DNA of 64,000 nt from Fictibacillus phosphorivorans (GTDB lineage Bacteria; Bacillota; Bacilli; Bacillales; Fictibacillaceae): assembly GCF_001629705.1 (NCBI RefSeq), contig NZ_CP015378.1, forward strand, positions 2,108,001 to 2,172,000, read 5' to 3'. Below are positions 1-64,000 of this stretch, piece by piece. Numbering within the stretch: the stretch's first letter is position 1; each line of letters begins with the position of its first letter. The notes under the pieces are model-generated. The model made no database searches and was not told the origin of the DNA. It saw only the letters and a program-made list of their open reading frames with translations. Position numbers and translations under genes: made by a program.

Positions 1-14
1 GACAGCTCTTTTAA

Positions 15-836
15 TTACTCTTTAACAGCTAACACAGAACCTTTATACTCTTTATCGATAAAATCGGTTATTTCTTTTGAATGAAGAACTTCCAATAAGG
101 TTTTAATCGATTTTTTATCTTTGTCGCCTTCACGAACCGTTATGATATTCGCAAATGGTGAATCAGAACCCTCCAACGCGATAGAATCTTTCTTCGGGTT
201 CAAATCTGCATCGATCGCATAGTTTGTGTTGATCACAATCGCATCGCCCTCATCGTTTTCATAAGCTTTTGTTAAAAGCCCAGGGTCGATGTCTGCTACA
301 AATTCTAGTTTTTTCGGATTTTCTACAATATCGCTTATTTGTGCTTCATAACCTGTTCCTTCTTTAAGCTTGATTAGTCCTTCTGCTTCAAAGATTGAAA
401 GGATACGGCCGTGCTCGGCGATAGAGTTGCTCAAGATTACTTTCCCACCATTTGGAATATCTCTTAATGATTTATGTCTTTTTGAGTAAACACCCATTGG
501 CTCTAAGTGAACAGCACCTGCGTTTTCAAACTTATACTTCGGGTTATCTTTCACTTGCTGAGTTAAATATGGAATGTGCTGAAAATAGTTTGCATCTATT
601 TCTTTTTCATAAAGTGACTTGTTCGGTAAGATATAGTCTTGGAATTTTACAATTTCTAGTTCAATACCCTTTTCCTCTAAAAGCGGCTTCGCTTCTTCTA
701 ATATTTCAGCGTGTGGTACATTTGATGCTCCAACTACTAGCTTTTCTGTTTTTTCTCCACCACTTGTAGATGAGCCACAAGCTGCTAATAAGAATACTGC
801 CAAACTTGCGAGTAATACTTGGATGATTCTTTTCAT
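15..836 (-). CDS. metQ: MetQ-like methionine ABC transporter substrate-binding lipoprotein
   Basis: Family: NlpA/MetQ, the lipoprotein that captures methionine outside the membrane and delivers it to the MetNI permease. The N-terminus is a lipoprotein signal (Lys-Arg, hydrophobic run, then LLAACGSS as lipobox with the cysteine at about residue 20). The mature part has the family pattern, with VVGASNVPHAEIL near the start and KEIDANYFQHIPYL in the first third. The start is the ATG at 836, preceded by AGGGGAT; the longer in-frame extension has no ribosome site. Length is about 273 residues, normal for MetQ. It lies directly behind a SAM-I riboswitch, which supports methionine as the ligand. No metN or metI lies between riboswitch and gene, so they are either downstream beyond the window edge or elsewhere. 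Confidence 0.93.
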   Translation of the reverse strand: MKRIIQVLLASLAVFLLAACGSSTSGGEKTEKLVVGASNVPHAEILEEAKPLLEEKGIELEIVKFQDYILPNKSLYEKEIDANYFQHIPYLTQQVKDNPKYKFENAGAVHLEPMGVYSKRHKSLRDIPNGGKVILSNSIAEHGRILSIFEAEGLIKLKEGTGYEAQISDIVENPKKLEFVADIDPGLLTKAYENDEGDAIVINTNYAIDADLNPKKDSIALEGSDSPFANIITVREGDKDKKSIKTLLEVLHSKEITDFIDKEYKGSVLAVKE

Positions 837-900
837 GTTCTGATCCCCTATCCATACATTTCTATTTATTTTTGATAAAGACTCTATTAAGAGGTGGTAC

Positions 901-942
901 AAAAAAGCCTCCTGATCTCATAAAAGAGACAGAAGGCTTTTC
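901..942 (-). terminator. Intrinsic terminator, expression platform of the first SAM riboswitch
   Basis: On the minus strand a strong stem (AAAAGCCTTCTGTCTC pairing with GAGATCAGGAGGCTTTT) ends in a T run, between the SAM aptamer and the metQ ribosome site. This is the usual S-box arrangement: SAM binding lets this terminator form and stops metQ transcription. Confidence 0.9.
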
Positions 943-954
943 GAAAAAAATTTC

Positions 955-1082
955 CGATTATCCTCTCATCTCTCAGTGTGACCACTGTTAGATTTAGCAC
1001 CGTTTTCATGTTGGCTGTTCAACATGAATGGTTGCCGGGCTTCATAGGGCTAATTCCCTCCACCTGCTCTCAATAAGAGTAT
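955..1082 (-). promoter_or_regulatory. SAM-I (S-box) riboswitch controlling metQ
   Basis: The minus strand carries the S-box landmarks in order: CTCTTAT and GAGAGCAGGTGGAGGG, then AGCCCTATGAAGCCCGGCAA, then a variable hairpin, then ACGGTGCTAAATC and GAGAGATGAGAGG closing P1. These are the conserved kink-turn and SAM-binding core segments of SAM-I. A terminator follows before metQ, so the expected logic is repression at high SAM. Confidence 0.96.
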
Positions 1083-1101
1083 TCCTATCAAATTACTTTG
1101 T

Positions 1102-1130
1102 ATTATTACAGGTATTCAATGGAATGTCAA
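1102..1130 (-). promoter_or_regulatory. Putative sigma-A promoter for the metQ S-box leader
   Basis: Reading the minus strand, TTGACA (1125-1130) is followed after 16-17 bases by TAATAAT (about 1102-1108), a near-consensus housekeeping promoter just upstream of the riboswitch. The -35 box overlaps the stop end of the upstream hydrolase gene, so metQ has its own promoter. Confidence 0.7.
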
Positions 1131-1933
1131 ACACTTTTTTTAAAAGTATTCTGAACGGGTACTTTCACATTCGTTAGCAACCATTCTGAAGTAGCAGTTA
1201 TGAGCTGATCAAAATGCTTAATAGAAGAATACGTATGGTTAGCACCTTCTATTAACAACATGGAACATGTACCTCTTTTCGCTAAAATAGAGCGTTCATA
1301 ATAATCCCTACAATAATTAGAAGAAATAACTGGGTCGCCAGTTCCATGGATAAACAGTGCGTTTCCACTAAATTGCTGGATAGCCTCTAGTGGCGAATAG
1401 GATTTTAGGGAAAATAAAAATTCTTCTGTAATGGCATATCCTAAGTGATCAACGACAGCGTGCTCTCCGTTGTAACCAACGATTTCTTTAATATCGGCAA
1501 ATGGATTTCCTACAGCTGACCATGTGATGAAATTATGAACTCGATTATCTTCCGCTGCCGTGCAAGACGCAACAGCTCCACCTAAACTATGACCGATCAA
1601 CGTTATGGAATGTTCCTCAACGCTAGGAAGTTTGCTTCCAAAAGAAATTACTTCCTTCGTCTGTTCAATAAAACAGGCAAATTCATTTTCTCCATACTCT
1701 CCTTCACTCTCACCGCAGCCTGCATAATCAAAACGCAATACAGCATATCCAAGTTTAACAAGAGCTTGAGCCGTTTTTACAAATAATCGATCAACGCCAA
1801 TTCGAGTACTTGTAAAACCGTGGCAGATAATGATTAACGGAGTCTTCTTTTCACCTACCCCAATTGCGTGAGGTAAATGGAGGGTGTGAGCAAGTTTTCT
1901 TCCCTTCCACCATATACAATCTGATGCCACCAT
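1127..1933 (-). CDS. Alpha/beta hydrolase (serine aminopeptidase-like), SAM-riboswitch controlled
   Basis: Alpha/beta-hydrolase fold: an oxyanion-side HGF motif (IICHGFTSTRIG), a nucleophile elbow GHSLGGAVA with the catalytic Ser near residue 115, an acid in HGTGDPVIS and a late His in GANHTYSS. There is no signal peptide, so it is probably cytosolic. The start is ATG 1933, 8 bases after AAAGGAG; a GTG nine bases earlier overlaps that ribosome site. The substrate is not evident. A dedicated S-box leader upstream (2000-2230) implies a role in methionine, homocysteine or SAM metabolism, or salvage of a methylated or sulfur compound. That link is inferred from regulation, not from the protein sequence. 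Confidence 0.88.
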   Translation of the reverse strand: MVASDCIWWKGRKLAHTLHLPHAIGVGEKKTPLIIICHGFTSTRIGVDRLFVKTAQALVKLGYAVLRFDYAGCGESEGEYGENEFACFIEQTKEVISFGSKLPSVEEHSITLIGHSLGGAVASCTAAEDNRVHNFITWSAVGNPFADIKEIVGYNGEHAVVDHLGYAITEEFLFSLKSYSPLEAIQQFSGNALFIHGTGDPVISSNYCRDYYERSILAKRGTCSMLLIEGANHTYSSIKHFDQLITATSEWLLTNVKVPVQNTFKKSV

Positions 1934-1999
1934 ATCACCCACTCCTTTTCTCTTTTAAAATACTTTTTAATCCTAACCGTATAATTACTTTCCTATAAC

Positions 2000-2032
2000 A
2001 AAAAAACCATGTTCCCTTAGAGAACACGGTTT
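2000..2032 (-). terminator. Intrinsic terminator, expression platform of the second SAM riboswitch
   Basis: On the minus strand AACCGTGTTCTC and GAGAACATGGTT pair around a short loop and are followed by a run of T. The hairpin sits between the second S-box aptamer and the hydrolase ribosome site, as expected for SAM-dependent termination. Confidence 0.88.
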
Positions 2033-2049
2033 CATACAAAATATCCGTT

Positions 2050-2177
2050 CGTTCTCTCATCTCTCAGCAAAGAATGCTGTTAGATTTAGCACCGTTTCGG
2101 TCAAAACTTTTCATGTTTCGCCGATGGTTGCCGGGCTTCATAGGGCTAATTCCCTCCGCCTGCTCCTAATAAGAGTT
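2050..2177 (-). promoter_or_regulatory. SAM-I (S-box) riboswitch controlling the alpha/beta hydrolase
   Basis: The same conserved blocks as the first riboswitch appear on the minus strand: CTCTTAT, GGAGCAGGCGGAGGG, AGCCCTATGAAGCCCGGCAA, ACGGTGCTAAATC and GAGAGATGAGAGA. The variable P3 hairpin differs from the first copy (a longer stem around 2095-2120), so this is a diverged paralogue or an independent leader, not a recent duplication. Confidence 0.96.
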
Positions 2178-2201
2178 TGTTTATTTTTTTATTTAAGGAT
2201 A

Positions 2202-2230
2202 ATCATAGGCTACTTGCTAATTGATGTCAA
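2202..2230 (-). promoter_or_regulatory. Sigma-A promoter for the hydrolase S-box leader
   Basis: On the minus strand TTGACA (2225-2230), a 17-base spacer and TATGAT (2202-2207) form a near-consensus housekeeping promoter a few tens of bases upstream of the aptamer. Confidence 0.8.
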
Positions 2231-2341
2231 TGCAAATATTACAGTAACCTTACATCCTACCTTAGAGAATATTTTTATGTGCCAAGGAAATGCTAAACAA
2301 ATGTAGTAGGTTCACGACGCACTAACGAACGGGTGATATCA

Positions 2342-3856
2342 ATGATATTTTTTAAGAAAAAAAAGAAAAAACAACAACAAGAGGCAACTTCCAATTCTCC
2401 AAAAGGTACATTGACATTTCCAGAACTTATGAAAAAGCTAACGGCTTCAGCTGATTTTTCTACTGTAAAGCAATCATCTGTAAGCACCTTCTATATCTCG
2501 TATTATAAAACACTTGTAAATCCCGAATTTGTTCATCGTGATTTATTACCTTATATAACTGAAATCCCTCTCAAAAACTTAGACGATATCCAAAAACATC
2601 TTCCGTTAGATGGAATGGTCAAAACGGACGATGTTCATGAAATCGCGAACAAAGTAACAGAAGGCTTTATTCTCATACAAATGAATAAAGATGACCCAAA
2701 AGGTTTGCTCGTTCCCAGTCTATCGACTGAGAACAGACAGATCTCGATTCCTGAAACCGAATTTAGTGTAGTTGGTCCTAAGGAAGCATTCGTAGAATCT
2801 TTGGATACCAATCTTAACTTGATTCGAAAACGACTACCTATTCCTGAATTTACAGTAAAAGAAGTGCGTGTTGGAAAACTTTCTAAAACAAGAGTGGCGA
2901 TTATCTATATTGATGGAATCGCTGATGAAGAGAATGTGAACACCGCGATTCAACGTGTTAATGATATCGAATACGATCATGTCGTAGACAGTTCCTATAT
3001 CAATCAAATGATCTCAGACAATGAGAACTCTCCTTTTCCACAGCTCATCGATACAGAGAGACCTGACCGAGTAGCCAGTGTTTTATCTGAAGGAAAAGTG
3101 GCGATTATGGCTGACGGATCACCTCATGCACTGACCGGCCCGACAACTATTGTAGAATTTTTTTCAGCTTTTGAAGACTATTTTCTAAATTGGACGCTCG
3201 CTTCTGCCTTTCGGTTGATCCGTTTGATGGCGGTTATGTTTTCAGTGTTATCAACGCCGCTTTATGTTGCCGTACTAACGTTTCATTATGAGATGATTCC
3301 AGAAAATCTTTTAGCCACACTTGTGGCATCAAGAAACGACATCCCGTTTCCGCCTATACTAGAAGCTATTGTGCTAGAGCTTTCGATTGAGTTATTACGT
3401 GAAGCTGGTGCAAGGCTACCTTCAAAAGTCGGTCAAACAATCGGTATCGTTGGAGGTATCGTAATCGGGACAGCAGCGGTTCAAGCTGGTTTAACGAGTA
3501 ACGTTTTATTAATTATCGTAGCTCTAGCCGCACTCGCTTCTTTTACAACACCTGTTTATCAGATGAGTAATACGATTCGTTTGCTTCGTTTTCCCTTTTT
3601 ATTATTTGCGCAGTTCTTAGGTGTACTTGGGGTTGCGATCTGTTTTGCTTTTATCGTCTCTCATCTGTTGAAACTCACATCACTTGGTAGACCATACATC
3701 GCACCTCTTTACCCACTTCGCGTAAATGATTTAAAAGACGCTCTTATCCGTATGCCGTTTAGTGTGCAGAACAGTCGCCCATCATCCGTTCGACCGCAAG
3801 ATAAGGCGAAAATGAATAAAAAGCGTGCAAAAGAAAAACATGACATAGAAGATTAA
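2342..3856 (+). CDS. GerA-family spore germination receptor subunit A
   Basis: First gene of a three-gene germinant receptor operon (A, B, C). Subunit A sits in the spore inner membrane and helps sense germinants. The 504-residue protein has a lysine-rich N-terminus (FFKKKKKKQQQE), a soluble domain with the family signature VVGPKEAFVESLDTN followed by NLIRKRLP and VAIIYIDGIA, then hydrophobic segments from about residue 290 to 440, and a basic tail. The ATG at 2342 is preferred over a GTG at 2333, which forms part of the ribosome site GGGTGAT. Subunit B follows 16 bases downstream. Germinant specificity cannot be read from the sequence. Expression is expected in the forespore (sigma-G), but no promoter was assigned. 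Confidence 0.96.
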   Translation: MIFFKKKKKKQQQEATSNSPKGTLTFPELMKKLTASADFSTVKQSSVSTFYISYYKTLVNPEFVHRDLLPYITEIPLKNLDDIQKHLPLDGMVKTDDVHEIANKVTEGFILIQMNKDDPKGLLVPSLSTENRQISIPETEFSVVGPKEAFVESLDTNLNLIRKRLPIPEFTVKEVRVGKLSKTRVAIIYIDGIADEENVNTAIQRVNDIEYDHVVDSSYINQMISDNENSPFPQLIDTERPDRVASVLSEGKVAIMADGSPHALTGPTTIVEFFSAFEDYFLNWTLASAFRLIRLMAVMFSVLSTPLYVAVLTFHYEMIPENLLATLVASRNDIPFPPILEAIVLELSIELLREAGARLPSKVGQTIGIVGGIVIGTAAVQAGLTSNVLLIIVALAALASFTTPVYQMSNTIRLLRFPFLLFAQFLGVLGVAICFAFIVSHLLKLTSLGRPYIAPLYPLRVNDLKDALIRMPFSVQNSRPSSVRPQDKAKMNKKRAKEKHDIED

Positions 3857-3872
3857 AAAGCGAGGGGTATGT

Positions 3873-4967
3873 ATGTCTCAGATCAGTGAAAACAAACAGA
3901 TATCACCTTACATGGCTTTTTATATGGTTACGACTATGCAGATTGGAGTAGGGATTCTCGGATTCGAGCGGTATATCGCAAAAACAGCAGGACATGATGC
4001 ATGGATTTCAGTAATCATCGGGGGTCTTTCCTTTAATGTGTTGATCTGGATGATCTATCGTGTTCTTTCAAGAGAAAACGCTGATATTATTGGCGTACAT
4101 AGAAACCTATTTGGCAGATGGATCGGTGGTACGCTAAGCTTTCTGATTTTAATCTATTTTAGTTCTACCATTCTAACTGTACTTAGAACGTACATTGAAG
4201 TGATTCAGATTTGGGTCTTTCCTGAACTTGGAACACCAATCATCTCCTTTATCCTACTCGGACTAGCTTATTCCTACGTTATCGGAGGAATCCGAGTTGT
4301 AGCAGGGCTCTCAGTATTAGGTTTTTTTATGTCATTGCCTTTATTTTTATTAAAATATTACGCACTTAAAAATGCACATTATACCAATCTTTTACCTATT
4401 CTTGATCATTCTTTTAGTGATCTGATGGCTGCAACAAAAGGGGTTACTCTTGATTATTTAGGGTTTGAACTCATTTTGTTATACCTGCCTTTCTTAAAAC
4501 ATCCTGAGAAGTCTCAAAAATGGGCTCATTTTGGGAACCTGTTTACGATGTTTACTTACCTGATCACTGTGTTTGTATCGTTTGTCTATTTTAATCAAGA
4601 GCAGCTTCAACATACGATCTGGGCGACATTAACGCTTTGGAAAATCGTTGACCTTCCTTTTGCACAACGTTTTGAATATGCAGGGATCGCGCTTTGGCTC
4701 TTCGTCATTCTTCCTAACATCTGTATTGGTTTTTGGTCGGTTAGCCGTGGAATTCACCGGTTATATAAAATTAAGCAAAAAAGCGCACTTCGTACCATGA
4801 TGTTCGTTATTTTCATATGCAGTATCTTAATCGTTGACAGGCAGCAAGTAGACATACTGAACACGAAAGTTTCTCAGATTGGTTTTTATATTCTATATGC
4901 TTACATTCCCTTTCTATTTGTGATCCAACTTATTTTAGGAAAAGGAAGGAAAACCAATAATGGTTAA
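3873..4967 (+). CDS. GerB-family spore germination permease subunit B
   Basis: Endospore germination permease of the APC transporter superfamily, the presumed germinant-binding membrane subunit of Ger receptors. The 364-residue protein is almost entirely hydrophobic, with about ten predicted membrane segments and the family opening ISPYMAFYMVTTMQIGVGILGFERYIA, here cited by its key residues MQIGVGILGF. A GAGGGG ribosome site lies just before ATG 3873. The last 8 bases overlap the start of subunit C, so the two are probably translationally coupled. Confidence 0.95.
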   Translation: MSQISENKQISPYMAFYMVTTMQIGVGILGFERYIAKTAGHDAWISVIIGGLSFNVLIWMIYRVLSRENADIIGVHRNLFGRWIGGTLSFLILIYFSSTILTVLRTYIEVIQIWVFPELGTPIISFILLGLAYSYVIGGIRVVAGLSVLGFFMSLPLFLLKYYALKNAHYTNLLPILDHSFSDLMAATKGVTLDYLGFELILLYLPFLKHPEKSQKWAHFGNLFTMFTYLITVFVSFVYFNQEQLQHTIWATLTLWKIVDLPFAQRFEYAGIALWLFVILPNICIGFWSVSRGIHRLYKIKQKSALRTMMFVIFICSILIVDRQQVDILNTKVSQIGFYILYAYIPFLFVIQLILGKGRKTNNG

Positions 4968-6039
4968 AAAAAATCTTATTTTCGTTTTCACTTTAATCCT
5001 TTTAACAGGCTGTTTTCCTAGTAAAAAGATTCTAGAAGATGTTCAACTCGTTTCCGCCGTAGGTTATGATTATAAGTCAAACAGCCAAGTGGAGTTGAAC
5101 GGAATGGTAGCGATTCCTCAACGCGGTGAAGATGTTCCTCCTATTTCGGAAGTTTTCACAGCAACCACGAATACGAGCAAGATGGCAAGAGCATTAGAAC
5201 AAGCTGAATCACCTAAACCATTTGAAATCGGACGGTTAGATATTGCTCTATATAATAAACGTTTAGCTGAAAAGGGCATCTATGATCTAGTAGACACCCT
5301 TCAACGTGATCCTTCTTTAGGTCGCGACCTCTATATGGCAATCGTAAAAGGAAGTACAAAAACATTACTAAAGCAACAATACCCGCTCAGCGAAACGCCT
5401 TCTAAGTATCTGCTTCAGCTGCTTGATCAAAATATGAACGCGAACATCCCAAAGTCAAACTTACATGATTTTTTGTATACGTATTACGGTAAAGGGATGG
5501 ATCCAAACTTGCCACTTCTAGAGAAGCAAGGAGATCGAATAAGAGTAATAGGAACAGCACTTCTAAAAGACGATAAAATGGTGGGACAACTAAAACTTGA
5601 AGATTCTTTTCTTTTAAAACTTCTCATGGAACCCTTCGAAAAAGGTATCTATGAAGTGAAATTTAAAAAGAATCAATTTTTCACGATTCAAAACCTGTCT
5701 TCTAAAGTAGAATATCGATTCAAAAATGTGAAACGATCACCAAAAGTAGATATTTCGGTAAAAGTGAAAGGACGAGTTAGTGAAGCGCCCAAAATTCCGG
5801 TGAGTGATCCCTATCTTATCGAGCAGCTTGAAAGTGCAACAGAAAAAGCGATGAATAGACGAACCAATAAAATCGTTAAGAAGTTACAAAAAGCAAAGAT
5901 TGATACAATTGGATTAGGAGATCTCGCTAGAAGTAGAACACGAGGATTTGATTTTAAACGCTGGGACGAACAATATCCTAATATCCCAATCAACGTTAAA
6001 GTGAAGGTGGAAATTACGCAGGCAGGGATTACGGAGTAG
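4960..6039 (+). CDS. GerC-family spore germination lipoprotein subunit C
   Basis: Third subunit of the germinant receptor, a lipoprotein anchored on the outer face of the inner spore membrane. The N-terminus MVKKNLIFVFTLILLTGC is a classic lipoprotein signal with lipobox LLTGC (Cys 18). The body shows GerC-family features: LVSAVGYDY early, RLDIALYNKRLAEKGIYDLVD in the second fifth (cited by its core) and a C-terminal domain ending in RWDEQYPNIPINVKVKVEI. Full length at 359 residues, so the operon appears intact, in contrast to the decayed A/C fusion at 43.2-44.1 kb. Confidence 0.95.
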   Translation: MVKKNLIFVFTLILLTGCFPSKKILEDVQLVSAVGYDYKSNSQVELNGMVAIPQRGEDVPPISEVFTATTNTSKMARALEQAESPKPFEIGRLDIALYNKRLAEKGIYDLVDTLQRDPSLGRDLYMAIVKGSTKTLLKQQYPLSETPSKYLLQLLDQNMNANIPKSNLHDFLYTYYGKGMDPNLPLLEKQGDRIRVIGTALLKDDKMVGQLKLEDSFLLKLLMEPFEKGIYEVKFKKNQFFTIQNLSSKVEYRFKNVKRSPKVDISVKVKGRVSEAPKIPVSDPYLIEQLESATEKAMNRRTNKIVKKLQKAKIDTIGLGDLARSRTRGFDFKRWDEQYPNIPINVKVKVEITQAGITE

Positions 6040-6120
6040 CCACTAGTTTTGTGGGAATTCCGGCTTTGGATTAGTTTTGACGAGAAGTAATCTTGTGTCG
6101 AATATCGGATAAAAAATTTT

Positions 6121-6192
6121 ATCCGTGAAATAATTAAGCTTATACGTGAATATATTACAATTTACCGTGAAATTATTTGGAATTACCGTGGA
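6121..6192 (+). repeat. 21-bp phased intergenic array, TACCGTGAAT motif (4 units)
   Basis: CGTGA or CGTGG occurs at 6124, 6145, 6166 and 6187, exactly 21 bases apart, as the core of a degenerate TTACCGTGAAATA motif; the filler between is AT-rich and not conserved. It lies between the 3' ends of the convergent gerXC and tubby-like genes. The reverse complement of the motif recurs in the array at 54.68 kb. The function is unknown. Confidence 0.85.
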
Positions 6193-6282
6193 TATATGGC
6201 TTAATATCCCCTCTTGTATGTGTCATGCGCACTTTCAATTACAATGCCCACCTCAAATGGACATCACTCAAATAAAAAAGAA

Positions 6283-6328
6283 GCTTTTACTCAATGTTCT
6301 CAAAACATTAAGTAAAAAGCTTCTTTTA
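6283..6328. terminator. Bidirectional intrinsic terminator
   Basis: A long inverted repeat (AAAAAAGAAGCTTTTACT ... AGTAAAAAGCTTCTTTT) with A-rich and T-rich flanks lies between the convergent ger operon and the tubby-like gene. It can terminate transcription from both sides. Confidence 0.85.
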
Positions 6329-6337
6329 TTAGTAAGT

Positions 6338-6856
6338 TCAGCCGCCAGAGCCTCCTGCACCAGCTCCGGCTGAAGATCGTTTTCGTTTTTCGATCGCATT
6401 AACTCCCATTACAACAGCAATTAGCTCTTCTGTTAACAATCGATCTGAAGTGTGTTTTAACTCATAAGCAGAAGCTTGGAAAAATCCATTCACTTTTTTA
6501 AACGTCGCTACTTCCTCCTTGTTCTCATCAAAAACGGTATACTCTTTTGAAAAAGCAGGAGCTTCAATTTCATAATTTTGCACATTCGTTATGTAATGAT
6601 ATTTTTTAGAAAATAACGCAAACGATGATTTTACAACACCGAGTTCCCTGCCGTCTGATTGCTTAACCACCCATTTTCCCGATAAGAAAGGAAAATTCCC
6701 TTCAACGATTAACCTTCCGGATGCATCTTCAATACTCACACCTGAAGAAAATGCGCTTCTTAGATCAAGGACACCTTGTTTCTGATGCTCTGCATTATAA
6801 ATATCAGTTTTACCTGACGAGAAAAAGGTATCTTCAAAATACACACATCTTTCCAT
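6338..6856 (-). CDS. Tubby C-terminal-like / LURP-one-related domain protein
   Basis: A 172-residue soluble protein with the beta-rich pattern of the bacterial LURP-one/tubby-like family (YxjI type): short strands such as GVSIEDASGRLIVEGNFPFLSGKW, here described by the alternating strand/turn pattern, then WVVKQSDGRELGVVK and FALFSKKYHYIT. The last 12 residues are a Gly/Ala tail (AGAGAGGSGG). No catalytic motif is visible. In the family the domain is thought to act as a phospholipid or ligand scaffold; the role here is unknown. The next gene upstream encodes a 38-residue membrane peptide. Confidence 0.65.
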   Translation of the reverse strand: MERCVYFEDTFFSSGKTDIYNAEHQKQGVLDLRSAFSSGVSIEDASGRLIVEGNFPFLSGKWVVKQSDGRELGVVKSSFALFSKKYHYITNVQNYEIEAPAFSKEYTVFDENKEEVATFKKVNGFFQASAYELKHTSDRLLTEELIAVVMGVNAIEKRKRSSAGAGAGGSGG

Positions 6857-6886
6857 GACAACAATCCCCCTAAGTCACTTTGGCAT

Positions 6887-7003
6887 TTATTTTTGCTGAT
6901 CTTCTAACTGTTGAAGTCGCTTTTCAAGTTTCTTTCGCTTTTCTATTTCCTGAAACACAATAATGAAGGCTGTCGCAGCCATACAAAATGTAACCCATTC
7001 CAT
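6887..7003 (-). CDS. Small single-pass membrane peptide (38 residues)
   Basis: A short open frame beginning MEWVTFCMAATAFIIVFQ continues into a charged helical tail rich in Lys, Glu, Arg and Gln and ends DQQK. It has a strong ribosome site AAGGGGTGA seven bases before ATG 7003, overlapping the stop region of the yunD-like gene, so it is probably co-transcribed and translated after it. Topology: N-terminal membrane helix of about 17 residues and a cytoplasmic amphipathic or coiled-coil tail. No family was recognised; the good ribosome site and codon composition argue that it is real. Confidence 0.65.
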   Translation of the reverse strand: MEWVTFCMAATAFIIVFQEIEKRKKLEKRLQQLEDQQK

Positions 7004-7010
7004 GTTATTG

Positions 7011-8399
7011 TCACCCCTTAATCTTCTGTAGTTCAGTAAATCTGGTATTAAAAGCGCTACTTACAAACTCTTTTTTCTCAGCATAAATTTCAATTACCTC
7101 TTTAATCTCTTCTGGCCGGTAAAACTCGTTCCGATTGTGGGCAAGCGATGGATAACCTGAACCTCGTTGGAGATAATCTGAAGAAGCAACCGAATACCAT
7201 CGCTCTTCATCTAACGGTTCATCGCCTATTCTCATTTCAACGACTCTCGTTCCATCATGAACAACTTCTGCGCCTGATAGATGCAGACCACCTACATACT
7301 TCCCTCTGAAGCCTGGTCCTCTTCCATCTTGTAAGCAATGTTGAACATTAAGTGATTGTTGAACTGCTTCAATTATGTATTTACCTTGAATCTCAAAAGA
7401 TGTTGGATTGAGGGGTGATGGGCAAATTTCGATACATTTTTTATGTGAAACGTAAGAAAAGATTCCAGCGTTAACAATCCCACTGTTGATCAAGCCTATA
7501 TCGGTATTCAGCATGTCTTTTAACCCATCTGCGATAAGATTTGTGATCGGGTTTTCATTGATCACATCGTGCCATAACGGTTCTTCCATTCCATATAACG
7601 GTTTTCCTAAGATCTCAATTGCCGTTTCTTTGCTTCGTTTAAGAATAGAAAGAATCTCTTCATCTGATTTCGAATCTAATGTGCTATAAACCGCGGATTG
7701 TAAAAGCGTTTTGTGCGTACCGTTTATTTCAAGTTCTAATACACCAATATGTTCACCAAAGTTTCCTGCACTTACGATGAACGTACCATTGACTACCTGT
7801 GCTTCTCTATATAAAACGTGATCATGTGAAGAAACGATCACATCGATGCCAGAGATTTCTTTTGCTAAATCTGTATCTGCTAGCGTTCCAACATGGTTTA
7901 GTAGGATACAAAGGTCGTATTTACCGCGGTTTCGCTCCAGTTCTTCGGCAATGGCGATAATGTAATTTTCTCCATGAAACCCTAGCCCGTCATTAAAAGC
8001 GCCTAAGTCAGGGGATGCGCCAGTCACGAAAATACGAAGTCCATTTTTGTTCAGGATTACACTTGATTGAACACCAGGAATCATCGTTTTATCTTTCTTG
8101 AAAAGATTGTTGCTGATAAAAGGAACTGTACTTTTTGTAGCCATATGTTCCAACGTGTCTGCCCCATTAAACATCTCGTTGTTGCCAATCGTTATTAAAT
8201 CATAACCAGCAGTCTCGAGAAGCTCCACCGCGGCAATTCCTTTAGTTCCTTGAAGTTCAATACTCTTGAAATCTGCAAAATCACCTGCGTCCACCAGTAA
8301 AGTGTTTTCGTCTTTATGTTGATGAATGAGCGTTACTGCTTTTGCAAAGTTATCAAAATGACTGTGAAGATCGTTCGTATGTATGATTTTAAGTTTCAT
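7011..8399 (-). CDS. yunD: YunD-like 5'-nucleotidase / 2',3'-cyclic phosphodiesterase family metallophosphoesterase
   Basis: A two-domain bacterial 5'-nucleotidase. The N-terminal calcineurin-like metallophosphoesterase domain carries the metal motifs HTNDLHSHF (residues 6-14), LLVDAGDFADF, GNNEMFNG and, later, VSSHDH. The C-terminal substrate domain begins around residue 260, with NPITNLIADGL and GLINSGIVNAGIF. Its 462 residues match Bacillus YunD in size and arrangement. There is no signal peptide, so a cytosolic nucleotide or phosphodiester hydrolase is likely. The exact substrate is not determined by the sequence. Confidence 0.85.
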   Translation of the reverse strand: MKLKIIHTNDLHSHFDNFAKAVTLIHQHKDENTLLVDAGDFADFKSIELQGTKGIAAVELLETAGYDLITIGNNEMFNGADTLEHMATKSTVPFISNNLFKKDKTMIPGVQSSVILNKNGLRIFVTGASPDLGAFNDGLGFHGENYIIAIAEELERNRGKYDLCILLNHVGTLADTDLAKEISGIDVIVSSHDHVLYREAQVVNGTFIVSAGNFGEHIGVLELEINGTHKTLLQSAVYSTLDSKSDEEILSILKRSKETAIEILGKPLYGMEEPLWHDVINENPITNLIADGLKDMLNTDIGLINSGIVNAGIFSYVSHKKCIEICPSPLNPTSFEIQGKYIIEAVQQSLNVQHCLQDGRGPGFRGKYVGGLHLSGAEVVHDGTRVVEMRIGDEPLDEERWYSVASSDYLQRGSGYPSLAHNRNEFYRPEEIKEVIEIYAEKKEFVSSAFNTRFTELQKIKG

Positions 8400-8486
8400 A
8401 AATCCCCCAAATTAATATAAAATTACCTTTACAAATAATGGTATCATAAATGATAAAGAAATGTTCATAAAATACGGAGGAATAGA

Positions 8487-9035
8487 ATGTCATATTACGA
8501 TAACGAGTTACGTATCAGACCAATTATAGACAGGGACCTCCCCAAGCTTTGGGAACTCATTTATAAAGAGAAGGCACCAGAATGGAAACAATGGGATGCT
8601 CCATATTTTGAGCACAAACAAATTCCTTTTGAAGAATTTATGTGGAACAAAGATCACTATGTTGATCATGAACAACGGTGGGCGATAGAAGTGGCTGGCG
8701 AGGTAATTGGAACCGTGAGTTATTATTGGGAGCACGAGCCTTCTCTCTGGTTAGAGATGGGGATTGGTATCTACAATCCTAATTATTGGAGCGGAGGATA
8801 TGGCACAAGGGCCTTTATTTTATGGATCAACCACTTGTTTAATAAGCTTCCACTTGTTCGGGTGGGATACACAACTTGGTCAGGGAATGAGCGGATGATT
8901 AAGGTTGGTGAAAAACTTGGCATGAAAATGGAAGGAAGAATGAGAAAGTGTCGTTATTACAATGGAGAGTATTATGACTCGATCAGGATGGGCATTCTTC
9001 GAGAAGAGTGGGATTCATCCACATTAGGAGGTTAA
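8487..9035 (+). CDS. GNAT N-acetyltransferase (RimJ/RimL type)
   Basis: A 182-residue GNAT fold. It opens with the usual strand LRIRPIIDRDLPKLWEL, has a central LEMGIGIYNPNYWSGGYGTRA that includes the acetyl-CoA-binding Q/GxGxxA-like turn (GGYGTRA), and closes with NERMIKVGEKLGMKMEGRMR and YYDSIRMGILREEW, typical of RimJ/RimL-type and ribosomal or small-molecule acetyltransferases. GGAGGAATAG precedes the ATG. The substrate is unknown. A possible promoter (TTTACA, 17 bases, TGATAA) lies about 40 bases upstream. Confidence 0.9.
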   Translation: MSYYDNELRIRPIIDRDLPKLWELIYKEKAPEWKQWDAPYFEHKQIPFEEFMWNKDHYVDHEQRWAIEVAGEVIGTVSYYWEHEPSLWLEMGIGIYNPNYWSGGYGTRAFILWINHLFNKLPLVRVGYTTWSGNERMIKVGEKLGMKMEGRMRKCRYYNGEYYDSIRMGILREEWDSSTLGG

Positions 9036-9039
9036 GAGT

Positions 9040-9243
9040 ATGGAGATTCTATTCGCGCTATCAGGTTATTTGATTTTATTTTTGGTTATCTATTTCGCGG
9101 TAAGAACTGGAATTAATGACTCAAAAGAGCTGTTGCAAATACGGAATGAACTATCGACTATGAAAAGTGAGTTAGAAAGGATCCGCAAATATTCAGTAAA
9201 CCATGAGGAGGAAGAATTTACTTGGCAAAATGGAAAACAATAA
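9040..9243 (+). CDS. Small membrane protein (67 residues)
   Basis: A single N-terminal membrane helix (LFALSGYLILFLVIYFAV) is followed by a charged, probably coiled-coil tail (KELLQIRNELSTMKSELERI). GGAGGTTAAGAGT precedes ATG 9040, four bases after the GNAT gene, and the 3' end overlaps the NUDIX gene start by 22 bases, so the three genes form an operon. No family was recognised. The design resembles small bacillar membrane-anchored coiled-coil proteins of unknown function. Confidence 0.75.
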   Translation: MEILFALSGYLILFLVIYFAVRTGINDSKELLQIRNELSTMKSELERIRKYSVNHEEEEFTWQNGKQ

Positions 9244-9776
9244 AAACACGATATATCTACCAAACGCCTTTTGGTCATTTAAGAACAGATAGCTGTCAGC
9301 TTTCTAACGGTGAGACAATAGATAACTATTATGTTCACGAATATCCTGACTGGGTGAATGCAATAGTATTAACTAAAGAAAAACAGATCGTGCTTGTTGA
9401 ACAATACCGTCATCCTGGTAATGACTTCTATTTAGAGATTCCAGCTGGAAAAGTAGAAGAAGATGAATCTTATGAGGAAGGAATCATTAGAGAGGTTCAA
9501 GAGGAAACAGGTTTCATTTCATTAAACAAACCGATCTTACTTGGAGAATTCATGGTGAATCCTGCTACACAGACCAATAAGGTTTTAACGTTTCTAATCT
9601 TTGATGCTTTCCAGTCGTCTTCCCAAAACTTAGATGAAAATGAAGATGTAACGCTTAAGATTATCCCTTTTGATCATATAGAGCAGTTGATAGAAGATCA
9701 TAAAGTTACACAGTTGTTTATGGTAAGCGCTTATTATTTAGCTAAGAATTATCTATCCAAAAATGAAGAAAACTAG
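9222..9776 (+). CDS. NUDIX hydrolase, ADP-ribose pyrophosphatase-like
   Basis: A complete Nudix box (G-x5-E-x7-REVQEETGF) lies at about residues 85-107, preceded by VLVEQYRHPGNDFYLEIPAGK, the layout of ADP-ribose/nucleoside-diphosphate-sugar pyrophosphatases. It starts at TTG 9222, after GAGGAGGAAGAATTTAC, inside the 3' end of the small membrane protein gene. Overlapping frames suggest translational coupling. The likely role is housekeeping hydrolysis of nucleotide-linked metabolites. The substrate is inferred from the upstream RHP motif and the 184-residue size. Confidence 0.88.
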   Translation: MAKWKTIKTRYIYQTPFGHLRTDSCQLSNGETIDNYYVHEYPDWVNAIVLTKEKQIVLVEQYRHPGNDFYLEIPAGKVEEDESYEEGIIREVQEETGFISLNKPILLGEFMVNPATQTNKVLTFLIFDAFQSSSQNLDENEDVTLKIIPFDHIEQLIEDHKVTQLFMVSAYYLAKNYLSKNEEN

Positions 9777-9803
9777 CTTAGTTGAATATACCTCTAAGCT
9801 AGT
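9771..9803. terminator. Inverted repeat, possible bidirectional terminator
   Basis: AACTAGCTTAG and CTAAGCTAGTT form a perfect 11-bp stem across the stop codon of the NUDIX gene, facing the convergent methyltransferase gene. The T tract is weak, so confidence is moderate. Confidence 0.55.
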
Positions 9804-9813
9804 TCTCACCTCT

Positions 9814-10596
9814 TTAATCTAGTTTCATTTTAACCGCACGTGTGGCTACAAAACTTTTAATAAAGGAATCGATCGGTCTTCTTCCACCAAAGTCATCTTC
9901 ATATAATCCAGTAATCACAAAACCCGCATCAATCTGCCCTTGTATTTGGTTCTCTAATGTGTGGCCGAATTCTATCGTCTCATCTGCCATAAGATAGGCG
10001 GACTTCTCTTTTTCTGTCATAGAATCAAGAGTTGAATAAGGAATGCTGTTACTTACCACTAGATTTCCCTTTTGGTCTTCTTCATCATCAAATATAAACA
10101 ATAATGGATTTGTAAAACCTGATATAAGTACACCTCGGTCTTTTAATACACGTGACGCTTCTCTCCAAACAGGAGAAATGTCTTCAACAAATACATTTGA
10201 AACAGGATGAACAATTAAGTCGAACTCCCCTTCATCAAACATAGAAAGATCACACATATCTCCTTGTATGACTCTTAGACTTAAATGATTTGTTTCTGCC
10301 ACCATCTGATCATTTTCTAACTGTTTTTGGGATATATCTACAACTGTAACCTCTGCACCAGCCGCAGCTAGCACAGGACCTTGTTGACCGCCTCCAGAAG
10401 CAAGACAAAGCACCTTAACTCCATGTAGTAACTTCGGAAACCAACCTCTAGGAACAGACTTTTCAGTTGTAACGGTAATATGCCAATCATCTAATTTACT
10501 TTTTTCAATAATTTCTTTTGATACTGGCCTTGTATAGCTCACACCATCTTCTACCTTTTTGTCCCAAGCCTTGCTATTGTGTTTAACCGTATTCAT
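9814..10596 (-). CDS. Class I SAM-dependent methyltransferase
   Basis: A Rossmann methyltransferase with motif I VLCLASGGGQQGPVLAAAGA (E/D-x-G-x-G equivalent LASGGGQQG), motif II VTVVDIS, then VIQGDMCDLSMF and FDLIVHPVSNVFVEDI. An N-terminal substrate segment begins MNTVKHNSKAWDKKVEDG. ATG 10596 follows AGGAG at 8 bases; an upstream in-frame start lacks a ribosome site. Length about 260 residues. The substrate is not evident. The N-terminal NSKAWDKKVEDG pattern is common in bacillar methyltransferases annotated only by class. Confidence 0.88.
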   Translation of the reverse strand: MNTVKHNSKAWDKKVEDGVSYTRPVSKEIIEKSKLDDWHITVTTEKSVPRGWFPKLLHGVKVLCLASGGGQQGPVLAAAGAEVTVVDISQKQLENDQMVAETNHLSLRVIQGDMCDLSMFDEGEFDLIVHPVSNVFVEDISPVWREASRVLKDRGVLISGFTNPLLFIFDDEEDQKGNLVVSNSIPYSTLDSMTEKEKSAYLMADETIEFGHTLENQIQGQIDAGFVITGLYEDDFGGRRPIDSFIKSFVATRAVKMKLD

Positions 10597-10670
10597 CTCT
10601 ATAACTCCTAGTCTATCTGTAGTTATATTTAGCATTCTTGAAAAAGGTCGGTAACTCCTTTACAAATGAT

Positions 10671-10708
10671 AAAAAAAGCAAAAGAGCCTTTCATTAAGGC
10701 TCTTTTGA
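10671..10708 (-). terminator. Intrinsic terminator of mqo
   Basis: AAAAGAGCCTTAATGAAAGG and CTCTTTTGC form a stem followed by TTTTTTT on the minus strand, immediately after the mqo stop. Confidence 0.9.
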
Positions 10709-10717
10709 ACAGTAAGT

Positions 10718-12265
10718 CTAAATCTTTTCATGTAAAACTGTAGGTTCTATTTCCGAAAAATCTGCTAAAGTGGGTTCTTTTGCATCAAGTTTTAGAGTAC
10801 GGGCTGTTGAAGAATGAACCTTCTTCAACAGATCAGGATTGTTCATCAATCGCTGGCCATAAGAAGGAATCATCTCTTTGATCTTTGGCTCCCATTTTCC
10901 GATTTCTTGTGGGAAGCATTTGTTCAACACTTCCAGCATAACGTGAACAGCAGTGGAAGCACCAGGTGATGCGCCAAGTAGGGCCGCAATCGAACCATCA
11001 GCGGATGTGATCACTTCTGTACCGAACTGAAGCGTTCCTTTTCCACCCGATTCCGTATCTTTGATGACCTGAACACGTTGGCCAGCTACGACAAGATCCC
11101 AATCTTCACTCTTAGCATTTGGGATGAATTCTCGTAATTCTTCCATACGCTGTTCTTTTGACAACAACACTTGTTGAATCAAGTATTTTGTTAGTGACAT
11201 TTCTTTAGCACCTGCAGCTAACATCGTTAAAACGTTATTAGGTTTTACAGAAGTGACTAAGTCAAGCATAGATCCTGTTTTTAAGAACTTTGGCGAGAAT
11301 CCAGCGAATGGTCCAAACAATAACGATTTCTTATTATCAATATATCGTGTATCCAGATGAGGAACAGACATTGGTGGTGCACCAACTTTAGCTTTTCCGT
11401 ATACTTTCGCGTGCTGTTGCTCAATCACTTCTGGATTCTTACATACCATGAAGATTCCGCTTACCGGAAAACCACCAATATGCTTTCCTTCAGGAATACC
11501 GGATTTTTGGAGAAGATGAAGACTTCCCCCTCCACCACCAATAAAAACAAACTTGGCTGTGTGTCTTTCAACAGAACCAGAGTTTAGATTTTTAACCTTC
11601 AGTTCCCAAGAGCCATCGCTCGTACGCTTTAAGTTTTCCACGCTATGTTTGTATTTGACATCTACATTCTTGTTCTGCAGATGACTAAATAACATACGAG
11701 TGAGTGAACCAAAATTAACATCAGTTCCCGAATCAATCTTGGTAGCAGCGATGCTTTCATCTAAAGAACGACCTTCCATGATCAACGGAATCCATTCCAT
11801 TAATTTCTCTGGAGAATCAGAGAATTCCATCCCTTTAAAAAGAGGATTTTCTGTTAGCGCTTCCATACGTTTCTTTAAAAACTGAACGTTGTTTTCTCCT
11901 TGAACCATACTCATATGTGGCAATGGCATGATGAAATCTTCTGGATTGCGAATTAACTTTTGTTCTACAAGGTAAGACCAGAACTGCATCGATACTTGGA
12001 ACTGTTCATTGATCTCAATGGCTTTTGAAATATCAATCGATCCATCTGGTTTTTCCGATGTGTAATTTAGTTCACAAAGTGCAGCATGCCCAGTTCCAGC
12101 ATTGTTCCACTCATTGGAACTTTCTTCTCCTGCTTTATCAAGTTTCTCAAATACCTTAATTTTCATTTCTGGAGCTATTTCTTTTAAGATCGTTCCTAAT
12201 GTAGCACTCATGATTCCAGCGCCGATTAAAAGGACGTCTGTGTTCGTTTCTCTGTTGCTCATCAT
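10718..12265 (-). CDS. mqo: Malate:quinone oxidoreductase
   Basis: Membrane-associated FAD enzyme that oxidises malate to oxaloacetate and feeds electrons to quinone. The N-terminus carries the FAD-binding [15 protein letters not shown]. Family features include [40 protein letters not shown] (a second nucleotide-binding Gly cluster, cited by its core) and [18 protein letters not shown] near the C-terminus. About 515 residues, typical of Mqo. The start is ATG 12265 or the adjacent ATG 12262; AAAAGG precedes. The gene stands alone with its own terminator. Confidence 0.96.
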
Positions 12266-12280
12266 TATCAACCTTTTCAC

Positions 12281-12566
12281 CTAAAATTTACAGAAAAAAG
12301 CCATCGTCTCATCCTCAAGAAAAGACAATTTGATTACGTGTTTTTTCTGTTTTTATGAAAACCGTTTCAACTAGTATTACTAATGTTTAAGTCTTTAATA
12401 TCTTTATTATATGATAATTATAAATTATTTGAAAGCCGATAAAATGTGATAATTATATGACTAGTGTGCCCAAACTCTTTTAACATCAATAAGTATACAG
12501 GTTTACAAGAAAGTTTTAATGAAGAGATTACCCGTTAATCATTGTAACTTTCACTCTTTCACATAA
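12281..12566. other. Intergenic region, no gene seen
   Basis: This AT-rich stretch lies between the start of mqo and the end of comK. It should hold the mqo promoter on the minus strand. No ORF with a ribosome site, no riboswitch-like block and no repeat was seen. Confidence 0.5.
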
Positions 12567-12596
12567 CAAAAACGCCTGAAATTCTCATCAGGCGCT
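12567..12596 (-). terminator. Intrinsic terminator of comK
   Basis: GCGCCTGATGAG and the complementary CAGGCG half form a stem followed by a T run on the minus strand, just past the comK-like stop codon. Confidence 0.85.
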
Positions 12597-12612
12597 CAAG
12601 TTTTTATGATTT

Positions 12613-13155
12613 TTACGTTAAGATCCAATCATTGTTTTTCAAACTTATTTCTTTATCCTTTTCTAGATCTCGATTGATTCGATTTATTAATACACTTCTG
12701 TAATGAGCTGCTCGATGGAGTTTGCCTTTAAGGGCTCGGGAGGTACTTTCAATAGGTAGGTCCATTCCGTTGGAGAAAATAACTCTAACTTTTTTCCGGT
12801 CAATTGATTCAATATCATCAATATGCGGCTGTGAGAGCCAGATGCAGGAGTCTTTTCGTGGTGATTTCGTGGGAAAGAAGAAAATATCAAGTTTCGTGTC
12901 AATCATGATAGGAGGAAAGCACATCCTCCCTAACAGGATCTGGGTTGCATCTTTTTTGCCATCGTATGTACTTCCATAGTACGGGCAAGAATCTTTAATA
13001 ATTCGGAAAGGCTTTTTTTCAACTAGGATGACTGCGTCTTCTTCATAAATTTCTGCACAAACCCTTCCCCACTGATTAATAAATGGATGAATGGCAATGG
13101 TCTTATTCGTTATTAAATATTTTTCCACTTTTTCGTGCACAATTCTACGCTTCAT
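12613..13155 (-). CDS. comK: ComK-family competence transcription factor
   Basis: ComK is the master activator of DNA uptake genes in bacilli. The protein (180 residues, against about 190 in Bacillus subtilis) keeps the family pattern: an early TIAIHPFI strand, FRIIKDSCPYYGSTYDGKK matching the ComK S-C-x-x-x-G-S-x-Y-x-G-R/K block, PPIMID, IFFFPT with Pro-Thr, CIWLSQPHI and VIFSNGMDLPI. The C-terminal tail, which recruits ClpP-mediated degradation via MecA in Bacillus subtilis, is shorter here. GAGGAGGTATTGA precedes ATG 13155. Whether it can activate competence is unknown; no clear ComK boxes were found in its own upstream region. Confidence 0.88.
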   Translation of the reverse strand: MKRRIVHEKVEKYLITNKTIAIHPFINQWGRVCAEIYEEDAVILVEKKPFRIIKDSCPYYGSTYDGKKDATQILLGRMCFPPIMIDTKLDIFFFPTKSPRKDSCIWLSQPHIDDIESIDRKKVRVIFSNGMDLPIESTSRALKGKLHRAAHYRSVLINRINRDLEKDKEISLKNNDWILT

Positions 13156-13407
13156 TCAATACCTCCTCATAATTTTTGACCCCAAAATTATTCATACCGT
13201 ACAAATGTCCCTAACATTAGTACCGCGTAGTAATATTTTACCATTTAATGATTCATCCATCTATATATTTCGCGAAAATTGTCATAATATTTCGTCACTT
13301 CTAAATATACGTCTCTAGACTTAATCCACTTACATCTGCAGCAACTGTCACAAGGTACGTTCAATGTATAAACTAAACCTATCGTTTACATAGAATGGAG
13401 ACTTGGC

Positions 13408-14265
13408 ATGACTCACATACTCACAAAAAAACAAATAACGTTAGAGGTTGCGTTGCACGTGCTTTTAACATCCTTAACAATCGTTACACTTTTTAAATTA
13501 CTCCCAACCATTACACCAGTCTTTCAAGTGGTGGGTCTTATATTCTGCTTATTCATCTTCATAAGCGATTTTATCATCTTGACTAAAAAGAATAGACAAT
13601 TCCTAAAAGTTACTAGGCTTCTATGCTTGTATCTATTCGCAGTAAGTAGTGTCATATTCATAACGTTCTATCTTACTAAATTGTTGGTTGTAACCGACGT
13701 ATATGGTTTTGAAAAATTATTACAACTTCATGAATCAACAGCTAAATGGATCTATTTAGTGATCTGTTTTGCACAACCCATAATTCTTCCACTTCCCGAA
13801 GTAATTACAGTCGCTGGTGCAAGCAGCGTTTTCGGTCCTGTGACCGCCATTTATTTAGGGTTTATAGGAACACTCTCAGGTATTGTAGTCATGTACATTA
13901 TAGCACGATGGGGTGGGCAACGATTGGTCTCTCGAATCGTGAAAAAGGAACAACTCGCTAAATATCAAAATTATGTACGAAGAAACGAAGTGCTCTTTCT
14001 AGTCATTATGTTTGTTATCCCTGTGCTTCCTGATGAAATCATCTGTATCGGTGCAGGTCTAAGCGGAGTAAGTTTCAGCAGGTTCATATTTGTTGCTGCT
14101 GTCTCAAAACTTTTTACAACAACTACGTTTGCGTATTCTGCTCTCCTTCTAAAAGTGTTCTCCATAACAAATGCTGAACTTATGATCTATACATCAATCG
14201 TTGCAGGGATAATATTCCTTATAACATTTATAAGAAACAAGCTAGTAACAAAGATAAATCAATAA
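13408..14265 (+). CDS. VTT (DedA/TVP38) family membrane protein
   Basis: A 285-residue protein with about six or seven membrane segments. The C-terminal half carries the VTT/SNARE-associated signature: PLPEVITVAGASSVFGPVTA, then GTLSGIVVMYIIARWGG, a basic loop, and VIPVLPDEIICIGAGLSGVS, the re-entrant loops of DedA/TVP38 proteins. Two or three extra helices precede this domain. Family members include lipid scramblase or transport-related proteins; the substrate is unknown. It is divergent from comK, with about 250 bases between them. Confidence 0.85.
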   Translation: MTHILTKKQITLEVALHVLLTSLTIVTLFKLLPTITPVFQVVGLIFCLFIFISDFIILTKKNRQFLKVTRLLCLYLFAVSSVIFITFYLTKLLVVTDVYGFEKLLQLHESTAKWIYLVICFAQPIILPLPEVITVAGASSVFGPVTAIYLGFIGTLSGIVVMYIIARWGGQRLVSRIVKKEQLAKYQNYVRRNEVLFLVIMFVIPVLPDEIICIGAGLSGVSFSRFIFVAAVSKLFTTTTFAYSALLLKVFSITNAELMIYTSIVAGIIFLITFIRNKLVTKINQ

Positions 14266-14267
14266 TG

Positions 14268-14300
14268 AAAAAAGGGAACTTCATTAGTAAGAAGTTCCCT
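14268..14300. terminator. Bidirectional intrinsic terminator
   Basis: AAAAAAGGGAACTTC and GAAGTTCCCT pair around a short loop between the convergent VTT-family and GNAT genes. The A-rich flank gives a strong T run for the minus-strand gene. Confidence 0.8.
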
Positions 14301-14313
14301 CGTATCACTGGAT

Positions 14314-14844
14314 TTACTTTACCCACTTATACATCAAAACATCGTCAACATACTCGCCGTTGCCGAACTTAAATTCTTTTACTTTCCGCCCTTCTTCTAT
14401 AAATCCTAGTTTTTTATACAATTCTATTGCTCTAGTATTAGTTGAAAACGTTCCTAACGTAACTTTTTCAATGAGCGGATGCTTTTCAGCCCATGATAAT
14501 AGCTCGTGAATCATTAACTTTCCAATTCCTTTATTTCTCCATTCTTTTTGTAACATAATAGCAAACGAACCGATATGGTGCATCCTCATTCTTTCATGTG
14601 ACAGAAAAACGATCCATCCCACCACATTGTTTTCGTATTCTGCTACAAGCATGGTCTCTCGTTCATGGTTCAGAATGTTAGATATCCATTCTTGATGATC
14701 TTCTGTCGTCTTTTTAAATTCAGTGGGTAGTGCAATAAAATAATCGTGTTCAGAAATCACTGCACGATGAATTTGAATAATAGCTTCTGCATCCTCAACA
14801 CGAACGGTACGAATCGTTATTTTTTTCTCTAGTTTCGTCGGCAT
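14314..14844 (-). CDS. GNAT N-acetyltransferase
   Basis: A 176-residue GNAT. It opens ITIRTVRVEDAEAIIQIH, has a central IGSFAIMLQKEWRNKGIGKLM with the acetyl-CoA-binding Q-x-x-x-R-N-K-G-I-G turn, and then VTLGTFSTNTRAIELYKKLG, typical of L-amino-acid or spermidine-like acetyltransferases of the YhhY/PhnO type. ATG 14844 follows AGAGGTAAGG; an earlier in-frame start overlaps the neighbouring gene. It is just downstream of the MBL hydrolase and probably shares its transcript. Confidence 0.88.
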   Translation of the reverse strand: MPTKLEKKITIRTVRVEDAEAIIQIHRAVISEHDYFIALPTEFKKTTEDHQEWISNILNHERETMLVAEYENNVVGWIVFLSHERMRMHHIGSFAIMLQKEWRNKGIGKLMIHELLSWAEKHPLIEKVTLGTFSTNTRAIELYKKLGFIEEGRKVKEFKFGNGEYVDDVLMYKWVK

Positions 14845-14869
14845 TGCCTTACCTCTTTTTCTAAATGAA

Positions 14870-15694
14870 TTATGTGTGTATACCATGATTTTCGTTTATG
14901 ATTGAATGAACAATATGAATAGAATCCCATTCACCTCTTGAAAATTTGATAATCGGAAATTTTCTCGGAAAGAGCTTCTGACAAATGACTTCTGGTGGAT
15001 CACCGTGGTTTTGTAAAGTTAATACTTCATGTTGAATATCTAAAAGATATTGAAGTTTTCGTTCAAGTGCCTTTCTTCCATCTCGAACAAACCCAGCATG
15101 ATTGCAAAACACATCCTGAAAATCATACGTTAAAACCCGCCTTAATGATTGAATGATAGTAGGAATACTCTCTTCCTCGAGAACCACTTTCGTCCTTTCC
15201 ATTACATACAGATCACCTGTGAACAATTGACCCGTTTCTCGATTTAGAAAAGCGTGGTGATCTATTGCATGACCTGGTGTAGGTATTGCATCCCACATTG
15301 CGTTTCTAGATTGAAGTTCAGTTTTCATTTTTTCTGCATGAAATGGTTTTCTTCTTCCCCAAAAAAACTGTCTATACAGTGGATATTTGGCCCGTTTCGC
15401 GCAATAATCCATTGTTTTTTCATCTAAATAAATGGGAACTTTTTTTGTTTTTTCTATATAACTCGCACACCCTGTATGGTCTTCATGAAAATGTGTAATG
15501 AATACTTGATCAAAATCAGCTGCATCTATAAAGGGTTTGAAATGCTTATGTAAAGACTTGGCACCAGTATCTATCAATACACCATCTACGAGATAACTAT
15601 AAACGTTTAAGGAAACACCTTGAAAAGTGACCTTCCCATTTAAGTAACAAACATGATGTTTTTCTCCATATTGAGACGTTTTATTAAAAAACAC
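14870..15694 (-). CDS. MBL-fold metallo-hydrolase
   Basis: A metallo-beta-lactamase-fold protein of 274 residues with the zinc motif ITHFHEDHTGC (HxHxDH) at about residues 65-75, later PTPGHAIDHHAFL and FTGDLYV (third His and bridging Asp), and CNHAGF. It lacks a signal peptide. Members of this family hydrolyse thioesters, lactones, cyclic nucleotides or phosphonates; nothing in the sequence fixes the substrate. The downstream GNAT gene lies 25 bases away on the same strand. Confidence 0.88.
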   Translation of the reverse strand: MFFNKTSQYGEKHHVCYLNGKVTFQGVSLNVYSYLVDGVLIDTGAKSLHKHFKPFIDAADFDQVFITHFHEDHTGCASYIEKTKKVPIYLDEKTMDYCAKRAKYPLYRQFFWGRRKPFHAEKMKTELQSRNAMWDAIPTPGHAIDHHAFLNRETGQLFTGDLYVMERTKVVLEEESIPTIIQSLRRVLTYDFQDVFCNHAGFVRDGRKALERKLQYLLDIQHEVLTLQNHGDPPEVICQKLFPRKFPIIKFSRGEWDSIHIVHSIINENHGIHT

Positions 15695-15960
15695 AGCTTC
15701 CTCACCCCTTCACCCCTGTTATTCTATTATTTTTCTGTATAAACCTTAATTCAATAAAAGGTATTATAGTCCTTCCACCCTCATAATTCCGTATTCAATA
15801 ATCTTGAAATCATAAGATATCGTCCACAGTGTCAGATTATTGGGAAAATTGGCGTGATTCATGTCACATTATGCTACCCTCTAGCATTTAATTTTCCCAA
15901 GTTTTACTTTTCCATTTTATGTTAGATTTAAATTACAAGTCTTATAGAAAGGAGTTTTCC

Positions 15961-17040
15961 ATGAACGTCGGAACTAGAGAGCCCATCACACAGTCACTCG
16001 AGCGGTGGCATATAGCCATCCGGACAAATCACATACAACAATCTGAGAGCATACATAACGAGATTAAAAGTGAGATCACACAGATTAAAGACCCTACTAC
16101 ACAGTTATATTATCAACTATTAAACAGCCGTTACTTAATATTGAAGAAAGAACTTACTTCTGCTCATGCCATACTCGATACCTTAAATGATGTTCATTTG
16201 AATCGAACAGATATTTTTGGGTACTATATGAACTTAATTACCGGAATGCTATTAACAGCCGAAGGAAATTATGAAGTAGCAGAATTACGTTTTATCCGGG
16301 CGTTTAACTTATTAAACGTATTGAACAGCATAACGGATGATATCGTGAGAGCCGATTTCTATCATAAAGCTGCCGTTTTGTATTATCACATCCGCCAGCC
16401 ACTCACAGCATTGGATTATGCAAACGAAGCTTTGAAAACGTTATCTGAAGCAGAAGATTTTGAACTGCTTCAATCCGGCTGTGAAAATGTATTGGGACTT
16501 GCTTCTCTATCATTGAAACAATATGGAAAAGCAGAAGAACATTTCCTCTGTGCTCTTGATCTCGCAAAGCGTATTGATCAGTCATATACATCACTGATCA
16601 AATACAACATAGGTTATCTGTATGCTGAACAAAACATGTCCGAACTGGCAGTACGCTATTTGTTAGAGGTATTTGAAGAAGAAGAAGCCTTTTATAAGAC
16701 CCACTTCTTATTGTCTCGAGAATATTATCGATTGAATAATGAAGAAAAAGCAATACCTTTCTATGAAAAAGGAATCGAGCTCGCGAATGAAGAATATCTT
16801 CATCACTTTAAGATACTGAACGCCTTAAATCAGGCAACAGATATTAATGAGCTTGAACGTATTGTTAAAGAAGGAAACGACTATTTTAAACAACACGAAC
16901 TCTTTGGTTTCGTAGAAGATTATGCTGGAGAACTTGCACAGGTCTTCTTCACCAAAGAGAACCACAATAAAGCTAGTTATTATTTTAAAGAGTCTTACGA
17001 AGCAAAACGCGCTTTACAAAAAAAGGAGGCACTAAAATGA
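15961..17040 (+). CDS. Rap-family response regulator aspartate phosphatase (tetratricopeptide)
   Basis: Rap proteins bind response regulators (Spo0F or ComA in Bacillus subtilis) and are switched off by a cognate Phr pentapeptide. This 359-residue protein has an N-terminal three-helix bundle (SLERWHIAIRTNHIQQSESI) and a long series of TPR helices, for example GYYMNLITGMLLTAEGNYEVA, DFYHKAAVLYYHIRQPLTAL and YNIGYLYAEQNMSELAVRYL. ATG 15961 follows AAAGGAG. Its stop overlaps the start of a small secreted-peptide gene (ATGA), the standard rap-phr arrangement. A KinB-like kinase gene lies about 1.2 kb away on the other strand. The response regulator target is not known. Confidence 0.93.
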   Translation: MNVGTREPITQSLERWHIAIRTNHIQQSESIHNEIKSEITQIKDPTTQLYYQLLNSRYLILKKELTSAHAILDTLNDVHLNRTDIFGYYMNLITGMLLTAEGNYEVAELRFIRAFNLLNVLNSITDDIVRADFYHKAAVLYYHIRQPLTALDYANEALKTLSEAEDFELLQSGCENVLGLASLSLKQYGKAEEHFLCALDLAKRIDQSYTSLIKYNIGYLYAEQNMSELAVRYLLEVFEEEEAFYKTHFLLSREYYRLNNEEKAIPFYEKGIELANEEYLHHFKILNALNQATDINELERIVKEGNDYFKQHELFGFVEDYAGELAQVFFTKENHNKASYYFKESYEAKRALQKKEALK

Positions 17041-17165
17041 AAAAATTCGCTGCAGGTATCATTATTACTTCACTAGCACTAACGGCTGTATTTGTTGGAT
17101 TGTCCACAAAATCAGTAGAGCAAGCTGAGCATGGAAGAACATTCTCTCTTTCTCAAAAATTATAA
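17037..17165 (+). CDS. Phr-type exported signalling peptide precursor (42 residues)
   Basis: A 42-residue peptide beginning MKKFAAGIIITSLALTAVFV, a Sec signal, followed by a short polar C-terminus ending in GRTFSLSQKL. The start overlaps the rap stop codon (ATGA) and has AAAGGAGG upstream, so it is translationally coupled to the Rap gene. Phr peptides are exported, cut to 5-6 residues and re-imported by Opp. The candidate mature segment is EHGRT (residues 31-35), which resembles the basic-second-residue, Thr-last pattern of PhrC and PhrA, but the cleavage site is inferred. Confidence 0.88.
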   Translation: MKKFAAGIIITSLALTAVFVGLSTKSVEQAEHGRTFSLSQKL

Positions 17166-17180
17166 GACTATTTATTAGCA

Positions 17181-17218
17181 CAAAAAACGATCAGAATTTT
17201 TTCTGATCGTTTTTTGTT
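17181..17218. terminator. Bidirectional terminator after rap-phr
   Basis: CAAAAAACGATCAGAA and TTCTGATCGTTTTTTG form a perfect stem with A and T flanks between the convergent phr and GNAT genes. Confidence 0.92.
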
Positions 17219-17233
17219 CTGCTGAAATGATTT

Positions 17234-17716
17234 CTATTCACATAAGTTTTTTGTCATTTTATAATTTATCAAAGTAACACCTTTTCGAACTACATGTTGT
17301 AGAGAAACTACTTGGTAACCTCGCTGTTCAAAAAATACTTTAGCAGTAATACTTGCATCAGTATCAATACTTAATACATTTAATTTCCTTGCTTCCGATT
17401 CAATCATATTTACTAATGCCGAAGCTATTCCTTGTCGTTGGTAATCCTTATGAACATACAGTCGATCTAAATGTCCACTGTATGTTAAATTGCAGAAACC
17501 AACTATTCCATCAAGATTCCTAGCTACAAACGTTATGTTGTTTAAGAATGATTCCTTCCATGACTTCACTTTAGATTGTAATTCATGAAAGGATACCCAA
17601 GCATCCAACTCTAGTAATGAATAGTCTTTTGCATTTACGGTATGTACAGTTTCATAAAACAGCTTAATAATCTCCTCTGTATCCGTTTCCTTGTACTTTG
17701 CAATTTTCAGTTCCAT
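17234..17716 (-). CDS. GNAT N-acetyltransferase
   Basis: A 160-residue GNAT with KYKETDTEEIIKLFYETVHT at the start, the acetyl-CoA loop LYVHKDYQRQGIASALVNMI (R-x-x-G-I-A) and C-terminal SITAKVFFEQRGYQVV. The layout is like YafP/ElaA-type acetyltransferases, whose substrates are mostly unknown. AGAGGTGTGTAG precedes ATG 17716. Confidence 0.88.
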   Translation of the reverse strand: MELKIAKYKETDTEEIIKLFYETVHTVNAKDYSLLELDAWVSFHELQSKVKSWKESFLNNITFVARNLDGIVGFCNLTYSGHLDRLYVHKDYQRQGIASALVNMIESEARKLNVLSIDTDASITAKVFFEQRGYQVVSLQHVVRKGVTLINYKMTKNLCE

Positions 17717-17748
17717 CTACACACCTCTTGGGGTTAAACGATATTTTC

Positions 17749-18237
17749 TCACAATTCCATAATCCAAACTGTTCCCATTGTAACAAACCATGTAAGGACA
17801 GGTATGGACAGACTAGTTAATGCGTCATACCACTTTATGTTCCTATTTCTTCTTTTTAATATCCTATCTGTAACAAAGTACAAAACAGCAGCGCCTAAAC
17901 TAAACAAAAGCAAGATTAAACCGAAAATCATGTGCAATGCCAAAGAAATAATAAGTTCTGCGTTACTATTTCCAGATTTAATTGAAATAAATTCTCCAAC
18001 TTTCTCACTAAGAGCTGATGTTAATACACCATAAGTTACTATCGCTGGAAAGCTATACATCATATAAACAGGAATCATCCCAATGCTTGCATATACATAA
18101 TTTAACACGGAATCAAATGACTCATCTTCAAAAGGATTTGGGATAGAAAACCCTAAGATGATGGCATAGATCGTACCGGATATAGAAGCTGCTACTAATT
18201 TTCTTCGTAAAATAATAGATCTATCCTCTTTTATCAT
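17749..18237 (-). CDS. Predicted membrane protein of unknown function
   Basis: A 162-residue protein with about four membrane segments (residues roughly 13-30, 45-70, 90-122 and 140-160) separated by short polar loops; the second loop contains SEKVGEFISIKSGNSNAE. A basic N-terminus (DRSIILRRKLVAAS) suggests an inside orientation. No family was recognised. It lies between the GNAT and kinase genes on the same strand, with a modest ribosome site AGTAGG before ATG 18237. Confidence 0.7.
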   Translation of the reverse strand: MIKEDRSIILRRKLVAASISGTIYAIILGFSIPNPFEDESFDSVLNYVYASIGMIPVYMMYSFPAIVTYGVLTSALSEKVGEFISIKSGNSNAELIISLALHMIFGLILLLFSLGAAVLYFVTDRILKRRNRNIKWYDALTSLSIPVLTWFVTMGTVWIMEL

Positions 18238-18261
18238 TCAAACCTACTACTGATATTACCA

Positions 18262-19500
18262 TCACTTTGAAGGCAGTTTAATCGTAAAGGAGGTACCTTT
18301 CTTTAACTCACTATGAATCGTAATTCGTCCACCCATCTGCTTTACAATTTGGTGACAAACCGTTAAACCAAGTCCTGTTCCTTTTTCTTTCGTAGAATAA
18401 TAGGGACTGCCAAGCTTTTTCAATTGATCAGTGGACATGCCCACACCATTATCTTTAATCTTGATGCATATATATCCGCTCATATCATGGTAGGCTATTA
18501 TTTTAATCTCGCCTTTTGACTTAATTGCTTCAATGGCGTTCTTAATAATGTTAATCAATACCTGCTGAATTTCCAGCTTGAGTCCTTCAATTTTCAGAGA
18601 AGGTTCAACGTTTTGCGAAATATGTATAGAGTTCAAAATGGCATAAGAGTGCATCACATCAATTGATTGTTGAATGGTTGAGGTTAGATCAATAATCTCA
18701 TATTGATCCGTTTGTGGTTTAGCCAGCGCTAAATATTGATTAATGATTTCCTGCGCCCGATCAAGCTCTTCAATCGAGATACTGATGTACATCTGCTGTT
18801 CTTTCGTTAACTCCTCTTTTTGCATGAGTTGCATAAACCCTCTTACTGAAGTCATGGGGTTTCGAATCTCGTGTGCAACAGATGCAGCAAGCTGACTGAC
18901 AACATTCATTTTTTCAGTACGAACGAGCTCTTGTCTCATTTCAATCTGCTCTTTCATATTTTCAATCAAATGCACGACTGCAATTAGCGTTGCCAAAACG
19001 ATAAGGGAAGAACTCAACTCGAAAAAGAGTTCCTGCTCGTCACCTTTTATTAAAAGTGAAATTCCTCGCGTAATAGGGATCAGTGAGTAGAACAAACTGA
19101 TTACAGTAACTTTTCCTTTGATGCCATACCGATGAAAGAGTCGTGTAATTGGCAATAACAATAAACAGAGCACCATGTAGTTTCCTAGTAAGACTGCTAG
19201 GTTTTGATCTGTAAAGTATGCCATCAATAGAAGGACAAGGAAGCTTGAAAAACCCACCCTTTTTCCACCGTATAAAAAGGACAATATGATGGCTACAGAC
19301 TTAAAATCATATTTATAGATCTCAGAATAAACGACTGGCTGACTCATCGTGAAAACTAGAATGATCAGCATAAGCAGATAGTATTTCGATGTAACTTTTC
19401 TACGTTCTTCATCTCTTTCATTAAAGAACACTTGATAAATAAGGATTGTAAAAAGGATAAAGACCACATGTAAGCACATGCTTTGTATAGACTCTAACAT
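18262..19500 (-). CDS. KinB-like sporulation sensor histidine kinase
   Basis: Membrane sensor kinase (412 residues) with about six N-terminal helices in residues 8-185 and no PAS or HAMP domain, as in KinB, which feeds phosphate into the Spo0F-Spo0A phosphorelay. The phosphoacceptor region SVAHEIRNPMTSVRGFMQLM (His near residue 209) is the typical sporulation kinase H-box. N-box INIIKNAIEAIKSKGE and ATPase boxes DNGVGMS and GTGLGLTVCHQIVKQMGG are intact. The Rap/Phr pair next door is consistent with a phosphorelay theme, but the link is inferred. It could be another phosphorelay kinase of the same class. Confidence 0.85.
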   Translation of the reverse strand: MLESIQSMCLHVVFILFTILIYQVFFNERDEERRKVTSKYYLLMLIILVFTMSQPVVYSEIYKYDFKSVAIILSFLYGGKRVGFSSFLVLLLMAYFTDQNLAVLLGNYMVLCLLLLPITRLFHRYGIKGKVTVISLFYSLIPITRGISLLIKGDEQELFFELSSSLIVLATLIAVVHLIENMKEQIEMRQELVRTEKMNVVSQLAASVAHEIRNPMTSVRGFMQLMQKEELTKEQQMYISISIEELDRAQEIINQYLALAKPQTDQYEIIDLTSTIQQSIDVMHSYAILNSIHISQNVEPSLKIEGLKLEIQQVLINIIKNAIEAIKSKGEIKIIAYHDMSGYICIKIKDNGVGMSTDQLKKLGSPYYSTKEKGTGLGLTVCHQIVKQMGGRITIHSELKKGTSFTIKLPSK

Positions 19501-19612
19501 TCTGTTCCCTACTTCCTAGATTTACCTGTCTTACATGATTTTCGACAACTTTTAATCATATCCTTGTCAAAAAGACGAATTTTCTAGGTATTCGTAACTA
19601 TTACTTCAAATT

Positions 19613-19645
19613 AAAAAGCACTTCTCCGGTTAGGAAGAAATGCTC
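19613..19645 (-). terminator. Intrinsic terminator of the NUDIX gene
   Basis: On the minus strand AGCATTTCTTCC and GGAGAAGTGCT pair and are followed by TTTTTAATTT. Confidence 0.75.
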
Positions 19646-19664
19646 TATAGCAAAATCATGATCA

Positions 19665-20069
19665 TTAGAATGTTCTACTCAAGACTTGTCCCTGAAAATG
19701 CAGAGCATCCTCAGCACGAATTCGCTGACTTTCACTCAATGCTGCTAGATCGAACCACTTTAAATCCAAGTGTTCAGTGCTAAGCACAATTTTTGCATCT
19801 TCTGGAATTTCACATCGAAAGATCGCTGCTTGTGTATTTATTTTACTGTGATAATAAATTCCGATTAGTATAGGATGCATGACATCGATCCCAAGCTCCT
19901 CTTTACATTCACGAAACAATGCTTGATGAATCGTTTCACCCGGATCAACAGCACCTCCAGGTAAACTCCAACCTTTGTTTCCGTAGGTTCGTTTTAACAA
20001 AAGCACTTGATTCTCATGATTAAATATCATAGCATGCGCACCAAATCGAAACGTATCATGAATTCCCAA
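19665..20069 (-). CDS. NUDIX hydrolase
   Basis: A 134-residue protein with the Nudix box GGAVDPGETIHQALFREC followed by KEELGI (G-x5-E-x7-REC-x-EELG, Cys in place of the common hydrophobic residue). It starts at TTG 20069 after AGAGGGATCACC. The N-terminal HAMIFNHENQVLLLKRTYG strand fits MutT-type small NUDIX enzymes. The substrate is unknown; a nucleotide-sanitising role is possible. Confidence 0.85.
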   Translation of the reverse strand: MGIHDTFRFGAHAMIFNHENQVLLLKRTYGNKGWSLPGGAVDPGETIHQALFRECKEELGIDVMHPILIGIYYHSKINTQAAIFRCEIPEDAKIVLSTEHLDLKWFDLAALSESQRIRAEDALHFQGQVLSRTF

Positions 20070-20134
20070 GGTGATCCCTCTTCTACTTAAAGTGTATAAC
20101 CAGGGTATTCTATTAACTTCTATAGAATTCCTTC

Positions 20135-20449
20135 TTAGCTGATCAGTTTAAGTCCAACTGCAGCACTTAATACCATTGCCATAAAAAGAATTCTTAGTCC
20201 ATTTTTTGATTCACCATAAAACAAGATTCCGACAATCCCAGAACCCACTGTACCGATTCCAGTCCAGATTGCATAAGCCGTTCCCATAGGCAAAGATTGC
20301 ATAGCGAGACTCAACAGAAGAAAACTGCTGCTAAACCCTACAACAAGAACAAGAAAAGATAGAATGTTTCTCTTCTTAGCAACTAGGTTCATACCTGTTA
20401 CACCTACCACTTCGAAAAGACCTGCAAACACCAGAAAGATCCAGCCCAT
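20135..20449 (-). CDS. ykkD: SMR-family efflux subunit, YkkD-like
   Basis: A small multidrug resistance protein with four membrane helices in 104 residues. [20 protein letters not shown] carries the helix-1 glutamate essential in SMR transport, followed by LPMGTAYAIWTGIGTVG and a C-terminal AAVGLKLIS matching YkkD. It is made with the YkkC-like partner from overlapping TAATG junctions, so the pair is expected to act as a heterodimer. In Bacillus subtilis YkkCD exports guanidinium; here substrate identity is inferred. Confidence 0.88.
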   Translation of the reverse strand: MGWIFLVFAGLFEVVGVTGMNLVAKKRNILSFLVLVVGFSSSFLLLSLAMQSLPMGTAYAIWTGIGTVGSGIVGILFYGESKNGLRILFMAMVLSAAVGLKLIS

Positions 20450-20790
20450 TATTGAACTCTTCCTTCTGATTTTGGTTCTCCTGTTACTAATTTGAGTCCC
20501 ATAACTCCTGCAAGAAGCACGAGAATCAGTATGATTTTTAGCATTTTAAATGGTTCTCCAAAAACAAGCATCTCCATCAACACAGTTCCACTTGCCCCCA
20601 AGCCAGTAAATACAGCATATACGGTACCTACAGGTAGATGTTTCGTGGCCAGGATAAGCAATGTAAAAGAGAAGATGATCGCGATCATTGTCCCCGTCCA
20701 AGTTAACATATTGTTAGAATGCTTTAGTCCGATCACCCAACACACTTCAAACACTGAACCTAAAAGGACATAACCCCAAGAACGATTCAT
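20449..20790 (-). CDS. ykkC: SMR-family efflux subunit, YkkC-like
   Basis: A 113-residue SMR protein with [20 protein letters not shown] (helix-1 Glu), [20 protein letters not shown] and [11 protein letters not shown], closely resembling YkkC rather than EbrA. Four membrane helices. Its ATG overlaps the stop of the TetR gene (TAATG) and its stop overlaps ykkD the same way, so the three genes form one tightly coupled operon. This replaces the usual riboswitch control of ykkCD with a repressor. Confidence 0.88.
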
Positions 20791-21377
20791 TATAATTCAC
20801 CACTTTCACAACTAATACCCCGCCAGAAAACGGACCACGACTGTTTAGACCTTTTTTGCAAACGTTCTGGAATTCCATAGATTAATTCTACAAGAAGTCC
20901 GTCTAACATCGTTAAAAAGGAAAGAGCTGCAGCTTCCGGAGTAACATCCGCTCTTAGTGTATCCGAATTTTTTTCAAAAAGTGCCGTAAACAAACTCTCT
21001 AATCGATCAACAAATTTATTGCTTCCAACTTTAATCACTTCTTCATGCTTAACAGGCGGGTAAAAAGACGTTCGCATAAAAAATTTCATATTATTGTTTT
21101 GCTCAAATCGTTCTAAGTACTCCGTCAAAAATCTGAACAAAATATCTTTTAGCTCATAAAATTGCTGATTTTCAATAAATTGTTTTACAAAATCAATTTC
21201 ACAATCAGTTGCATCATGAAACGTTTCTATATAGAGATCATCTTTACTCTTGAAATGAGTATAGATCGATTGTTTTTTTATTCCTACCTCATTTGCGATT
21301 ACCGACAAAGAGGCCCCTTCATAACCAAGATGTGCAAACTGGACGAGTGCTGTTTGTTTTAATTGATCGTAAGTCAT
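20790..21377 (-). CDS. TetR/AcrR-family regulator of the ykkCD-like operon
   Basis: A 195-residue TetR-family protein. The N-terminal helix-turn-helix reads [20 protein letters not shown] followed by [16 protein letters not shown], the family signature. The C-terminal ligand domain contains [19 protein letters not shown] 21377 follows AAGGTGG; the longer GTG start at 21389 falls within the operator. It is the first gene of the operon with the two SMR genes and is presumably auto-repressing, released by the exported compound. Confidence 0.9.
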
Positions 21378-21387
21378 TTTATAGTCC

Positions 21388-21409
21388 ACCTTCCGAACGG
21401 TCGTAAGGT
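21388..21409. promoter_or_regulatory. Palindromic operator for the TetR regulator
   Basis: A 22-bp near-perfect palindrome with half-sites ACCTTACGA and TCGGAAGGT, interrupted by CCGT, lies immediately upstream of and overlapping the ribosome site of the TetR gene. The size and symmetry fit the 20-22 bp operators bound by TetR-family repressors, so auto-repression of the whole operon is likely. Confidence 0.8.
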
Positions 21410-21530
21410 AATTTTATCACACTATTTTATGAAGTCAACATATCGAAATCGCTTTAACTTGCATCATTTTAACCAAATTGTGGTATCATTATTTTTGGTA
21501 AAATAATGAAAAAAGAAAGAAGTGTGTTAC

Positions 21531-22712
21531 ATGGAAACTCCAAACAATAAAACATTTATAGATAAGTTAGATTACGGAATTCTATTTATACTCTTCTTAT
21601 TATCAATTATCAGCTTGATGTTCATATATAGCGGCCAACAATCTGGTCAATATAACGATAATTTTGTTCCGAAGCAGATTTTTTGGTACACCCTTAGTAC
21701 GTTTTTAATGCTCGCCATTGCACGCTTAGATTTTGAGCAGCTTAAAAGAATGTCATGGTACTTTTATGGCATTGTATTATTCTTTATCGTGATGTTAATT
21801 TTTGCACCAGAAAGTATTGCAAAGCCGATCAACGGTTCAAAAGCGTGGTATCAATTACCTTTCCTTGGTTCTTTTCAGCCATCTGAATTCATGAAGATCG
21901 CTTTAATCTTAGTACTGAGTAATATCGTTGAATCTCACAATTATCAATATATTCAGCGGACATTAAAATCGGATCTGTATTTGATTTACAAAATGGGATT
22001 AGCTAGTTTAGCTCCTGTCATCTTTGTGGCCATACAGCCAGATTCTGGAATGATCATGCTCTACCTTTCCATCATTCTGTCCATCATATTCATATCAGGT
22101 GTTAGCTGGAAGATTATTTTGGCTGTGATCTCACTCCCTTCCATCCTTTTGACTACATTACTTGTCATCTATTTTAAATTTAATGATTTTTTCCAGACTA
22201 AATTGCTCGTACTTCTTCTTCCACACCAAAGAAGCAGAATTAACGGATGGTTGAATCCATATGAATACACCGACCAAGGATACCAAACGAAACAAGCGAT
22301 TACAGCGATCGGTTCAGGTTGGTATTCCGGTAAGGGATGGATGGAAGGAATCATATATGTACCTGAAGCTCACACTGATTTTATCTTTTCCATTATTGGT
22401 GAAGACACAGGTTTTCTAGGAACATCCATCGTGGTCAGTTTGTTTTTCTTATTGATCTATAAGATTGTAATCTTAGGAGTGAAGTCGAACTACTCCTTTG
22501 GCGGATATATGTGTTCAGGGATTATAGGGCTTCTTTCTTTCCAGATCTTTCAGAATATCGGAATGAATATTGGACTGTTGCCGGTAACTGGGGTTACTTT
22601 ACCGTTCCTAAGTTATGGAGGCAGTTCGCTCTTATCTAACATGATGTTAATGGGTATTGTACTCGGAGTGAGTGTGCAGACGAATCGTTATATGTTTGAA
22701 ATCCAACAGTAA
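21531..22712 (+). CDS. SEDS-family peptidoglycan glycosyltransferase, RodA/FtsW-like
   Basis: A 393-residue polytopic membrane protein of the SEDS family, which polymerises lipid II with a partner class B penicillin-binding protein. The family signature near the C-terminus is intact: LPVTGVTLPFLSYGGSSLL, with the upstream EAHTDFIFSIIGEDTGFLG loop that carries the catalytic Asp of RodA. QPSEFMKIALILVLS is also conserved. The length equals typical RodA. It stands alone, with no neighbouring PBP, so it may be an extra RodA paralogue. ATG 21531 is chosen over a GTG nine bases upstream. Confidence 0.93.
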   Translation: METPNNKTFIDKLDYGILFILFLLSIISLMFIYSGQQSGQYNDNFVPKQIFWYTLSTFLMLAIARLDFEQLKRMSWYFYGIVLFFIVMLIFAPESIAKPINGSKAWYQLPFLGSFQPSEFMKIALILVLSNIVESHNYQYIQRTLKSDLYLIYKMGLASLAPVIFVAIQPDSGMIMLYLSIILSIIFISGVSWKIILAVISLPSILLTTLLVIYFKFNDFFQTKLLVLLLPHQRSRINGWLNPYEYTDQGYQTKQAITAIGSGWYSGKGWMEGIIYVPEAHTDFIFSIIGEDTGFLGTSIVVSLFFLLIYKIVILGVKSNYSFGGYMCSGIIGLLSFQIFQNIGMNIGLLPVTGVTLPFLSYGGSSLLSNMMLMGIVLGVSVQTNRYMFEIQQ

Positions 22713-22745
22713 ATAGAGTGTAGATTCATTTGAAAATGGGACAAC

Positions 22746-22772
22746 GACCGGATAATATCTGGTCTTTTTTTG
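22746..22772 (+). terminator. Intrinsic terminator of the RodA-like gene
   Basis: GACCGGA and ATCTGGTC form a short stem followed by TTTTTTT, 34 bases after the stop codon. Confidence 0.85.
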
Positions 22773-22807
22773 TCTACGTGGGATTTTAATATAGAAGTTT
22801 TCAGCTA

Positions 22808-22922
22808 ATCTGTCCGATTGAAAGGATAATCTGTCCGATCTCGAATGAAATCTGTCCGTTTAAGCATTTTATCTGTCCAATTCCGTTCATAATCTGTCCA
22901 ATTCCCTCGTTAATCTGTCCGT
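22808..22922 (+). repeat. 21-bp phased intergenic array, ATCTGTCCG motif (6 units)
   Basis: The hexamer CTGTCC begins at 22810, 22831, 22852, 22873, 22894 and 22915, each step exactly 21 bases, extended as AATCTGTCCGAT or AATCTGTCCAAT. The filler is variable. It lies between the RodA-like terminator and the convergent sensor-kinase operon terminator, a place without any gene. The function is unknown. Confidence 0.95.
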
Positions 22923-22971
22923 TTCCAATTTCAAGTAACAACTCCCCCTCACTTCAACGTATCAACAAATA

Positions 22972-23002
22972 AAAAACACTTCTTCGACTAGAAGAAGTGC
23001 TT
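22972..23002 (-). terminator. Intrinsic terminator of the two-component/peptide operon
   Basis: On the minus strand GCACTTCTTC and GAAGAAGTG form a stem followed by TTTTTTATTTG, just after the small peptide gene. Confidence 0.85.
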
Positions 23003-23009
23003 TCAAAAT

Positions 23010-23144
23010 TTATTCACTTATTGGAAGTATCTCAGTAACATGAACCGATTCCTTCATAGTAGGACTTCCTGCATTATCTGCAAAACCGAATATACTTAGC
23101 ATCACAATGGTCACACCCAGTAAGAACTTTTTGTTCACTTTCAT
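23010..23144 (-). CDS. Small exported peptide coupled to the sensor kinase (44 residues)
   Basis: A 44-residue open frame starting MKVNKKFLLGVTIVMLSIFG, a typical Sec signal, followed by a polar acidic tail ending VTEILPISE. The ATG overlaps the TGA of the kinase gene (ATGA), giving translational coupling, and a terminator follows. The layout (receptor gene, overlapping exported mini-peptide) is like rap-phr, but the partner is a two-component kinase with a large extracytoplasmic domain. No family was recognised; a signal, modulator or accessory peptide role is a hypothesis. Confidence 0.7.
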   Translation of the reverse strand: MKVNKKFLLGVTIVMLSIFGFADNAGSPTMKESVHVTEILPISE

Positions 23145-25345
23145 CATATCACCGCGTCCAATTCAATCGTCGCTTTAAACAAATCACCGTCAACATCGAT
23201 ATCCATGCTACCTTCGTGAAGATCTACGATTGATTTTGCGATAGCGAGCCCTAATCCAGAACCATCCGTATGACGTGATGTGTCTCCGCGTTTGAATCGT
23301 TCAAATAATTCTTCAAAGTTTCCGCCTAATTCGTACTTCGAGACATTTTTAAAAGAAACAATAATCTTTTCGTTTTCTTCTGAAACGGACACGTATACTC
23401 TAGTATTCTCCATAGAGTACTTTAATGCGTTGCCGATTAGGTTATCAAAGACACGCCACATTTTTTGTCCATCCACATGAGCATATATTGGTGAATTAGG
23501 TGTTGCTAGTCTGAAAGTTAATGATGATTCCTTAATGGTTTCGTTATATTCAGCCATTGACTGCTGCAGCAACTGAACGATATCCACCTTATGTTTAACC
23601 AATTCCAAATTCCCGCTTGCCATCTTAGAAACTTCGAATAGATCGTCAATTAAAATTTTCAGACGTTTTGACTTACGATCTATGATTTCTAGATAAGCAT
23701 TCTGATCCTCTTTTGTTACTTCTTGTGATTTTAAGAGTTCTGTATATGTGATGATGGATGTTAACGGAGTCCTTAAATCATGACTAACATTTGTAATTAG
23801 TTCCGTCTTAAGCCTTTCACTTTTAGCTTCAGCCCGTTTAGACGTTTTCACACCATATTTGAGTAGGTTAAGGTTACCTGCTAACATTGCTAAAGCTGAT
23901 TTTCCCTTATGAGGCAGATCTTGTTCCATCTGTCCTGCAGCAAGTTCTTTAGAATGCTGAATGATTCTATTAAAATACCCTATTCTTTTAAAAAGGTAGA
24001 TGAGTACGGGTAAAGTAAAGAACAAAAAGAGAATGCAATAAACGACAAACGCCATAGGTTGAAAGAATACAACAGCTGCACCAAAACCTGACAAAAAGAT
24101 GACAAGGAGAAGCAACATAATTTGAATTCCAACACTTCTGTTGTAAAAAGCATCAGAAACTAATCGATAAACCCATCTTGCTGACTTAATAATGAACGCA
24201 TCTCTATACAACGGTTTGTTATTCACATCACGGTAAATCCATACCCCTTGAACTAATGTGATACCTACCACAAACGCTGTAATCAGAAATTCAAACAGAC
24301 CATCACTATACATGATTGAAAATGCAAGATGATCGTAGTTTTGGGCATTCATGACGATGGCCATTAATGCAAAAAACATACAGATCACTATACTTCCTAA
24401 ACGAATATCAATCGGTAATTTCCGATAGATGTTCTTTTTATCCGAAGATGTGATCATCTTAATTGGGTGAAGTCTTCTCCCCCATAAGATCGCCGTGATA
24501 AGCATCAGTATACTAGCAACCGAGATCCCATAAAAGAAAGACTGTCTCTTCTCAAAATCATCTACTTGCTTTTGCAACCAGCTTCCTTCTTTAGGTAGTG
24601 TGATGATACCCTGAAGGTACTTTGTATTTTGTGTCAAATACTCGTCATAGTCGTAATCGGTAAAAAAGTCTTGTTCGTTTATGACTAAATTGCCCTCTTC
24701 AGATGATGAGGAGTATTCACGAGTAAATAGATTAGATTTTCCCTTAAGATCCTCTGGACGATCTACCGTCCGAACATTTGAATACACATCTTTTGTATTC
24801 AAATCCACTAAATAGTAATTAAAACCTAGTCGTTTAGGGTCATAGTCAGAGAGAAAACGTTGTCTTTCTTTAACAAAGTTATTTACTTGCTTTTCCTTTT
24901 CTTTCACAATTTTTGCTTCGATGTGTTCGTCACTTTTGAAGTTTTCCATGATATCTTTTATCTTTGCATCTCTTTGTTGTTCATAAAGCTTCACAACATC
25001 TTCGTTTTCCGCTGCCTTTGCTTCATCAATCTGATACTCATATTGGCTTTTGATATCCGCTACTTGCTCTGACAAACTTCCATAGCGAGTACGATGTTCT
25101 TCTATTTCTTCTTTTGAAACCTTAATATTGTTCTTTAGCTCATCTTTAGATAGATAATTAATTTCAGATATACTCAAGTAATTGATAAATTCCTCGAACT
25201 CTGCGTTAAATTCTTCTGTATGAAAGTAATCTTTCTTAAAATACCAATGTCCGTTCTCGAGTATTGAGACGATCCCACTTAACCCAAAAGTTAACAATAC
25301 GATCCAACCCAAGACTTTTATTCTATTTTTCCATTTTATATCCAA
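23144..25345 (-). CDS. Sensor histidine kinase with large extracytoplasmic domain
   Basis: A 733-residue kinase. The N-terminal membrane helix is at about residues 10-28; a long extracytoplasmic part (30-265) is rich in charged residues and includes a probable coiled coil (KSQYEYQIDEAKAAENEDVV). Further membrane helices follow at about 270-290, 315-335, 345-365 and 405-450, then a linker, the H-box NVSHDLRTPLTSIITYTELL (His near 518) and the ATPase domain with NLIGNALKYS and GSGLGLAIAKSIVDLH. It overlaps the response regulator by 23 bases. The ligand is unknown; the large outside domain suggests a cell-envelope signal. An exported small peptide is coupled downstream. Confidence 0.92.
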   Translation of the reverse strand: MDIKWKNRIKVLGWIVLLTFGLSGIVSILENGHWYFKKDYFHTEEFNAEFEEFINYLSISEINYLSKDELKNNIKVSKEEIEEHRTRYGSLSEQVADIKSQYEYQIDEAKAAENEDVVKLYEQQRDAKIKDIMENFKSDEHIEAKIVKEKEKQVNNFVKERQRFLSDYDPKRLGFNYYLVDLNTKDVYSNVRTVDRPEDLKGKSNLFTREYSSSSEEGNLVINEQDFFTDYDYDEYLTQNTKYLQGIITLPKEGSWLQKQVDDFEKRQSFFYGISVASILMLITAILWGRRLHPIKMITSSDKKNIYRKLPIDIRLGSIVICMFFALMAIVMNAQNYDHLAFSIMYSDGLFEFLITAFVVGITLVQGVWIYRDVNNKPLYRDAFIIKSARWVYRLVSDAFYNRSVGIQIMLLLLVIFLSGFGAAVVFFQPMAFVVYCILFLFFTLPVLIYLFKRIGYFNRIIQHSKELAAGQMEQDLPHKGKSALAMLAGNLNLLKYGVKTSKRAEAKSERLKTELITNVSHDLRTPLTSIITYTELLKSQEVTKEDQNAYLEIIDRKSKRLKILIDDLFEVSKMASGNLELVKHKVDIVQLLQQSMAEYNETIKESSLTFRLATPNSPIYAHVDGQKMWRVFDNLIGNALKYSMENTRVYVSVSEENEKIIVSFKNVSKYELGGNFEELFERFKRGDTSRHTDGSGLGLAIAKSIVDLHEGSMDIDVDGDLFKATIELDAVI

Positions 25346-26015
25346 TTCCCCATACCACCTTTAAATATCTAGGATTTTTCGGATCGATTTCAATCTTTTC
25401 TCTGATTTTTCGAATATGTACGGCAACCGTGTTCTCAGCATTATAACTAGGTTCTTTCCAAACTCGCTCATAAATATCATTAATGGAAAAAACTCTTCCA
25501 GGGTATGACATCAACAACTCCACAATCTTGTATTCTATAGGAGTTAGTTTTACAGAGTCACCGTTTATAGCAACTTCCTTTGCTTCTTTATCGAGAGTTA
25601 GGCCGTTCAGATCGATGAAATTCCTTTTGCCTTCAAATGTACCCAAAGTTACGTAACGCCTTAGCTGAGATTTGACACGAGCGATCAACTCCAAAGGATT
25701 GAATGGTTTTGTCACATAATCATCAGCACCAATCTGCAGTCCAAGTACTTTATCTGTATCTTCACTCTTTGCACTTAAGATAATGATGGGTATGTTTTTT
25801 TGTTCTCGTATTTTAAAGGTGGTTGAGATACCATCTAACTTTGGCATCATAATGTCCATCACAATAAGATGGATAGGCTGTTCATCTAATTTCTCTAAAG
25901 CCTCAATTCCATCTCTAGCCTGAACAACGATTATTCCTTCATTTTTTAAATAGATCTCAATCGCATCGCGAATTTCTTTTTCATCATCTACAACTAGCAC
26001 ATTAAAATCATTCAT
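25323..26015 (-). CDS. OmpR/PhoB-family response regulator
   Basis: A 230-residue regulator. The receiver domain has VLVVDDEKEI, phosphoacceptor Asp in LIVMDIMMPKLDG (near residue 54), Lys in DYVTKPFNP, and a C-terminal winged helix (LTPIEYKIVELLMSYPGRVF, ENTVAVHIRKIREKIE). It is first in a three-gene operon with the sensor kinase and the small peptide. The regulon is unknown. Confidence 0.95.
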   Translation of the reverse strand: MNDFNVLVVDDEKEIRDAIEIYLKNEGIIVVQARDGIEALEKLDEQPIHLIVMDIMMPKLDGISTTFKIREQKNIPIIILSAKSEDTDKVLGLQIGADDYVTKPFNPLELIARVKSQLRRYVTLGTFEGKRNFIDLNGLTLDKEAKEVAINGDSVKLTPIEYKIVELLMSYPGRVFSINDIYERVWKEPSYNAENTVAVHIRKIREKIEIDPKNPRYLKVVWGIGYKMEK

Positions 26016-26159
26016 TTCCTCACACTCCCTTCTGCATTATAGCATGGCATATATTTGAAATTACCTTTATTCTACACAGCAATCCTTTACTTTTAGTTAC
26101 TAAAAATCTTAAGAATTTCTTAAGTTTCAAAGGTTTCATAACTCAAAAGTTAGGCAAAC

Positions 26160-26192
26160 AAAAAAGCACATTTCTATTTAAAGAAATGCACT
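26160..26192 (-). terminator. Intrinsic terminator of the AHSA1 gene
   Basis: AGTGCATTTCTTT and AAATAGAAATGTGC form a stem followed by TTTTTTG on the minus strand. Confidence 0.8.
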
Positions 26193-26208
26193 CTCTATTA
26201 AAACAGTA

Positions 26209-26637
26209 TTAGTTTTGAGTTTCACTATATCTTTTAAAATTGTCCATAAATGCTTGCCAACCGGCTTCTTGCATTTCAACCGGATTCGACGCTTCCGCTT
26301 CAAACGTTTCAACAATTCTCGTCTCATTTTCCAAACCGACAAAAGTGATGGTAACTTTTCTTCCATCATCTAACGTATAAGCAATGTATTCATTTGTTTT
26401 AACTTCATCATATGCTCCACTAAAATCAAACCCAAAGCTGCCATCTTTTGCTTCCATTCTCGTAAGGAACCTTCCGCCCTCTCTTAGATCATTCTCTGCT
26501 TTAGGTGCGTGCCATTCATCAGACGCAAAACTCCAGCCTGTAATATGCTGCGGCTCAGTCCAGTATTTCCAAACTTCTGCAATCGGTTTATGTACGGTTG
26601 TTTCCACTGTAATCATAACTTTGTTAGATGTCTCCAT
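26209..26637 (-). CDS. SRPBCC/AHSA1-domain protein
   Basis: A 142-residue START-like fold protein of the AHSA1/YndB class. It opens with ITVETTVHKPIAEVWKYWTE, the family start, then GWSFASDEWHAPKAENDL and TRIVETFEAEASNPVEM, and a C-terminal helix QAGWQAFMDNFKRY. ATG 26637 is chosen, with AAGGTGG upstream. These small domains bind hydrophobic ligands or act in stress tolerance; no specific function can be assigned. Confidence 0.85.
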   Translation of the reverse strand: METSNKVMITVETTVHKPIAEVWKYWTEPQHITGWSFASDEWHAPKAENDLREGGRFLTRMEAKDGSFGFDFSGAYDEVKTNEYIAYTLDDGRKVTITFVGLENETRIVETFEAEASNPVEMQEAGWQAFMDNFKRYSETQN

Positions 26638-26741
26638 TACTCCAACCACCTTATAAATAGGATTTTAAATCGTTGACCTACCATTTTAAAAACAGTAACT
26701 CTTCGATTTCATTTAGGTAAGACACCGTTAATTATTCAATA

Positions 26742-26779
26742 AAAAATACATTTCTCCTGCTTTGAGAAATGTATTTTTA
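26742..26779 (-). terminator. Intrinsic terminator
   Basis: AAATACATTTCTC and GAGAAATGTATTTT pair with A and T flanks directly after the DUF1801-type gene. Confidence 0.8.
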
Positions 26780-26794
26780 AAATTTAACTTTATA

Positions 26795-27166
26795 TTATTC
26801 ACGCCAAAATTTTGTGTAATGAGCTTTATCCTCTATATTAAATGAAATCATTTTTTCAAGCAGTTCATAATTCACTTCATCTTTCCAGCGAATGCGGAAC
26901 AATCCTTTTGTAAACGTATAACCAGCCTTCTTAATATCGTCAGCAAACTTCACCATCGTTACTTCTTCAGGTGCTATACTAATGTGCTGCTTAGCCATTG
27001 AGATTCCTATAATAAATGTACCGTGATCAGTATACATCGGAGTATTCCACTTGAATTGTGGTTCTAGAGATGGGAACTTTTCAGCCACCCATTTCAAAAC
27101 CTCGTCCATTCGATTCCGGTGATCAGGGTCATCAATACCTGCTAAATAATCTGAAAAAACTTCCAT
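26795..27166 (-). CDS. YdhG/DUF1801-type protein
   Basis: A 123-residue protein with the DUF1801 pattern: [23 protein letters not shown], then [20 protein letters not shown] and [14 protein letters not shown], and late [14 protein letters not shown]. The closest bacillar homologue type is YdhG, described as a frataxin-like iron chaperone; family membership is clear but iron function is inferred. AAGGAGG precedes ATG 27166. Confidence 0.8.
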
Positions 27167-27261
27167 AATTTCCTCCTTAAACGATCTAAACTTCCGACTA
27201 TCTTCTACTTTTTAGTGTAAGTATTTTTCAAGTTTATAGCAAATGGATAACTGATTTGTTT

Positions 27262-28125
27262 TTACTTGTTTGAACAACTTTGACACCCGACTCCTTTTAC
27301 ACGGTCTTTCACTCTAGCTGTATATTCTTCACCACAATTTTTGCAGATCCACCAAACGTTATTGTATGAAGTAACGGAAACATCTTTAGGTGTTTTATGT
27401 ACACCAAACATTGTTCCATTGCGATCAGGATGCCATTCAGCTGCAATCTCTGGATACATCATATACAGAGATTGCTCAATTTTTGTACACTCTGGACAAC
27501 GGGACTTATTCTTAATACGTTTTCGAATTTTTTCCCGCCAAACATGTCCTTTTTCACATACCCATGCCACTTCCTCATTTGAATTATATACTACCTCTTG
27601 TGGAGTTATCTCATTGTTAATGGTAGACCATTCTTTTATCAGCTCGGGATGAACGGTTGCCAAACAGTTCTTTTCGTAAGCCTTTTTATCTGAGCAATAT
27701 ACACATACACTTTTAGGATTATGTATACGATTTTTTACCGTTTCTTCCCACTCATGTCCTCTTTTACACATCCACCATCTTCGCGGCCAATCCTCCTGGC
27801 TGTCAACATCCGTAACAGATAGGTTATAGTTTCGAGACGGATGCCATTGTTGACTTAGTTCAGGATCTGCCACAGCTAACGTTTCGCTCTTAACTTCTTC
27901 AAACTGATACGATCGTTTTAAAGCTCTTTCTTCTCTTACACAATCCGAACATTCTAAATTCTTCTTATACCGCTCCCGAATAGTCGATCCCCATTCATGC
28001 CCTTTTGAACAAACCCACCATATGTATTCATAACTACCAAAACTCGTTTGGCCAGGTTCAATACCTTTATTTTTTGTAGGATGCCATTGTGATAATAATT
28101 TACTCGGTAATAACATCTGCTTCAA
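27262..28125 (-). CDS. Zinc-ribbon repeat protein (four treble-clef units)
   Basis: A 287-residue protein made of four repeats of about 65-70 residues. Each begins with a WHPTKN-like segment and holds paired zinc ligands: CSKGHEW with CSDC, CKRGHEW with CVYC, CEKGHVW with CPEC and CKNCGEE with CQSC. This is the probable zinc-ribbon domain family found next to, or fused with, nucleases and restriction-type proteins, but here there is no catalytic domain. It starts at TTG 28125 after AAAGGG. DNA or RNA binding is plausible; the function is unknown. Confidence 0.8.
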   Translation of the reverse strand: MKQMLLPSKLLSQWHPTKNKGIEPGQTSFGSYEYIWWVCSKGHEWGSTIRERYKKNLECSDCVREERALKRSYQFEEVKSETLAVADPELSQQWHPSRNYNLSVTDVDSQEDWPRRWWMCKRGHEWEETVKNRIHNPKSVCVYCSDKKAYEKNCLATVHPELIKEWSTINNEITPQEVVYNSNEEVAWVCEKGHVWREKIRKRIKNKSRCPECTKIEQSLYMMYPEIAAEWHPDRNGTMFGVHKTPKDVSVTSYNNVWWICKNCGEEYTARVKDRVKGVGCQSCSNK

Positions 28126-28329
28126 ATTTTCAACCCTTTCTCATTCAAACAGAATGAATAATAAAAAAGAACTACACAAAAGACCTTTGTATAGTTAATT
28201 ATACCTATAAATCCGCTGAATGAACTTGGGAAAATTATAGTTAAATAGACCTTATAAACATAGGTTTGTATTTGGTTTTTTCCCAACTTTGTATGTTTTG
28301 AGGTTTACAAGTCTTGTTTGTGAGCTTAT

Positions 28330-28362
28330 AAAAAAACTCTCCTTCGTAAAGAAGAAGAGTTC
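28330..28362 (-). terminator. Intrinsic terminator
   Basis: AGAACTCTTCTTC and GAAGGAGAGTT pair and are followed by TTTTTTATAAG on the minus strand, after the molybdopterin oxidoreductase gene. Confidence 0.8.
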
Positions 28363-28379
28363 TGTTTATGAATTATGCA

Positions 28380-30416
28380 TTAATACTTACCGATACTCAC
28401 TTTTCCAGAAAAGAACGTTGCTCCCCCACCCATATCTGCTATGCGATCGGGTGTTAGTGAATTGACTAGATGCTTCGTGTCTTGATCTGCTCCCCACAAC
28501 CCTTGGGTAACCGCTACACCACGGAGAACATTCTCACCAACACTGGCCTTTAGTATACATTCTCCTTGCTCATTCCATACGCGTACTTTATCTCCGTCTA
28601 TGACTCCTGCTTGATCAGCATCAAACTGATTCAACACAATTTCAGGTTCTTTTTCTAATCGTGTATGTTTTTTCTGGTTGGCAAACGTAGAGTTAAGGAA
28701 GTTATGATTCGGCCCTGCAATAAATTGAAGTGGATGAACAGAATCGTTAACTATAGGAATATAAGTAGGCAGTGCAGGATAGCCGTCCTGCTTCATCTTC
28801 TCAGAATACAGTTCTATTTTTCCACTCGGTGTTGGTAGCTCTGTTGGAAATTCCACCTGTGCCTTGACGTATTGTTTTTCACTCAGTACCTCAAAGTCTA
28901 TTTGCACAATACCCGGGTTTGAAAGGAGATCTAAAGCTTGATCTATCAGTTCTGCTTCTGTTTCCTCAAATGCTTTTTCTGTAAAACCCATGCCTTTAGC
29001 AAGTAAGCGGAACACTTCAACATTAGACTTTGACTCGCCGTAGGATTCGATTACGGGCTGTTGTAGTTGAATATAGTGATGCCAATACGATGTGTAAAAA
29101 TCTGTGTTTTCAAACGAAGACGTAGATGGTAATACAATGTCTGCATACATGGCAGTCTCTGTTAAAAATAAATCATGTACTACCGTAAATAGGTCTTCTC
29201 GTTCTAATCCTTTCCGAACCTTGTTCCCTGCAGGCGCCACTACAGCAGGATTTGTCCCATATACAAAAAGTGATTTTATAGGAGGATCTAAAGTAAGCAA
29301 AGCTTCTCCAAGCAGATTCATGTTGATCACACGTGTGTTTTTATTTTGCTGCAGATCAGGGCGTTGTAAGTTAGCCGTGTTAAACGCAAGATAAGCAGAA
29401 TTCCCTTTGATCGCTCCTCCACCTTTTACAAGCCATTGCCCTGTTAAAGCAGGCAAACAAGAAACGGTTCTCACAAACATACCGCCATTGTCATGATGCT
29501 GTGGTCCGTTTCCAATCCGAAGAAACGCAGGAGACGTTTGGCCATACATCCGAGCAAGCTTTAAAATATCCTCTACAGGTATTCCCGTAATGCTAGAAAC
29601 CGTGATCGGATCATACTGCTCAACATGTTTTCGCAACTCTTCATGTCCAACAGTGTACTGGTCCAAAAAAGAGTCATCCACCATGTTCTCAGCAAATAGA
29701 ATATGCATCAAACCTAATGCGAGAGCCGTATCTGTTCCTGGTAAGATAGGAATGAACCAGTCTGCAAATCTAGCAGTCTGATTTTTATGGACGTCAATGA
29801 CAACGATCTTCGCTCCGTTTTGTTTACGAGCTTGTTGGGCAAGTGATACTTGATGCATATTCGTACTAACAGCGTTAATCCCCCAGAAAATGAACAGTTT
29901 GGAGTGAATGGTATCCTCAGGGTCAATACCGAAACTCGCACCCATCGTATATTTGTAGCCCGCTGCACCTGCCGAGTTACAGATGCTTCGATCCAGCTTG
30001 GAAGCTCCTAGTCTATGAAAAAAACGGCGGTCCATCCCTTCGGCAGCGAGATTACCCATATTTCCATAAAAGCTATAAGGTAGGATGCTCTCAGCGCTGT
30101 CGGTTTGAAGCAAGTCCTTCCATTTCCCAGTAATGGTGGTAATCGCTTCATTCCAGCTGATTTGTTCGAAATGTCCTTCCCCTTTTGCTCCAACACGCTT
30201 CATCGGATATTTTAACCGCTTTTCATCATAAAGGCGTTCAGTCATGTTTCGAACTTTATTACAAATGAATCCTTTCGTGACCGGGTGATTGGGATCACCT
30301 TCCACTTTTACAATTTTTCCGTTTTCTTTATGGAGGAGTAATCCACATTGATCCGGACAGTCTAACGAACACACTGAAGGAAAAACACCGGTGGGTCTAT
30401 CTACAAAACTGGGCAT
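28380..30416 (-). CDS. Molybdopterin oxidoreductase (YoaE-like)
   Basis: A 678-residue member of the DMSO reductase/formate dehydrogenase superfamily. The N-terminus binds a 4Fe-4S cluster (VCSLDCPDQCG, then FICNK), followed by the molybdopterin guanine dinucleotide domains (LFIFWGINAVSTNMHQ, LFVYGTNPAVVAPAGN) and the C-terminal dinucleotide-binding beta-barrel (FIAGPNHNFLNSTF, VWNEQGECILKAS). No Tat signal is present, so it is cytosolic like YoaE. ATG 30416 follows AAGGAGAACGC. The substrate is unknown and no partner subunit lies nearby. Confidence 0.9.
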   Translation of the reverse strand: MPSFVDRPTGVFPSVCSLDCPDQCGLLLHKENGKIVKVEGDPNHPVTKGFICNKVRNMTERLYDEKRLKYPMKRVGAKGEGHFEQISWNEAITTITGKWKDLLQTDSAESILPYSFYGNMGNLAAEGMDRRFFHRLGASKLDRSICNSAGAAGYKYTMGASFGIDPEDTIHSKLFIFWGINAVSTNMHQVSLAQQARKQNGAKIVVIDVHKNQTARFADWFIPILPGTDTALALGLMHILFAENMVDDSFLDQYTVGHEELRKHVEQYDPITVSSITGIPVEDILKLARMYGQTSPAFLRIGNGPQHHDNGGMFVRTVSCLPALTGQWLVKGGGAIKGNSAYLAFNTANLQRPDLQQNKNTRVINMNLLGEALLTLDPPIKSLFVYGTNPAVVAPAGNKVRKGLEREDLFTVVHDLFLTETAMYADIVLPSTSSFENTDFYTSYWHHYIQLQQPVIESYGESKSNVEVFRLLAKGMGFTEKAFEETEAELIDQALDLLSNPGIVQIDFEVLSEKQYVKAQVEFPTELPTPSGKIELYSEKMKQDGYPALPTYIPIVNDSVHPLQFIAGPNHNFLNSTFANQKKHTRLEKEPEIVLNQFDADQAGVIDGDKVRVWNEQGECILKASVGENVLRGVAVTQGLWGADQDTKHLVNSLTPDRIADMGGGATFFSGKVSIGKY

Positions 30417-30471
30417 ATGCGTTCTCCTTTCCAAGATGTCAATTCATTTTGTTTCATACTACATTTATTTT

Positions 30472-30894
30472 TTAATCTGAAATTTCCCAGTCAGGGTTCC
30501 AAACGACTTCCCACAAGTGTCCATCTGGATCTTGAAAGTGACCAGAATATCCACCCCAAAACGTTTCATGAGCTGGATCTGATATTGTTGCTCCTGCAAG
30601 CTCCGCTTCTTTCATAATCATATCAACTTCTGCTTTACTTCCAACATTATGACCGAGAGTAAATTCAGTAGAATTCGGTGTTCCACCTGAAACCTTAGCC
30701 TCATGTGATAGATTTTTGCGGTTCCAAATGGCAAGCTTTAATCCCTGTTGCATATCAAAAAAAGCGACAGCTCCATGCTCAAACTCCTTCCCTATAATTC
30801 CTTTAGTCGGGAAACCTAAACCATCTCTATAAAATTGTAGTGCTCTCTCTACGTCTTCAACCCCTAATGTAATGACCGTAACTCGAGGTTTCAT
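30472..30894 (-). CDS. VOC-family (glyoxalase-like) protein
   Basis: A 140-residue protein with the vicinal oxygen chelate fold: VITLGVEDVERALQFYRDGLG at the start and GYSGHFQDPDGHLWEVVWNP at the end, the latter holding the metal-binding His/Glu positions of the fold. It is probably a dioxygenase or resistance-type VOC protein. The substrate is not known. Confidence 0.88.
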   Translation of the reverse strand: MKPRVTVITLGVEDVERALQFYRDGLGFPTKGIIGKEFEHGAVAFFDMQQGLKLAIWNRKNLSHEAKVSGGTPNSTEFTLGHNVGSKAEVDMIMKEAELAGATISDPAHETFWGGYSGHFQDPDGHLWEVVWNPDWEISD

Positions 30895-30939
30895 AGTCTC
30901 ATCTCAATTCGTTAAGATTTTTGATTTTTAAAAGTGCCT

Positions 30940-31698
30940 TTATAAGAAGGATAAACGATCCTCTTCGAGACTGATACCATTGAATTTTGCCCATTCAGCT
31001 GTAGAGCTCCACAAATCACCAACAAAGCTTTTTAATTTTTGTACTTCTGTATGTAAAGATAATACTTCTTTTATGTTCATTTCATAATGATCCGGTAAAC
31101 TAGGCAGTTTAAACGCTTCTTCATACATGGATCTGCTCGATAAAAATTTATGATGGTTTTTTAATCCAACCAACATCGTTGCCCAATAAGCAACCTGCCG
31201 TGCCCCATGTGCGGCTACAATCGTGTCTGTTTCTTTTGCCGTAAAAATTTTATAAACATGTTCATACATATCCGCAAGAGCATCTTTCATTAAGACATTG
31301 AAATCAGTTTGTGACTCCGTGTTCAATGCTATTTCTTTTAGAGACTCATATAAGTTTGTTGGATCATGAAGAATCTTACACGTGAACAACACATCACCTT
31401 TTACACACCATTCGTAATCCATGCTTCTTGCTTTTGATGTAATCTTATCAATTGTATTAAAACTAATACCTACGAACATTCCGTTATAAAAGAAAGGATA
31501 CCATTCACTTTCCCTGCTATCCACTACCACTCGTAACTCCAAATCAGACTGGGGACGATCAATTCCTTTCGCAGTTGATCCTTCAATTGCAACCGAAATT
31601 AAACGCTCTCCATACTTAGTTATTAGAGTTTCAAGTATCTCATTTGCAACATGTAATCTGTCATCTGTAGTAAATTCTAGTGGTTTCCAACTAGTCAT
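30940..31698 (-). CDS. ANT(4')/KNT-like nucleotidyltransferase
   Basis: A 252-residue protein with the kanamycin nucleotidyltransferase layout: an N-terminal nucleotidyltransferase core with VAIEGSTAKGIDRPQSDLELRVV (Gly-Ser motif plus the SDxE metal ligands) and a C-terminal helical domain including AYWATMLVGLKNHHKFLSSRS and LPSLPDHYEMNIKEVL, matching the helical half of AadD-type enzymes. Aminoglycoside O-adenylylation is possible but not proven. It is chromosomal, with codon use like its neighbours and no mobile element nearby. Confidence 0.75.
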   Translation of the reverse strand: MTSWKPLEFTTDDRLHVANEILETLITKYGERLISVAIEGSTAKGIDRPQSDLELRVVVDSRESEWYPFFYNGMFVGISFNTIDKITSKARSMDYEWCVKGDVLFTCKILHDPTNLYESLKEIALNTESQTDFNVLMKDALADMYEHVYKIFTAKETDTIVAAHGARQVAYWATMLVGLKNHHKFLSSRSMYEEAFKLPSLPDHYEMNIKEVLSLHTEVQKLKSFVGDLWSSTAEWAKFNGISLEEDRLSFL

Positions 31699-31722
31699 TA
31701 TTGAACTCCTTTTAAACAGTTA

Positions 31723-32469
31723 TTACTTTTTTGATGCTTTTATAATAAAAGTAGCTGGAACAAGATTTGCTTTTTGAGTGGAATACCACTTCGCGGGATT
31801 TTCAGATTGTTCATCTGGTAAGCAAACATCATCTATTACTTTTTCTATCATAAAACCTGCCTCAATTAAAGTATTTATGTAAGTGCTTAACTTCCTGTGA
31901 TGAATGACGGCTAGATTCTGCCAACCTTCATTATATTCAGGTCCTTCAATAACATAAGATTTGTTAAAGGTAAATGAAGATTCCTCAAACTTCAATCGAT
32001 CATGAAGCGGATGTTCCCAACTGAAGACAAACGTACCACCAGGTTTTAAATAGTCGTATATATGTGAAAAAGTTCGACTTAGATCTGTCGTCCAACCTAA
32101 AGCGTAAATCGAATAAACAATATCAAAATAGCCGATTGGTAACCCTGGGTTTTCTTCCATAGGAGATTCTACTAATTTCACCTCTGCTTGTTGGTCCTTT
32201 AAAACCTTTCTGGCCGTCTCGATCTGCTTTGTGCACAGATCTAATCCCCATAATTCTCTAGCCTCTTCTTTCCCCATATATTGTAAAGAATGTCCACTAC
32301 CACAACCAATATCCAAAACCTTTTTACCGCATATCGAACCAAATAACTTTAGTTGTGCTTCAGTTAATGCAAATGGGCCGTATTCAGGAAGTGCTGTTCG
32401 ACCGAAAAAGCGTTCGGCTGATATCTCCCACCTTTGTTTATTCATTTTTAATATTTCAGTTGCTTCCAC
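31723..32469 (-). CDS. Class I SAM-dependent methyltransferase
   Basis: A Rossmann methyltransferase with motif I KVLDIGCGSGHSLQYMG, WGLDLCTKQIE (motif II) and FDIVYSIYALGWTTDLS, then FSWEHPLHDRL in the distal domain. About 248 residues. The start is uncertain: GTG 32469 sits 10 bases after AAAGGA, GTG 32478 is too close to it, and ATG 32445 has no ribosome site. The adjacent ANT-like gene is 24 bases away on the same strand, so the pair may be co-transcribed. The substrate is unknown. Confidence 0.85.
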   Translation of the reverse strand: MEATEILKMNKQRWEISAERFFGRTALPEYGPFALTEAQLKLFGSICGKKVLDIGCGSGHSLQYMGKEEARELWGLDLCTKQIETARKVLKDQQAEVKLVESPMEENPGLPIGYFDIVYSIYALGWTTDLSRTFSHIYDYLKPGGTFVFSWEHPLHDRLKFEESSFTFNKSYVIEGPEYNEGWQNLAVIHHRKLSTYINTLIEAGFMIEKVIDDVCLPDEQSENPAKWYSTQKANLVPATFIIKASKK

Positions 32470-32676
32470 AAGTGTCACGTCCTTTATAAGTCCTTTTCAT
32501 GTAGATTAGTATTCTGATTTATGAGAATAAGGACTTCAATATAAAAACACGTTAATCCTTCTTGACTTAAAAAAATCGAAAAAAGAATACATACAACGCA
32601 GATATAAATAATTCACTTTTAAAACAAGATTTAACATATAATGGAATAAAACGTTGATAGGAAAGGTGAGATATTG

Positions 32677-33057
32677 ATGAATTTAGCAAATAAAGGAGCC
32701 GTATGGGTATTAATCATTTTTGCATTCTTTACAATCATTTTTACTTTTGTTGAATTAAATCAACCTTATGAAACACCTGAAGACGCTCAATCTCGATTTG
32801 AAATACATATACCACCTCTTTATACCTTTTTAATGATTGGTGCGACTTATATCGTACATAAATGGAACAAAAAGTTGCATCTATTTGCTGGACCATGCTT
32901 TATTTTATTAGGTGGCTTTTGGTATCTCTGGATTTTCAGAACCTTTACAACAGGATGGGTTATGATGCAAGGTTTAGTTGGTCTCTTTATTAGTATAATC
33001 ACTTGCTTTATTCTAGTGATTTTTCATCTGTTTACAATTAGAAAACGAACAAGATAA
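32677..33057 (+). CDS. Predicted membrane protein of unknown function
   Basis: A 126-residue protein with four membrane segments (about residues 8-24, 45-60, 68-90 and 98-120). MNLANKGAVWVLIIFAFFTI starts it, a short polar loop with ETPEDAQSRFEI follows, and the C-terminus is basic (TIRKRTR). GAAAGGTGAGATATTG precedes ATG 32677. No family was recognised. Confidence 0.75.
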   Translation: MNLANKGAVWVLIIFAFFTIIFTFVELNQPYETPEDAQSRFEIHIPPLYTFLMIGATYIVHKWNKKLHLFAGPCFILLGGFWYLWIFRTFTTGWVMMQGLVGLFISIITCFILVIFHLFTIRKRTR

Positions 33058-33106
33058 ACTCTCTTGATCATTTATTTTATTTTCATTTAATAAGATAATG
33101 GAAATG

Positions 33107-33136
33107 AAAAAAGTCAGCAGATTATTCCGCTGACTT
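33107..33136. terminator. Bidirectional terminator
   Basis: AAAAAAGTCAGC and GCTGACTTTC pair around AGATTATTCC between the convergent small membrane protein gene and the TerC gene. Confidence 0.85.
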
Positions 33137-33149
33137 TCTTGTAATTTGT

Positions 33150-33923
33150 TTATAAAGATGTTTCATTCTTCTTCGATTTAGCAGGTGCAAACCATCCAAG
33201 TAGGGCGATACCCACTAACACACCGTAGAAGATGACAGTCCATACCGTACTGTGTGGAAAATCGTGATCTAACACTCCAATATCATTATGAGCAAGTGTA
33301 ATAACCGCAAGCTTCACACCTACCCATGCAACGATGGCATAAGCTGTTGTTTCTAAAGCAGGTCGTTGATCTAACAACTGAACAAACCAAGTTGCTGCAA
33401 ACTTAATCAAGATCAGACCCGCAACTCCTCCAAGAACAACTACGATGAATTGTCCACCGTCCATACCTCCAAAATCACCAAGTGGTGAATCTGGAAGACC
33501 TAGTGCAAGGGCAACTGCAGCTAGGATCGAATCGATAGCAAACGCTAAGTCAGCGATCGCGATCTTACCAACTGTCGGCCAGAATCCTTTTCCTTTTGCT
33601 TCTTCTTTTACTTCTTCTTGAATCTTTTCGTTTTCTTTACCGAATTTAGCTTGAATGACATGCTTCAAGCCAAGGTACAACAGATAAGCGGCTCCAATCG
33701 CTTGGATCTGCCAAACGTTCGCGATAAACGAAATAGCAAAAAGTGCACCGAAACGAAATACGAATGCCATAATTATTCCATAGCTGATCGCTCGTTTTTT
33801 CTGATCCTCAGGTAAATGTTTTGCGATAACCGCTAGTACTAGGGCATTGTCAGCAGATAACAATCCTTCCAGACCAATTAAAATTAATAATGCCCATCCG
33901 TACTCTAACCAAATTGAATCCAT
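33150..33923 (-). CDS. TerC-family membrane protein (YceF/YkoY-like)
   Basis: TerC-family integral membrane protein of 257 residues with about seven helices and the two acidic intramembrane motifs LLSADNALVLAV and DLAFAIDSILAAVAL. Bacillus subtilis YceF and YkoY are TerC members implicated in manganese efflux to load exoenzymes. ATG 33923 follows AAAGGAG. There is no visible yybP-ykoY manganese riboswitch in the leader, unlike ykoY. Substrate assignment is by family. Confidence 0.85.
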   Translation of the reverse strand: MDSIWLEYGWALLILIGLEGLLSADNALVLAVIAKHLPEDQKKRAISYGIIMAFVFRFGALFAISFIANVWQIQAIGAAYLLYLGLKHVIQAKFGKENEKIQEEVKEEAKGKGFWPTVGKIAIADLAFAIDSILAAVALALGLPDSPLGDFGGMDGGQFIVVVLGGVAGLILIKFAATWFVQLLDQRPALETTAYAIVAWVGVKLAVITLAHNDIGVLDHDFPHSTVWTVIFYGVLVGIALLGWFAPAKSKKNETSL

Positions 33924-33929
33924 CCACGA

Positions 33930-34228
33930 ATCTCCTTTCAAGTCGTAAAAATAATATGTACTATCCATAGAATGACCATATTAGTCGCAAGATACTCTTT
34001 CGAAAAATACTTGCACTACGATGAACGACTCTATACTAAAAAGATTATATATTATTTTTAAAGTTTTTACCTTATTTAATCAAATTTAAAACTTAACAAA
34101 GTTAGATGTTTAAAGGGTTTAGAGAGTTTCTAACGGGGTAATGTTTGATGGATTTTTTAAAATGTTTTTTTCAAATAGACAGCCTATTTATTTAGTGCGT
34201 TTCTATTTCATAAACGTATAAAAACTAA
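33930..34228. other. Intergenic region, no gene seen
   Basis: AT-rich leader and spacer upstream of the TerC gene. It should contain its promoter, but no clear -35/-10 pair, riboswitch-like block or short ORF with a ribosome site was identified. Confidence 0.4.
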
Positions 34229-34258
34229 AAACGAGGCTCCTTAGTTAGGAAGCCTCGG
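34229..34258 (-). terminator. Intrinsic terminator of the first PepSY gene
   Basis: CCGAGGCTTCC and GGAGCCTCG form a stem followed by TTTTTAG on the minus strand. Confidence 0.85.
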
Positions 34259-34269
34259 TTTATTACTGA

Positions 34270-34848
34270 TTAGTCGTTGTCCTTCGTATCAACTACAGCT
34301 TCACCGGTTACAGCGTCTACATGAACATCAATATCTTTTCCGTCTTTTTGAATTTCGAATTCATACACATAATCATCATCTAGATTCATTTCTTTAACCA
34401 TTCCTGAAACTTTTTTCAGTGCAATAGCTTGAGCTTGTTCAGCTGTAACCTTTATCTTAGCAGGATCTATCTGGTCATCGCGATCTGAACGTTCATCATC
34501 ATTAAGAGAATGATTATCTTCCTTATCATCATCGTTGTCATCTTGATCTTTCATAGCTTCTTCCACTTTAGAGATCTTTCCTGTTTCTGCAGCGATATCC
34601 AGGTCGTATTCTTTATCTCCATTAAGTACCTCGACCTCATATTTGTTTTTAAGACCATCACGGTCAAGTTCCAACTCAGTGATCGTTCCGCCTTTTGTTT
34701 CTTTTAATGCTACTTCTTTTGCTTGTTTTTCAGAAATCAGATTCTTAGCAGCAAAAGCGCTTGGCGTGTTCTCTACATAAGCATATGTTCCTATTCCAAT
34801 ACCACCGACTAATACTGTACCTGCAATGATTTTTGTTTGTTTTTTCAT
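34270..34848 (-). CDS. Exported PepSY-domain protein (two PepSY units)
   Basis: A 192-residue protein with an N-terminal signal or anchor (MKKQTKIIAGTVLVGGIGIG) and two PepSY domains, LISEKQAKEVALKETKGGTI with YEVEVLNGDKEYDLDI, and ITAEQAQ-like KVTAEQAQAIALKKVSGMVK with YEFEIQKDGKDIDVHV, separated by an extremely acidic linker (residues about 97-127). PepSY domains often restrain extracellular proteases or sense at the membrane. It lies downstream of a two-component system and a second PepSY gene, like the ykoGHI locus of Bacillus subtilis. Confidence 0.88.
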   Translation of the reverse strand: MKKQTKIIAGTVLVGGIGIGTYAYVENTPSAFAAKNLISEKQAKEVALKETKGGTITELELDRDGLKNKYEVEVLNGDKEYDLDIAAETGKISKVEEAMKDQDDNDDDKEDNHSLNDDERSDRDDQIDPAKIKVTAEQAQAIALKKVSGMVKEMNLDDDYVYEFEIQKDGKDIDVHVDAVTGEAVVDTKDND

Positions 34849-34956
34849 TTGTTGTTTCCTCCTTGTTTTAACTATATCCTTATAATAGACGGGTAAAATG
34901 AGAACAAAAGGAAGAGAAAATTAGAAAACGATGAGAAGCTTTGGTGATTTTTCTCA

Positions 34957-34990
34957 AAAAAATAAGAACGCTCTAAATTAGAGCATTCTT
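34957..34990 (-). terminator. Intrinsic terminator of the second PepSY gene
   Basis: AAGAATGCTC and GAGCGTTC pair around TAATTTA and are followed by a T-rich run on the minus strand; it overlaps the stop codon of the upstream gene. Confidence 0.75.
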
Positions 34991-35702
34991 AGTCACGATC
35001 TTTCGTTTCCATTGTTACGGAGTTTACCTCACCAGAAAACGCATTTATGATCACTTGTGCTTCTTTCGTTTTCGTTTCGACCTCTACTTCATAAACGATT
35101 ACACCGTCTTCATCATCTAACTCAATATCCGTAACGGTCCCTTTTACTTCATTTAGTGCGATTTGTCTGGCTTCTTCTTGTGTTATTTTTGTGCTTGGCT
35201 GAGCCGGTTCATCTTCATCTCCAGATTCAACCTCGTTTTTACTCTTAATGTCCCCAGTGGCCCTATTAATTTCTAAACGATATATTTTACCTTCGCTACT
35301 GACATGAACAACATAGACTCTATTCTCTTTATTAAATTCGGCGGATTTTACTTTTCCGTGTTTGGAAGCTATTTTTTCTGCTTCATCTTTTGTAATGTGT
35401 TCCTCTTGAACTTCTTCATTTTCTGTTCGATTCATGTTGAGAATTTCTCCTGAAACCGCATCAGACCAGATCACATAAACACCTTGTTCACTTTTCAGCA
35501 CTGTTTTGTATTGATGTTTATCATCTCTATTGGTTAATTCTGTAGATAGAATCTCTCCTGGATATTTTGCGCTTACGATTTTGTTCATTTTCTCTTTTTC
35601 TAATGTACTGCCTTGGCTTCCGTTCACCCACTCTCTTGATCCGAAAACAAGTAGGAGAATAACGACTATTATTCCAGAAATCACAACTGTTTTTTTGTTA
35701 AT
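34989..35702 (-). CDS. Exported PepSY-domain protein, probable ATT start
   Basis: A 237-residue exported protein with three PepSY-like units (KIVSAKYPGEILSTELTNRD; ITKDEAEKIASKHGKVKSAE; ITQEEARQIALNEVKGTVTD with YEVEVETKTKEAQVII) and an acidic linker. The best ribosome site, AAAGGGGG, lies 7 bases before an ATT at 35702, giving NKKTVVISGIIVVILLL, a proper signal anchor. The first conventional start, GTG 35684, is about 25 bases from that site and would leave a truncated N-terminus. This points to a rare ATT initiation codon, or an error at that base. It is third in the response regulator, kinase, PepSY operon. Confidence 0.85.
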   Translation of the reverse strand: MNKKTVVISGIIVVILLLVFGSREWVNGSQGSTLEKEKMNKIVSAKYPGEILSTELTNRDDKHQYKTVLKSEQGVYVIWSDAVSGEILNMNRTENEEVQEEHITKDEAEKIASKHGKVKSAEFNKENRVYVVHVSSEGKIYRLEINRATGDIKSKNEVESGDEDEPAQPSTKITQEEARQIALNEVKGTVTDIELDDEDGVIVYEVEVETKTKEAQVIINAFSGEVNSVTMETKDRD

Positions 35703-35779
35703 AGGTATTCCCCCTTTACATGGATTTTCTCATGTTAGAATGAAATCTCCATAAGAATCAGATGAGAAAATGATGAGAA

Positions 35780-37144
35780 TTAACTCTGTTTCACAGGAAT
35801 CTCCAATGTTACTGTTGTTCCCTTTCCTTCTTCACTCTCTAGATAAAGCTTCCCTTGGTGAGCAGAAACGATTTGTTTTGCGATGGACAAGCCTAACCCT
35901 GCTCCACCTGTATCACGGCTCCTAGCTTGGTCTACACGAAAGAATCGATCATAGACTTTATCTAGATTTTCCTTTGTAATTCCGATTCCATAGTCTGTTA
36001 CGGAGAATCTGACAGAGTTTCCTTGTTTAGTTAACTCCACATTAATAGCTGCCGAACTATACTTAATGGCGTTATCTAAAAGGATGATTAGAACTTGCTT
36101 TATTTTTAATGAATCACACTCAACATGAATTTCGACTAAGTTGGAATGAACTTGAATGTCACGGTCGTACGCCTTATTCATATTCTTAGCGGCATTTTTA
36201 GCCATTTCAACTAAATCGGATTGTTCGAGTTGAAGATCTACTTGTGATTCATCCCTTGCTAGAATAAGCATTTGTTGTGTTAATTCTTTCATCCTAATGG
36301 ATTCTGAGTGGATTGCTTCTACAGCTTCTTCTAAAATTTCTGGCCGACTACTTCCCCACCGCTTAAGCATTTTTGCATAGCTTTCAATAACAGTAAGCGG
36401 TGTTCTCAGTTCATGAGAAGCATCAGATACGAACTGTTCTTGCTTTTTGTAGTTGTTTTCAAGCAAGTCCATCATATGGTTAAACGTTCTTGCCATCTTA
36501 TTCAGTTCATCACTCGATTTCTTATTAATCGTAATCCGCTTATACGTCCCACGTCTCTGGTTTTCTTCCATTGTTTTCGTTAAGTTACTGATGGGTACTA
36601 AGATCAACCGGCTCAAGAATCGCCCTCCCATGTAAGAAGGAATTAAAATGAGTAAGGTTGCTATGATTAAAACAATTCTTAAGATCTGCAATGTGTTTGG
36701 AATAGACGATTCTTTTTCGATCAACTGTAAAGACACAACCTCCCCATCCGTCCAAATAACCGGGTGCTGAGAAACCGTGTAAACCATTCCGTTTAGCGTC
36801 TTAACCTCACTGTATTGATTGGGTCTATAAGTTGGCTTGATTTCCTGAACCTTATCATCATCTGTTATTCTCGACGAAGTAGCAGCTACACGGTTATCAC
36901 CCGTGATAATACGAATCATTGAATCTCCAGGAAGGTAGGCACGCAAAAGTTGTGTCATGTTCATTTTAGTCTCAGTAGATGTTTTTACGGCTTCCGTTAA
37001 ACTTTCCATCCTTGTCTCTGTACCTTCAAGAGCATTATCATGCAGATTCTTTTGAAACAACAGGTATATGCCGCTATTCGTGACAAGTAAAATAATTAAA
37101 AGCCATACCGTTGAAAACAAAGTTATCCGATTCTTTATGTTCAT
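35780..37144 (-). CDS. Sensor histidine kinase (YkoH-like)
   Basis: A 454-residue HAMP-containing kinase. Membrane helices at about residues 10-30 and 150-172 bound an extracytoplasmic sensor domain; HAMP follows (SRLILVPISNLTKTMEEN), then the H-box FVSDASHELRTPLTVIESYA (His near 243), N-box ILLDNAIKYSSAA and G-boxes DYGIGIT and GGAGLGLSIAKQIV. The size equals Bacillus subtilis YkoH, and the order regulator, kinase, PepSY protein is the same as ykoG-ykoH-ykoI. It follows the regulator gene by 3 bases, with GGAGTAACCC before the ATG. Confidence 0.9.
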   Translation of the reverse strand: MNIKNRITLFSTVWLLIILLVTNSGIYLLFQKNLHDNALEGTETRMESLTEAVKTSTETKMNMTQLLRAYLPGDSMIRIITGDNRVAATSSRITDDDKVQEIKPTYRPNQYSEVKTLNGMVYTVSQHPVIWTDGEVVSLQLIEKESSIPNTLQILRIVLIIATLLILIPSYMGGRFLSRLILVPISNLTKTMEENQRRGTYKRITINKKSSDELNKMARTFNHMMDLLENNYKKQEQFVSDASHELRTPLTVIESYAKMLKRWGSSRPEILEEAVEAIHSESIRMKELTQQMLILARDESQVDLQLEQSDLVEMAKNAAKNMNKAYDRDIQVHSNLVEIHVECDSLKIKQVLIILLDNAIKYSSAAINVELTKQGNSVRFSVTDYGIGITKENLDKVYDRFFRVDQARSRDTGGAGLGLSIAKQIVSAHQGKLYLESEEGKGTTVTLEIPVKQS

Positions 37145-37147
37145 GGG

Positions 37148-37837
37148 TTACTCCTTCATCGTATAGCCTACTCCACGAATCGTATGAATATAGGGGTGCG
37201 AAAAAGTGGAATCTATCTTTTTACGCAGATAACGTATGTAGACATCTACAACATTGGTATCGCCATAATAATCGTAACCCCATACCTTTGATAATATTTG
37301 ATCACGGTTCAATACCTGGTTTTTATTTCGTATCAAGTAAACAAGAAGATCAAATTCCCTCGGTGTTAATTCAATTAGAGTAGAGTCACGCTTAACTTCC
37401 CTCGTTTTTAAATTAACTGTCAGATCACCTAGTTCATAAATTTCGCTATCTTGATCTTCTGTGAAGTGTTTATTCATGCGAAGAAATGCCCGAATTCTAG
37501 CCAACAATTCTTCAATTTCAAACGGTTTAGTCACATAATCGTTTGCGCCAAGATCAAGCCCGCTCACTTTATCTGGCAAGGCATCTCTGGCCGTTAATAA
37601 AATGATTGGAATATGACTACCAGTCGCTCGGATTCGTCTTAACACCTCTAGCCCGCTTACTTCAGGCAGCATCACATCAAGTAGAATAAGATCCCAGTTG
37701 CCTGATTTGAATTTTTCTAATCCTTCCATGCCAGTCGTAGCTGTTTCCGTTTCATATCCTTCATGTTCAAGTTCCAGTTGGATGATTCTTGCAATCTTTT
37801 TCTCATCTTCAACAATTAGAATTTTTTCAGCACTCAT
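37148..37837 (-). CDS. OmpR-family response regulator (YkoG-like)
   Basis: A 229-residue regulator: receiver domain with ILIVEDEKKIAR, phosphoacceptor in LILLDVMLPEVSG, DYVTKPFEIEELLA, then winged-helix output (LTPREFDLLVYLIRNKNQVL, DTNVVDVYIRYLRKKID). ATG 37837 follows AGGAGGAACAACG; a long upstream extension has no ribosome site. It heads the operon with the YkoH-like kinase and PepSY proteins. Likely targets include the PepSY genes themselves; this is inference. Confidence 0.93.
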   Translation of the reverse strand: MSAEKILIVEDEKKIARIIQLELEHEGYETETATTGMEGLEKFKSGNWDLILLDVMLPEVSGLEVLRRIRATGSHIPIILLTARDALPDKVSGLDLGANDYVTKPFEIEELLARIRAFLRMNKHFTEDQDSEIYELGDLTVNLKTREVKRDSTLIELTPREFDLLVYLIRNKNQVLNRDQILSKVWGYDYYGDTNVVDVYIRYLRKKIDSTFSHPYIHTIRGVGYTMKE

Positions 37838-37956
37838 CGTTGTTCCTCCTAAAAAGAAGCTTGTTAGCATTATTATATAGGAAGTATGTGGCAAGTCCAC
37901 GAATGATCCCCTTTTGTAAGGAAAGGAATGTAATGAAACGACGAGTGCCAATTAAA

Positions 37957-37992
37957 AAAGAGACCAGATGAATAAATTTATCGGATCTCTTT
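37957..37992 (-). terminator. Intrinsic terminator of the DUF2199 gene
   Basis: AAAGAGATCCGATAAATTT and the complementary CTGGTCTCTTTT half form a stem with a T-rich tail on the minus strand. Confidence 0.75.
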
Positions 37993-38011
37993 CATAAACT
38001 TCTCTATAGAC

Positions 38012-38533
38012 TTATTTTCCAAGTTCGCAAAAAAATTGAGCGATTTCTTTAACGCGATCCATCGTAATCCCTTGTGCTTGCTCAATAGATAATGGATGAT
38101 CTGTAGGCTCGAGCTCAATAAAAGGTCGCAAATTTTGTGAGCAGGTATGTACATTCGTTTTTAAATTTACGGTTTCAGGATACATGGGAAGATGTGTAGA
38201 TAACCACCCAAACATCGGATTTAATTGTTCACTATTTAGGTCATCCCATTGCTCTAAAGTCAGTTCGAAGTTTTCTTTACTAAGTGATACCCATACACCC
38301 CATACAAAAGGTTGATTCGATCCAATAATGGGAATTTCAATACAACCTCTTATGAAGAAATGTTCTCCGTCCATTACACAAAAATCATCAGTAAGTTCAA
38401 AATGCTTTTTTCTCTCTCTTCTTGTAGCCTCTTCATAATATACAGGTGCTACAATCCCATAATTTAAGGGGAGTTCATCATGATAATTTCCACAGCATGT
38501 GCATTGGTAGCCTCTAACTAAATCTGTCATCAT
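38012..38533 (-). CDS. DUF2199-type protein
   Basis: About 173 residues. It opens with a zinc-knuckle-like YQCTCCGNYHDELPLNYG, then CVMDGEHFFIRGCIEIPI and FVWGVWVSLSKENFEL, which is the DUF2199 signature. AGGAG precedes two adjacent ATG codons (38533, 38530). The function is unknown; the family is soluble and often next to other small DUF genes, as here (DUF695-RraB fusion upstream). Confidence 0.8.
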   Translation of the reverse strand: MMTDLVRGYQCTCCGNYHDELPLNYGIVAPVYYEEATRRERKKHFELTDDFCVMDGEHFFIRGCIEIPIIGSNQPFVWGVWVSLSKENFELTLEQWDDLNSEQLNPMFGWLSTHLPMYPETVNLKTNVHTCSQNLRPFIELEPTDHPLSIEQAQGITMDRVKEIAQFFCELGK

Positions 38534-38563
38534 ATTGCTCCTCAATTAAGATCACTTAAGATC

Positions 38564-39322
38564 TTACTTTTTAAGAACAACAGGAGATTCCCACCCGTCA
38601 TATTCGCCATTATATTTCTGTGCTGTTTCAATTATTAGATATGTAACAGCATCAATCATTTCGTAATCTACACCGTCTTCTCGAGAGATTGTGATGGAAA
38701 ATGTTCCTTCTTCATTCTTTTCCTGTTCGAAATCCTCCGTTTTAAATCCTTCTTTAATAATGTCTTGTTCAAATGATTTTAGATCTTTTAATGTTTGAAA
38801 CTCTATCCAATGCTGAATCTCACGGTGGTGCTCTAAGTCGTCATTTTCTTGTTCAAGCAATTCCACTAAATCACGGTTATTCATCTGTTGAAGATGATAT
38901 TCATTTGGATAAAGGAACTCGTAATAAAATGACCACGGCTCCTCTTCTTCTATACTTGAGATTTCCGTTTCGTATTTATTATTATCAAAAATTGCGAGGG
39001 CCTGTTTATCTATAATTTTGACCTGTTTTTCTTTTTTAGCATAATAGAAGAATTCTCGTGTTCCATTCGTAGTTAATCGTCCAACTTGAATGATGTCTTC
39101 ATCATATAATTTTTCCATTAGATCGTATTCAAGCTCACCAAGTAATTCATCTTCTATTTCCTCAGGGAAACCTAACTCAGTAGACGACTTAACAGTAAGT
39201 TTGACTGTAAACAACCAATTGTATTTTTTGATATTAATTTCTTCAGTTACATCCAAATTAACAACAAATGAAGCAAGATTCCCATCCAATTCATCAATAT
39301 AAAAATTCCAGTTATCAGACAT
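38564..39322 (-). CDS. DUF695-RraB domain fusion protein
   Basis: A 252-residue acidic protein. The N-terminal part (residues about 1-140) fits DUF695 (DNWNFYIDELDGNLASFVVNL; TNGTREFFYYAKK). The C-terminal part (about 155-250) resembles RraB, the regulator of RNase E activity (HREIQHWIEFQTLKDLKSFE, then DGVDYEMIDAVTYLIIETA). Bacilli use RNase Y and J rather than RNase E, so the RraB-like half probably serves another role. AGGAGGAGTCATCAC precedes the ATG. Confidence 0.7.
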   Translation of the reverse strand: MSDNWNFYIDELDGNLASFVVNLDVTEEINIKKYNWLFTVKLTVKSSTELGFPEEIEDELLGELEYDLMEKLYDEDIIQVGRLTTNGTREFFYYAKKEKQVKIIDKQALAIFDNNKYETEISSIEEEEPWSFYYEFLYPNEYHLQQMNNRDLVELLEQENDDLEHHREIQHWIEFQTLKDLKSFEQDIIKEGFKTEDFEQEKNEEGTFSITISREDGVDYEMIDAVTYLIIETAQKYNGEYDGWESPVVLKK

Positions 39323-39422
39323 GTGATGACTCCTCCTTTTCTTAAGTATACGAAGGGCAGATCTTTCTATCTATAGTTCTATTTTCCTTATGATTGTTTG
39401 ATAGTAGAACCAGTGTATTAAC

Positions 39423-40076
39423 TTACAAATAATCCAAACTATTAAAAATCAGTATGATTCCAACGATACACATGACCCATGAAAGAGCTGAACCAGAAGT
39501 CTTAATTAATCTTTCACGTAAATTTATTAAAGGTTTATCCATCCATCTACCAAATAAGAGATAAAGAACATATAACAAGACCGGTGGCAAGACCATGATT
39601 AAATTGTATCCAGCTAATATAGAAACCCATTCCATGCTTGTGAGATCACTAGTTGATAAAATACTGATCGCAGCAAAGTAAGGAAAAGCGGTTCCTACTT
39701 CAATAAGTGCAGTTGATAACCCAAGGATTATGATTGAAATCAATCGTTTAGACTTTGGAGAAGGCAGATCAGCACTTTTCTTTGCGGGAACATAGAAACT
39801 AGCAATAAATAAAATCGCTCCAATGATAAAAATGATCCAGCTTATAGTTTGATTTTGAAAAATGTTAGATACACTTTCAAGCAAAGCTGATATTCCTAAC
39901 ATGAGAGAAACACCCACTACAAAATAAAAACCAGCAACGGTTAATAAGTAGAAGAAAATACGGGATGTTCGATTCTCTTTCTCGTTTAAGAGGAGAACTG
40001 TAACCCCTATTGTCGCAGGACTCAGCATATCTAATACAGCCAATCCGCCAATTAAAAGAATCAGATCTACAGTCAC
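39423..40076 (-). CDS. GAP/Sap-family membrane protein
   Basis: A 217-residue protein with six membrane helices. Features of the GAP family (LysE-like superfamily): IGGLAVLDMLSPATIGVTVL at the start and STALIEVGTAFPYFAAISIL in the middle. The start is GTG 40076 (or TTG 40079) after GGGGGG. The substrate is unknown. It overlaps no gene but sits 29 bases before the MerR regulator gene in the same transcript direction, so MerR may control it. Confidence 0.75.
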   Translation of the reverse strand: MTVDLILLIGGLAVLDMLSPATIGVTVLLLNEKENRTSRIFFYLLTVAGFYFVVGVSLMLGISALLESVSNIFQNQTISWIIFIIGAILFIASFYVPAKKSADLPSPKSKRLISIIILGLSTALIEVGTAFPYFAAISILSTSDLTSMEWVSILAGYNLIMVLPPVLLYVLYLLFGRWMDKPLINLRERLIKTSGSALSWVMCIVGIILIFNSLDYL

Positions 40077-40104
40077 CAAATCCCCCCTTTATTCTATTCA
40101 GATC

Positions 40105-40848
40105 TTAAGCTTTTTTCTCTATAAAGATTTCATAAGCAGCGTTCATATACTTCAGTACATCTTGGTCTATGGGATATAACCCCAATTGTTCAGATTGCGA
40201 TTCAGACATACGCACGTCCCAAAGTTTATTTAGAAACTCTATTTCACCACCAAATGTTTCTGTTCTTTTTTCATCCATTCTTCTAATGATATTTTGAACA
40301 TTCGAACAACTTGGATCCTCATGAATAAACCGCTTCAACTGTCCAATAAGAGCAATCCATTCCAAAGTATCTGGATGGTCGCTAGTCATGTTTGGGATCT
40401 TTTTCCACAGCTTTAATTCTCTTTCTTCAAATAATGATTTTCTATATCTTTCTTGAAGTTCTTTATCGTTATTAGCTAATTGCATGACTTTTTGGATGGC
40501 GATTTCATTACTCTTATCTTCAATCGCCATTCCGTGAATTAATTCCCTTAGTGTACTCTCTATCTTACTTAGATTTTCTTGCTCTTGCTTTATATAAGAG
40601 AGTTGTTTCTTAAGGCTATCTGACCAATCCCAGTCACTAGAATTCAACATATTCTTAATCTCGTTCAAACGATAACCGATTTTCTTCATGAATTGAATTT
40701 GCTGTAGCTTCTTCAGGTCAGTATGGGTATATAAACGATGGCCACCTTCTGTTTTGGATGATGATTGCAATAAGCCGATGTGATCATAGTGACGAAGAGT
40801 TCTTACAGTAACACCAGTCATCTCACTTACCTTATGAATATGAAGCAA
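40105..40848 (-). CDS. MerR-family transcriptional regulator
   Basis: A 247-residue regulator with the N-terminal MerR winged helix (VSEMTGVTVRTLRHYDHIGL, EGGHRLYTHTDLKKLQQI), a coiled-coil dimerisation helix (YIKQEQENLSKIESTLREL) and a C-terminal domain of about 110 residues resembling the TipAS ligand-binding fold, which binds drugs or peptides. It starts at TTG 40848 after GGGGGAGATTCA. It is upstream of the GAP-family transporter gene on the same strand. Confidence 0.88.
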   Translation of the reverse strand: MLHIHKVSEMTGVTVRTLRHYDHIGLLQSSSKTEGGHRLYTHTDLKKLQQIQFMKKIGYRLNEIKNMLNSSDWDWSDSLKKQLSYIKQEQENLSKIESTLRELIHGMAIEDKSNEIAIQKVMQLANNDKELQERYRKSLFEERELKLWKKIPNMTSDHPDTLEWIALIGQLKRFIHEDPSCSNVQNIIRRMDEKRTETFGGEIEFLNKLWDVRMSESQSEQLGLYPIDQDVLKYMNAAYEIFIEKKA

Positions 40849-40889
40849 TGAATCTCCCCCCTTTAAGATACAACCACAACTGATATTGT

Positions 40890-41027
40890 TTATTTAATGG
40901 AAAAAGCATTCAGCAAGTATCCAGCTCCTAGACCGATAAGCACACCTATCAACGCTTGATCCATCATTAAACCAACACCTGCTCCGATGATAACACACCC
41001 ATAGATCACAACATCCTCACGTTTCAT
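40890..41027 (-). CDS. Small glycine-zipper membrane protein (45 residues)
   Basis: The open frame starts MKREDVVIYGCVIIGAGVGL and continues as a hydrophobic helix with regularly spaced glycines (GVLIGLGAGYLL). AGAGGATGATGAG lies before ATG 41027. It is about 40 bases upstream of merR on the same strand. Probable two-helix or re-entrant membrane peptide; no family recognised. Confidence 0.65.
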   Translation of the reverse strand: MKREDVVIYGCVIIGAGVGLMMDQALIGVLIGLGAGYLLNAFSIK

Positions 41028-41104
41028 CTCATCATCCTCTACATATAAGTCATTAATTAAAATTATATAAAATGACGTTACGTCAGTTTCAAGTGTTTAT
41101 TAAA

Positions 41105-41143
41105 AAAATAAAAAAGATCTACCCTGTATGGATAGATCTACAC
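41105..41143 (-). terminator. Intrinsic terminator of the DUF4188 gene
   Basis: TGTAGATCTATCC and the complementary GGTAGATCTTTT half form a stem followed by T-rich sequence on the minus strand. Confidence 0.8.
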
Positions 41144-41613
41144 TAGTAACTGTTCATTCTTTCTCTAGCACTTTGAGTGTTTTTCGTTACGGAGGCTAAC
41201 GAAAAGGCTTTTCCAAGTCCTATTCTTGGCATATTGGTATAAATGGCTTCTGCACTCCGCTTTTCAATTTTGTAACTTTCATGAAAGATACCAACACTTC
41301 CATCGTCACCTATATTCTTGTTGAATGCTTTCCATGCTTCTAAGTGAGTTCTACCTTGTGCATAAGCTTCCAGTTGATCAAAGCTTTTCCAATATTGAAT
41401 AAATGTTACTCTTCTCCAACTAAAATGAAATTCTGTATGTAAAAAACCAAGCTCAGGGTTTTGATAAAGTTCTCTTATCATAGGACCCATGGCTTTAAAT
41501 ACAGGTATCCACTTAGAAAATGAAAGGAGCTTATTCACTCGCATCCCAATTACAAAAACTACAAAGTCACCTTCCACCGCTGCCACATGTCTTCCCTTAT
41601 GAATAGTCTTCAA
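41143..41613 (-). CDS. DUF4188-type protein
   Basis: A 156-residue soluble protein: FVVFVIGMRVNKLLSFSKW, LHTEFHFSWRRVTFIQYWKS and FHESYKI, which fit DUF4188, a dimeric alpha/beta-barrel-like family related to monooxygenase-type folds. It starts at TTG 41613 after AGGAGAGGTAAAAT. The function is unknown. Confidence 0.75.
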   Translation of the reverse strand: MKTIHKGRHVAAVEGDFVVFVIGMRVNKLLSFSKWIPVFKAMGPMIRELYQNPELGFLHTEFHFSWRRVTFIQYWKSFDQLEAYAQGRTHLEAWKAFNKNIGDDGSVGIFHESYKIEKRSAEAIYTNMPRIGLGKAFSLASVTKNTQSARERMNSY

Positions 41614-41743
41614 ATTTTACCTCTCCTATTATGTGTTGAAAGTTTTTGTGGATCCTTCTCTAAATTAACATTAATTGGTATTCAGTGGTAAAATAAATGT
41701 ACTACTATTAAGAAAAGTATTCATTTACTGAGAGGATGGTTTA

Positions 41744-42622
41744 GTGAACAACATACAACGGTGTATAACAGGAGAAACGTTTGGTGCAAAATTTTTAAAA
41801 GGAGAATTTCAATCGATCTATAATCAAACTGCGAGTAATTTTAAAGAAATGATTACGATCGAACAATTCATGGAGTTAACTTCTTCCTTTAATACTGGCG
41901 TTCAGAATTATTCGTTGGAATCGGAAACACGGCTTACAGATCATTTAAGACACTATTTATGGCTAGATAACGAAGGAATAAAAGCAATCAGTGTCACTTT
42001 CGATCCAGAAGATGTTATACATAGCCTCTTACTTGCGCCTTATGAAACATATCCTGAAACAGACAATCAGCTTTCTAAGAATACTTACATGATGCCAATA
42101 CAAGATGAATGGTTTGTATTTTGGGGAGGTGCCAATCAATTCATTAATTATCACTATGAGATCGAAGAGCAGCGATACGCTTATGATCTTGTAATTGTAA
42201 AGGATGGACATTCCTATAGAGACACTCCAACATCAAATGAGGATTTTTACGCGTTTAATAAAGAAGTAGTAGCTCCATGTGACGGAAGAGTCGTAAAAGT
42301 TGTAAACTCTATCGTGGATAACGAACTGGGGTCAACGAATGTTTCTAATCCAGAAGGTAACTATATAATCATTCAACATGCAAACAACGAGTATAGCCTC
42401 ATCGCTCACTTCAAGCAAAATTCAATTATTGTAGAGGAAGGCCATACAATCAAACAAAATCAGTTAATAGGATTATGCGGAAATTCAGGAAATTCATCTG
42501 AGCCTCACATTCATTTTCAAGTCATGTATTCGGACAACCACTACAACGGAAAATCTATCCGAATTCGTTTTCTAGGTGATTATGAACCGATTCAAGGAGA
42601 TTTCATCAAACCTTCAAATTAA
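41744..42622 (+). CDS. M23-family (LytM-like) metallopeptidase domain protein
   Basis: A 292-residue protein. The N-terminal half (about 1-110) is a DUF3887-like domain (FQSIYNQTASNFKEMITIEQF). The C-terminal half has the M23 fold: YAYDLVIVKD for the first zinc site region, VVAPCDGRVVKVVNS, GNYIIIQHANNEYSLIAHF and SEPHIHFQVMY (HxH metal motif). No signal peptide is visible, which is unusual for cell-wall hydrolases; a beta-lactamase-regulator-like or membrane-external route is not evident. The start is GTG 41744 after GAGAGGATGG. Confidence 0.82.
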   Translation: MNNIQRCITGETFGAKFLKGEFQSIYNQTASNFKEMITIEQFMELTSSFNTGVQNYSLESETRLTDHLRHYLWLDNEGIKAISVTFDPEDVIHSLLLAPYETYPETDNQLSKNTYMMPIQDEWFVFWGGANQFINYHYEIEEQRYAYDLVIVKDGHSYRDTPTSNEDFYAFNKEVVAPCDGRVVKVVNSIVDNELGSTNVSNPEGNYIIIQHANNEYSLIAHFKQNSIIVEEGHTIKQNQLIGLCGNSGNSSEPHIHFQVMYSDNHYNGKSIRIRFLGDYEPIQGDFIKPSN

Positions 42623-42651
42623 CATATCCTTATAAATAACTTCTTGTTTCA

Positions 42652-42679
42652 GATGGATGAATATTCTCATCCATTTTTT
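42652..42679 (+). terminator. Intrinsic terminator of the M23 gene
   Basis: GATGGATGA and TCATCCATTTTTT form a stem-loop with a T run downstream of the stop codon. Confidence 0.85.
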
Positions 42680-42710
42680 AATTCTTCTATGTAAGAGTAA
42701 GAGAAAAGGA

Positions 42711-43049
42711 TTAGCTCAGCTTACTTCTAATCAATTTCTCTAAGCTCGCCACTTTGCCTTGCAGATCATCTATCTCTTTTTGCATTTTATCTTTTTCTTG
42801 ATCTGATTTAAAATCATCTACTTGTGACTCAAAATCACTTGCCACATCTGAATTAAGCTGTATAATTGCTCCAATTGTAGATACTGCATCTCCTACAGTA
42901 GTAATAACTCCTCCGATAATACCTAATATATTTCCTGCATTATTCGGTGGGTTATATTGAAACATATTTGAGCTATTGTTATTGCCATTCTCATTGTCAT
43001 CTGGAGGTGTATCTGCAGGATATATAAACGGATAACGATTCTTACTCAT
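42711..43049 (-). CDS. Hypothetical protein, hydrophobic core with coiled-coil tail
   Basis: About 112 residues. A polar, Asn-rich N-terminus (PADTPPDDNENGNNNSSNMF), a hydrophobic Gly/Thr/Val stretch (GNILGIIGGVITTVGDAV) and a C-terminal coiled coil (QKEIDDLQGKVASLEKLI). GGAGTGAG precedes ATG 43049. No family was recognised. The composition suggests a spore- or membrane-associated structural protein, but nothing firm can be said. Confidence 0.6.
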   Translation of the reverse strand: MSKNRYPFIYPADTPPDDNENGNNNSSNMFQYNPPNNAGNILGIIGGVITTVGDAVSTIGAIIQLNSDVASDFESQVDDFKSDQEKDKMQKEIDDLQGKVASLEKLIRSKLS

Positions 43050-43196
43050 AAGACTCACTCCAAGGGTAGAAATAGTTTTGACCTCTTATTTTTATGCGTT
43101 TTGCTTATAAAATGTACATTGTACAAATATAAGTATGATTTCTTTTTCCTCACTCATACTAAGAACATTGAAGAAGTCTTTGAAAGGGCGATTCTT

Positions 43197-44057
43197 ATGT
43201 TCGGAAAAAGTAAAAGCAAATCCCAAAACCATAACATCAAAGAGCATGTAAGTAAATCTCCCTGTGAAAACCTTGGTTATATCGAGAAAAGCTTCAATTA
43301 CAGCAGTGATTTAAAATCACGTTCTATCTCCATACATAAAAAAACTGGAATCCTCGTTTACTTGGAAACGGTTTGTGACATGGAAAAAATACAGAACAGC
43401 GTCTTAATTCCACTCTAAAAAAACAGTGGTGAGAAAATTCCCATCGATCAATTGATTACATCTGTACGATTAGAAAAATCCGAAGACCTTGATTATGGCT
43501 TCGATCAAATGGTACGTGGTCACTGTTTATTAATTTTAGAAGAACAAAATTGCATCTATATCTTCAATGCAAGTAAGATAAATGCCCGCTCTCCTGAAGA
43601 ACCTTCTAATGAAAAAGTAGTAAGAGGTTCACACGCTGGATTTGTGGAGAATCTTGAGAAGTCTCGTCTTGAAAACTATATTAACCTAAGCATACTTGAT
43701 ATAAAACGTGACTTTCATGTTATCGAAAAAAACGGTTCCATTCATGCAAAAATTAAATTGTCCATAAATTTAGGTGTAAACGAATACCCTAAAGACCACT
43801 TAGATAATAAGAAAAAACTGAAAGTACTTGATCAGCATATTGAAAATCAGTTTACAACAATTGCAGATCGCACCATTAGTAAGCTGCATGCTGCTAACTG
43901 TGATGGCTTAGGTCTTGGATTACGGGTTAAATCAAAGTATCCTGAAATTTGGAAGAAAATGAACTGGAACAACGATTACCCTACTATACCAATTGATGTT
44001 GATATTGAATCAACAATCGTAGACAATGGGATTATCAACTATGATAAAAGTCAGTAA
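43197..44057 (+). pseudogene. Decayed GerA/GerC fusion, germinant receptor remnant
   Basis: Two open frames in the same reading phase, separated by a TAA at 43416, read together as the N-terminus of a GerA-type subunit A (NLGYIEKSFNYSSDLKSRSI; VYLETVCDMEKIQ; after the stop, ITSVRLEKSEDLDYGFDQM; VVRGSHAGFVENLEK) joined near position 43660 to the C-terminal domain of a subunit C (IENQFTTIADRTISKLHAA; WKKMNWNNDYPTIPIDVDIE). The missing middle would be the rest of gerA, all of gerB and the first part of gerC. So a complete receptor operon seems to have lost about 3 kb by an in-frame deletion, then gained a stop. The intact operon is at 2.3-6.0 kb. Confidence 0.85.
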
Positions 44058-44071
44058 AAAAGCTGTATGGC

Positions 44072-44257
44072 TTATCTTCCTGACTTGTTTTTTAAGTTTT
44101 TCTCTTGAATGGTTGTTAAAACTTGGTCAAGCTCTTGACTCTTCTTTACAACATCCGGATTTGTAAGGCTTCCTTTATCAGTGGCTAACTGACTTAATTC
44201 TTGTTTCAATTGTAATTCCTTATCTTCAAGTGACCTATCTTTATCCAACTCAAACAC
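44072..44257 (-). CDS. Spo0E-family aspartyl-phosphate phosphatase
   Basis: A 61-residue protein predicted to be two antiparallel helices with the signature SQELDQVL (S-x-E-L-D), the Spo0E/YisI/YnzD motif that contacts Spo0A-phosphate. Members dephosphorylate Spo0A and delay sporulation. It starts at GTG 44257 with a weak upstream purine run. It lies tail to tail with the ger pseudogene. Confidence 0.8.
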   Translation of the reverse strand: MFELDKDRSLEDKELQLKQELSQLATDKGSLTNPDVVKKSQELDQVLTTIQEKNLKNKSGR

Positions 44258-44500
44258 CCATTCTTTCTTTCAGTGATTTTTCTTACCTATCCTAATGGTT
44301 CACAAGAATATGATCAAATATTCTTATCTCGATTTACGTAAAAGAGATAGAAAAGTTTCTGAATTCAAAACGATATTACTGTAACCACAAAACTAAATAT
44401 TATTGAACAATTCAGATATTTTATGGTAATATTTATTTATAAAAATAAACAAATTAGTATAAGTATACATACTTTGGAATTCATTTGATGGGGTGACATT

Positions 44501-44785
44501 ATGTCAGTTGTATTAAATAAATTTTACGACAACAAGAAAGGATATTTTCACATCCCTGTTGTATGGCGAGAAGAATTTCAGTTTGAAATTGGAGAAAAAG
44601 TAGGCGTTGATGTTAAAGATGGAATCATCATTATTGATAAGATGAACGAAAGACGATTTACCCCGATTATAGGTGTAAAAGGAAGACTCACAATTCCTCT
44701 TGAAATCAGACAAGAATTAAAAAGTCATACGTATCAATTAATTGCGATTCAAGAAACTGAACAGTTTATTTTAACTCCTGCTTAA
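44501..44785 (+). CDS. Tandem SpoVT/AbrB-fold protein
   Basis: A 94-residue protein in which two short segments each fit the SpoVT-AbrB swapped-hairpin DNA-binding fold: GYFHIPVVWREEFQFEIGEK with VGVDVKDGIIIIDK, and GVKGRLTIPLEIRQELKSHT with IAIQETEQFILTP. AbrB and MazE carry one such unit and dimerise; here one chain could form the dimer alone. GGGGTGACATT precedes ATG 44501. Probably a transcription factor or antitoxin-like protein with no toxin neighbour. Confidence 0.7.
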   Translation: MSVVLNKFYDNKKGYFHIPVVWREEFQFEIGEKVGVDVKDGIIIIDKMNERRFTPIIGVKGRLTIPLEIRQELKSHTYQLIAIQETEQFILTPA

Positions 44786-45007
44786 GTAAGAGTTTAAAAG
44801 GCCTCTTCGTTTGAAGTCTTCATATAAACAAATTTAAATTTTCTTCTTACATAAGTCACTATACCTACCATTTATTTAAAAATGAGAAGTTTCATGTTTT
44901 CTTTGATTGACCTTTCTCCCACTATCTTTTAAAATCCATTGGAATTAGAAAATATTTTTGCTTATTTTCCGCATTCTATTGGTATAGTAAGAGTGGGAGT
45001 TGAAAGA

Positions 45008-45856
45008 ATGTTTAACTTAGAATGGTTTAATAAATTGCCTGTAAAAATTTTAATTGTGGCTTTTGTTATCGTAATCACTGCATACTTCATAAGAAAATCA
45101 GTTCGCATCTTCTTTGATAAAACAAGTTTTCTAGATGAAAACCGTGAAGAAACGTTGATGCACTTTACAGATCAAGTCATCAAGGTGCTTGGATTGGTGT
45201 TCTTCTTCATTTATGTATTTAGTCATTTCTTCGATCTAGCGAGACTTGTAACAGGTTCTGTCGTTGTAGCCGGTGCCCTGGCATTGATCTTTCAACATAT
45301 TATACGAGATTACATTATGGGTCTTGCCTACTTGTTTGAAAGACAGATCAACCTTGGTGATTATGTGATCATCAACGGTAACAAACAAGGAAAAATCGAG
45401 GAAATTAGTATGCGCCACCTGAAAATTCGTCAATACGACGGATATTTATACACCGTTTCCTATGGAAGTATCAACGAGCTTCAAAACGGAAATCGCGGAA
45501 TGCGGCGAGTAAACGAAAGTCTTATCCTCAACTACAGACAAAATCCTGACGAGGCGTTTAAGGTGATGGAAGAAGTAGCGAGAATCTGCAACGAGAAATA
45601 TAATGAGTACCTCTTAACAGATCTGGACGGTAAACCTGTAGAGAAATTTAAATTCAACCAAATTACCGAATTGAACGTCGATTATAAAGGACACCGTTAT
45701 TCTCTCTCTGGCATTGTAAAAGAAGCTTATTTTGTAGATGCAAGCAAACGTGTAAGGTATGAGTTAGCACTTGCAGCTTATATGAACAACTTATTGATGG
45801 CTGAGAACGGAGATATAGAATTGAATAAACGTCCCGGTTCTCAACCTTCTGTCTAA
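45008..45856 (+). CDS. MscS-family mechanosensitive ion channel
   Basis: A 282-residue channel that releases solutes on hypo-osmotic shock. Three N-terminal membrane helices end in the pore helix region VVAGALALIFQHIIRDYIMG, followed by the beta-domain FERQINLGDYVIINGNKQGK and the cytoplasmic vestibule. ATG 45008 follows GGAG at 8 bases; an earlier in-frame start at 44939 lacks one. YkuT-like small MscS proteins are the nearest type. Confidence 0.9.
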   Translation: MFNLEWFNKLPVKILIVAFVIVITAYFIRKSVRIFFDKTSFLDENREETLMHFTDQVIKVLGLVFFFIYVFSHFFDLARLVTGSVVVAGALALIFQHIIRDYIMGLAYLFERQINLGDYVIINGNKQGKIEEISMRHLKIRQYDGYLYTVSYGSINELQNGNRGMRRVNESLILNYRQNPDEAFKVMEEVARICNEKYNEYLLTDLDGKPVEKFKFNQITELNVDYKGHRYSLSGIVKEAYFVDASKRVRYELALAAYMNNLLMAENGDIELNKRPGSQPSV

Positions 45857-45870
45857 GAAACATTAGGATC

Positions 45871-45902
45871 AAGCAGGCTGCTAATCGACAGCCTGCTTTT
45901 CT
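45871..45902 (+). terminator. Intrinsic terminator of the MscS gene
   Basis: AAGCAGGCTG and CAGCCTGCTTTT form a strong stem-loop 15 bases after the stop; it can also serve the convergent GNAT gene. Confidence 0.9.
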
Positions 45903-45907
45903 ATAAA

Positions 45908-46450
45908 CTAAATGTCAAAATCCTCTTCATTAAGAATGGCAAGAACCTGATGATCTTCCCATCTGCCATTGATCTTCACATTTTTCTTTGAAATTCCTTC
46001 TTTGTGAAATCCAGCTTTCAACAATAAATGGATTGAACCCATATTTTGAGGCATTACTTCTGCTTCTATTCGATGAAGTTTAAGTTCATGAAACGCAAAA
46101 TCTATAAGTAGTGAAAGTGCTTGAGTCATATACCCTTTACCATTATGTACTTTATCGAGGGAATACCCCACCATCCCTTTTTGTGCAGGTCCTCTCTCAA
46201 TCTTGAACAGACCGATCTGTCCGATCAATTCTTGTGTATCTTGAAGGAAAATGCCAAACGAATAACCTAACCCTTTCTCTTTTCGCTCTTCCATCTCAGT
46301 TATTCTCCTAGCTTGACCATCTAAAGAATAAAAATCTTGATCTCGTTCTGGGGCATATTGCTGAAAAAACTCTCTGTTTCTTGTTTCATTATCAAATAAC
46401 GCTTGAAGATCATTTAGTGTTAGAAGTTTAATATATATGTTCTTCTTCAT
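45908..46450 (-). CDS. GNAT N-acetyltransferase (RimJ type)
   Basis: A 180-residue GNAT: IYIKLLTLNDLQALFDNETR, GQIGLFKIERGPAQKGMVGY, then HNGKGYMTQALSLLIDFAF with the acetyl-CoA loop and LHRIEAEVMPQNMGSIHLLL plus KAGFHKEGISKKN, the RimJ/RimL C-terminal pattern. ATG 46450 follows GGAGG. A role in ribosomal protein N-terminal acetylation or small-molecule modification is possible. Confidence 0.9.
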   Translation of the reverse strand: MKKNIYIKLLTLNDLQALFDNETRNREFFQQYAPERDQDFYSLDGQARRITEMEERKEKGLGYSFGIFLQDTQELIGQIGLFKIERGPAQKGMVGYSLDKVHNGKGYMTQALSLLIDFAFHELKLHRIEAEVMPQNMGSIHLLLKAGFHKEGISKKNVKINGRWEDHQVLAILNEEDFDI

Positions 46451-46619
46451 CTCATGTCCTCCATACTCATTATCTACCTTAATAATCATTCACCTGAGTA
46501 TGATAAAATCCTCTATTTTAATGATTCAACACACATACGTTTAACTTTTGTACAAAATATGTATAAATTTATTTAAATGAATGATATATTATAAACAGAA
46601 AGACTATATGGGAGAGAAA

Positions 46620-46829
46620 ATGATGAATACAAAATTAAATACGTGGATTCAAAAACACAATTTAGATTTACAATGGTTTCAAGAAGCCAGTAAGTTTCCT
46701 TCCTATCAAGTGCAGAAACTGTTAGATGATCCCCAGTATAAACCAGACGGGACAACTATGAGAATCGTATTAAGTATCGTAAAAAAGAAAGAGGATACAG
46801 CGAAATTAAGTGATTTTTGGGATGTTTAA
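46620..46829 (+). CDS. Small hypothetical protein, helix-turn-helix-like
   Basis: About 69 residues, all predicted helical: LNTWIQKHNLDLQWFQEASK, FPSYQVQKLLDDPQYKPDGT and TMRIVLSIVKKKE. The spacing of two short helices and a downstream helix resembles an XRE-type helix-turn-helix lacking the usual conserved residues. GGGAGAGAAA precedes two adjacent ATG codons. No family recognised. Confidence 0.6.
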   Translation: MMNTKLNTWIQKHNLDLQWFQEASKFPSYQVQKLLDDPQYKPDGTTMRIVLSIVKKKEDTAKLSDFWDV

Positions 46830-46930
46830 AAATAGGATTTTTCCTTATAATTGATAAAAATAGTGACTTGTCTAGATCATTTTATCCTCCAATTGCATCT
46901 ACTAAAGTATGAAATGTAGGAGGTGCTATC

Positions 46931-47194
46931 TTGGGTAAAGACAAGCATTGTAAAAAAGAAAAGAAAAAAGTAATCTGTTGTGATCCTGTTTATATCATTG
47001 AGGATTCATATACAGAGAAAGAAGTCACTTTCGTTCATCCGATCATTCGTGTAAAACGTGAACACATCAAATATGTTCGCCGTGACGTTTATAAGGAGAA
47101 AGTCATTAAAGAAGTGATTGATCCTGGTGCTCCAACAAAATGCGATTGTAATAAAAAGCACAAAAAATGCAAGAAAAAAAGCAAAAAGAAGTAA
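46931..47194 (+). CDS. CotD-like spore coat protein
   Basis: An 87-residue, Lys/Cys/His-rich protein (KHCKKEKKKVICCDPVYII, VTFVHPIIRVKREHIKYV, a C-terminal CDCNKKHKKCKKKSKKK). The central HP-I-x(5-8)-H-x-x-Y segment matches CotD-type coat proteins, which form inner coat layers. It starts at TTG 46931 after AGGAGGTGC. The very basic tail is atypical of CotD. A mother-cell (sigma-K) promoter is expected; none assigned. Confidence 0.75.
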   Translation: MGKDKHCKKEKKKVICCDPVYIIEDSYTEKEVTFVHPIIRVKREHIKYVRRDVYKEKVIKEVIDPGAPTKCDCNKKHKKCKKKSKKK

Positions 47195-47221
47195 TTTCAA
47201 AGAATAATTACTCTTTCTAAA

Positions 47222-47256
47222 TGGAACCCCCGACCGTCGTGATCGGGGGTTTTGCT
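47222..47256 (+). terminator. Intrinsic terminator of the coat protein gene
   Basis: AACCCCCGACC and ATCGGGGGTTTT form a GC-rich stem with a T run, about 30 bases after the stop. Confidence 0.92.
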
Positions 47257-47310
47257 ATGGTTTGGAGCAGATCTATGTATGTACGGTACGTGTTTTTATA
47301 TTTCTTACAC

Positions 47311-47425
47311 GTTCGCCGATAAATCAAAGATTTCCACCTGTAAAGTTATGTTTACCACCTATGTTTTATAGATCTTCACCTGTAAATGAAGTTGCACCAC
47401 CTGAGATTTGAGACTGACCACCGAT
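47311..47425 (+). repeat. 21-bp phased intergenic array, CACCTG/CGCCGAT motif (6 units)
   Basis: The motif position recurs at 47314 (CGCCGAT), 47335, 47356, 47377, 47398 (CACCTG or CACCTA) and 47419 (CACCGAT), all 21 bases apart, so one array mixes a CACCTG and a C(G/A)CCGAT variant. It sits between the coat gene terminator and the next gene; the rest of this 409-base gap holds no gene. The function is unknown. Confidence 0.9.
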
Positions 47426-47603
47426 CAACATTTATTTTACTTAAAATGAGGCAAATATGGCTAACAATACTATAATCTGTCCTAGCCCATCTCCACTCAC
47501 ACAACCCACATCAACTCAACCAAGTCATTTAACCATTTGATATACTGTTTACATATATAAGGGTTCATTTTTTATCTAACTATTTGAGGAGTTGAATTAA
47601 TAA

Positions 47604-48041
47604 ATGAAAGATCATTACAAAGTGTTAGTTGGTGAAGGAAATGCTGAGTTAGATCAGCAACTTTCTGATGAATTAGACAAAGTGAACGCCGCATCCACGA
47701 TTGGCACTCCCGCTGCTCGAGAATTGACGGTGCAAATTTTAGATAAACATGGAGAACTTGCAGCTGGTATGAGTGGCTGGACGTGGGGAGTAGCTGCTGG
47801 AATTGCAATGACATGGGTTCGTGAAGATGTTCGTAAAGATGGATTTGGTACAAAATTACTACACGATTTTGAGAAAGAAGCTATAGGACGAGGTTGCACA
47901 CACATCTTCACGACTTCCTTCACCTTTCAAGCACCAGGTTTCTATGAGCGTCACGGCTATCAAGAACTGTTTCGTTTGGAAGGATTACCTACTCCAGGAG
48001 CGGCAGATATCCATTTTAGAAAGAAATTAGTAGATCTATAA
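47604..48041 (+). CDS. GNAT N-acetyltransferase
   Basis: A 145-residue GNAT: VQILDKHGELAAGMSGWTWG, then MTWVREDVRKDGFGTKLLHD with the acetyl-CoA loop (R-K-D-G-F-G-T), and TSFTFQAPGFYERHGYQELF, a pattern shared with small GNATs of the YitI/PanM-like type. GAGGAGTTGAATTAATAA precedes the ATG. The substrate is unknown. Confidence 0.88.
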   Translation: MKDHYKVLVGEGNAELDQQLSDELDKVNAASTIGTPAARELTVQILDKHGELAAGMSGWTWGVAAGIAMTWVREDVRKDGFGTKLLHDFEKEAIGRGCTHIFTTSFTFQAPGFYERHGYQELFRLEGLPTPGAADIHFRKKLVDL

Positions 48042-48045
48042 AATA

Positions 48046-48083
48046 AAAAATGGTGTACACCCATGATTGAGGTGTACACCATC
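48046..48083. terminator. Bidirectional terminator
   Basis: AAATGGTGTACACC and GGTGTACACCAT form a perfect stem with an A-rich and a weaker T-rich flank between the GNAT gene and the convergent STAS-domain gene. Confidence 0.85.
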
Positions 48084-48094
48084 TACAAGGATAA

Positions 48095-48913
48095 CTATCT
48101 TAAAAAATCCTCTAAAGCTTGCTGAAGTGTAGCTTTTGTCTGAGCCTTGCTTTCGAAAGTTAACCCGATCGTTGTTATTTTGCGTACAATTTCTGGGCGG
48201 AGCCCCGTAATGACACACTCACACCCCATCATGTTCGCACCTTCCATTACTTTCATGATGCGTTCGATCGCTTCTGTCTCCATTTGAGCGATACCAGAAA
48301 GATCAATTACTAACGTGCCGATGCGGAGTCTGCTGATTTCTAAAAGAACTTTCTCTTCAATCGTGTCAATTCGATATGTATCAATACTTCCAATTAGCGG
48401 AAGCACACAAACCTTTGATGTAATCGGAATAATTGGAACAGAAAGGTTTTCAACAAGTGTTTTCTGCGACTCAATTAAGTTATCTTTGTACTCTGAATAG
48501 CTTAAAAATAGTTCATTCAAAAATTTATCGATGCGATCATTTATTTGCCTTTCTGTATTAAAAAAACTTTCAGCCTCTAATTCGATGTGGTTTAATTTAT
48601 TAAATTCTTGAAAATATTTCCATACCGTTCTTCGGATGGCATGAACCCATTCTAATTTGAATGCAAGCGTAAGGCTGTGAGATGCCCACGATACACCTTC
48701 AATTTTTGCAAACTTTTCTAATTCATGATCTTTTCCTTGAATGGTGTACATCACAAGTTTATGGGCATTAGACAATAAATCGATATTCCCTATCAACAAA
48801 ATTTCTTCAATCTTTCCACGAACATTTCGGGCTTCACTTAATAAAGATTCTTGGAACTCTTCTCTGTTATTAGTAAAGTATTGAATATAATCCTTTTCCA
48901 AGACTAAACCCAT
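48095..48913 (-). CDS. RsbR-like STAS-domain stressosome protein
   Basis: A 272-residue protein. The N-terminal helical domain (about 1-140) is of the RsbRD-like globin-related sensor type (LEKDYIQYFTNNREEFQESL; ASHSLTLAFKLEWVHAIRRT). The C-terminal STAS domain spans about 155-270 (VCVLPLIGSIDTYRIDTIEE; IGTLVIDLSGIAQMETEAIE, with GIAQMET at the phosphosite region; CVITGLRPEIVRKI). RsbR paralogues build stressosomes that control SigB. The residue at the usual Thr phosphosite is not certain from this reading. ATG 48913 follows AAAGGAG. Confidence 0.87.
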   Translation of the reverse strand: MGLVLEKDYIQYFTNNREEFQESLLSEARNVRGKIEEILLIGNIDLLSNAHKLVMYTIQGKDHELEKFAKIEGVSWASHSLTLAFKLEWVHAIRRTVWKYFQEFNKLNHIELEAESFFNTERQINDRIDKFLNELFLSYSEYKDNLIESQKTLVENLSVPIIPITSKVCVLPLIGSIDTYRIDTIEEKVLLEISRLRIGTLVIDLSGIAQMETEAIERIMKVMEGANMMGCECVITGLRPEIVRKITTIGLTFESKAQTKATLQQALEDFLR

Positions 48914-49044
48914 AGTGTTCACTCCTTTTTGAAAATTTTACCTACTTTTGTACTATTGTATCACTTTCAAAAAAGATTGAAGTGAAAATTTTGTATGTAA
49001 AACTGTTTTATCCGTTATGTCATTATTCTCACATATTTTAAATC

Positions 49045-49075
49045 AAAAAACCGTAACAAATTTCGTTACGATTTT
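49045..49075 (-). terminator. Intrinsic terminator of the sulfotransferase gene
   Basis: ATCGTAACGAAA and TTTGTTACGG pair and are followed by TTTTTTG on the minus strand. Confidence 0.8.
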
Positions 49076-49114
49076 CATGGTAAATACGTATTCTCCTTTT
49101 CAGGATTTACTTGT

Positions 49115-49864
49115 TTACCAAAGTAAATCCTTTTCATATCCTAACTCAATGAGCAGATGGCCAGCTATCTCTTTAAAGGCATCAGAAATCTCTTCATCAA
49201 ACTCTTCTTTCCAGTTTCCGATCGTCCCTTTTCGGAATGTAGCAGAGTCCTGAGTTGAAATGTTTTCTTTCGCACGTTTGATTATCGTCTGATCAAGGTT
49301 TCCAAGTTCCTCTTCCGTAATAAACTGTACGATCTTCTGAACCGATTGGTCTAGAGAATCTTCACTTCTTAATAGATCTTCAAACTTAACAGAAAGCACA
49401 TTAAGCGCCGTTAACCATCCTTTAAATTCCGAGAACCAATCATGAATATTTTGATGACCCAATTCTGGAATTCCTCTTATGATGGATAGCATTCGTTCTT
49501 TTTTGGACAATTGCTTTTTTTGGTAGTATTGATGAAGTGGAGCATCTACCTTCTCAATATAATAATTATAAGAGACGACAACATCACGCAAGTCTCGATA
49601 GAGGAAGACTTGTTTTAGATCGAGATCTTGAAGAAGCTTCTCCCATGATGCGGAATAATAAATATGGCCAGACAAGAATTCATTCTCTTTTAATTTCTCT
49701 AGCTCGCGCTGATGATCAGCCAATTGTGCTGAGACACCTTCGTAAAGATGCAGATTTTGATCAAATGTAATGGAATGAATTCCTGTTAATATTTGAAACA
49801 TAAGATGTGTACCACTCTTAGGAAACGAATTAAAGAAAAAAGGACGTATTGCTTTACTCATTTT
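49115..49864 (-). CDS. Sulfotransferase-domain protein
   Basis: A 249-residue PAPS-dependent sulfotransferase-like protein: the 5'-phosphosulfate loop FFFNSFPKSGTHLMFQIL near the N-terminus, LQDLDLKQVFLYRDLRDVVV (3'-phosphate region, with YRDLRDVVVS) and WLTALNVLSVKFEDLLRS in the middle, ENISTQDSATFRKGTIGNWK (the RKG-GNWK motif) at the C-terminal third. All family motifs are intact. Preferred start is ATG 49864 after AAAGGTGA; ATG 49888 is also possible. The acceptor is unknown; it could sulfate a surface glycan or small molecule. Confidence 0.88.
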   Translation of the reverse strand, partial: KMSKAIRPFFFNSFPKSGTHLMFQILTGIHSITFDQNLHLYEGVSAQLADHQRELEKLKENEFLSGHIYYSASWEKLLQDLDLKQVFLYRDLRDVVVSYNYYIEKVDAPLHQYYQKKQLSKKERMLSIIRGIPELGHQNIHDWFSEFKGWLTALNVLSVKFEDLLRSEDSLDQSVQKIVQFITEEELGNLDQTIIKRAKENISTQDSATFRKGTIGNWKEEFDEEISDAFKEIAGHLLIELGYEKDLLW

Positions 49865-50068
49865 AACGATCACCTTTTCTATTGACATGACATACATACC
49901 TTTCATATTTTATTCACTTACTTCCAATCCGCTTGTACAATTGCCTGTTCATATAAATTTTCCACAAACACAAAAAGAATTTTAAAAAGACATCCACTTT
50001 TATTATTCAACGCGCGAAACTTATAAAGCAAGACCTTAACCCCTAATTGTTAGCAGAATGAAACCGAG

Positions 50069-50099
50069 AAAAAGGCAGGGATACACTCCCTGCCTTTTG
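50069..50099 (-). terminator. Intrinsic terminator of the arsenite permease gene
   Basis: AAAAGGCAGGGAG and CCCTGCCTTTTTC form a GC-rich stem followed by T-rich sequence on the minus strand. Confidence 0.88.
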
Positions 50100-50113
50100 T
50101 CGTGAATTTCGTT

Positions 50114-51082
50114 TTATTTAGAATCTCGCAACACCCAATTTGGTACTGTTTTTATATAGATTAATTCGCCGATTAGTTCAACCATGGTCTGCGTTACGAT
50201 CACCGCTGCAGCTAATGTTCGCCAAGCCTCTGGTAAAGCTAGTGCTAGCGGGAGAACCACAAGAGAATTTCTTGTCCCCATACTAAAGATTAATGCTCTT
50301 CCTGCACCTATATCTAAAGAGAATATCCGTGAGATCAATCGAGACACAATTGGCATGATGATTAAAAATAATACATAGATCGGAACGACTTTAATAATGA
50401 TAGTAAAATCAGTGTAGACTTTGTCTATCTGTGAAGCGACCACCACGATTAAGACGAGAGCCATAAAAGGAACAGGTAACCATGCTGTAAGTTCCAATGC
50501 CTGAACCCCTAGCGTTTGTTTTTTTGCCCACCACTGTGTAAGTACTGCTAATAATAAGGGGGTGACAATGAGAAAGAAAAATGCTTCTAAAAACGGTTGA
50601 ATCTGCACTACGTTAAACATCTCTTTCCCAATGAATAACCACAAATACAGAGGAAGCAGGACCATTTGTACAACGAACAAAAGTGGTGTTGCCGCAAGCA
50701 TCAATTTTTCGTTTCCTTTTCCCAGCTGAGTAAACAAAATTACATAATCAATACACGGCGTAAGAAGAACTAAGCAAATCCCTAATAATAAAGGTGTGGA
50801 CTGCGGAAAAATGAGAGTAAGGATCCATACGACGATGGGTACACATACAAAATTTCCAATTAATAAAGCTATCATAAACCTGACATTTGAAACGGCTTCT
50901 TTTAGCTTTAAAAAAGGTATCTGTGCAAACATTCCATACAAGAGAATAGCGATTAGTGGAGAAATCGTCCATTGAAGTTCCGTTCCAAAACGTTCAAAAT
51001 TAAGGCCGATTAAAGCACCTACTACCAAAGAAATAACGTAGATTCCTATTTGTTGATTTTCAAGACCTTCCCTTGTAATCAT
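50114..51082 (-). CDS. SBF-fold (bile acid:sodium symporter superfamily) arsenic-resistance-type permease
   Basis: A 322-residue protein with about ten membrane helices of the BASS/Acr3 superfamily: LVLLTPCIDYVILFTQLGKG holds the conserved membrane Cys of arsenite-extruding members, and FSMGTRNSLVVLPLALALPE matches the second inverted repeat. No arsR, arsC or arsD lies nearby, so arsenite transport is not certain; organic-anion or sodium symport is the alternative. AGAAGGAG precedes ATG 51082. Confidence 0.85.
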   Translation of the reverse strand: MITREGLENQQIGIYVISLVVGALIGLNFERFGTELQWTISPLIAILLYGMFAQIPFLKLKEAVSNVRFMIALLIGNFVCVPIVVWILTLIFPQSTPLLLGICLVLLTPCIDYVILFTQLGKGNEKLMLAATPLLFVVQMVLLPLYLWLFIGKEMFNVVQIQPFLEAFFFLIVTPLLLAVLTQWWAKKQTLGVQALELTAWLPVPFMALVLIVVVASQIDKVYTDFTIIIKVVPIYVLFLIIMPIVSRLISRIFSLDIGAGRALIFSMGTRNSLVVLPLALALPEAWRTLAAAVIVTQTMVELIGELIYIKTVPNWVLRDSK

Positions 51083-51226
51083 GTTAAAAACTCCTTCTAG
51101 AAAACTTCACCACTCAACTATGTATGTGTTAGACCATATTTTAAATTATTAATATACCATTTTCGCTAACAATAAAAAAGAACCGCCTTGATTTAAAGAG
51201 GGTCCTTCTGTTGTCTATTCACTTTT

Positions 51227-51469
51227 TTAAGCGCGTTCCAATACTTTAGCTAACAAATGGTGAATAACCTCGTGGTCTCGTGGATCGTGCAATCGGTATT
51301 CTTCACCCGGAAGCGTATACCACTCTGCCGCTCCCGCATATGTGATGCCGAGTTTCAATAAACCATCTTCCGTACAGCTTGTCTTAAGCTCGAGCTCTCC
51401 GCTGATCACGCCGACCTCTGTAGTCATTACACCATGAGTTGCCGTAAAGATTGTTGATTTCTCTTCCAT
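51227..51469 (-). CDS. Hypothetical protein, 80 residues
   Basis: A compact beta-rich protein (TATHGVMTTEVGVISGELEL; LKLGITYAGAAEWYTLPGEE) with a helical end (DHEVIHHLLAKVLERA). GAAAGGAGC precedes ATG 51469. No family was recognised; no signal peptide. Confidence 0.65.
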   Translation of the reverse strand: MEEKSTIFTATHGVMTTEVGVISGELELKTSCTEDGLLKLGITYAGAAEWYTLPGEEYRLHDPRDHEVIHHLLAKVLERA

Positions 51470-51525
51470 TGGACCAGCTCCTTTCTTTTAAAACAAGATG
51501 GTACATTGTTTATACTCTAAATCGA

Positions 51526-52167
51526 TTAATACGTGCAAGTGTTAAGCATGCTTTGAAGAGATGTTTTCTCTGCTGATTGAAGATTTAAGCCCCAGTTATA
51601 CTTTGTTTGAATCCACCATTTTGCGTATCCACAACCAGCAGCCGTGCGAGTAGGTTTCCATGTTGATGGATCTTGGTCCCCTTTTGATCGATTGGAGCTC
51701 GCCGTTACGGCAATAAGTTGTGGTCCCGTAAGATCATTTGCAAAAGCCTCACGTCTGTCAGTCGTCCAGCTGCTTGCTCCAGAACGCCAAGCCTCTGCTA
51801 ATGGCACAACATGATCAATATCAAGATCAGATGGATTCGTAATCGTTACACCGTCGTAATAGCTGTACCAACTGCCTGATGTTACTGGACAATTCCCGCT
51901 AAAAGAGTCTGCATCACGCTTAAGAACAACTTGACGTGTATCACATCCTCCACCTTGACTCGACCAATGAGGAAACAGATCGCGAGAATAACCAGTCATT
52001 GTACTTTCTGTCTTTACGACTAATGCGTTCAACTGAGATTGTGCAGCAGATTTAGTAGGTGTTCCTGGCGGTAGTGCCCATGCCTTTTGGTTATCATCAG
52101 ATGTAACAACGACGAATGACATCACTAGAGTAAAAACAAACGACCACAACATCGATTTCTTCAACAT
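51526..52167 (-). CDS. Secreted HNH (DUF1524/GmrSD-like) endonuclease-family protein
   Basis: A 213-residue protein with a Sec signal peptide (KKSMLWSFVFTLVMSFVVVT). The catalytic region contains the HNH-type DLDIDHVVPLAEAWRSG with IAVTASSNRSKGDQDPSTW, where D-H and the downstream N-R-S-K-G form the His-metal site, and CGYAKWWIQTKYNWGL at the C-terminus. Four Cys are probably in disulfides. GGAGGATTTAAGC precedes ATG 52167. It probably degrades extracellular DNA for nutrient recovery or competition. Confidence 0.87.
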   Translation of the reverse strand: MLKKSMLWSFVFTLVMSFVVVTSDDNQKAWALPPGTPTKSAAQSQLNALVVKTESTMTGYSRDLFPHWSSQGGGCDTRQVVLKRDADSFSGNCPVTSGSWYSYYDGVTITNPSDLDIDHVVPLAEAWRSGASSWTTDRREAFANDLTGPQLIAVTASSNRSKGDQDPSTWKPTRTAAGCGYAKWWIQTKYNWGLNLQSAEKTSLQSMLNTCTY

Positions 52168-52364
52168 GCTTAAATCCTCCAATATGTAGTTTTTTTAAAA
52201 TCGTTATCATTTTATAACATGTCTTTAGGGGTTGGCATTACGAATTCGGCAATTAAACATAATCTAGACCTTAGATATAGGTAGGTAGTCTCGTTTATTA
52301 CGGTCAAATTTGCTATCGGAAACCATTATAGTAAAAAATAATTATTCCTTGCTAAGCAACTTCA

Positions 52365-53561
52365 CTATTGCATAGCAGGTTGTTTTTCTCCTGGAAGAGG
52401 AGCAGGGTCTATGCTTTGGTCGTTTGGTGATAGATCGATGCCATAATCTTTCGCAAACACCATATGTGTTTCTTTTAAAACATTCTCATGATTTAGATCC
52501 AAATTGAAAACACGAGCTCCCCGTAGTCGGTTCTTCTCCTCACCAGGAAGTCCATACGCTCCAAATCCAGCGCTTCCTCCATATCCGAGCATAATGCCAT
52601 AATAGTTTCCTGCATATGTGTTGATGTGATCATGACCACAGAAGACGCCTTTTACATCGCCTCGATGCTGCATAGCTGAGAATAAGCCAGAATTGATCGG
52701 ACCCGGACATTCATCCTCGTTTCTCTCACCCGTAATTTGATGCTTGTTTCTAGCACGAGCGTGATCCGCTTCCGTTCGGCTATCTACACTCGAATACCAC
52801 ATATAACGATGCTCCCAAAGCGGAATATGTATGAACATGAGAGAAGGCACTTTAAATCCAAAACGATTCTCGATCTTCTGAGAGGTTTCGTTGTACCAGC
52901 TGACTTGATCAAAACGAACCCAGTCCCATGTTGGATAACCCTCAAAATTTTGCCCCGCAATCTCTTTTGGCGCGTAACGTCCACTATCCATCAACCAGAA
53001 ATTAAAAGCGGGCTTCTTCCCTTTCGCGTCCCACACAAGTAGGTTCATGTTCCCGGTTCCTGTGATGTGTTTTGCTCCCTTATCGTTCACATTGTGTTTG
53101 TAAGACTGATAGAAAGCTAACATCTTACTCTCGTCCACACCGCTTTTTGGGGTAGAATCTTCATCATGATTTCCAAAAGTTACAGCCCACTTGATTTCTC
53201 TCTTTTCCATCGGTCCTGCAACATTGTTCATCGCCTGTTTCATTTCAAGTTCCGTATCGCATCCACCTGTAATTACATCCCCGTTGAGTACGACAAAGTC
53301 AGGCTTCTCTGCATCCAGCACGTTTTCCATCAACTGAATGGTACGTTTGTCGATCCGCTCATCATCTTGCGTATCATTAAACTGCACTACTTTGAATTTT
53401 CCGTTCGAATGAAACTTCAGTACTTTTTCTGCTTTTTGATCAGCATGGACTTTCTCAGAAAATAAGTTAGAAGTATGCCCTAGCGAACCAAGTGTTAATG
53501 CTAACGTACTCACTCCTCCAATCTTAATAAAATCCCGACGATTTACTTGTTTAGAAGTCAT
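52365..53561 (-). CDS. Tat-exported metallophosphoesterase
   Basis: A 398-residue phosphoesterase. The N-terminus is a Tat signal (QVNRRDFIKIGGVSTLALTL, twin-Arg RRDFIK). The calcineurin-like metal motifs follow: VVQFNDTQDD, DFVVLNGDVITGG, VTFGNHDEDST, MFIHIPLWEH and VFCGHDHINTY. Such enzymes resemble purple-acid-phosphatase-like phosphodiesterases made under phosphate limitation; no Pho box was recognised. GGAGGGGTAGCAAA precedes ATG 53561. Confidence 0.9.
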   Translation of the reverse strand: MTSKQVNRRDFIKIGGVSTLALTLGSLGHTSNLFSEKVHADQKAEKVLKFHSNGKFKVVQFNDTQDDERIDKRTIQLMENVLDAEKPDFVVLNGDVITGGCDTELEMKQAMNNVAGPMEKREIKWAVTFGNHDEDSTPKSGVDESKMLAFYQSYKHNVNDKGAKHITGTGNMNLLVWDAKGKKPAFNFWLMDSGRYAPKEIAGQNFEGYPTWDWVRFDQVSWYNETSQKIENRFGFKVPSLMFIHIPLWEHRYMWYSSVDSRTEADHARARNKHQITGERNEDECPGPINSGLFSAMQHRGDVKGVFCGHDHINTYAGNYYGIMLGYGGSAGFGAYGLPGEEKNRLRGARVFNLDLNHENVLKETHMVFAKDYGIDLSPNDQSIDPAPLPGEKQPAMQ

Positions 53562-54215
53562 TTTGCTACCCCTCCATATTTATGTATGTTGAATCATTAC
53601 AAGTTTAAGAGTAGCAAGGCTATTTTTAGGAAGTGTTTGACTGTTGTAAATATTGTGTGAGGGTGGTGATTGAGAGATTTTACAAATGGTTGCCCCCAAA
53701 ATGGTTGTTTTATAAGTAGAGGGGTAATAAACGGTCTATTCTGGGGGTATACCGATCGCAGAAATTGTCGATAATTAACGACTCGCCGATATATGTTCAA
53801 AACTCGCCGTATTATCGTTCAATCTCGCCGTATTTCCAAAATTTCTAGAATTATTTTATTAAGATCATGAATCAAGAGGCTTAATACCCCGGTGGGTATA
53901 CAAAATCAATCTTGTTCACCCTTCTAAATAGTCTTTAATTACATACTTTCTGTTAAATACAACGCGCTGAACTCTTCATAGCACTAAACATTGTTCTCAA
54001 AAATCATTTTCCTACATAAATAAATCGTCCAACATCATATTTTAATCAATTCGATTTGCTGACGGCGATTGTTTTTCCGCAAACACAGGCTGTTTCTATT
54101 TCTAGCACCCAATCGTGTAACGATGGACAGACTGTATCCATATTTTATTATGAGGAATTTGAGCAGAGACTCTCTACTCGTTCTAGATCTGACAAAAAAC
54201 AAGGAGGTGTTTGTA
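53562..54215. other. Divergent intergenic region upstream of the bacteriocin precursor
   Basis: 654 bases with no convincing gene. It holds the phosphoesterase leader, the 21-bp array at 53784-53833, a short inverted repeat ACCCCGGTGGGT near 53887 and the leader of the precursor gene. A short hairpin-like ATGGACAGACTGTATCCAT lies near 54122. No promoter could be assigned with confidence. Confidence 0.5.
53784..53833 (+). repeat. 21-bp phased intergenic array, CTCGCCGTAT motif (3 units)
   Basis: CGCCG begins at 53784, 53805 and 53826, each exactly 21 bases apart, inside ACTCGCCGAT, ACTCGCCGTA and TCTCGCCGTA. This is the shortest of the five arrays. It lies upstream of the bacteriocin precursor gene. 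The first unit matches the CGCCGAT variant in the array at 47.31 kb. Confidence 0.85.
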
Positions 54216-54518
54216 TTGGACAATAAACACCAATGGAATTTGGATGGATTAAGTACTGGAGACTTTCAAGTTAGTGGCGGTCAGCCACATCATCCCCAAG
54301 AACAGCAAGCACAAGACCCTCGCCTTATCGTTCCAGGCTGTGTAATCGGAATTTGTTTTAACTTTTGTGGAGGTTGCGCAGGTTGTGGCGGATGCGGTGG
54401 TTGTGCTGGTCGTTGCGGAGGCTGTGGCGGTTGTGGCGGATGCGCTGGACGTTGTGGTGGTTGCGGCGGTTGCGCTGGACGCTGTGGCGGATGCGGCGGA
54501 CGCTGCGGAGGCAGATAA
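54216..54518 (+). CDS. Heterocycloanthracin/sonorensin-type bacteriocin precursor
   Basis: A 100-residue precursor of a linear azol(in)e-containing peptide. The leader (about residues 1-41, with GDFQVSGGQPHHPQEQQAQD) is followed by a core from about residue 42 (PGCVIGICFNFCGGCAGCGG) to the end, made of 17 Cys with Gly, Ala and Arg, no Ser or Thr. Most spacing is C-x-x, but repeated C-A-G-R units add one residue. Cysteines are expected to become thiazoles. It starts at TTG 54216 with AAGGAGGTG 8 bases upstream; longer in-frame versions lack a site. The core is locally GC-rich. The enzyme genes follow on the same strand. Confidence 0.93.
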   Translation: MDNKHQWNLDGLSTGDFQVSGGQPHHPQEQQAQDPRLIVPGCVIGICFNFCGGCAGCGGCGGCAGRCGGCGGCGGCAGRCGGCGGCAGRCGGCGGRCGGR

Positions 54519-54548
54519 TTAGTAACATGCATTGTTCGAAGAAATTTC

Positions 54549-54586
54549 AGGGGGCTTTGCTCAAGTTTTTGAGCATCAGTCCTCTA
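54549..54586 (+). terminator. Stem-loop after the bacteriocin precursor, possible attenuator
   Basis: AGGGG and CCTCT flank an inner GCTCAAGTTTTTGAGC hairpin, followed by ATTTTATTG. It could partly terminate or process transcripts, so the precursor would be made in excess over the enzymes. The tail is weak as an intrinsic terminator. Confidence 0.6.
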
Positions 54587-54680
54587 TTTTATTGTTAGCC
54601 GCCGTTACAAGCATGAATTCCGTCCTCCTCAAGTAAACAAATTATATAAATGTATTTTTCAGAATGACACACTAACAAAT

Positions 54681-54773
54681 ATTCACGGTAATCTCAAATA
54701 ATTTCACGGTAATCCACGATATATTCACGCTAACTCCCTTTTTATTCACGGTAACTTGATTTATATTCACATT
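54681..54773 (-). repeat. 21-bp phased intergenic array, TTACCGTGAAT motif (5 units), inside the bacteriocin locus
   Basis: ATTCACGGTAA or variants recur with CAC beginning at 54684, 54705, 54726, 54747 and 54768, each exactly 21 bases apart. On the minus strand this is the TTACCGTGAAT motif of the array at 6.12 kb. It lies between the precursor gene and the ThiF-like gene, in the middle of the bacteriocin cluster. Confidence 0.93.
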
Positions 54774-54860
54774 ACTTCATTGCCTCATAATAAAATGACA
54801 TAACGGACAAGCAGAATCCATAGAAATAGATGATGAGCATTAGGTTAAGGAGGGATATTT

Positions 54861-56723
54861 ATGCCAGGCGTCACTCTCTCAATGTGTTTAAAAATGAACC
54901 GAGACACGTTCGTCTATCCACAACAAAACGGCGGCGTTTATCTTCGAAATAACAAGACTTCTATACAAATGGAAGGAAACACCATCGAGCAATGGCTGCA
55001 AAATTTAATTCCTATGCTGGATGGTAGCCGTTCAATGGAAGAAATTACAGACGGTCTGCCTGATCCATATAAAGAGCAAGTGTATAAGATCGCTGAGGTG
55101 TTATATACGAATGGGTTTGTTCGCGATACGAGTCAGGACCTTCCTCATCAGCTTTCTGCTGAAGTATTAGAAAAACATGCATCACAGATTGAGTTTATTG
55201 ATCATCTCAGCCACTCTGGCGCGCATCGATTTCAAAAGTATCGTAATTCGAAAATCGCAATAATAGGTTGTGGTCCACTTCTCTCTTCTCTCACGGCTTC
55301 CCTTTTGCAATCAGGACTTCCAGCATTCACAATATTCCACACGAACACGAAACAAAATGAAACAAAGAAACTGCAAGAATTAATGAAATCTGCTATAAAA
55401 ACAGAGCCTGAATCTTCCATTACACTTTTATCTTTTGATGAAAACTGCTGTACAGAAGATCTAGCGAACATTGAATATGTTCTCTATGCAAACGAGGGTG
55501 AAAATACAGATCAACTCTCCATGATTCAAAAAGTATGCAGAGATCAATCGAAATCATTTTTACCCGTTACGTTACAAAACAATCAAGCTTTTGTCGGTCC
55601 TCTTCAATTAACAGATTCAGCCGCATGCTGGAAAACAGCTTCATTACGTTTAGGTAAAAAAGACAACAAAGAGACTAAATTGAAATCTTCACGCACTGCT
55701 TCTAACTTGCTGGCTAACGTCGCTGTATTTATGCTCTTCAAAGTGATAACAGGCGTACAGGAAAATCCCGAAAACGCCATCTACCAACTGAACGTAGAAA
55801 CATTAGAAGGAAATTGGCATCCGGTTTTCCCTCACCCGCTCGTGACTAACAATATTAAAATTGAAGTGATTGAGGATCCCTTTTTGTTTATAAAAGAAGC
55901 TACTACCCGGGAATTTGATCTCCACTCATTGTTTTATAAAATTACATCAAGTGACACTGGAATATTCCAACAGTTTGAGGAAAGAGATTTAAGTCAGCTA
56001 CCCTTGTCACAGTGCAAAGTACATGTGGCAGATCCTTTTGGTGAAAATGAACCAGAAGTGATTACGGCAGCAGGCAGAACACATGAAGATGCCCGGTTAG
56101 AAGCGGGTTTATCTGGAATTGAAACATACGCTAAGACGTTATTTATGAATTCACCGGAAGTTATGAGTGTTGGAAGCGGCCGCTCTGCAACAGAAGGAAT
56201 GTGTAGAGCCCTTCAAAATAGTTTGCAAGAAATCTTCATAAAGTCGCATAACAAACTGCATGTTTCTGCAGAAGTTGATCGGAGTTCCATTCAAGACGCA
56301 TACTCCACCTTTTTAATTGGAGCACTAACTACTCTTGGGGAAGAAATCAAACTCTTTTTAGGAAAGAAAATCCATGGCTTTCCTGTCATATGGGTTCAGC
56401 AGGATCGACATTGTTTCGGCTCTATTGGTCTAGATGAAAAACGGGCTTTACAAAATGCACTACAAGGTGCACTTATGTACCGGCAAAATAAAGAAGAAGT
56501 TCCTAACAAGAATTGCATAAAGTCTTCAACTACCATTTCAACCACTGGACTTCAAACGATTACCCTTTCAGTATCAAAAGAAGTACCATTGACATCAGCT
56601 CTACAAACATTAAAAAACAACAACTGCGAAGCAAAGTTTTACACACTGCATACGGAAACCATTCTGAACGAAAATACCTCTGGCCTGTATGGAATCACAC
56701 TCTCTTCGGAGGTACAATCATGA
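54861..56723 (+). CDS. ThiF-like putative thiazole-containing bacteriocin maturation protein
   Basis: A 620-residue protein of the class found in heterocycloanthracin clusters. After an N-terminal domain with HSGAHRFQKYRNSKIAIIGC comes an E1/ThiF-like fold (about residues 128-290) with a degraded nucleotide loop, GCGPLLSSLTASLLQSG, in place of GxGxxG, suggesting leader binding or scaffolding rather than adenylation. The C-terminal half (about 400-620) has a YcaO-related look (EVITAAGRTHEDARLEAGLS). AGGAGGGATATTT precedes ATG 54861. Its stop overlaps the next gene (ATGA). The role is installation of azolines, with the SagCD protein; the exact function is unproven. Confidence 0.85.
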   Translation: MPGVTLSMCLKMNRDTFVYPQQNGGVYLRNNKTSIQMEGNTIEQWLQNLIPMLDGSRSMEEITDGLPDPYKEQVYKIAEVLYTNGFVRDTSQDLPHQLSAEVLEKHASQIEFIDHLSHSGAHRFQKYRNSKIAIIGCGPLLSSLTASLLQSGLPAFTIFHTNTKQNETKKLQELMKSAIKTEPESSITLLSFDENCCTEDLANIEYVLYANEGENTDQLSMIQKVCRDQSKSFLPVTLQNNQAFVGPLQLTDSAACWKTASLRLGKKDNKETKLKSSRTASNLLANVAVFMLFKVITGVQENPENAIYQLNVETLEGNWHPVFPHPLVTNNIKIEVIEDPFLFIKEATTREFDLHSLFYKITSSDTGIFQQFEERDLSQLPLSQCKVHVADPFGENEPEVITAAGRTHEDARLEAGLSGIETYAKTLFMNSPEVMSVGSGRSATEGMCRALQNSLQEIFIKSHNKLHVSAEVDRSSIQDAYSTFLIGALTTLGEEIKLFLGKKIHGFPVIWVQQDRHCFGSIGLDEKRALQNALQGALMYRQNKEEVPNKNCIKSSTTISTTGLQTITLSVSKEVPLTSALQTLKNNNCEAKFYTLHTETILNENTSGLYGITLSSEVQS

Positions 56724-58660
56724 CTCAAAAAATTATAATGATCGGAAATGGTAGTCTTGCAAACGATGTCTACCAACAAATACATGCAACCTATCACATC
56801 TCTCGTTTTAAGAAGGTTGAAGATGCCGAAATTAATCATGAAAAGCTCGCGTTAGTTCTTCATGATAGTTGGAATCCTGCTCAGCATATGAAGGCAGAGA
56901 AATTGTTTCGAAACAGCAACATTCCGTGGCTGCGTGGATTTGTTTACTTTGGTGAAGCACATGTTGGTCCACTCGTTCATCCAAATCAACCAGGCTGCTC
57001 ACAATGTGCCGATCTTCGTTATTTCATGACCGGCCAAGATCGTAGAGAACATTTTCACATGAAAGACTATCAATCTTCCAAAGAAGATTTGCCACGCGAC
57101 GTTTGGGCCACTAATCTCGCATTCAATCATACAGCTGCCCTCATTTGTGATGAGGTGAGGCGTTTCATGCACGATGGTACTCAGCATACTCAGGAACACG
57201 TATACTTGATGAACCTACAAACGTTCAAACTTACAAAGCATTTCTTTTTACCAGATCCGTATTGTGAAACATGTGGTGACATACCACTCGATACAGATGA
57301 TCATGCCAAGATTGCACTTCAATCCAGTCCGAAAATCTCACGAGACGCTTACCGTTGCCGATCAATAGATGAGTTGCAAAACGTATTAAGTCGAGACTAC
57401 TTAGATACTCGTACCGGTCTTCTTAATTTTAAAAGATATGACTTGATCTCACCTTTCGCTGACACTGTCGTTAATCTACCTTTGCTCACTGGTAACGAAC
57501 TGAACGCCGGTCGGACACATTCGTATCTTCATAGTGAGCAAGCGGGCATTTTGGAGGGACTTGAGCGGTATTGTGGTTATGCGCCACGTGGAAAACGAAC
57601 AATCGTTTATGAACCTTACAACAAAGTGAAAAATGTAGCTATGAATCCTCTATCAATCGGAACTCATTCACAGAAACAGTACAGTCAGCCGCATTATCCA
57701 TTTCAACCATTCGATCCAGACCGACCGATCCACTGGGTATGGGGATATTCGTTATCCGAGGACCGTCCTACATTAGTACCTGAAACTTTCGCCTATTACA
57801 GCATGGGTGGTGGAGAAGGATTCGTTTATGAAACATCAAACGGCTGTGCAGTCGGTGGTAGTTTAGAAGAAGCTGTTCTGTATGGAATCTTCGAGATCGT
57901 AGAACGTGACGCGTTTCTTATGACGTGGTACGGTGAACTGCCTATTCCGCGACTGGACATGAAATCAATCGATGATTCAGAGCTTCAGCTCATGGTGCAG
58001 CGCATCCTCCATGTGACAGGGTTTGAGATTCAATTATTTAATGCCACAACAGAAAACGGTATCCCAAGTATTTGGGCGATGGCAAAGAATACGAAGAACG
58101 ATGGTTTAAATTTGCTCTGTGCAGCAGGTGCCCATCTTGATCCACTTAGAGCAGCCAAAGGTGCTGTTCAAGAGCTTTCGGGCATGCTGCTTAATATGGA
58201 AGAAAGTTTTGTTAAGGACCGCAAGAAATACGAGAAGATGTATAGAGATTCTAGTCTTGTTCGTCATATGGAAGATCACTCGATGGTTTACGGTTTAAAA
58301 GATGCAGAGAAACGGTTGTACTTTTTGCTGGATAAGAGGAAAGTACGAGATTTTGAAGAAGAGTTCAAACCAGTTCGTCAAACATCTGATCTTCTAGAAG
58401 ACTTGAAGAGTGTGTTAGATACTTTCAAAAAACTGAACCTCGAAGTGATCGTTGTCGATCAAACAGGACCCGAATTACAGAGAAACGGTCTACATTGTGT
58501 AAAAGTAATTATTCCTGGCATGCTGCCGATGACGTTCGGACATCATCTAACTCGATTACAAGGATTAGACCGCGTACTCACTGTACCGATGACGCTCGGA
58601 TATGTGAAACAACCGTTATCACCGGAGGAATTAAACCCACATCCTCACCCGTTTCCATAA
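56720..58660 (+). CDS. Fused SagC-YcaO (SagD) cyclodehydratase
   Basis: A 646-residue azoline-forming enzyme. Residues 1-200 are a leader-binding E1-like SagC/ocin-ThiF domain (IIMIGNGSLANDVYQQI) with a zinc tetracysteine site: GCSQCADL near residue 93 and PYCETCGD near 182. The YcaO kinase/cyclodehydratase follows: SEQAGILEGLERYCG near 273, SNGCAVGGSLEEAVLYGIFE near 374 with ERDAFLMTWY, and a C-terminal Pro-rich tail NPHPHPFP required for activity in other YcaO proteins. It uses ATP to convert precursor Cys to thiazolines. Start ATG 56720 overlaps the previous stop; GGAGG lies before it. Confidence 0.93.
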   Translation: MTQKIIMIGNGSLANDVYQQIHATYHISRFKKVEDAEINHEKLALVLHDSWNPAQHMKAEKLFRNSNIPWLRGFVYFGEAHVGPLVHPNQPGCSQCADLRYFMTGQDRREHFHMKDYQSSKEDLPRDVWATNLAFNHTAALICDEVRRFMHDGTQHTQEHVYLMNLQTFKLTKHFFLPDPYCETCGDIPLDTDDHAKIALQSSPKISRDAYRCRSIDELQNVLSRDYLDTRTGLLNFKRYDLISPFADTVVNLPLLTGNELNAGRTHSYLHSEQAGILEGLERYCGYAPRGKRTIVYEPYNKVKNVAMNPLSIGTHSQKQYSQPHYPFQPFDPDRPIHWVWGYSLSEDRPTLVPETFAYYSMGGGEGFVYETSNGCAVGGSLEEAVLYGIFEIVERDAFLMTWYGELPIPRLDMKSIDDSELQLMVQRILHVTGFEIQLFNATTENGIPSIWAMAKNTKNDGLNLLCAAGAHLDPLRAAKGAVQELSGMLLNMEESFVKDRKKYEKMYRDSSLVRHMEDHSMVYGLKDAEKRLYFLLDKRKVRDFEEEFKPVRQTSDLLEDLKSVLDTFKKLNLEVIVVDQTGPELQRNGLHCVKVIIPGMLPMTFGHHLTRLQGLDRVLTVPMTLGYVKQPLSPEELNPHPHPFP

Positions 58661-58687
58661 AACGGTAAAAAGAAAGGGGCATTGTTG

Positions 58688-60232
58688 ATGAACCTCGATG
58701 AGTTTATTTACAAACTTCATTACGAGACTGCCAAGATTACGCCGCCCGATTGGGAGGTAAACTGGGAAGATGCCCCGCTTCCCTATAAATTGTACACACA
58801 AGATCTACCTGGAGTTGAATTAACCAAAAATCACTCTTACTCCCTTTCACCAAGTACTCACCCAACGCTAGCTGATCTAAGTCAATTTCTGATGTACTCC
58901 TATGGAATTACACAATTAAGTGAGTCGTTTCTTTCGGTGGATTCAAAGGATACATGGATGACTTATCGCCGCTATGTTCCATCTGGCGGTGCACTCTATC
59001 CGAGTGAGGTTTATCTGTATCTAAAACTTGATGAACTGCCTAATGGCATCTATCATTACGATGCCGCACATCATTCGTTGATATGTCTGCGTGAAGGCAA
59101 TTTTGATGATTATTTAAACCAAGCATTAGGAAACCGCTGCAATCTCTCAAAATGTTTTACCATTGTTTTTGTATCCACTTTCTTTTGGAAGAACTTCTTT
59201 AAGTATCACAATTTCTCTTACCGTCTTCAAGGACTAGATGCTGGCTTTTTGATCGGTCAGATGCTAGAGGTTGGAAGGCGTAAGGAGTTTAAGACTGGCG
59301 TTTATTATCAATTTTTAGATGGGGCTATCAATCATTTACTTGGGGTTCATGAGGATGAAGAAAGTGTGTATGCTGTTCTTCCTCTATCCATAGACAACGA
59401 AATGAAATGGTTTGAAGATAGAAAAGACGTTCAGATTACCTCAGCAAAACTATGTGAAGAGCTTGAACCTATACATCTTCAACATTATATGAAGTCAAAG
59501 GTTGTTCGCCCTTATCCAATGCTGCTTAAAATGAATCAGGCTTGTATGATGCATTCTTTTTCTAATAAAAAGCATTCTCCTAATCGCATTTCCCCTCCTG
59601 TAAAATTTGCGGAACAACCAAAAAATCACACAATATCATTCTCAAAAGCTTGCAGAGATCGATATTCCCCAGGACAAGATTTTGTATTAAAACCGCTACA
59701 ATTCGGAACCCTTTCACACCTTTTAAATGAACTTACTTTCATGAGTCACTATCTAAACGATATTGATCGAGATCTTTCACTCTTAACGTCTCGTGTTTCC
59801 CTTCGATTTACTTCATATGGTGTAGAGGGGCTTGCGAATGGTATGTATGAAGTCTGTGATTCTACTCATGAGATAAAGCAGATCTCACGCGGAGATTATC
59901 GTATGACTCAACAAGATGGACTGCTTTCCGATTTTGTGAACATGGCGCAGATCCCTCTTTCTTTTAATTTTAGCGGCAACAACAACCACTACCAGGAACT
60001 GTACGGTTATCGAGGGCATCGGATTCAGCATATGGAAACGGGTATCTTAGCTCATAAACTACTACTCGCTTCCTCTCTACAAAGCATGAACGGTCATCCT
60101 ATTCTCGGTTTTGATGTTCCTTGGTATGATGAGTTGTTTCAACTAAGAAAAGATGAAAGAACGAGTTTACTACAGATTCCAATTGGTTACCACTGGCCGC
60201 TAGCAAGATTACAAAGTCGTTTGGATATGTAA
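58688..60232 (+). CDS. SagB-type azoline dehydrogenase
   Basis: A 514-residue FMN-dependent enzyme that oxidises azolines to aromatic azoles. It consists of two nitroreductase-like halves. The first carries RRYVPSGGALYPSEVYLYL (residues about 96-114, FMN-binding SGGALYP) and HYDAAHHSLICLREG; FTIVFVSTFFWKNFFKYHNF and YRLQGLDAGFLIGQMLEVG follow. The second half is shorter and diverged (ISFSKACRDRYSPGQDF). AAGGGGCATTGTTG precedes ATG 58688. This completes the enzyme set B, C, D and ThiF-like; no exporter or protease gene adjoins. Confidence 0.92.
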   Translation: MNLDEFIYKLHYETAKITPPDWEVNWEDAPLPYKLYTQDLPGVELTKNHSYSLSPSTHPTLADLSQFLMYSYGITQLSESFLSVDSKDTWMTYRRYVPSGGALYPSEVYLYLKLDELPNGIYHYDAAHHSLICLREGNFDDYLNQALGNRCNLSKCFTIVFVSTFFWKNFFKYHNFSYRLQGLDAGFLIGQMLEVGRRKEFKTGVYYQFLDGAINHLLGVHEDEESVYAVLPLSIDNEMKWFEDRKDVQITSAKLCEELEPIHLQHYMKSKVVRPYPMLLKMNQACMMHSFSNKKHSPNRISPPVKFAEQPKNHTISFSKACRDRYSPGQDFVLKPLQFGTLSHLLNELTFMSHYLNDIDRDLSLLTSRVSLRFTSYGVEGLANGMYEVCDSTHEIKQISRGDYRMTQQDGLLSDFVNMAQIPLSFNFSGNNNHYQELYGYRGHRIQHMETGILAHKLLLASSLQSMNGHPILGFDVPWYDELFQLRKDERTSLLQIPIGYHWPLARLQSRLDM

Positions 60233-60267
60233 AAGCCTGTGGCTATGAGGCCACAGGCTTTAATTTT
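60232..60267. terminator. Bidirectional terminator at the end of the bacteriocin operon
   Basis: AAAAGCCTGTGGC and GCCACAGGCTTT form a strong stem-loop over the stop codon region, facing the convergent beta-propeller gene. Confidence 0.92.
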
Positions 60268-60273
60268 GTGTCT

Positions 60274-61449
60274 TTAAAGTTGATTTGGACAAACCGTACC
60301 AATTGCAATACCAAATGGTTCTAATCCTACTGTTACGTTACCGATCACTGTATTTGTCGTAATATCAATAATAGAAACAGTGTTACTTCCAGCTTGGTTA
60401 TTCGTCACATAACCAAACCTTCCGTCCGGAGTAATCGCGATATTTGCAGAAACATCCAATAGTGGACTAGTGATAATAGTTGTTTCAATTTTCAGAGCTG
60501 TATCAATAACTGAAACGGATGGATCACTTAAATTAACAACATAAGCACTGGTTCCATCAGGGGTAATCGCTACTCCAAAAGGAAAACTAGTACCTGGCAC
60601 TAATCCAACAGGGATGATGATTTCATTAAGTGTGGTTGTGTTAACTGCCGAAACAGTACCCTCAAAACTATTCGTAACATAGACTTCTGTACCATCTGGA
60701 GTCACTGCTACACCAAAAGCACCCGCAGGCGGTGTATTACCAAGAGTAAGTACTGTCTGTGTGGTAGTCACAAGGTCAACGATAGAGAGTGTACCTTGAG
60801 TTTGATCTGTTACATAAGCCGTTAAGCCATCTGGAGAAATAGCGATGTTAACAGGTGTGCTAGCGAGGTTTCCAACTGGAAAGACATTAGTTATCGTGTT
60901 CGTTAAGGTATTGATTGCGGTTAGTGTTCCATCATTTACATTCGTTACATATGCCGTAGTACCATCCGGAGTAACGGCGACTCCTGATGGACTTGGTACA
61001 ATTATCGTTTGGATCACAGTATTCGTGAGTGTATCAATAACTGAAACCGTATTGCCATTAAAATTCGTGACATACGCTCTTCTCCCATTAGGTGTTAACG
61101 CAACGAAGATAGGAAATTCCCCCACTGAAATTGTATCAATCGTTGTATTTGTTGCTGTATCTACAACAGAAACGGTATTGTCCCCGGTATTAGTTACATA
61201 AGCTAACACACGACAAGCAAGCGGAGGAACAGGACTTAGGAAAACACCAGCTACACAATCGCAGCTGACAACGAATACTCTTCCATCTCGTAAAAAACCA
61301 GAGATACATCCTGAATTTTTATCAAACGTTTGAAAAGTTAACTGAATTGGTACCGCTGTATTTTTCAGAAGGATGGAAATCACCTTACCAGCCTTTAGTT
61401 GTTCGAATATACCGCATGTACAATCATCTTGATTTTCATGGTAATCCAT
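60274..61449 (-). CDS. Seven-bladed YVTN beta-propeller protein
   Basis: A 391-residue protein with seven repeats of about 41-46 residues, each opening YVTN or a variant (YVTD, YVVN) and closing VTPDG or a variant (LTPNG, ITPDG), preceded by a 90-residue N-terminal domain with paired Cys (CTCGIF; VVSCDCVAGVF). YVTN propellers are surface or exported proteins in archaea and bacilli; here there is no clear signal peptide. The Cys-rich N-terminal domain also occurs in spore-surface proteins, so coat association is one possibility. AAAAGGAG precedes ATG 61449. Confidence 0.88.
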   Translation of the reverse strand: MDYHENQDDCTCGIFEQLKAGKVISILLKNTAVPIQLTFQTFDKNSGCISGFLRDGRVFVVSCDCVAGVFLSPVPPLACRVLAYVTNTGDNTVSVVDTATNTTIDTISVGEFPIFVALTPNGRRAYVTNFNGNTVSVIDTLTNTVIQTIIVPSPSGVAVTPDGTTAYVTNVNDGTLTAINTLTNTITNVFPVGNLASTPVNIAISPDGLTAYVTDQTQGTLSIVDLVTTTQTVLTLGNTPPAGAFGVAVTPDGTEVYVTNSFEGTVSAVNTTTLNEIIIPVGLVPGTSFPFGVAITPDGTSAYVVNLSDPSVSVIDTALKIETTIITSPLLDVSANIAITPDGRFGYVTNNQAGSNTVSIIDITTNTVIGNVTVGLEPFGIAIGTVCPNQL

Positions 61450-61533
61450 CTTTCTTCTCCTTTTGTGACGATTATAAATCCGTACATATATTGGTATAGT
61501 CTATGCATGTACCTCTTGGCTTGTTTGGGTGAC

Positions 61534-61562
61534 AAAAAAGGACACCTACGTGAGGTGTCCGA
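61534..61562 (-). terminator. Intrinsic terminator of sdpI
   Basis: GGACACCTCA and TAGGTGTCC form a stem followed by TTTTTTGTC on the minus strand. Confidence 0.88.
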
Positions 61563-61569
61563 TCAAAAT

Positions 61570-62220
61570 TTAGTTGTTATCTACATTCTTATAACGATTG
61601 AAAAAAACATAAGAAGCAATGGTTGCGATGAGAACCGTTGATAGAACCACAACGAGCATGCCCGTAAATTTATAAATGCCTGGCAAGAAAGATATTGCAA
61701 CAAGCAAAATTCCTGCCATTACAAAGAGCTTCCCGCTAAGCTGATGTGTCTTTCTCCAAGTCTTTTCGTTCGCAAGCGTCCACGGTGTGCGCACTCCGAT
61801 AAAGTAGTTGTGTTTGATTCGCGGCAAGTAGTTTCCGAGTACGATAAAAAGTAAACCAATTCCTAAATTAACGACTAGTGAGATGTCTATATTAACACCT
61901 AAACCATAGCTAATAGTCATGGATTGGAGAAGTAAGAAGAACACGTTCATAATCGTAATAAAAATCGTATAACTTCCAGAAAATTTCTTATAGTTCTCTT
62001 TCTTCGGATCGATTCTTGGCATGAAGATAAACAACGCCATCAAAACAATCATTAACACTGGTGGAAAGAAAGCTGCATATTGTTTATCCCAATACCCATC
62101 CACTTTACCGTGTATGTTCCAATGCATCGGCATTTGATCAGGCAGGTAAGGATAAGCGATAGCACCGATCAGTACACTAAGTGCAATTAAAAGGTAACTC
62201 CATCCATACTTTTTCATCAT
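61570..62220 (-). CDS. sdpI: SdpI-family immunity protein
   Basis: A 216-residue membrane protein with the DUF1648 start (YLPDQMPMHWNIHGKVDGYW) and the SdpI core (LGNYLPRIKHNYFIGVRTPW, then TLANEKTWRKTHQLSGKLFV). Six membrane helices. SdpI protects Bacillus subtilis from the SdpC cannibalism toxin and sequesters SdpR at the membrane. It overlaps sdpR by 4 bases (ATGA). No sdpA, sdpB or sdpC is in the window, so it may protect against toxins of neighbours. Start is ATG 62220 or 62217. Confidence 0.93.
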   Translation of the reverse strand: MMKKYGWSYLLIALSVLIGAIAYPYLPDQMPMHWNIHGKVDGYWDKQYAAFFPPVLMIVLMALFIFMPRIDPKKENYKKFSGSYTIFITIMNVFFLLLQSMTISYGLGVNIDISLVVNLGIGLLFIVLGNYLPRIKHNYFIGVRTPWTLANEKTWRKTHQLSGKLFVMAGILLVAISFLPGIYKFTGMLVVVLSTVLIATIASYVFFNRYKNVDNN

Positions 62221-62489
62221 TTTTCCTCCTTCGTTGTAAACGTGAAATACCAGCTCATTAATTCATGAAACACCGTTGTGTTCAAAGAATAATAAATATG
62301 CTGTCCTCTTCTCTCATCATCGATTAGCGAAGCATGCTTTAATATTTTCAGATGATGAGACACACTCGGTTTTTGCATGTCAAAATGTGAAGCGATCTCT
62401 CCTGCTGTTAGTTCATCTTCTTTTAACAGGGTTAAGATTTGTCTTCGAGTTGGATCAGATAATGCTTTAAACGCTTCATTAAGAGACAT
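62217..62489 (-). CDS. sdpR: SdpR-family ArsR-type autorepressor
   Basis: A 90-residue ArsR-family winged helix: SLNEAFKALSDPTRRQILTL, then AGEIASHFDMQKPSVSHHLK and the wing DDERRGQHIYYSLN, characteristic of SdpR. It represses its own operon until SdpI binds it at the membrane when toxin is present. The 32-bp palindrome upstream is the likely operator. GAGGTGACAAA precedes ATG 62489. Confidence 0.93.
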   Translation of the reverse strand: MSLNEAFKALSDPTRRQILTLLKEDELTAGEIASHFDMQKPSVSHHLKILKHASLIDDERRGQHIYYSLNTTVFHELMSWYFTFTTKEEK

Positions 62490-62516
62490 TTTGTCACCTC
62501 AGGATGATTTCCATTA

Positions 62517-62548
62517 TTAGATATTTAGATAAGTGTCTAACTATCTAA
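62517..62548. promoter_or_regulatory. SdpR operator palindrome
   Basis: A nearly perfect 32-bp inverted repeat built of TTAGATA and TATCTAA outer arms and TTAGA/TCTAA inner arms, centred 44 bases upstream of the sdpR start. Two nested half-site pairs suit the dimeric ArsR-family repressor. The spacing to the start codon fits a promoter-proximal operator. Confidence 0.85.
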
Positions 62549-62604
62549 TTACATAGTATGTTTATTTGCCATTTGTGTCAATCATTTTAGAAGAATTGAT
62601 TATA

Positions 62605-62642
62605 TAAAAATAAGCACATTTATTAGTTAAATAAATGTGCCT
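62605..62642 (-). terminator. Intrinsic terminator of the DinB operon
   Basis: GGCACATTTATTTAAC and TAAATGTGC form a stem followed by TTATTTTTA on the minus strand. Confidence 0.8.
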
Positions 62643-62665
62643 ACTACAATGAATATTCCTCTGAT

Positions 62666-63133
62666 TTAGCGATGAGATGGCCACGATCCCTGCATTTTTC
62701 TTAGCAGCATGATCTGACCAGTATGATAAGCATCATGAAGCAAGATATCTATGAGATCACTTTCTAATCCGCTCTCTTTTAAATCTTCAGAACTCATCCT
62801 ATTAAGTAACTCTTTTAGTTTGTCGTGTACCTTTTCAGCGCGATCGATGGTAAGAATCCAGTCGTCATCATCTTCAGTTTGTTTAATGATAAAAAAGGTA
62901 TCGTTCCCATCCATTCTCGTCCATTCTTGCCCTTCCAAATTAGCAACTAGCCTTTCTTTGTAATAAATGAGATGATTGACGTTCTCCCAGATGGACTTCG
63001 TTGATTCGCCTGGTGGTCTAAAGCTAGCTTGCTTAGCCGTTAATCCTTCAATAGCTGGTTTGAGCGGCGCGTACCAGCTCTCTTTATCAAATGTGGAGTC
63101 TAACACATTAACTAAGAATTCGACTCTGCTCAT
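62666..63133 (-). CDS. DinB-family protein
   Basis: A 155-residue four-helix protein of the DinB/YfiT superfamily: PLKPAIEGLTAKQASFRPPG, SIWENVNHLIYYKERLVANL with His in the helix-2 metal position, and IDILLHDAYHTGQIMLLRKM, holding the other metal-binding His residues. Related enzymes are thiol-dependent (bacillithiol) S-transferases. A second DinB gene lies 15 bases upstream, so they form an operon. GGAGGAATTAGTCAG precedes ATG 63133. Confidence 0.9.
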   Translation of the reverse strand: MSRVEFLVNVLDSTFDKESWYAPLKPAIEGLTAKQASFRPPGESTKSIWENVNHLIYYKERLVANLEGQEWTRMDGNDTFFIIKQTEDDDDWILTIDRAEKVHDKLKELLNRMSSEDLKESGLESDLIDILLHDAYHTGQIMLLRKMQGSWPSHR

Positions 63134-63147
63134 CTGACTAATTCCTC

Positions 63148-63645
63148 CTAACGATTTGACGGATTTTTTATCATCGGCTCAATGAGATCTGTATCTGGCG
63201 GTGCGTACCCAAGTTGTCTGCCGATCTTCACAATCTGTCCTTTGTGATGAAATTCGTGAGTCACCGTGTGAGTAAATAACCACAATGCGGTAAAATCAGC
63301 TTGACTGCCATTTCTAAACGTCACTTCTACCATATGATCCCAATTGTTTTCAAATTTATCGAGAAATTCATATACCAACTCATCTGTTTTTCTGAAAAGC
63401 TCACGCATCTCTTGAACGTTATGTATGGACTCGGGTGTAATATCAGGAAGTGACTTTCCAAGAGCACGATCACCGAGCCATCTTTGGTAACAACCCGCTA
63501 CATGAGCATGTAGGCTTAGAATAGATTCACCACTGAAAGTTTCAAGTTTCTTTGAATAGTCTGTTGGGGATAACGTCTCGCAATATTGAAAAAGAGTCTC
63601 TCTCGTTAAACGTATCCAGTCATATTGAGTTTTGAATAAATTCAT
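63148..63645 (-). CDS. DinB-family protein
   Basis: A 165-residue DinB-fold protein: NLFKTQYDWIRLTRETLFQY, ILSLHAHVAGCYQRWLGDRA (first metal His) and LWLFTHTVTHEFHHKGQIVK with the H-x-x-x-H pair, the pattern of DinB/DUF664 proteins, probably bacillithiol-linked. ATG 63645 follows GAGGAG at 8 bases; the longer in-frame version to 63780 runs through the upstream terminator and lacks a ribosome site. Confidence 0.9.
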   Translation of the reverse strand: MNLFKTQYDWIRLTRETLFQYCETLSPTDYSKKLETFSGESILSLHAHVAGCYQRWLGDRALGKSLPDITPESIHNVQEMRELFRKTDELVYEFLDKFENNWDHMVEVTFRNGSQADFTALWLFTHTVTHEFHHKGQIVKIGRQLGYAPPDTDLIEPMIKNPSNR

Positions 63646-63741
63646 ACTCCCATCTCCTCTTTTCGAACTCACGAGTACTTCCCCATCTTTAAGAAGATTT
63701 CCTTCTTGTAATGTATAAAAATATTCACCATTAACCTCGTT

Positions 63742-63774
63742 AAAAAAGATGCATTCCTTGTGCCAGGAATGCAC
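63742..63774 (-). terminator. Intrinsic terminator of the aminotransferase gene
   Basis: GCATTCCTGGCACAAGGAATGC is a near-perfect hairpin followed by ATCTTTTTT on the minus strand, between the aminotransferase and the DinB genes. Confidence 0.88.
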
Positions 63775-63791
63775 CTTCAATAAAAAAAGGC

Positions 63792-64000
63792 TTATAACGT
63801 TTGTAAAAACCGGTCAATCCGGCGCATCGCCTCTTCCAGCTTTTGAACAGATGTCGCATAAGAACAGCGAACATGCCCCTCTCCACTCTCGCCAAAAACA
63901 CTGCCAGGTACAACTGCAACCTGCTCTTTCATCAAAAGCTGTTCTGCAAACTCTTCAGATGATAATCCGGTTTTTTCGATTGAAGGAAATACATAAAAAG
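63792..64000 (-). CDS. PLP-dependent aminotransferase (PatA-like), C-terminal part
   Basis: Partial gene running off the window edge; only the last 68 residues are present. VAVVPGSVFGESGEGHVRCS followed by YATSVQKLEEAMRRIDRFL is the C-terminal pattern of class I/II aminotransferases of the PatA/AlaT group, with the R-C-S-Y region that binds the substrate carboxylate. Specificity cannot be judged without the N-terminal part. Confidence 0.85.
   Translation of the reverse strand, partial: FYVFPSIEKTGLSSEEFAEQLLMKEQVAVVPGSVFGESGEGHVRCSYATSVQKLEEAMRRIDRFLQTL

Follow-up and report, generated by a model that had tools for sequence, protein, structure and literature searches.

Phased intergenic arrays of a Fictibacillus chromosome as candidate sites for cognate NERD-domain proteins

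The window analyzed here, a 64,000-nucleotide stretch of DNA from the soil bacterium Fictibacillus phosphorivorans (NZ_CP015378.1, positions 2,108,001 to 2,172,000), contains five arrays of short direct repeats, some of them behind a header. The features, in window coordinates, are as follows.

6095..6119, + strand: F1 header (GTGTCGAATATCGGATAAAAAATTT); it immediately precedes the first unit, and most F1 copies retain it together with their array.
6120..6203, + strand: F1 array, four 21-bp units, motif CCGTGAA with A/T flanks (sequence and unit profile).
22807..22932, + strand: F2 array, six 21-bp units, motif AATCTGTCC (sequence and genome copies).
47283..47311, + strand: F3 header (ACGGTACGTGTTTTTATATTTCTTACACG); the genome contains 18 copies that fit the exact pattern, this one included.
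47312..47437, + strand: F3 array, six 21-bp units, motif of the CACCTG/CACCGG type (sequence).
53765..53780, + strand: header-like stretch with TTGTCGATAATT (sequence; similar to the F1 header only as judged by eye).
53781..53843, + strand: array of three 21-bp units, motif CTCGCCG, of no settled family (sequence).
54671..54775, − strand: F1-motif array, five 21-bp units; the upstream sequence differs from the usual F1 header.

The arrays lie where the original prediction had placed them, with 4, 6, 6, 3 and 5 units at a step of exactly 21 bp, and all five fall in gaps between ORFs of at least 90 aa, in agreement with its statement that they lie in gene-free gaps. Its description of the filler as AT-rich and free needs amendment, as the filler is not wholly free: the unit of the family at 6.12 and 54.68 kb consists of TWWCCGTGAAWWTAW plus about 6 free bases. 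Among periods from 8 to 60, only two have an exact 7-mer shared by three units within the window: 21, with three cases, and its double, 42, with two.

A scan by period of the window and 40 systematically placed 20-kb stretches, which together make up 864 kb or about 20% of the genome, gave 26 non-ORF arrays, 20 with period 21 and 6 with period 20; two of them (L008:3156 and L141:17477) resemble low-complexity chance cases when judged by eye. Without the window, the counts are 15 and 6. The multiples 40, 42 and 60 hold 4, 7 and 3 non-ORF arrays, and the 44 other periods between 12 and 60 that are not multiples of 20 or 21 hold 4 in total, 41 of them being empty. The excess of non-coding arrays over background is at periods 20 and 21 only. 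Across the whole genome, 38 of 40 TCTGTCC pairs at spacings of 11–41 are exactly 21 apart, and CCGTGAA-N14-CCGTGAA occurs in 20 places, with none for its reversed control.

Arrays of this kind are numerous in this bacterium and its relatives, and they group into families that have a conserved header and usually 4–6 units. A 20-bp step is also in use, and some 20-bp arrays stand behind the same header as 21-bp ones. The possibility that the arrays are remnants of coding repeats, raised because 21 is seven codons, could draw on four period-21 arrays that lie within ORFs in the 864-kb sample. We give it a negligible probability, as the 20-bp step accounts for 6 of the 26 non-coding arrays and the units behind one header measure 21 bp here but mostly 20 bp in G005. 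Because a 20-bp step is used, the period does not reflect seven codons, and this explanation is refuted for the array class.

Comparison between species shows where the arrays are constrained. Among F1 orthologues, which were picked by an exact motif pair and enter as non-independent pairs, the motif changes at 0.025 substitutions per site and the filler at 0.237, and motif change is 8–9 times less than in fillers or flanks. Indels are about 11 times rarer in arrays than in flanks (5 in ~4452 bp compared with 137 in 10600 bp). The scarcity of indels and the use of steps of 20 or 21 bp support the earlier suggestion of selection on spacing and, together with the contrast between motif and filler, they also support the phased protein-binding scaffold that had been proposed. 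Headers differ at 98 of 1257 compared sites between orthologues in F1 and at 16 of 494 in F3.

The conserved part of a unit is 9–15 bp within a period of 20–21, and the unit profiles are asymmetric (F1, TWWCCGTGAAWWTAW; F2, TAATCTGTCCRATT). At fixed W positions A and T exchange freely, and the A/T block accounts for 55 of 73 changes; this degeneracy points to recognition at the level of DNA rather than RNA. It is one reason for considering it very improbable that the arrays function as repeated sites in a transcript, even though F1 and F3 are stranded, their header can be drawn in hairpin form, and the array is often followed by a terminator (by eye). Those terminators are mostly, by eye, those of the facing gene, steps of 20 and 21 bp fit DNA turns, and a scan of the window with Rfam 15 at the gathering score returned two SAM riboswitches and nothing at the arrays.

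Several arrays of the window can be followed at orthologous sites. At the site of the 6120..6203 array, an array is also present in G009, G002, G014 and G006, the unit motifs are different in G016 and G012, and there is no array in G003 and G004. The F2 site has 5 units in L021 and 8 in L022 at the same position, and the array at 54671..54775 has orthologous arrays in L119, L123 and L139 (group K of the orthologue comparison). The CTCGCCG motif at 53781..53843 resembles the 20-bp CGCCGATATA array of a NERD gene of this genome at G000 3335859.

It was an orthologous site that brought the likely partner to light. The candidate partners are NERD proteins of about 325 aa with a nuclease-like core, a zinc ribbon and a winged helix. 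In this genome, eight motif families each have one array adjoining a NERD-domain protein gene, and the F1 array at 6120..6203 and the F2 array share their families with the NERD genes at G000 3463903 and G000 4098777, respectively, the latter copy carrying an in-frame stop. An array lies within 400 bp of the ~325-aa NERD gene in 7 of 8 cases in this genome, in 7 of 7 F3-type cases in relatives, and in 15 of 19 cases from other genera, where the motifs are different. In controls the proportions are 27/453, 1/37 and, for short NERDs, 2/29 (Fisher 5e-8, 3e-9 and 4e-7). A second finder placed 51 of 57 rows above all 40 shuffles; L310 and L336 (which ends at a contig edge) have no convincing array, and L309, L319, L321 and L324 fail to exceed all shuffles.

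Motif and protein also vary together. Each NERD paralogue of this genome has a separate motif, and across 36 proteins motif similarity tracks protein similarity (Mantel r = 0.438, p = 0.0002), a correlation that rests on pairs above 45–55% identity. The winged helix is not singled out: controlling for the NERD part leaves a partial r of 0.16 for the C-terminal part, and controlling for the C-terminal part leaves 0.24 for the NERD part. Orthologous NERDs retain their motif, and those members of the F3 clade that have another unit motif are divergent proteins. There seems to be a dedicated nuclease-like protein for every array family, encoded next to one of its arrays. Against this pairing stand the in-frame stop in the F2 NERD and the F3 family: there are 18 F3 arrays in this genome, yet the best of its eight NERDs is at most 41% identical to the F3-clade NERD, a close member of that clade being absent here and present in G004 (L338).

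All four partner proteins scanned match PF08378, scoring 65 to 81 bits where the cut-off is 22.1 (E 9.6e-18 to 9.8e-23). This genome has nine PF08378 matches, the ninth (22.6 bits) being of another kind, and NERD matches occur in 110 of 120 genomes, this one included. Glu46, Asp79, Lys94 and four cysteines are invariant in 69 aligned relatives, and Glu92 is found in at least 90%, so that the residues predicted to form a PD-(D/E)XK-type catalytic site are present. The predicted structure is a confident model with the winged helix at the C-terminal end. In PADLOC-DB 2.0.0 the four partner proteins had no whole-protein anti-phage match; two of the four gave weak partial matches, in which PglW aligned with the NERD part at a best E of 4.4e-5.

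That the arrays are plain MITE-like non-autonomous repeats moved by some other enzyme, with NERD adjacency arising from insertion nearby or joint travel, is improbable in our judgment. Such repeats would likewise spread as a unit and show presence and absence at orthologous sites. However, solo arrays hold their motif while fillers reach 0.24 substitutions per site, adjacency is confined to one NERD subfamily (2/29 for short NERDs) and recurs in other genera, where the motifs differ, and motif tracks protein. We consider a binding partnership between NERD protein and array likely.

How the arrays spread is suggested by G005, in which near-identical copies of header plus array lie within unrelated flanks, indicating that the two are copied as a unit, bounded roughly by the start of the header and the end of the array. 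At one orthologous site the header is kept and all six units are changed. These two findings give partial support to the original idea of a self-propagating element with local motif conversion. In G014 and G002, the arrangement is array-gene-array in direct orientation, at a place where this genome has one array. No target duplication was found in 20 flanks inspected by eye, and no second, paired element end was seen. The number of F3 headers per species within one genus ranges from 0 to 62.

The arrays could instead serve host chromosome organization, as polar sites to which NERD or another protein binds for nucleoid structure, segregation or repair, with dispersal incidental. Solo sites are under strong constraint, and the header-to-unit direction is origin-ward in 10 of 11 headered F1 arrays and 15 of 18 F3 arrays of this genome and in 28 of 34 F3 arrays of G005. 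The G005 F3 arrays also favor the origin-near half (26/34, p = 0.003), as F1 and F3 together may do here (21/31, p = 0.07). Direction is, however, confounded with gene direction, as 15 of the 18 F3 arrays here also face an opposite-strand gene, and adding headerless and variant F1 arrays brings the origin-ward count to 10 of 13 (p = 0.09). Housekeeping sites would not be expected to come with eight codes for eight paralogues in a single genome, with 0 to 62 F3 headers among congeneric species, or with empty orthologous sites. We regard this alternative as unlikely, though the strongest of the rivals.

We favor, as the probable overall explanation, same-face sites for cognate NERD proteins that have spread as solo elements. 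Each array would be a row of direct-repeat sites for one NERD-family paralogue (PD-(D/E)XK nuclease-like core, zinc ribbon, C-terminal winged helix), and because the sites are about two DNA turns apart, they would lie on one face of the helix. Every paralogue would read a motif of its own, with one array next to the cognate gene and other, solo arrays (header plus 4–6 units in F1 and F3) dispersed over the chromosome. The header, common to a NERD clade whose members have several different unit motifs, is probably the site of protein action, and header plus array would be the unit copied to new places. We infer that the NERD protein binds the array physically, fills it cooperatively and acts as a nuclease at the header, and it may drive dispersal, use the arrays in chromosome maintenance, or both. 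That the protein drives dispersal is a tentative proposal, to which we give slightly less than even chances. Equally tentative is the broader idea of a new two-part class in Bacillales chromosomes, in which nuclease paralogues of the NERD family, each with a separate fast-evolving DNA code, recognize helically phased arrays and copy header plus array into new intergenic sites, the arrays then being maintained by selection.

PMC9040797 states that the role of NERD in bacteria was unstudied before that work. In the open-access NERD literature, the titles and opening lines of abstracts among the matches listed mention no arrays. We found no description of the arrays in open-access literature, a scope that does not prove them undescribed. 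The arrays hand one subfamily of the widespread NERD proteins a concrete, testable candidate DNA target and account for a large class of odd Bacillales intergenic repeats, and the many natural protein/motif pairs are a ready set for learning how such proteins read DNA.

Like CRISPR arrays, those described here consist of regular repeats separated by variable stretches, but the long near-identical repeats of CRISPR are lacking: the conserved part is ~9–15 bp at a period of 20–21, the partner is a NERD protein, and arrays are inherited at the same site across species. Plasmid iterons and the multiple-site ends of Tn7 and Mu are direct repeats ~20–22 bp apart with protein on one DNA face; the spacing is shared, and same-face binding is our inference here. 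The arrays differ in being many, solo and chromosomal, with no paired end seen, and a plasmid iteron identity is rejected as they adjoin NERD genes and F1 and F3 queries had no match among 72,556 plasmids. As to PF08378, the partner is a clear member with the invariant Glu, Asp and Lys of the active-site signature, and its subfamily differs from other NERDs by the added zinc ribbon, winged helix and neighboring arrays, 27 of 29 short NERDs being without arrays. The nearest analogue is REP/REPIN with RAYT, in which short dispersed intergenic elements have a resident cognate enzyme for each repeat type and orphan repeats occur. Dispersed intergenic placement, a putative cognate enzyme in the genome and leftover orphans are also features of the arrays. 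The palindromic or hairpin unit of REP is not seen, the F1 and F2 profiles being asymmetric. Here, non-palindromic sites stand in rows at 20–21 bp behind a header, the gene beside the arrays encodes a NERD nuclease-like protein, RAYT being a Y1 (HUH) transposase, and there are eight such pairs in one genome.

The original prediction had described five intergenic arrays in the window, short motifs recurring at an exact 21-bp step, and all five were found as described. When exact 7-mers in three units were sought across the window at periods 8–60, there were three cases at period 21, two at period 42, and none at any other period. In a sample of 864 kb, made up of the window and 40 systematic 20-kb stretches, the non-coding arrays (mostly outside ORFs of at least 100 aa) comprised 20 with a 21-bp period and 6 with a 20-bp period, and the multiples 40, 42, and 60 had 4, 7, and 3, respectively. 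Among the remaining 44 periods between 12 and 60, there were 4 arrays in total (one at 12, two at 18, and one at 23). Because the window had been picked for its arrays, counts were also made without it, leaving 15 of the 21-bp and 6 of the 20-bp period; by eye, 2 of the 26 period-20/21 arrays look like low-complexity chance cases. Over these 864 kb, the 21-bp spacing is therefore commoner than neighboring periods, and the arrays are neither rare nor limited to the window; the refutation that the prediction had set for itself fails. Simple scaling suggests on the order of 100 arrays in this genome, whose chromosome carrying the window is 4,230,665 bp long. Two near-perfect 20-bp arrays in the same genome, in stretches L003 (13891–14066, about 9 units) and L016 (16986–17182, about 10 units), are probably young members of the class.

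Array families in the window
6.12 and 54.68 kb: F1, motif TWWCCGTGAAWWTAW
22.81 kb: F2, motif TAATCTGTCCRATT, about 4–7 units, header not obvious
47.31 kb: F3, header ACGGTACGTGTT..TTACACG, six units as a rule

In most F1 copies inspected, the header, a conserved stretch before the units, is like TTTGTCGAAAATCG..TAAATNATTT and is followed by four units; the F1-motif array at 54.68 kb, like its orthologues, has five units with a different upstream sequence. Within the F1 header (loci L006, L105–L109, and others) lies TTTGTCGAA, which we take to resemble a Spo0A box. Pairs of TCTGTCC, with spacings of 11–41 allowed, stand 21 apart in 38 of 40 cases. The F3 header has 18 exact-pattern copies in the window's genome, 15 followed by CACCTG/CACCGG-type units and 3 by TTCGCTCA/TTCACTC-type units. 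Further families there include GACTTAAT, CGTGGATT, and others at step 21, and several at step 20. A different repeat class, with a 52-bp period, occurs in several Bacillaceae (L029, L036, L047, L053, L055, L056, L059, L065, L088, and L097), and at locus L021 an element whose sequence looks similar to these repeats adjoins the array.

Other features of the window
963–1079 and 2054–2175, minus strand: two SAM riboswitches
21.5 kb: RodA-like protein, 95–97% identical to its F. nanhaiensis, F. phosphorivorans, and F. norfolkensis counterparts
54069–60232: Gly/Cys-rich short ORF, then gene matches to a thiazole-containing bacteriocin maturation protein and a SagB-family dehydrogenase; an F1-motif array sits between the precursor-like ORF and the maturation gene

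The orthologue of one F3 site in two other Fictibacillus genomes, G014 and G002, consists of an array, a 324-aa gene, and a second array, and the gene product is a NERD protein (PF08378 match). At this site the window's genome has a single array with the units of the second and the left flank of the first, which looks like gene loss by recombination between the two arrays. Nine PF08378 matches were found in the window's genome. The ninth (22.6 bits) is a different kind of protein, with no period 20–21 array beside its gene; the other eight genes all adjoin an array, each with a different motif as judged by eye.

NERD genes of the window's genome and their arrays
4098777 (L267): CTGTCC array after gene; one in-frame stop in gene
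3335859: CGCCGATATA array, step 20, before gene
1890643: GACTTAAT array before gene
406981: GGCCCATAAA array, step 20/21, before gene
1185041: TTATGTGAT array before gene
3463903: CCGTGAA array before gene
416846: GAATCGCTCA array, step 20, after gene
497000: CGTGGATT array before gene

The counterparts of L267 in G002 and G012 are uninterrupted, with a CTGTCC array behind the gene. A fixed caller placed an array within 400 bp of 7 of the 8 own genes (the miss being GACTTAAT), all 7 F3-type NERD genes in relatives, and 15 of 19 genes for 320–345-aa NERDs from 19 other genomes (20 loci were picked by frame length and genus; L314, with no NERD hit, was dropped). The same caller, with arrays inside ORFs uncounted, gave 27 of 453 own genes of at least 200 aa and 1 of 37 other genes in the same foreign regions. 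Best-scoring short NERD loci gave 2 of 29 (30 were fetched, one lacked an ORF over its center, and one of the 29 genes encodes 369 aa). Fisher p values for NERD adjacency against these three controls are 5e-8, 3e-9, and 4e-7. At one of the two positive short NERD loci, the array looks like a chance case; the other, L290 of genome G088, is a 286-aa gene with a real-looking 21-bp array (CTTCGGCCAACTTT) beside it, and thus the pairing may extend past the 325-aa form. With a second finder (periods 19–22 offered, 40 shuffles per flank, better flank kept), 51 of 57 rows, 4 of the 57 being repeats of a locus, exceeded all shuffles, and all 51 had period 20 or 21. L309, L310, L319, L321, L324, and L336 did not exceed all shuffles; among the loci listed, repeats of a similar kind were seen by eye at L309, L321, and L324.

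Close orthologues have a common motif: CGCCGATATA at step 20 for L268, L337, L340, and L345, CCGTGAA for L272, L125, and L137, and CTGTCC for L267, L344, and L341. Within the F3-header clade, the units beside NERD genes are of the TTCGCTCA type, at step 21 (L248, L249, and L251) or at step 20 beside 21 (L254, L255, and L257), or else are TTCACGCA (L256), TTCGCCCA (L335), or CACCTGTAAA (L338). Among 36 proteins below 85% identity, L335 and L338 being excluded for their short frames, motif similarity correlates with protein identity (Mantel r 0.438, p 0.0002). Across the 574 pairs below 45% identity, motif similarity stays level near 0.47; it is 0.53 at 45–55% (37 pairs), 0.78 at 55–70% (9 pairs), and 0.82 at 70–85% (10 pairs). 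When the NERD part is controlled for, the C-terminal part retains a partial r of 0.16, and the reverse test gives 0.24; the winged helix is not singled out. A GTCGAA header precedes the array of four own NERDs, L269, L270, L272, and L274, and the L269/L270 (48%) and L272/L274 (49%) identities are the two highest among own NERDs in a table without the F2 NERD.

An alignment of 69 relatives, taken from 120 listed of 135 found, shows no variation at E46, D79, K94, and four cysteines. Structure prediction gave a confident model (pLDDT 94.6, pTM 0.89); its structural neighbors, at middling Z, are PD-(D/E)XK nucleases for residues ~1–190 and ArsR/MarR-type winged helices for residues 262–333. With all subfamilies pooled, PF08378 matches occur in 110 of the 120 genomes.

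Arrays come, go, and change units between relatives. Eighteen Fictibacillus genomes were searched for the site of the 6.12-kb array by way of its flanks. Units there are of the CCGTGAA type in G009, G002, G014, and G006 and of the CGGA type, behind the same kind of header, in G016, and G012 has TTAACGTGAA units without the 6.12-kb-type header. The site was found by its flanks and lacks an array in G003 and G004, and the remaining genomes match on one side only, in the array only, or not at all. One F3 site has CACCTG-type units in the window's genome and G006 and TTCGCACA/TACGCTCA-type units in G014, whose header there shows 0/29 differences from the own copy. Each of the 18 Fictibacillus genomes has between 0 and 62 exact F3 headers, and the 42 other genomes searched have none. 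Twenty copies read in Fictibacillus genome G005 have, behind the same F3 header, TTCGCTCA/TACGCTCA units, mostly at step 20, or TTCGCCC-type units at 21. G005 copies up to 92% alike have in common a stretch that starts 3–29 bases ahead of the header and ends near base 142, with little shared beyond it in most pairs; header and array are therefore copied as a unit.

Parts of the arrays are conserved between species. Orthologous F1-motif arrays, drawn from six Fictibacillus genomes and sorted into 11 groups, gave 53 non-independent pairs, with differences at 55/2178 motif sites (conservation here being inflated, as loci were located via at least one exact CCGTGAA pair), 73/1090 in the A/T block, 98/1257 in the header, 310/1308 in filler, and 2079/10353 in flanks. 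Indels number 5 in about 4452 bp of array versus 137 in 10600 bp of flank. At unit positions 2, 3, 11, 12, and 15, at least 98% of 156 F1 units have A or T, both letters being common, and A↔T exchanges make up 55 of the 73 A/T-block changes. This pattern fits reading of the DNA through its minor groove and speaks against the arrays being read as RNA. Seventeen orthologous F3 pairs, several of which have a locus in common with another pair, differ at 16/494 header, 211/1119 motif, 304/797 filler, and 524/1928 flank sites; two of these pairs are motif switches and weigh against conservation of the motif.

The arrays also have a polarity. With the origin at dnaA (4215184 in the window's genome, 4040079 in G005) and the terminus at about 2.0 Mb (by GC skew change in the former, assumed for G005), the header-to-unit direction is toward the origin in 10 of the 11 header-bearing F1 arrays of the window's genome, 15 of its 18 F3 arrays, and 28 of 34 G005 F3 arrays. 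Including a variant and a headerless array, own F1 stands at 10 of 13 (p = 0.09). Four further F1 matches (three origin-directed, one away) bring the count with the variant to 13 of 16 (p = 0.02). Of the 18 own F3 loci, 15 also have the array facing an opposite-strand gene, which makes the effects of replication and gene direction indistinguishable.

We consider it likely that NERD proteins bind their arrays. Binding would be on one face of the DNA, with probably cooperative occupancy; more tentatively, and with the balance tipping slightly against it, nuclease action at the header would spread the element. The main awkward fact for this mechanism is that arrays outlive their NERD: the window's genome has 18 F3 arrays, yet its eight NERDs are all at most 41% identical to the F3-clade NERD, and its F2 arrays persist beside a NERD gene with a stop. 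The main alternative is that solo arrays serve chromosome maintenance. Because dispersal and constraint are both observed, nuclease-driven spread and a maintenance role may hold together. Our searches of a library of open-access papers found neither a link between NERD proteins and repeat arrays nor a description of such arrays in Bacillales. For NERD proteins paired with arrays, the systems for comparison are REP/RAYT, iterons, the ends of Tn7 and Mu, and CRISPR.
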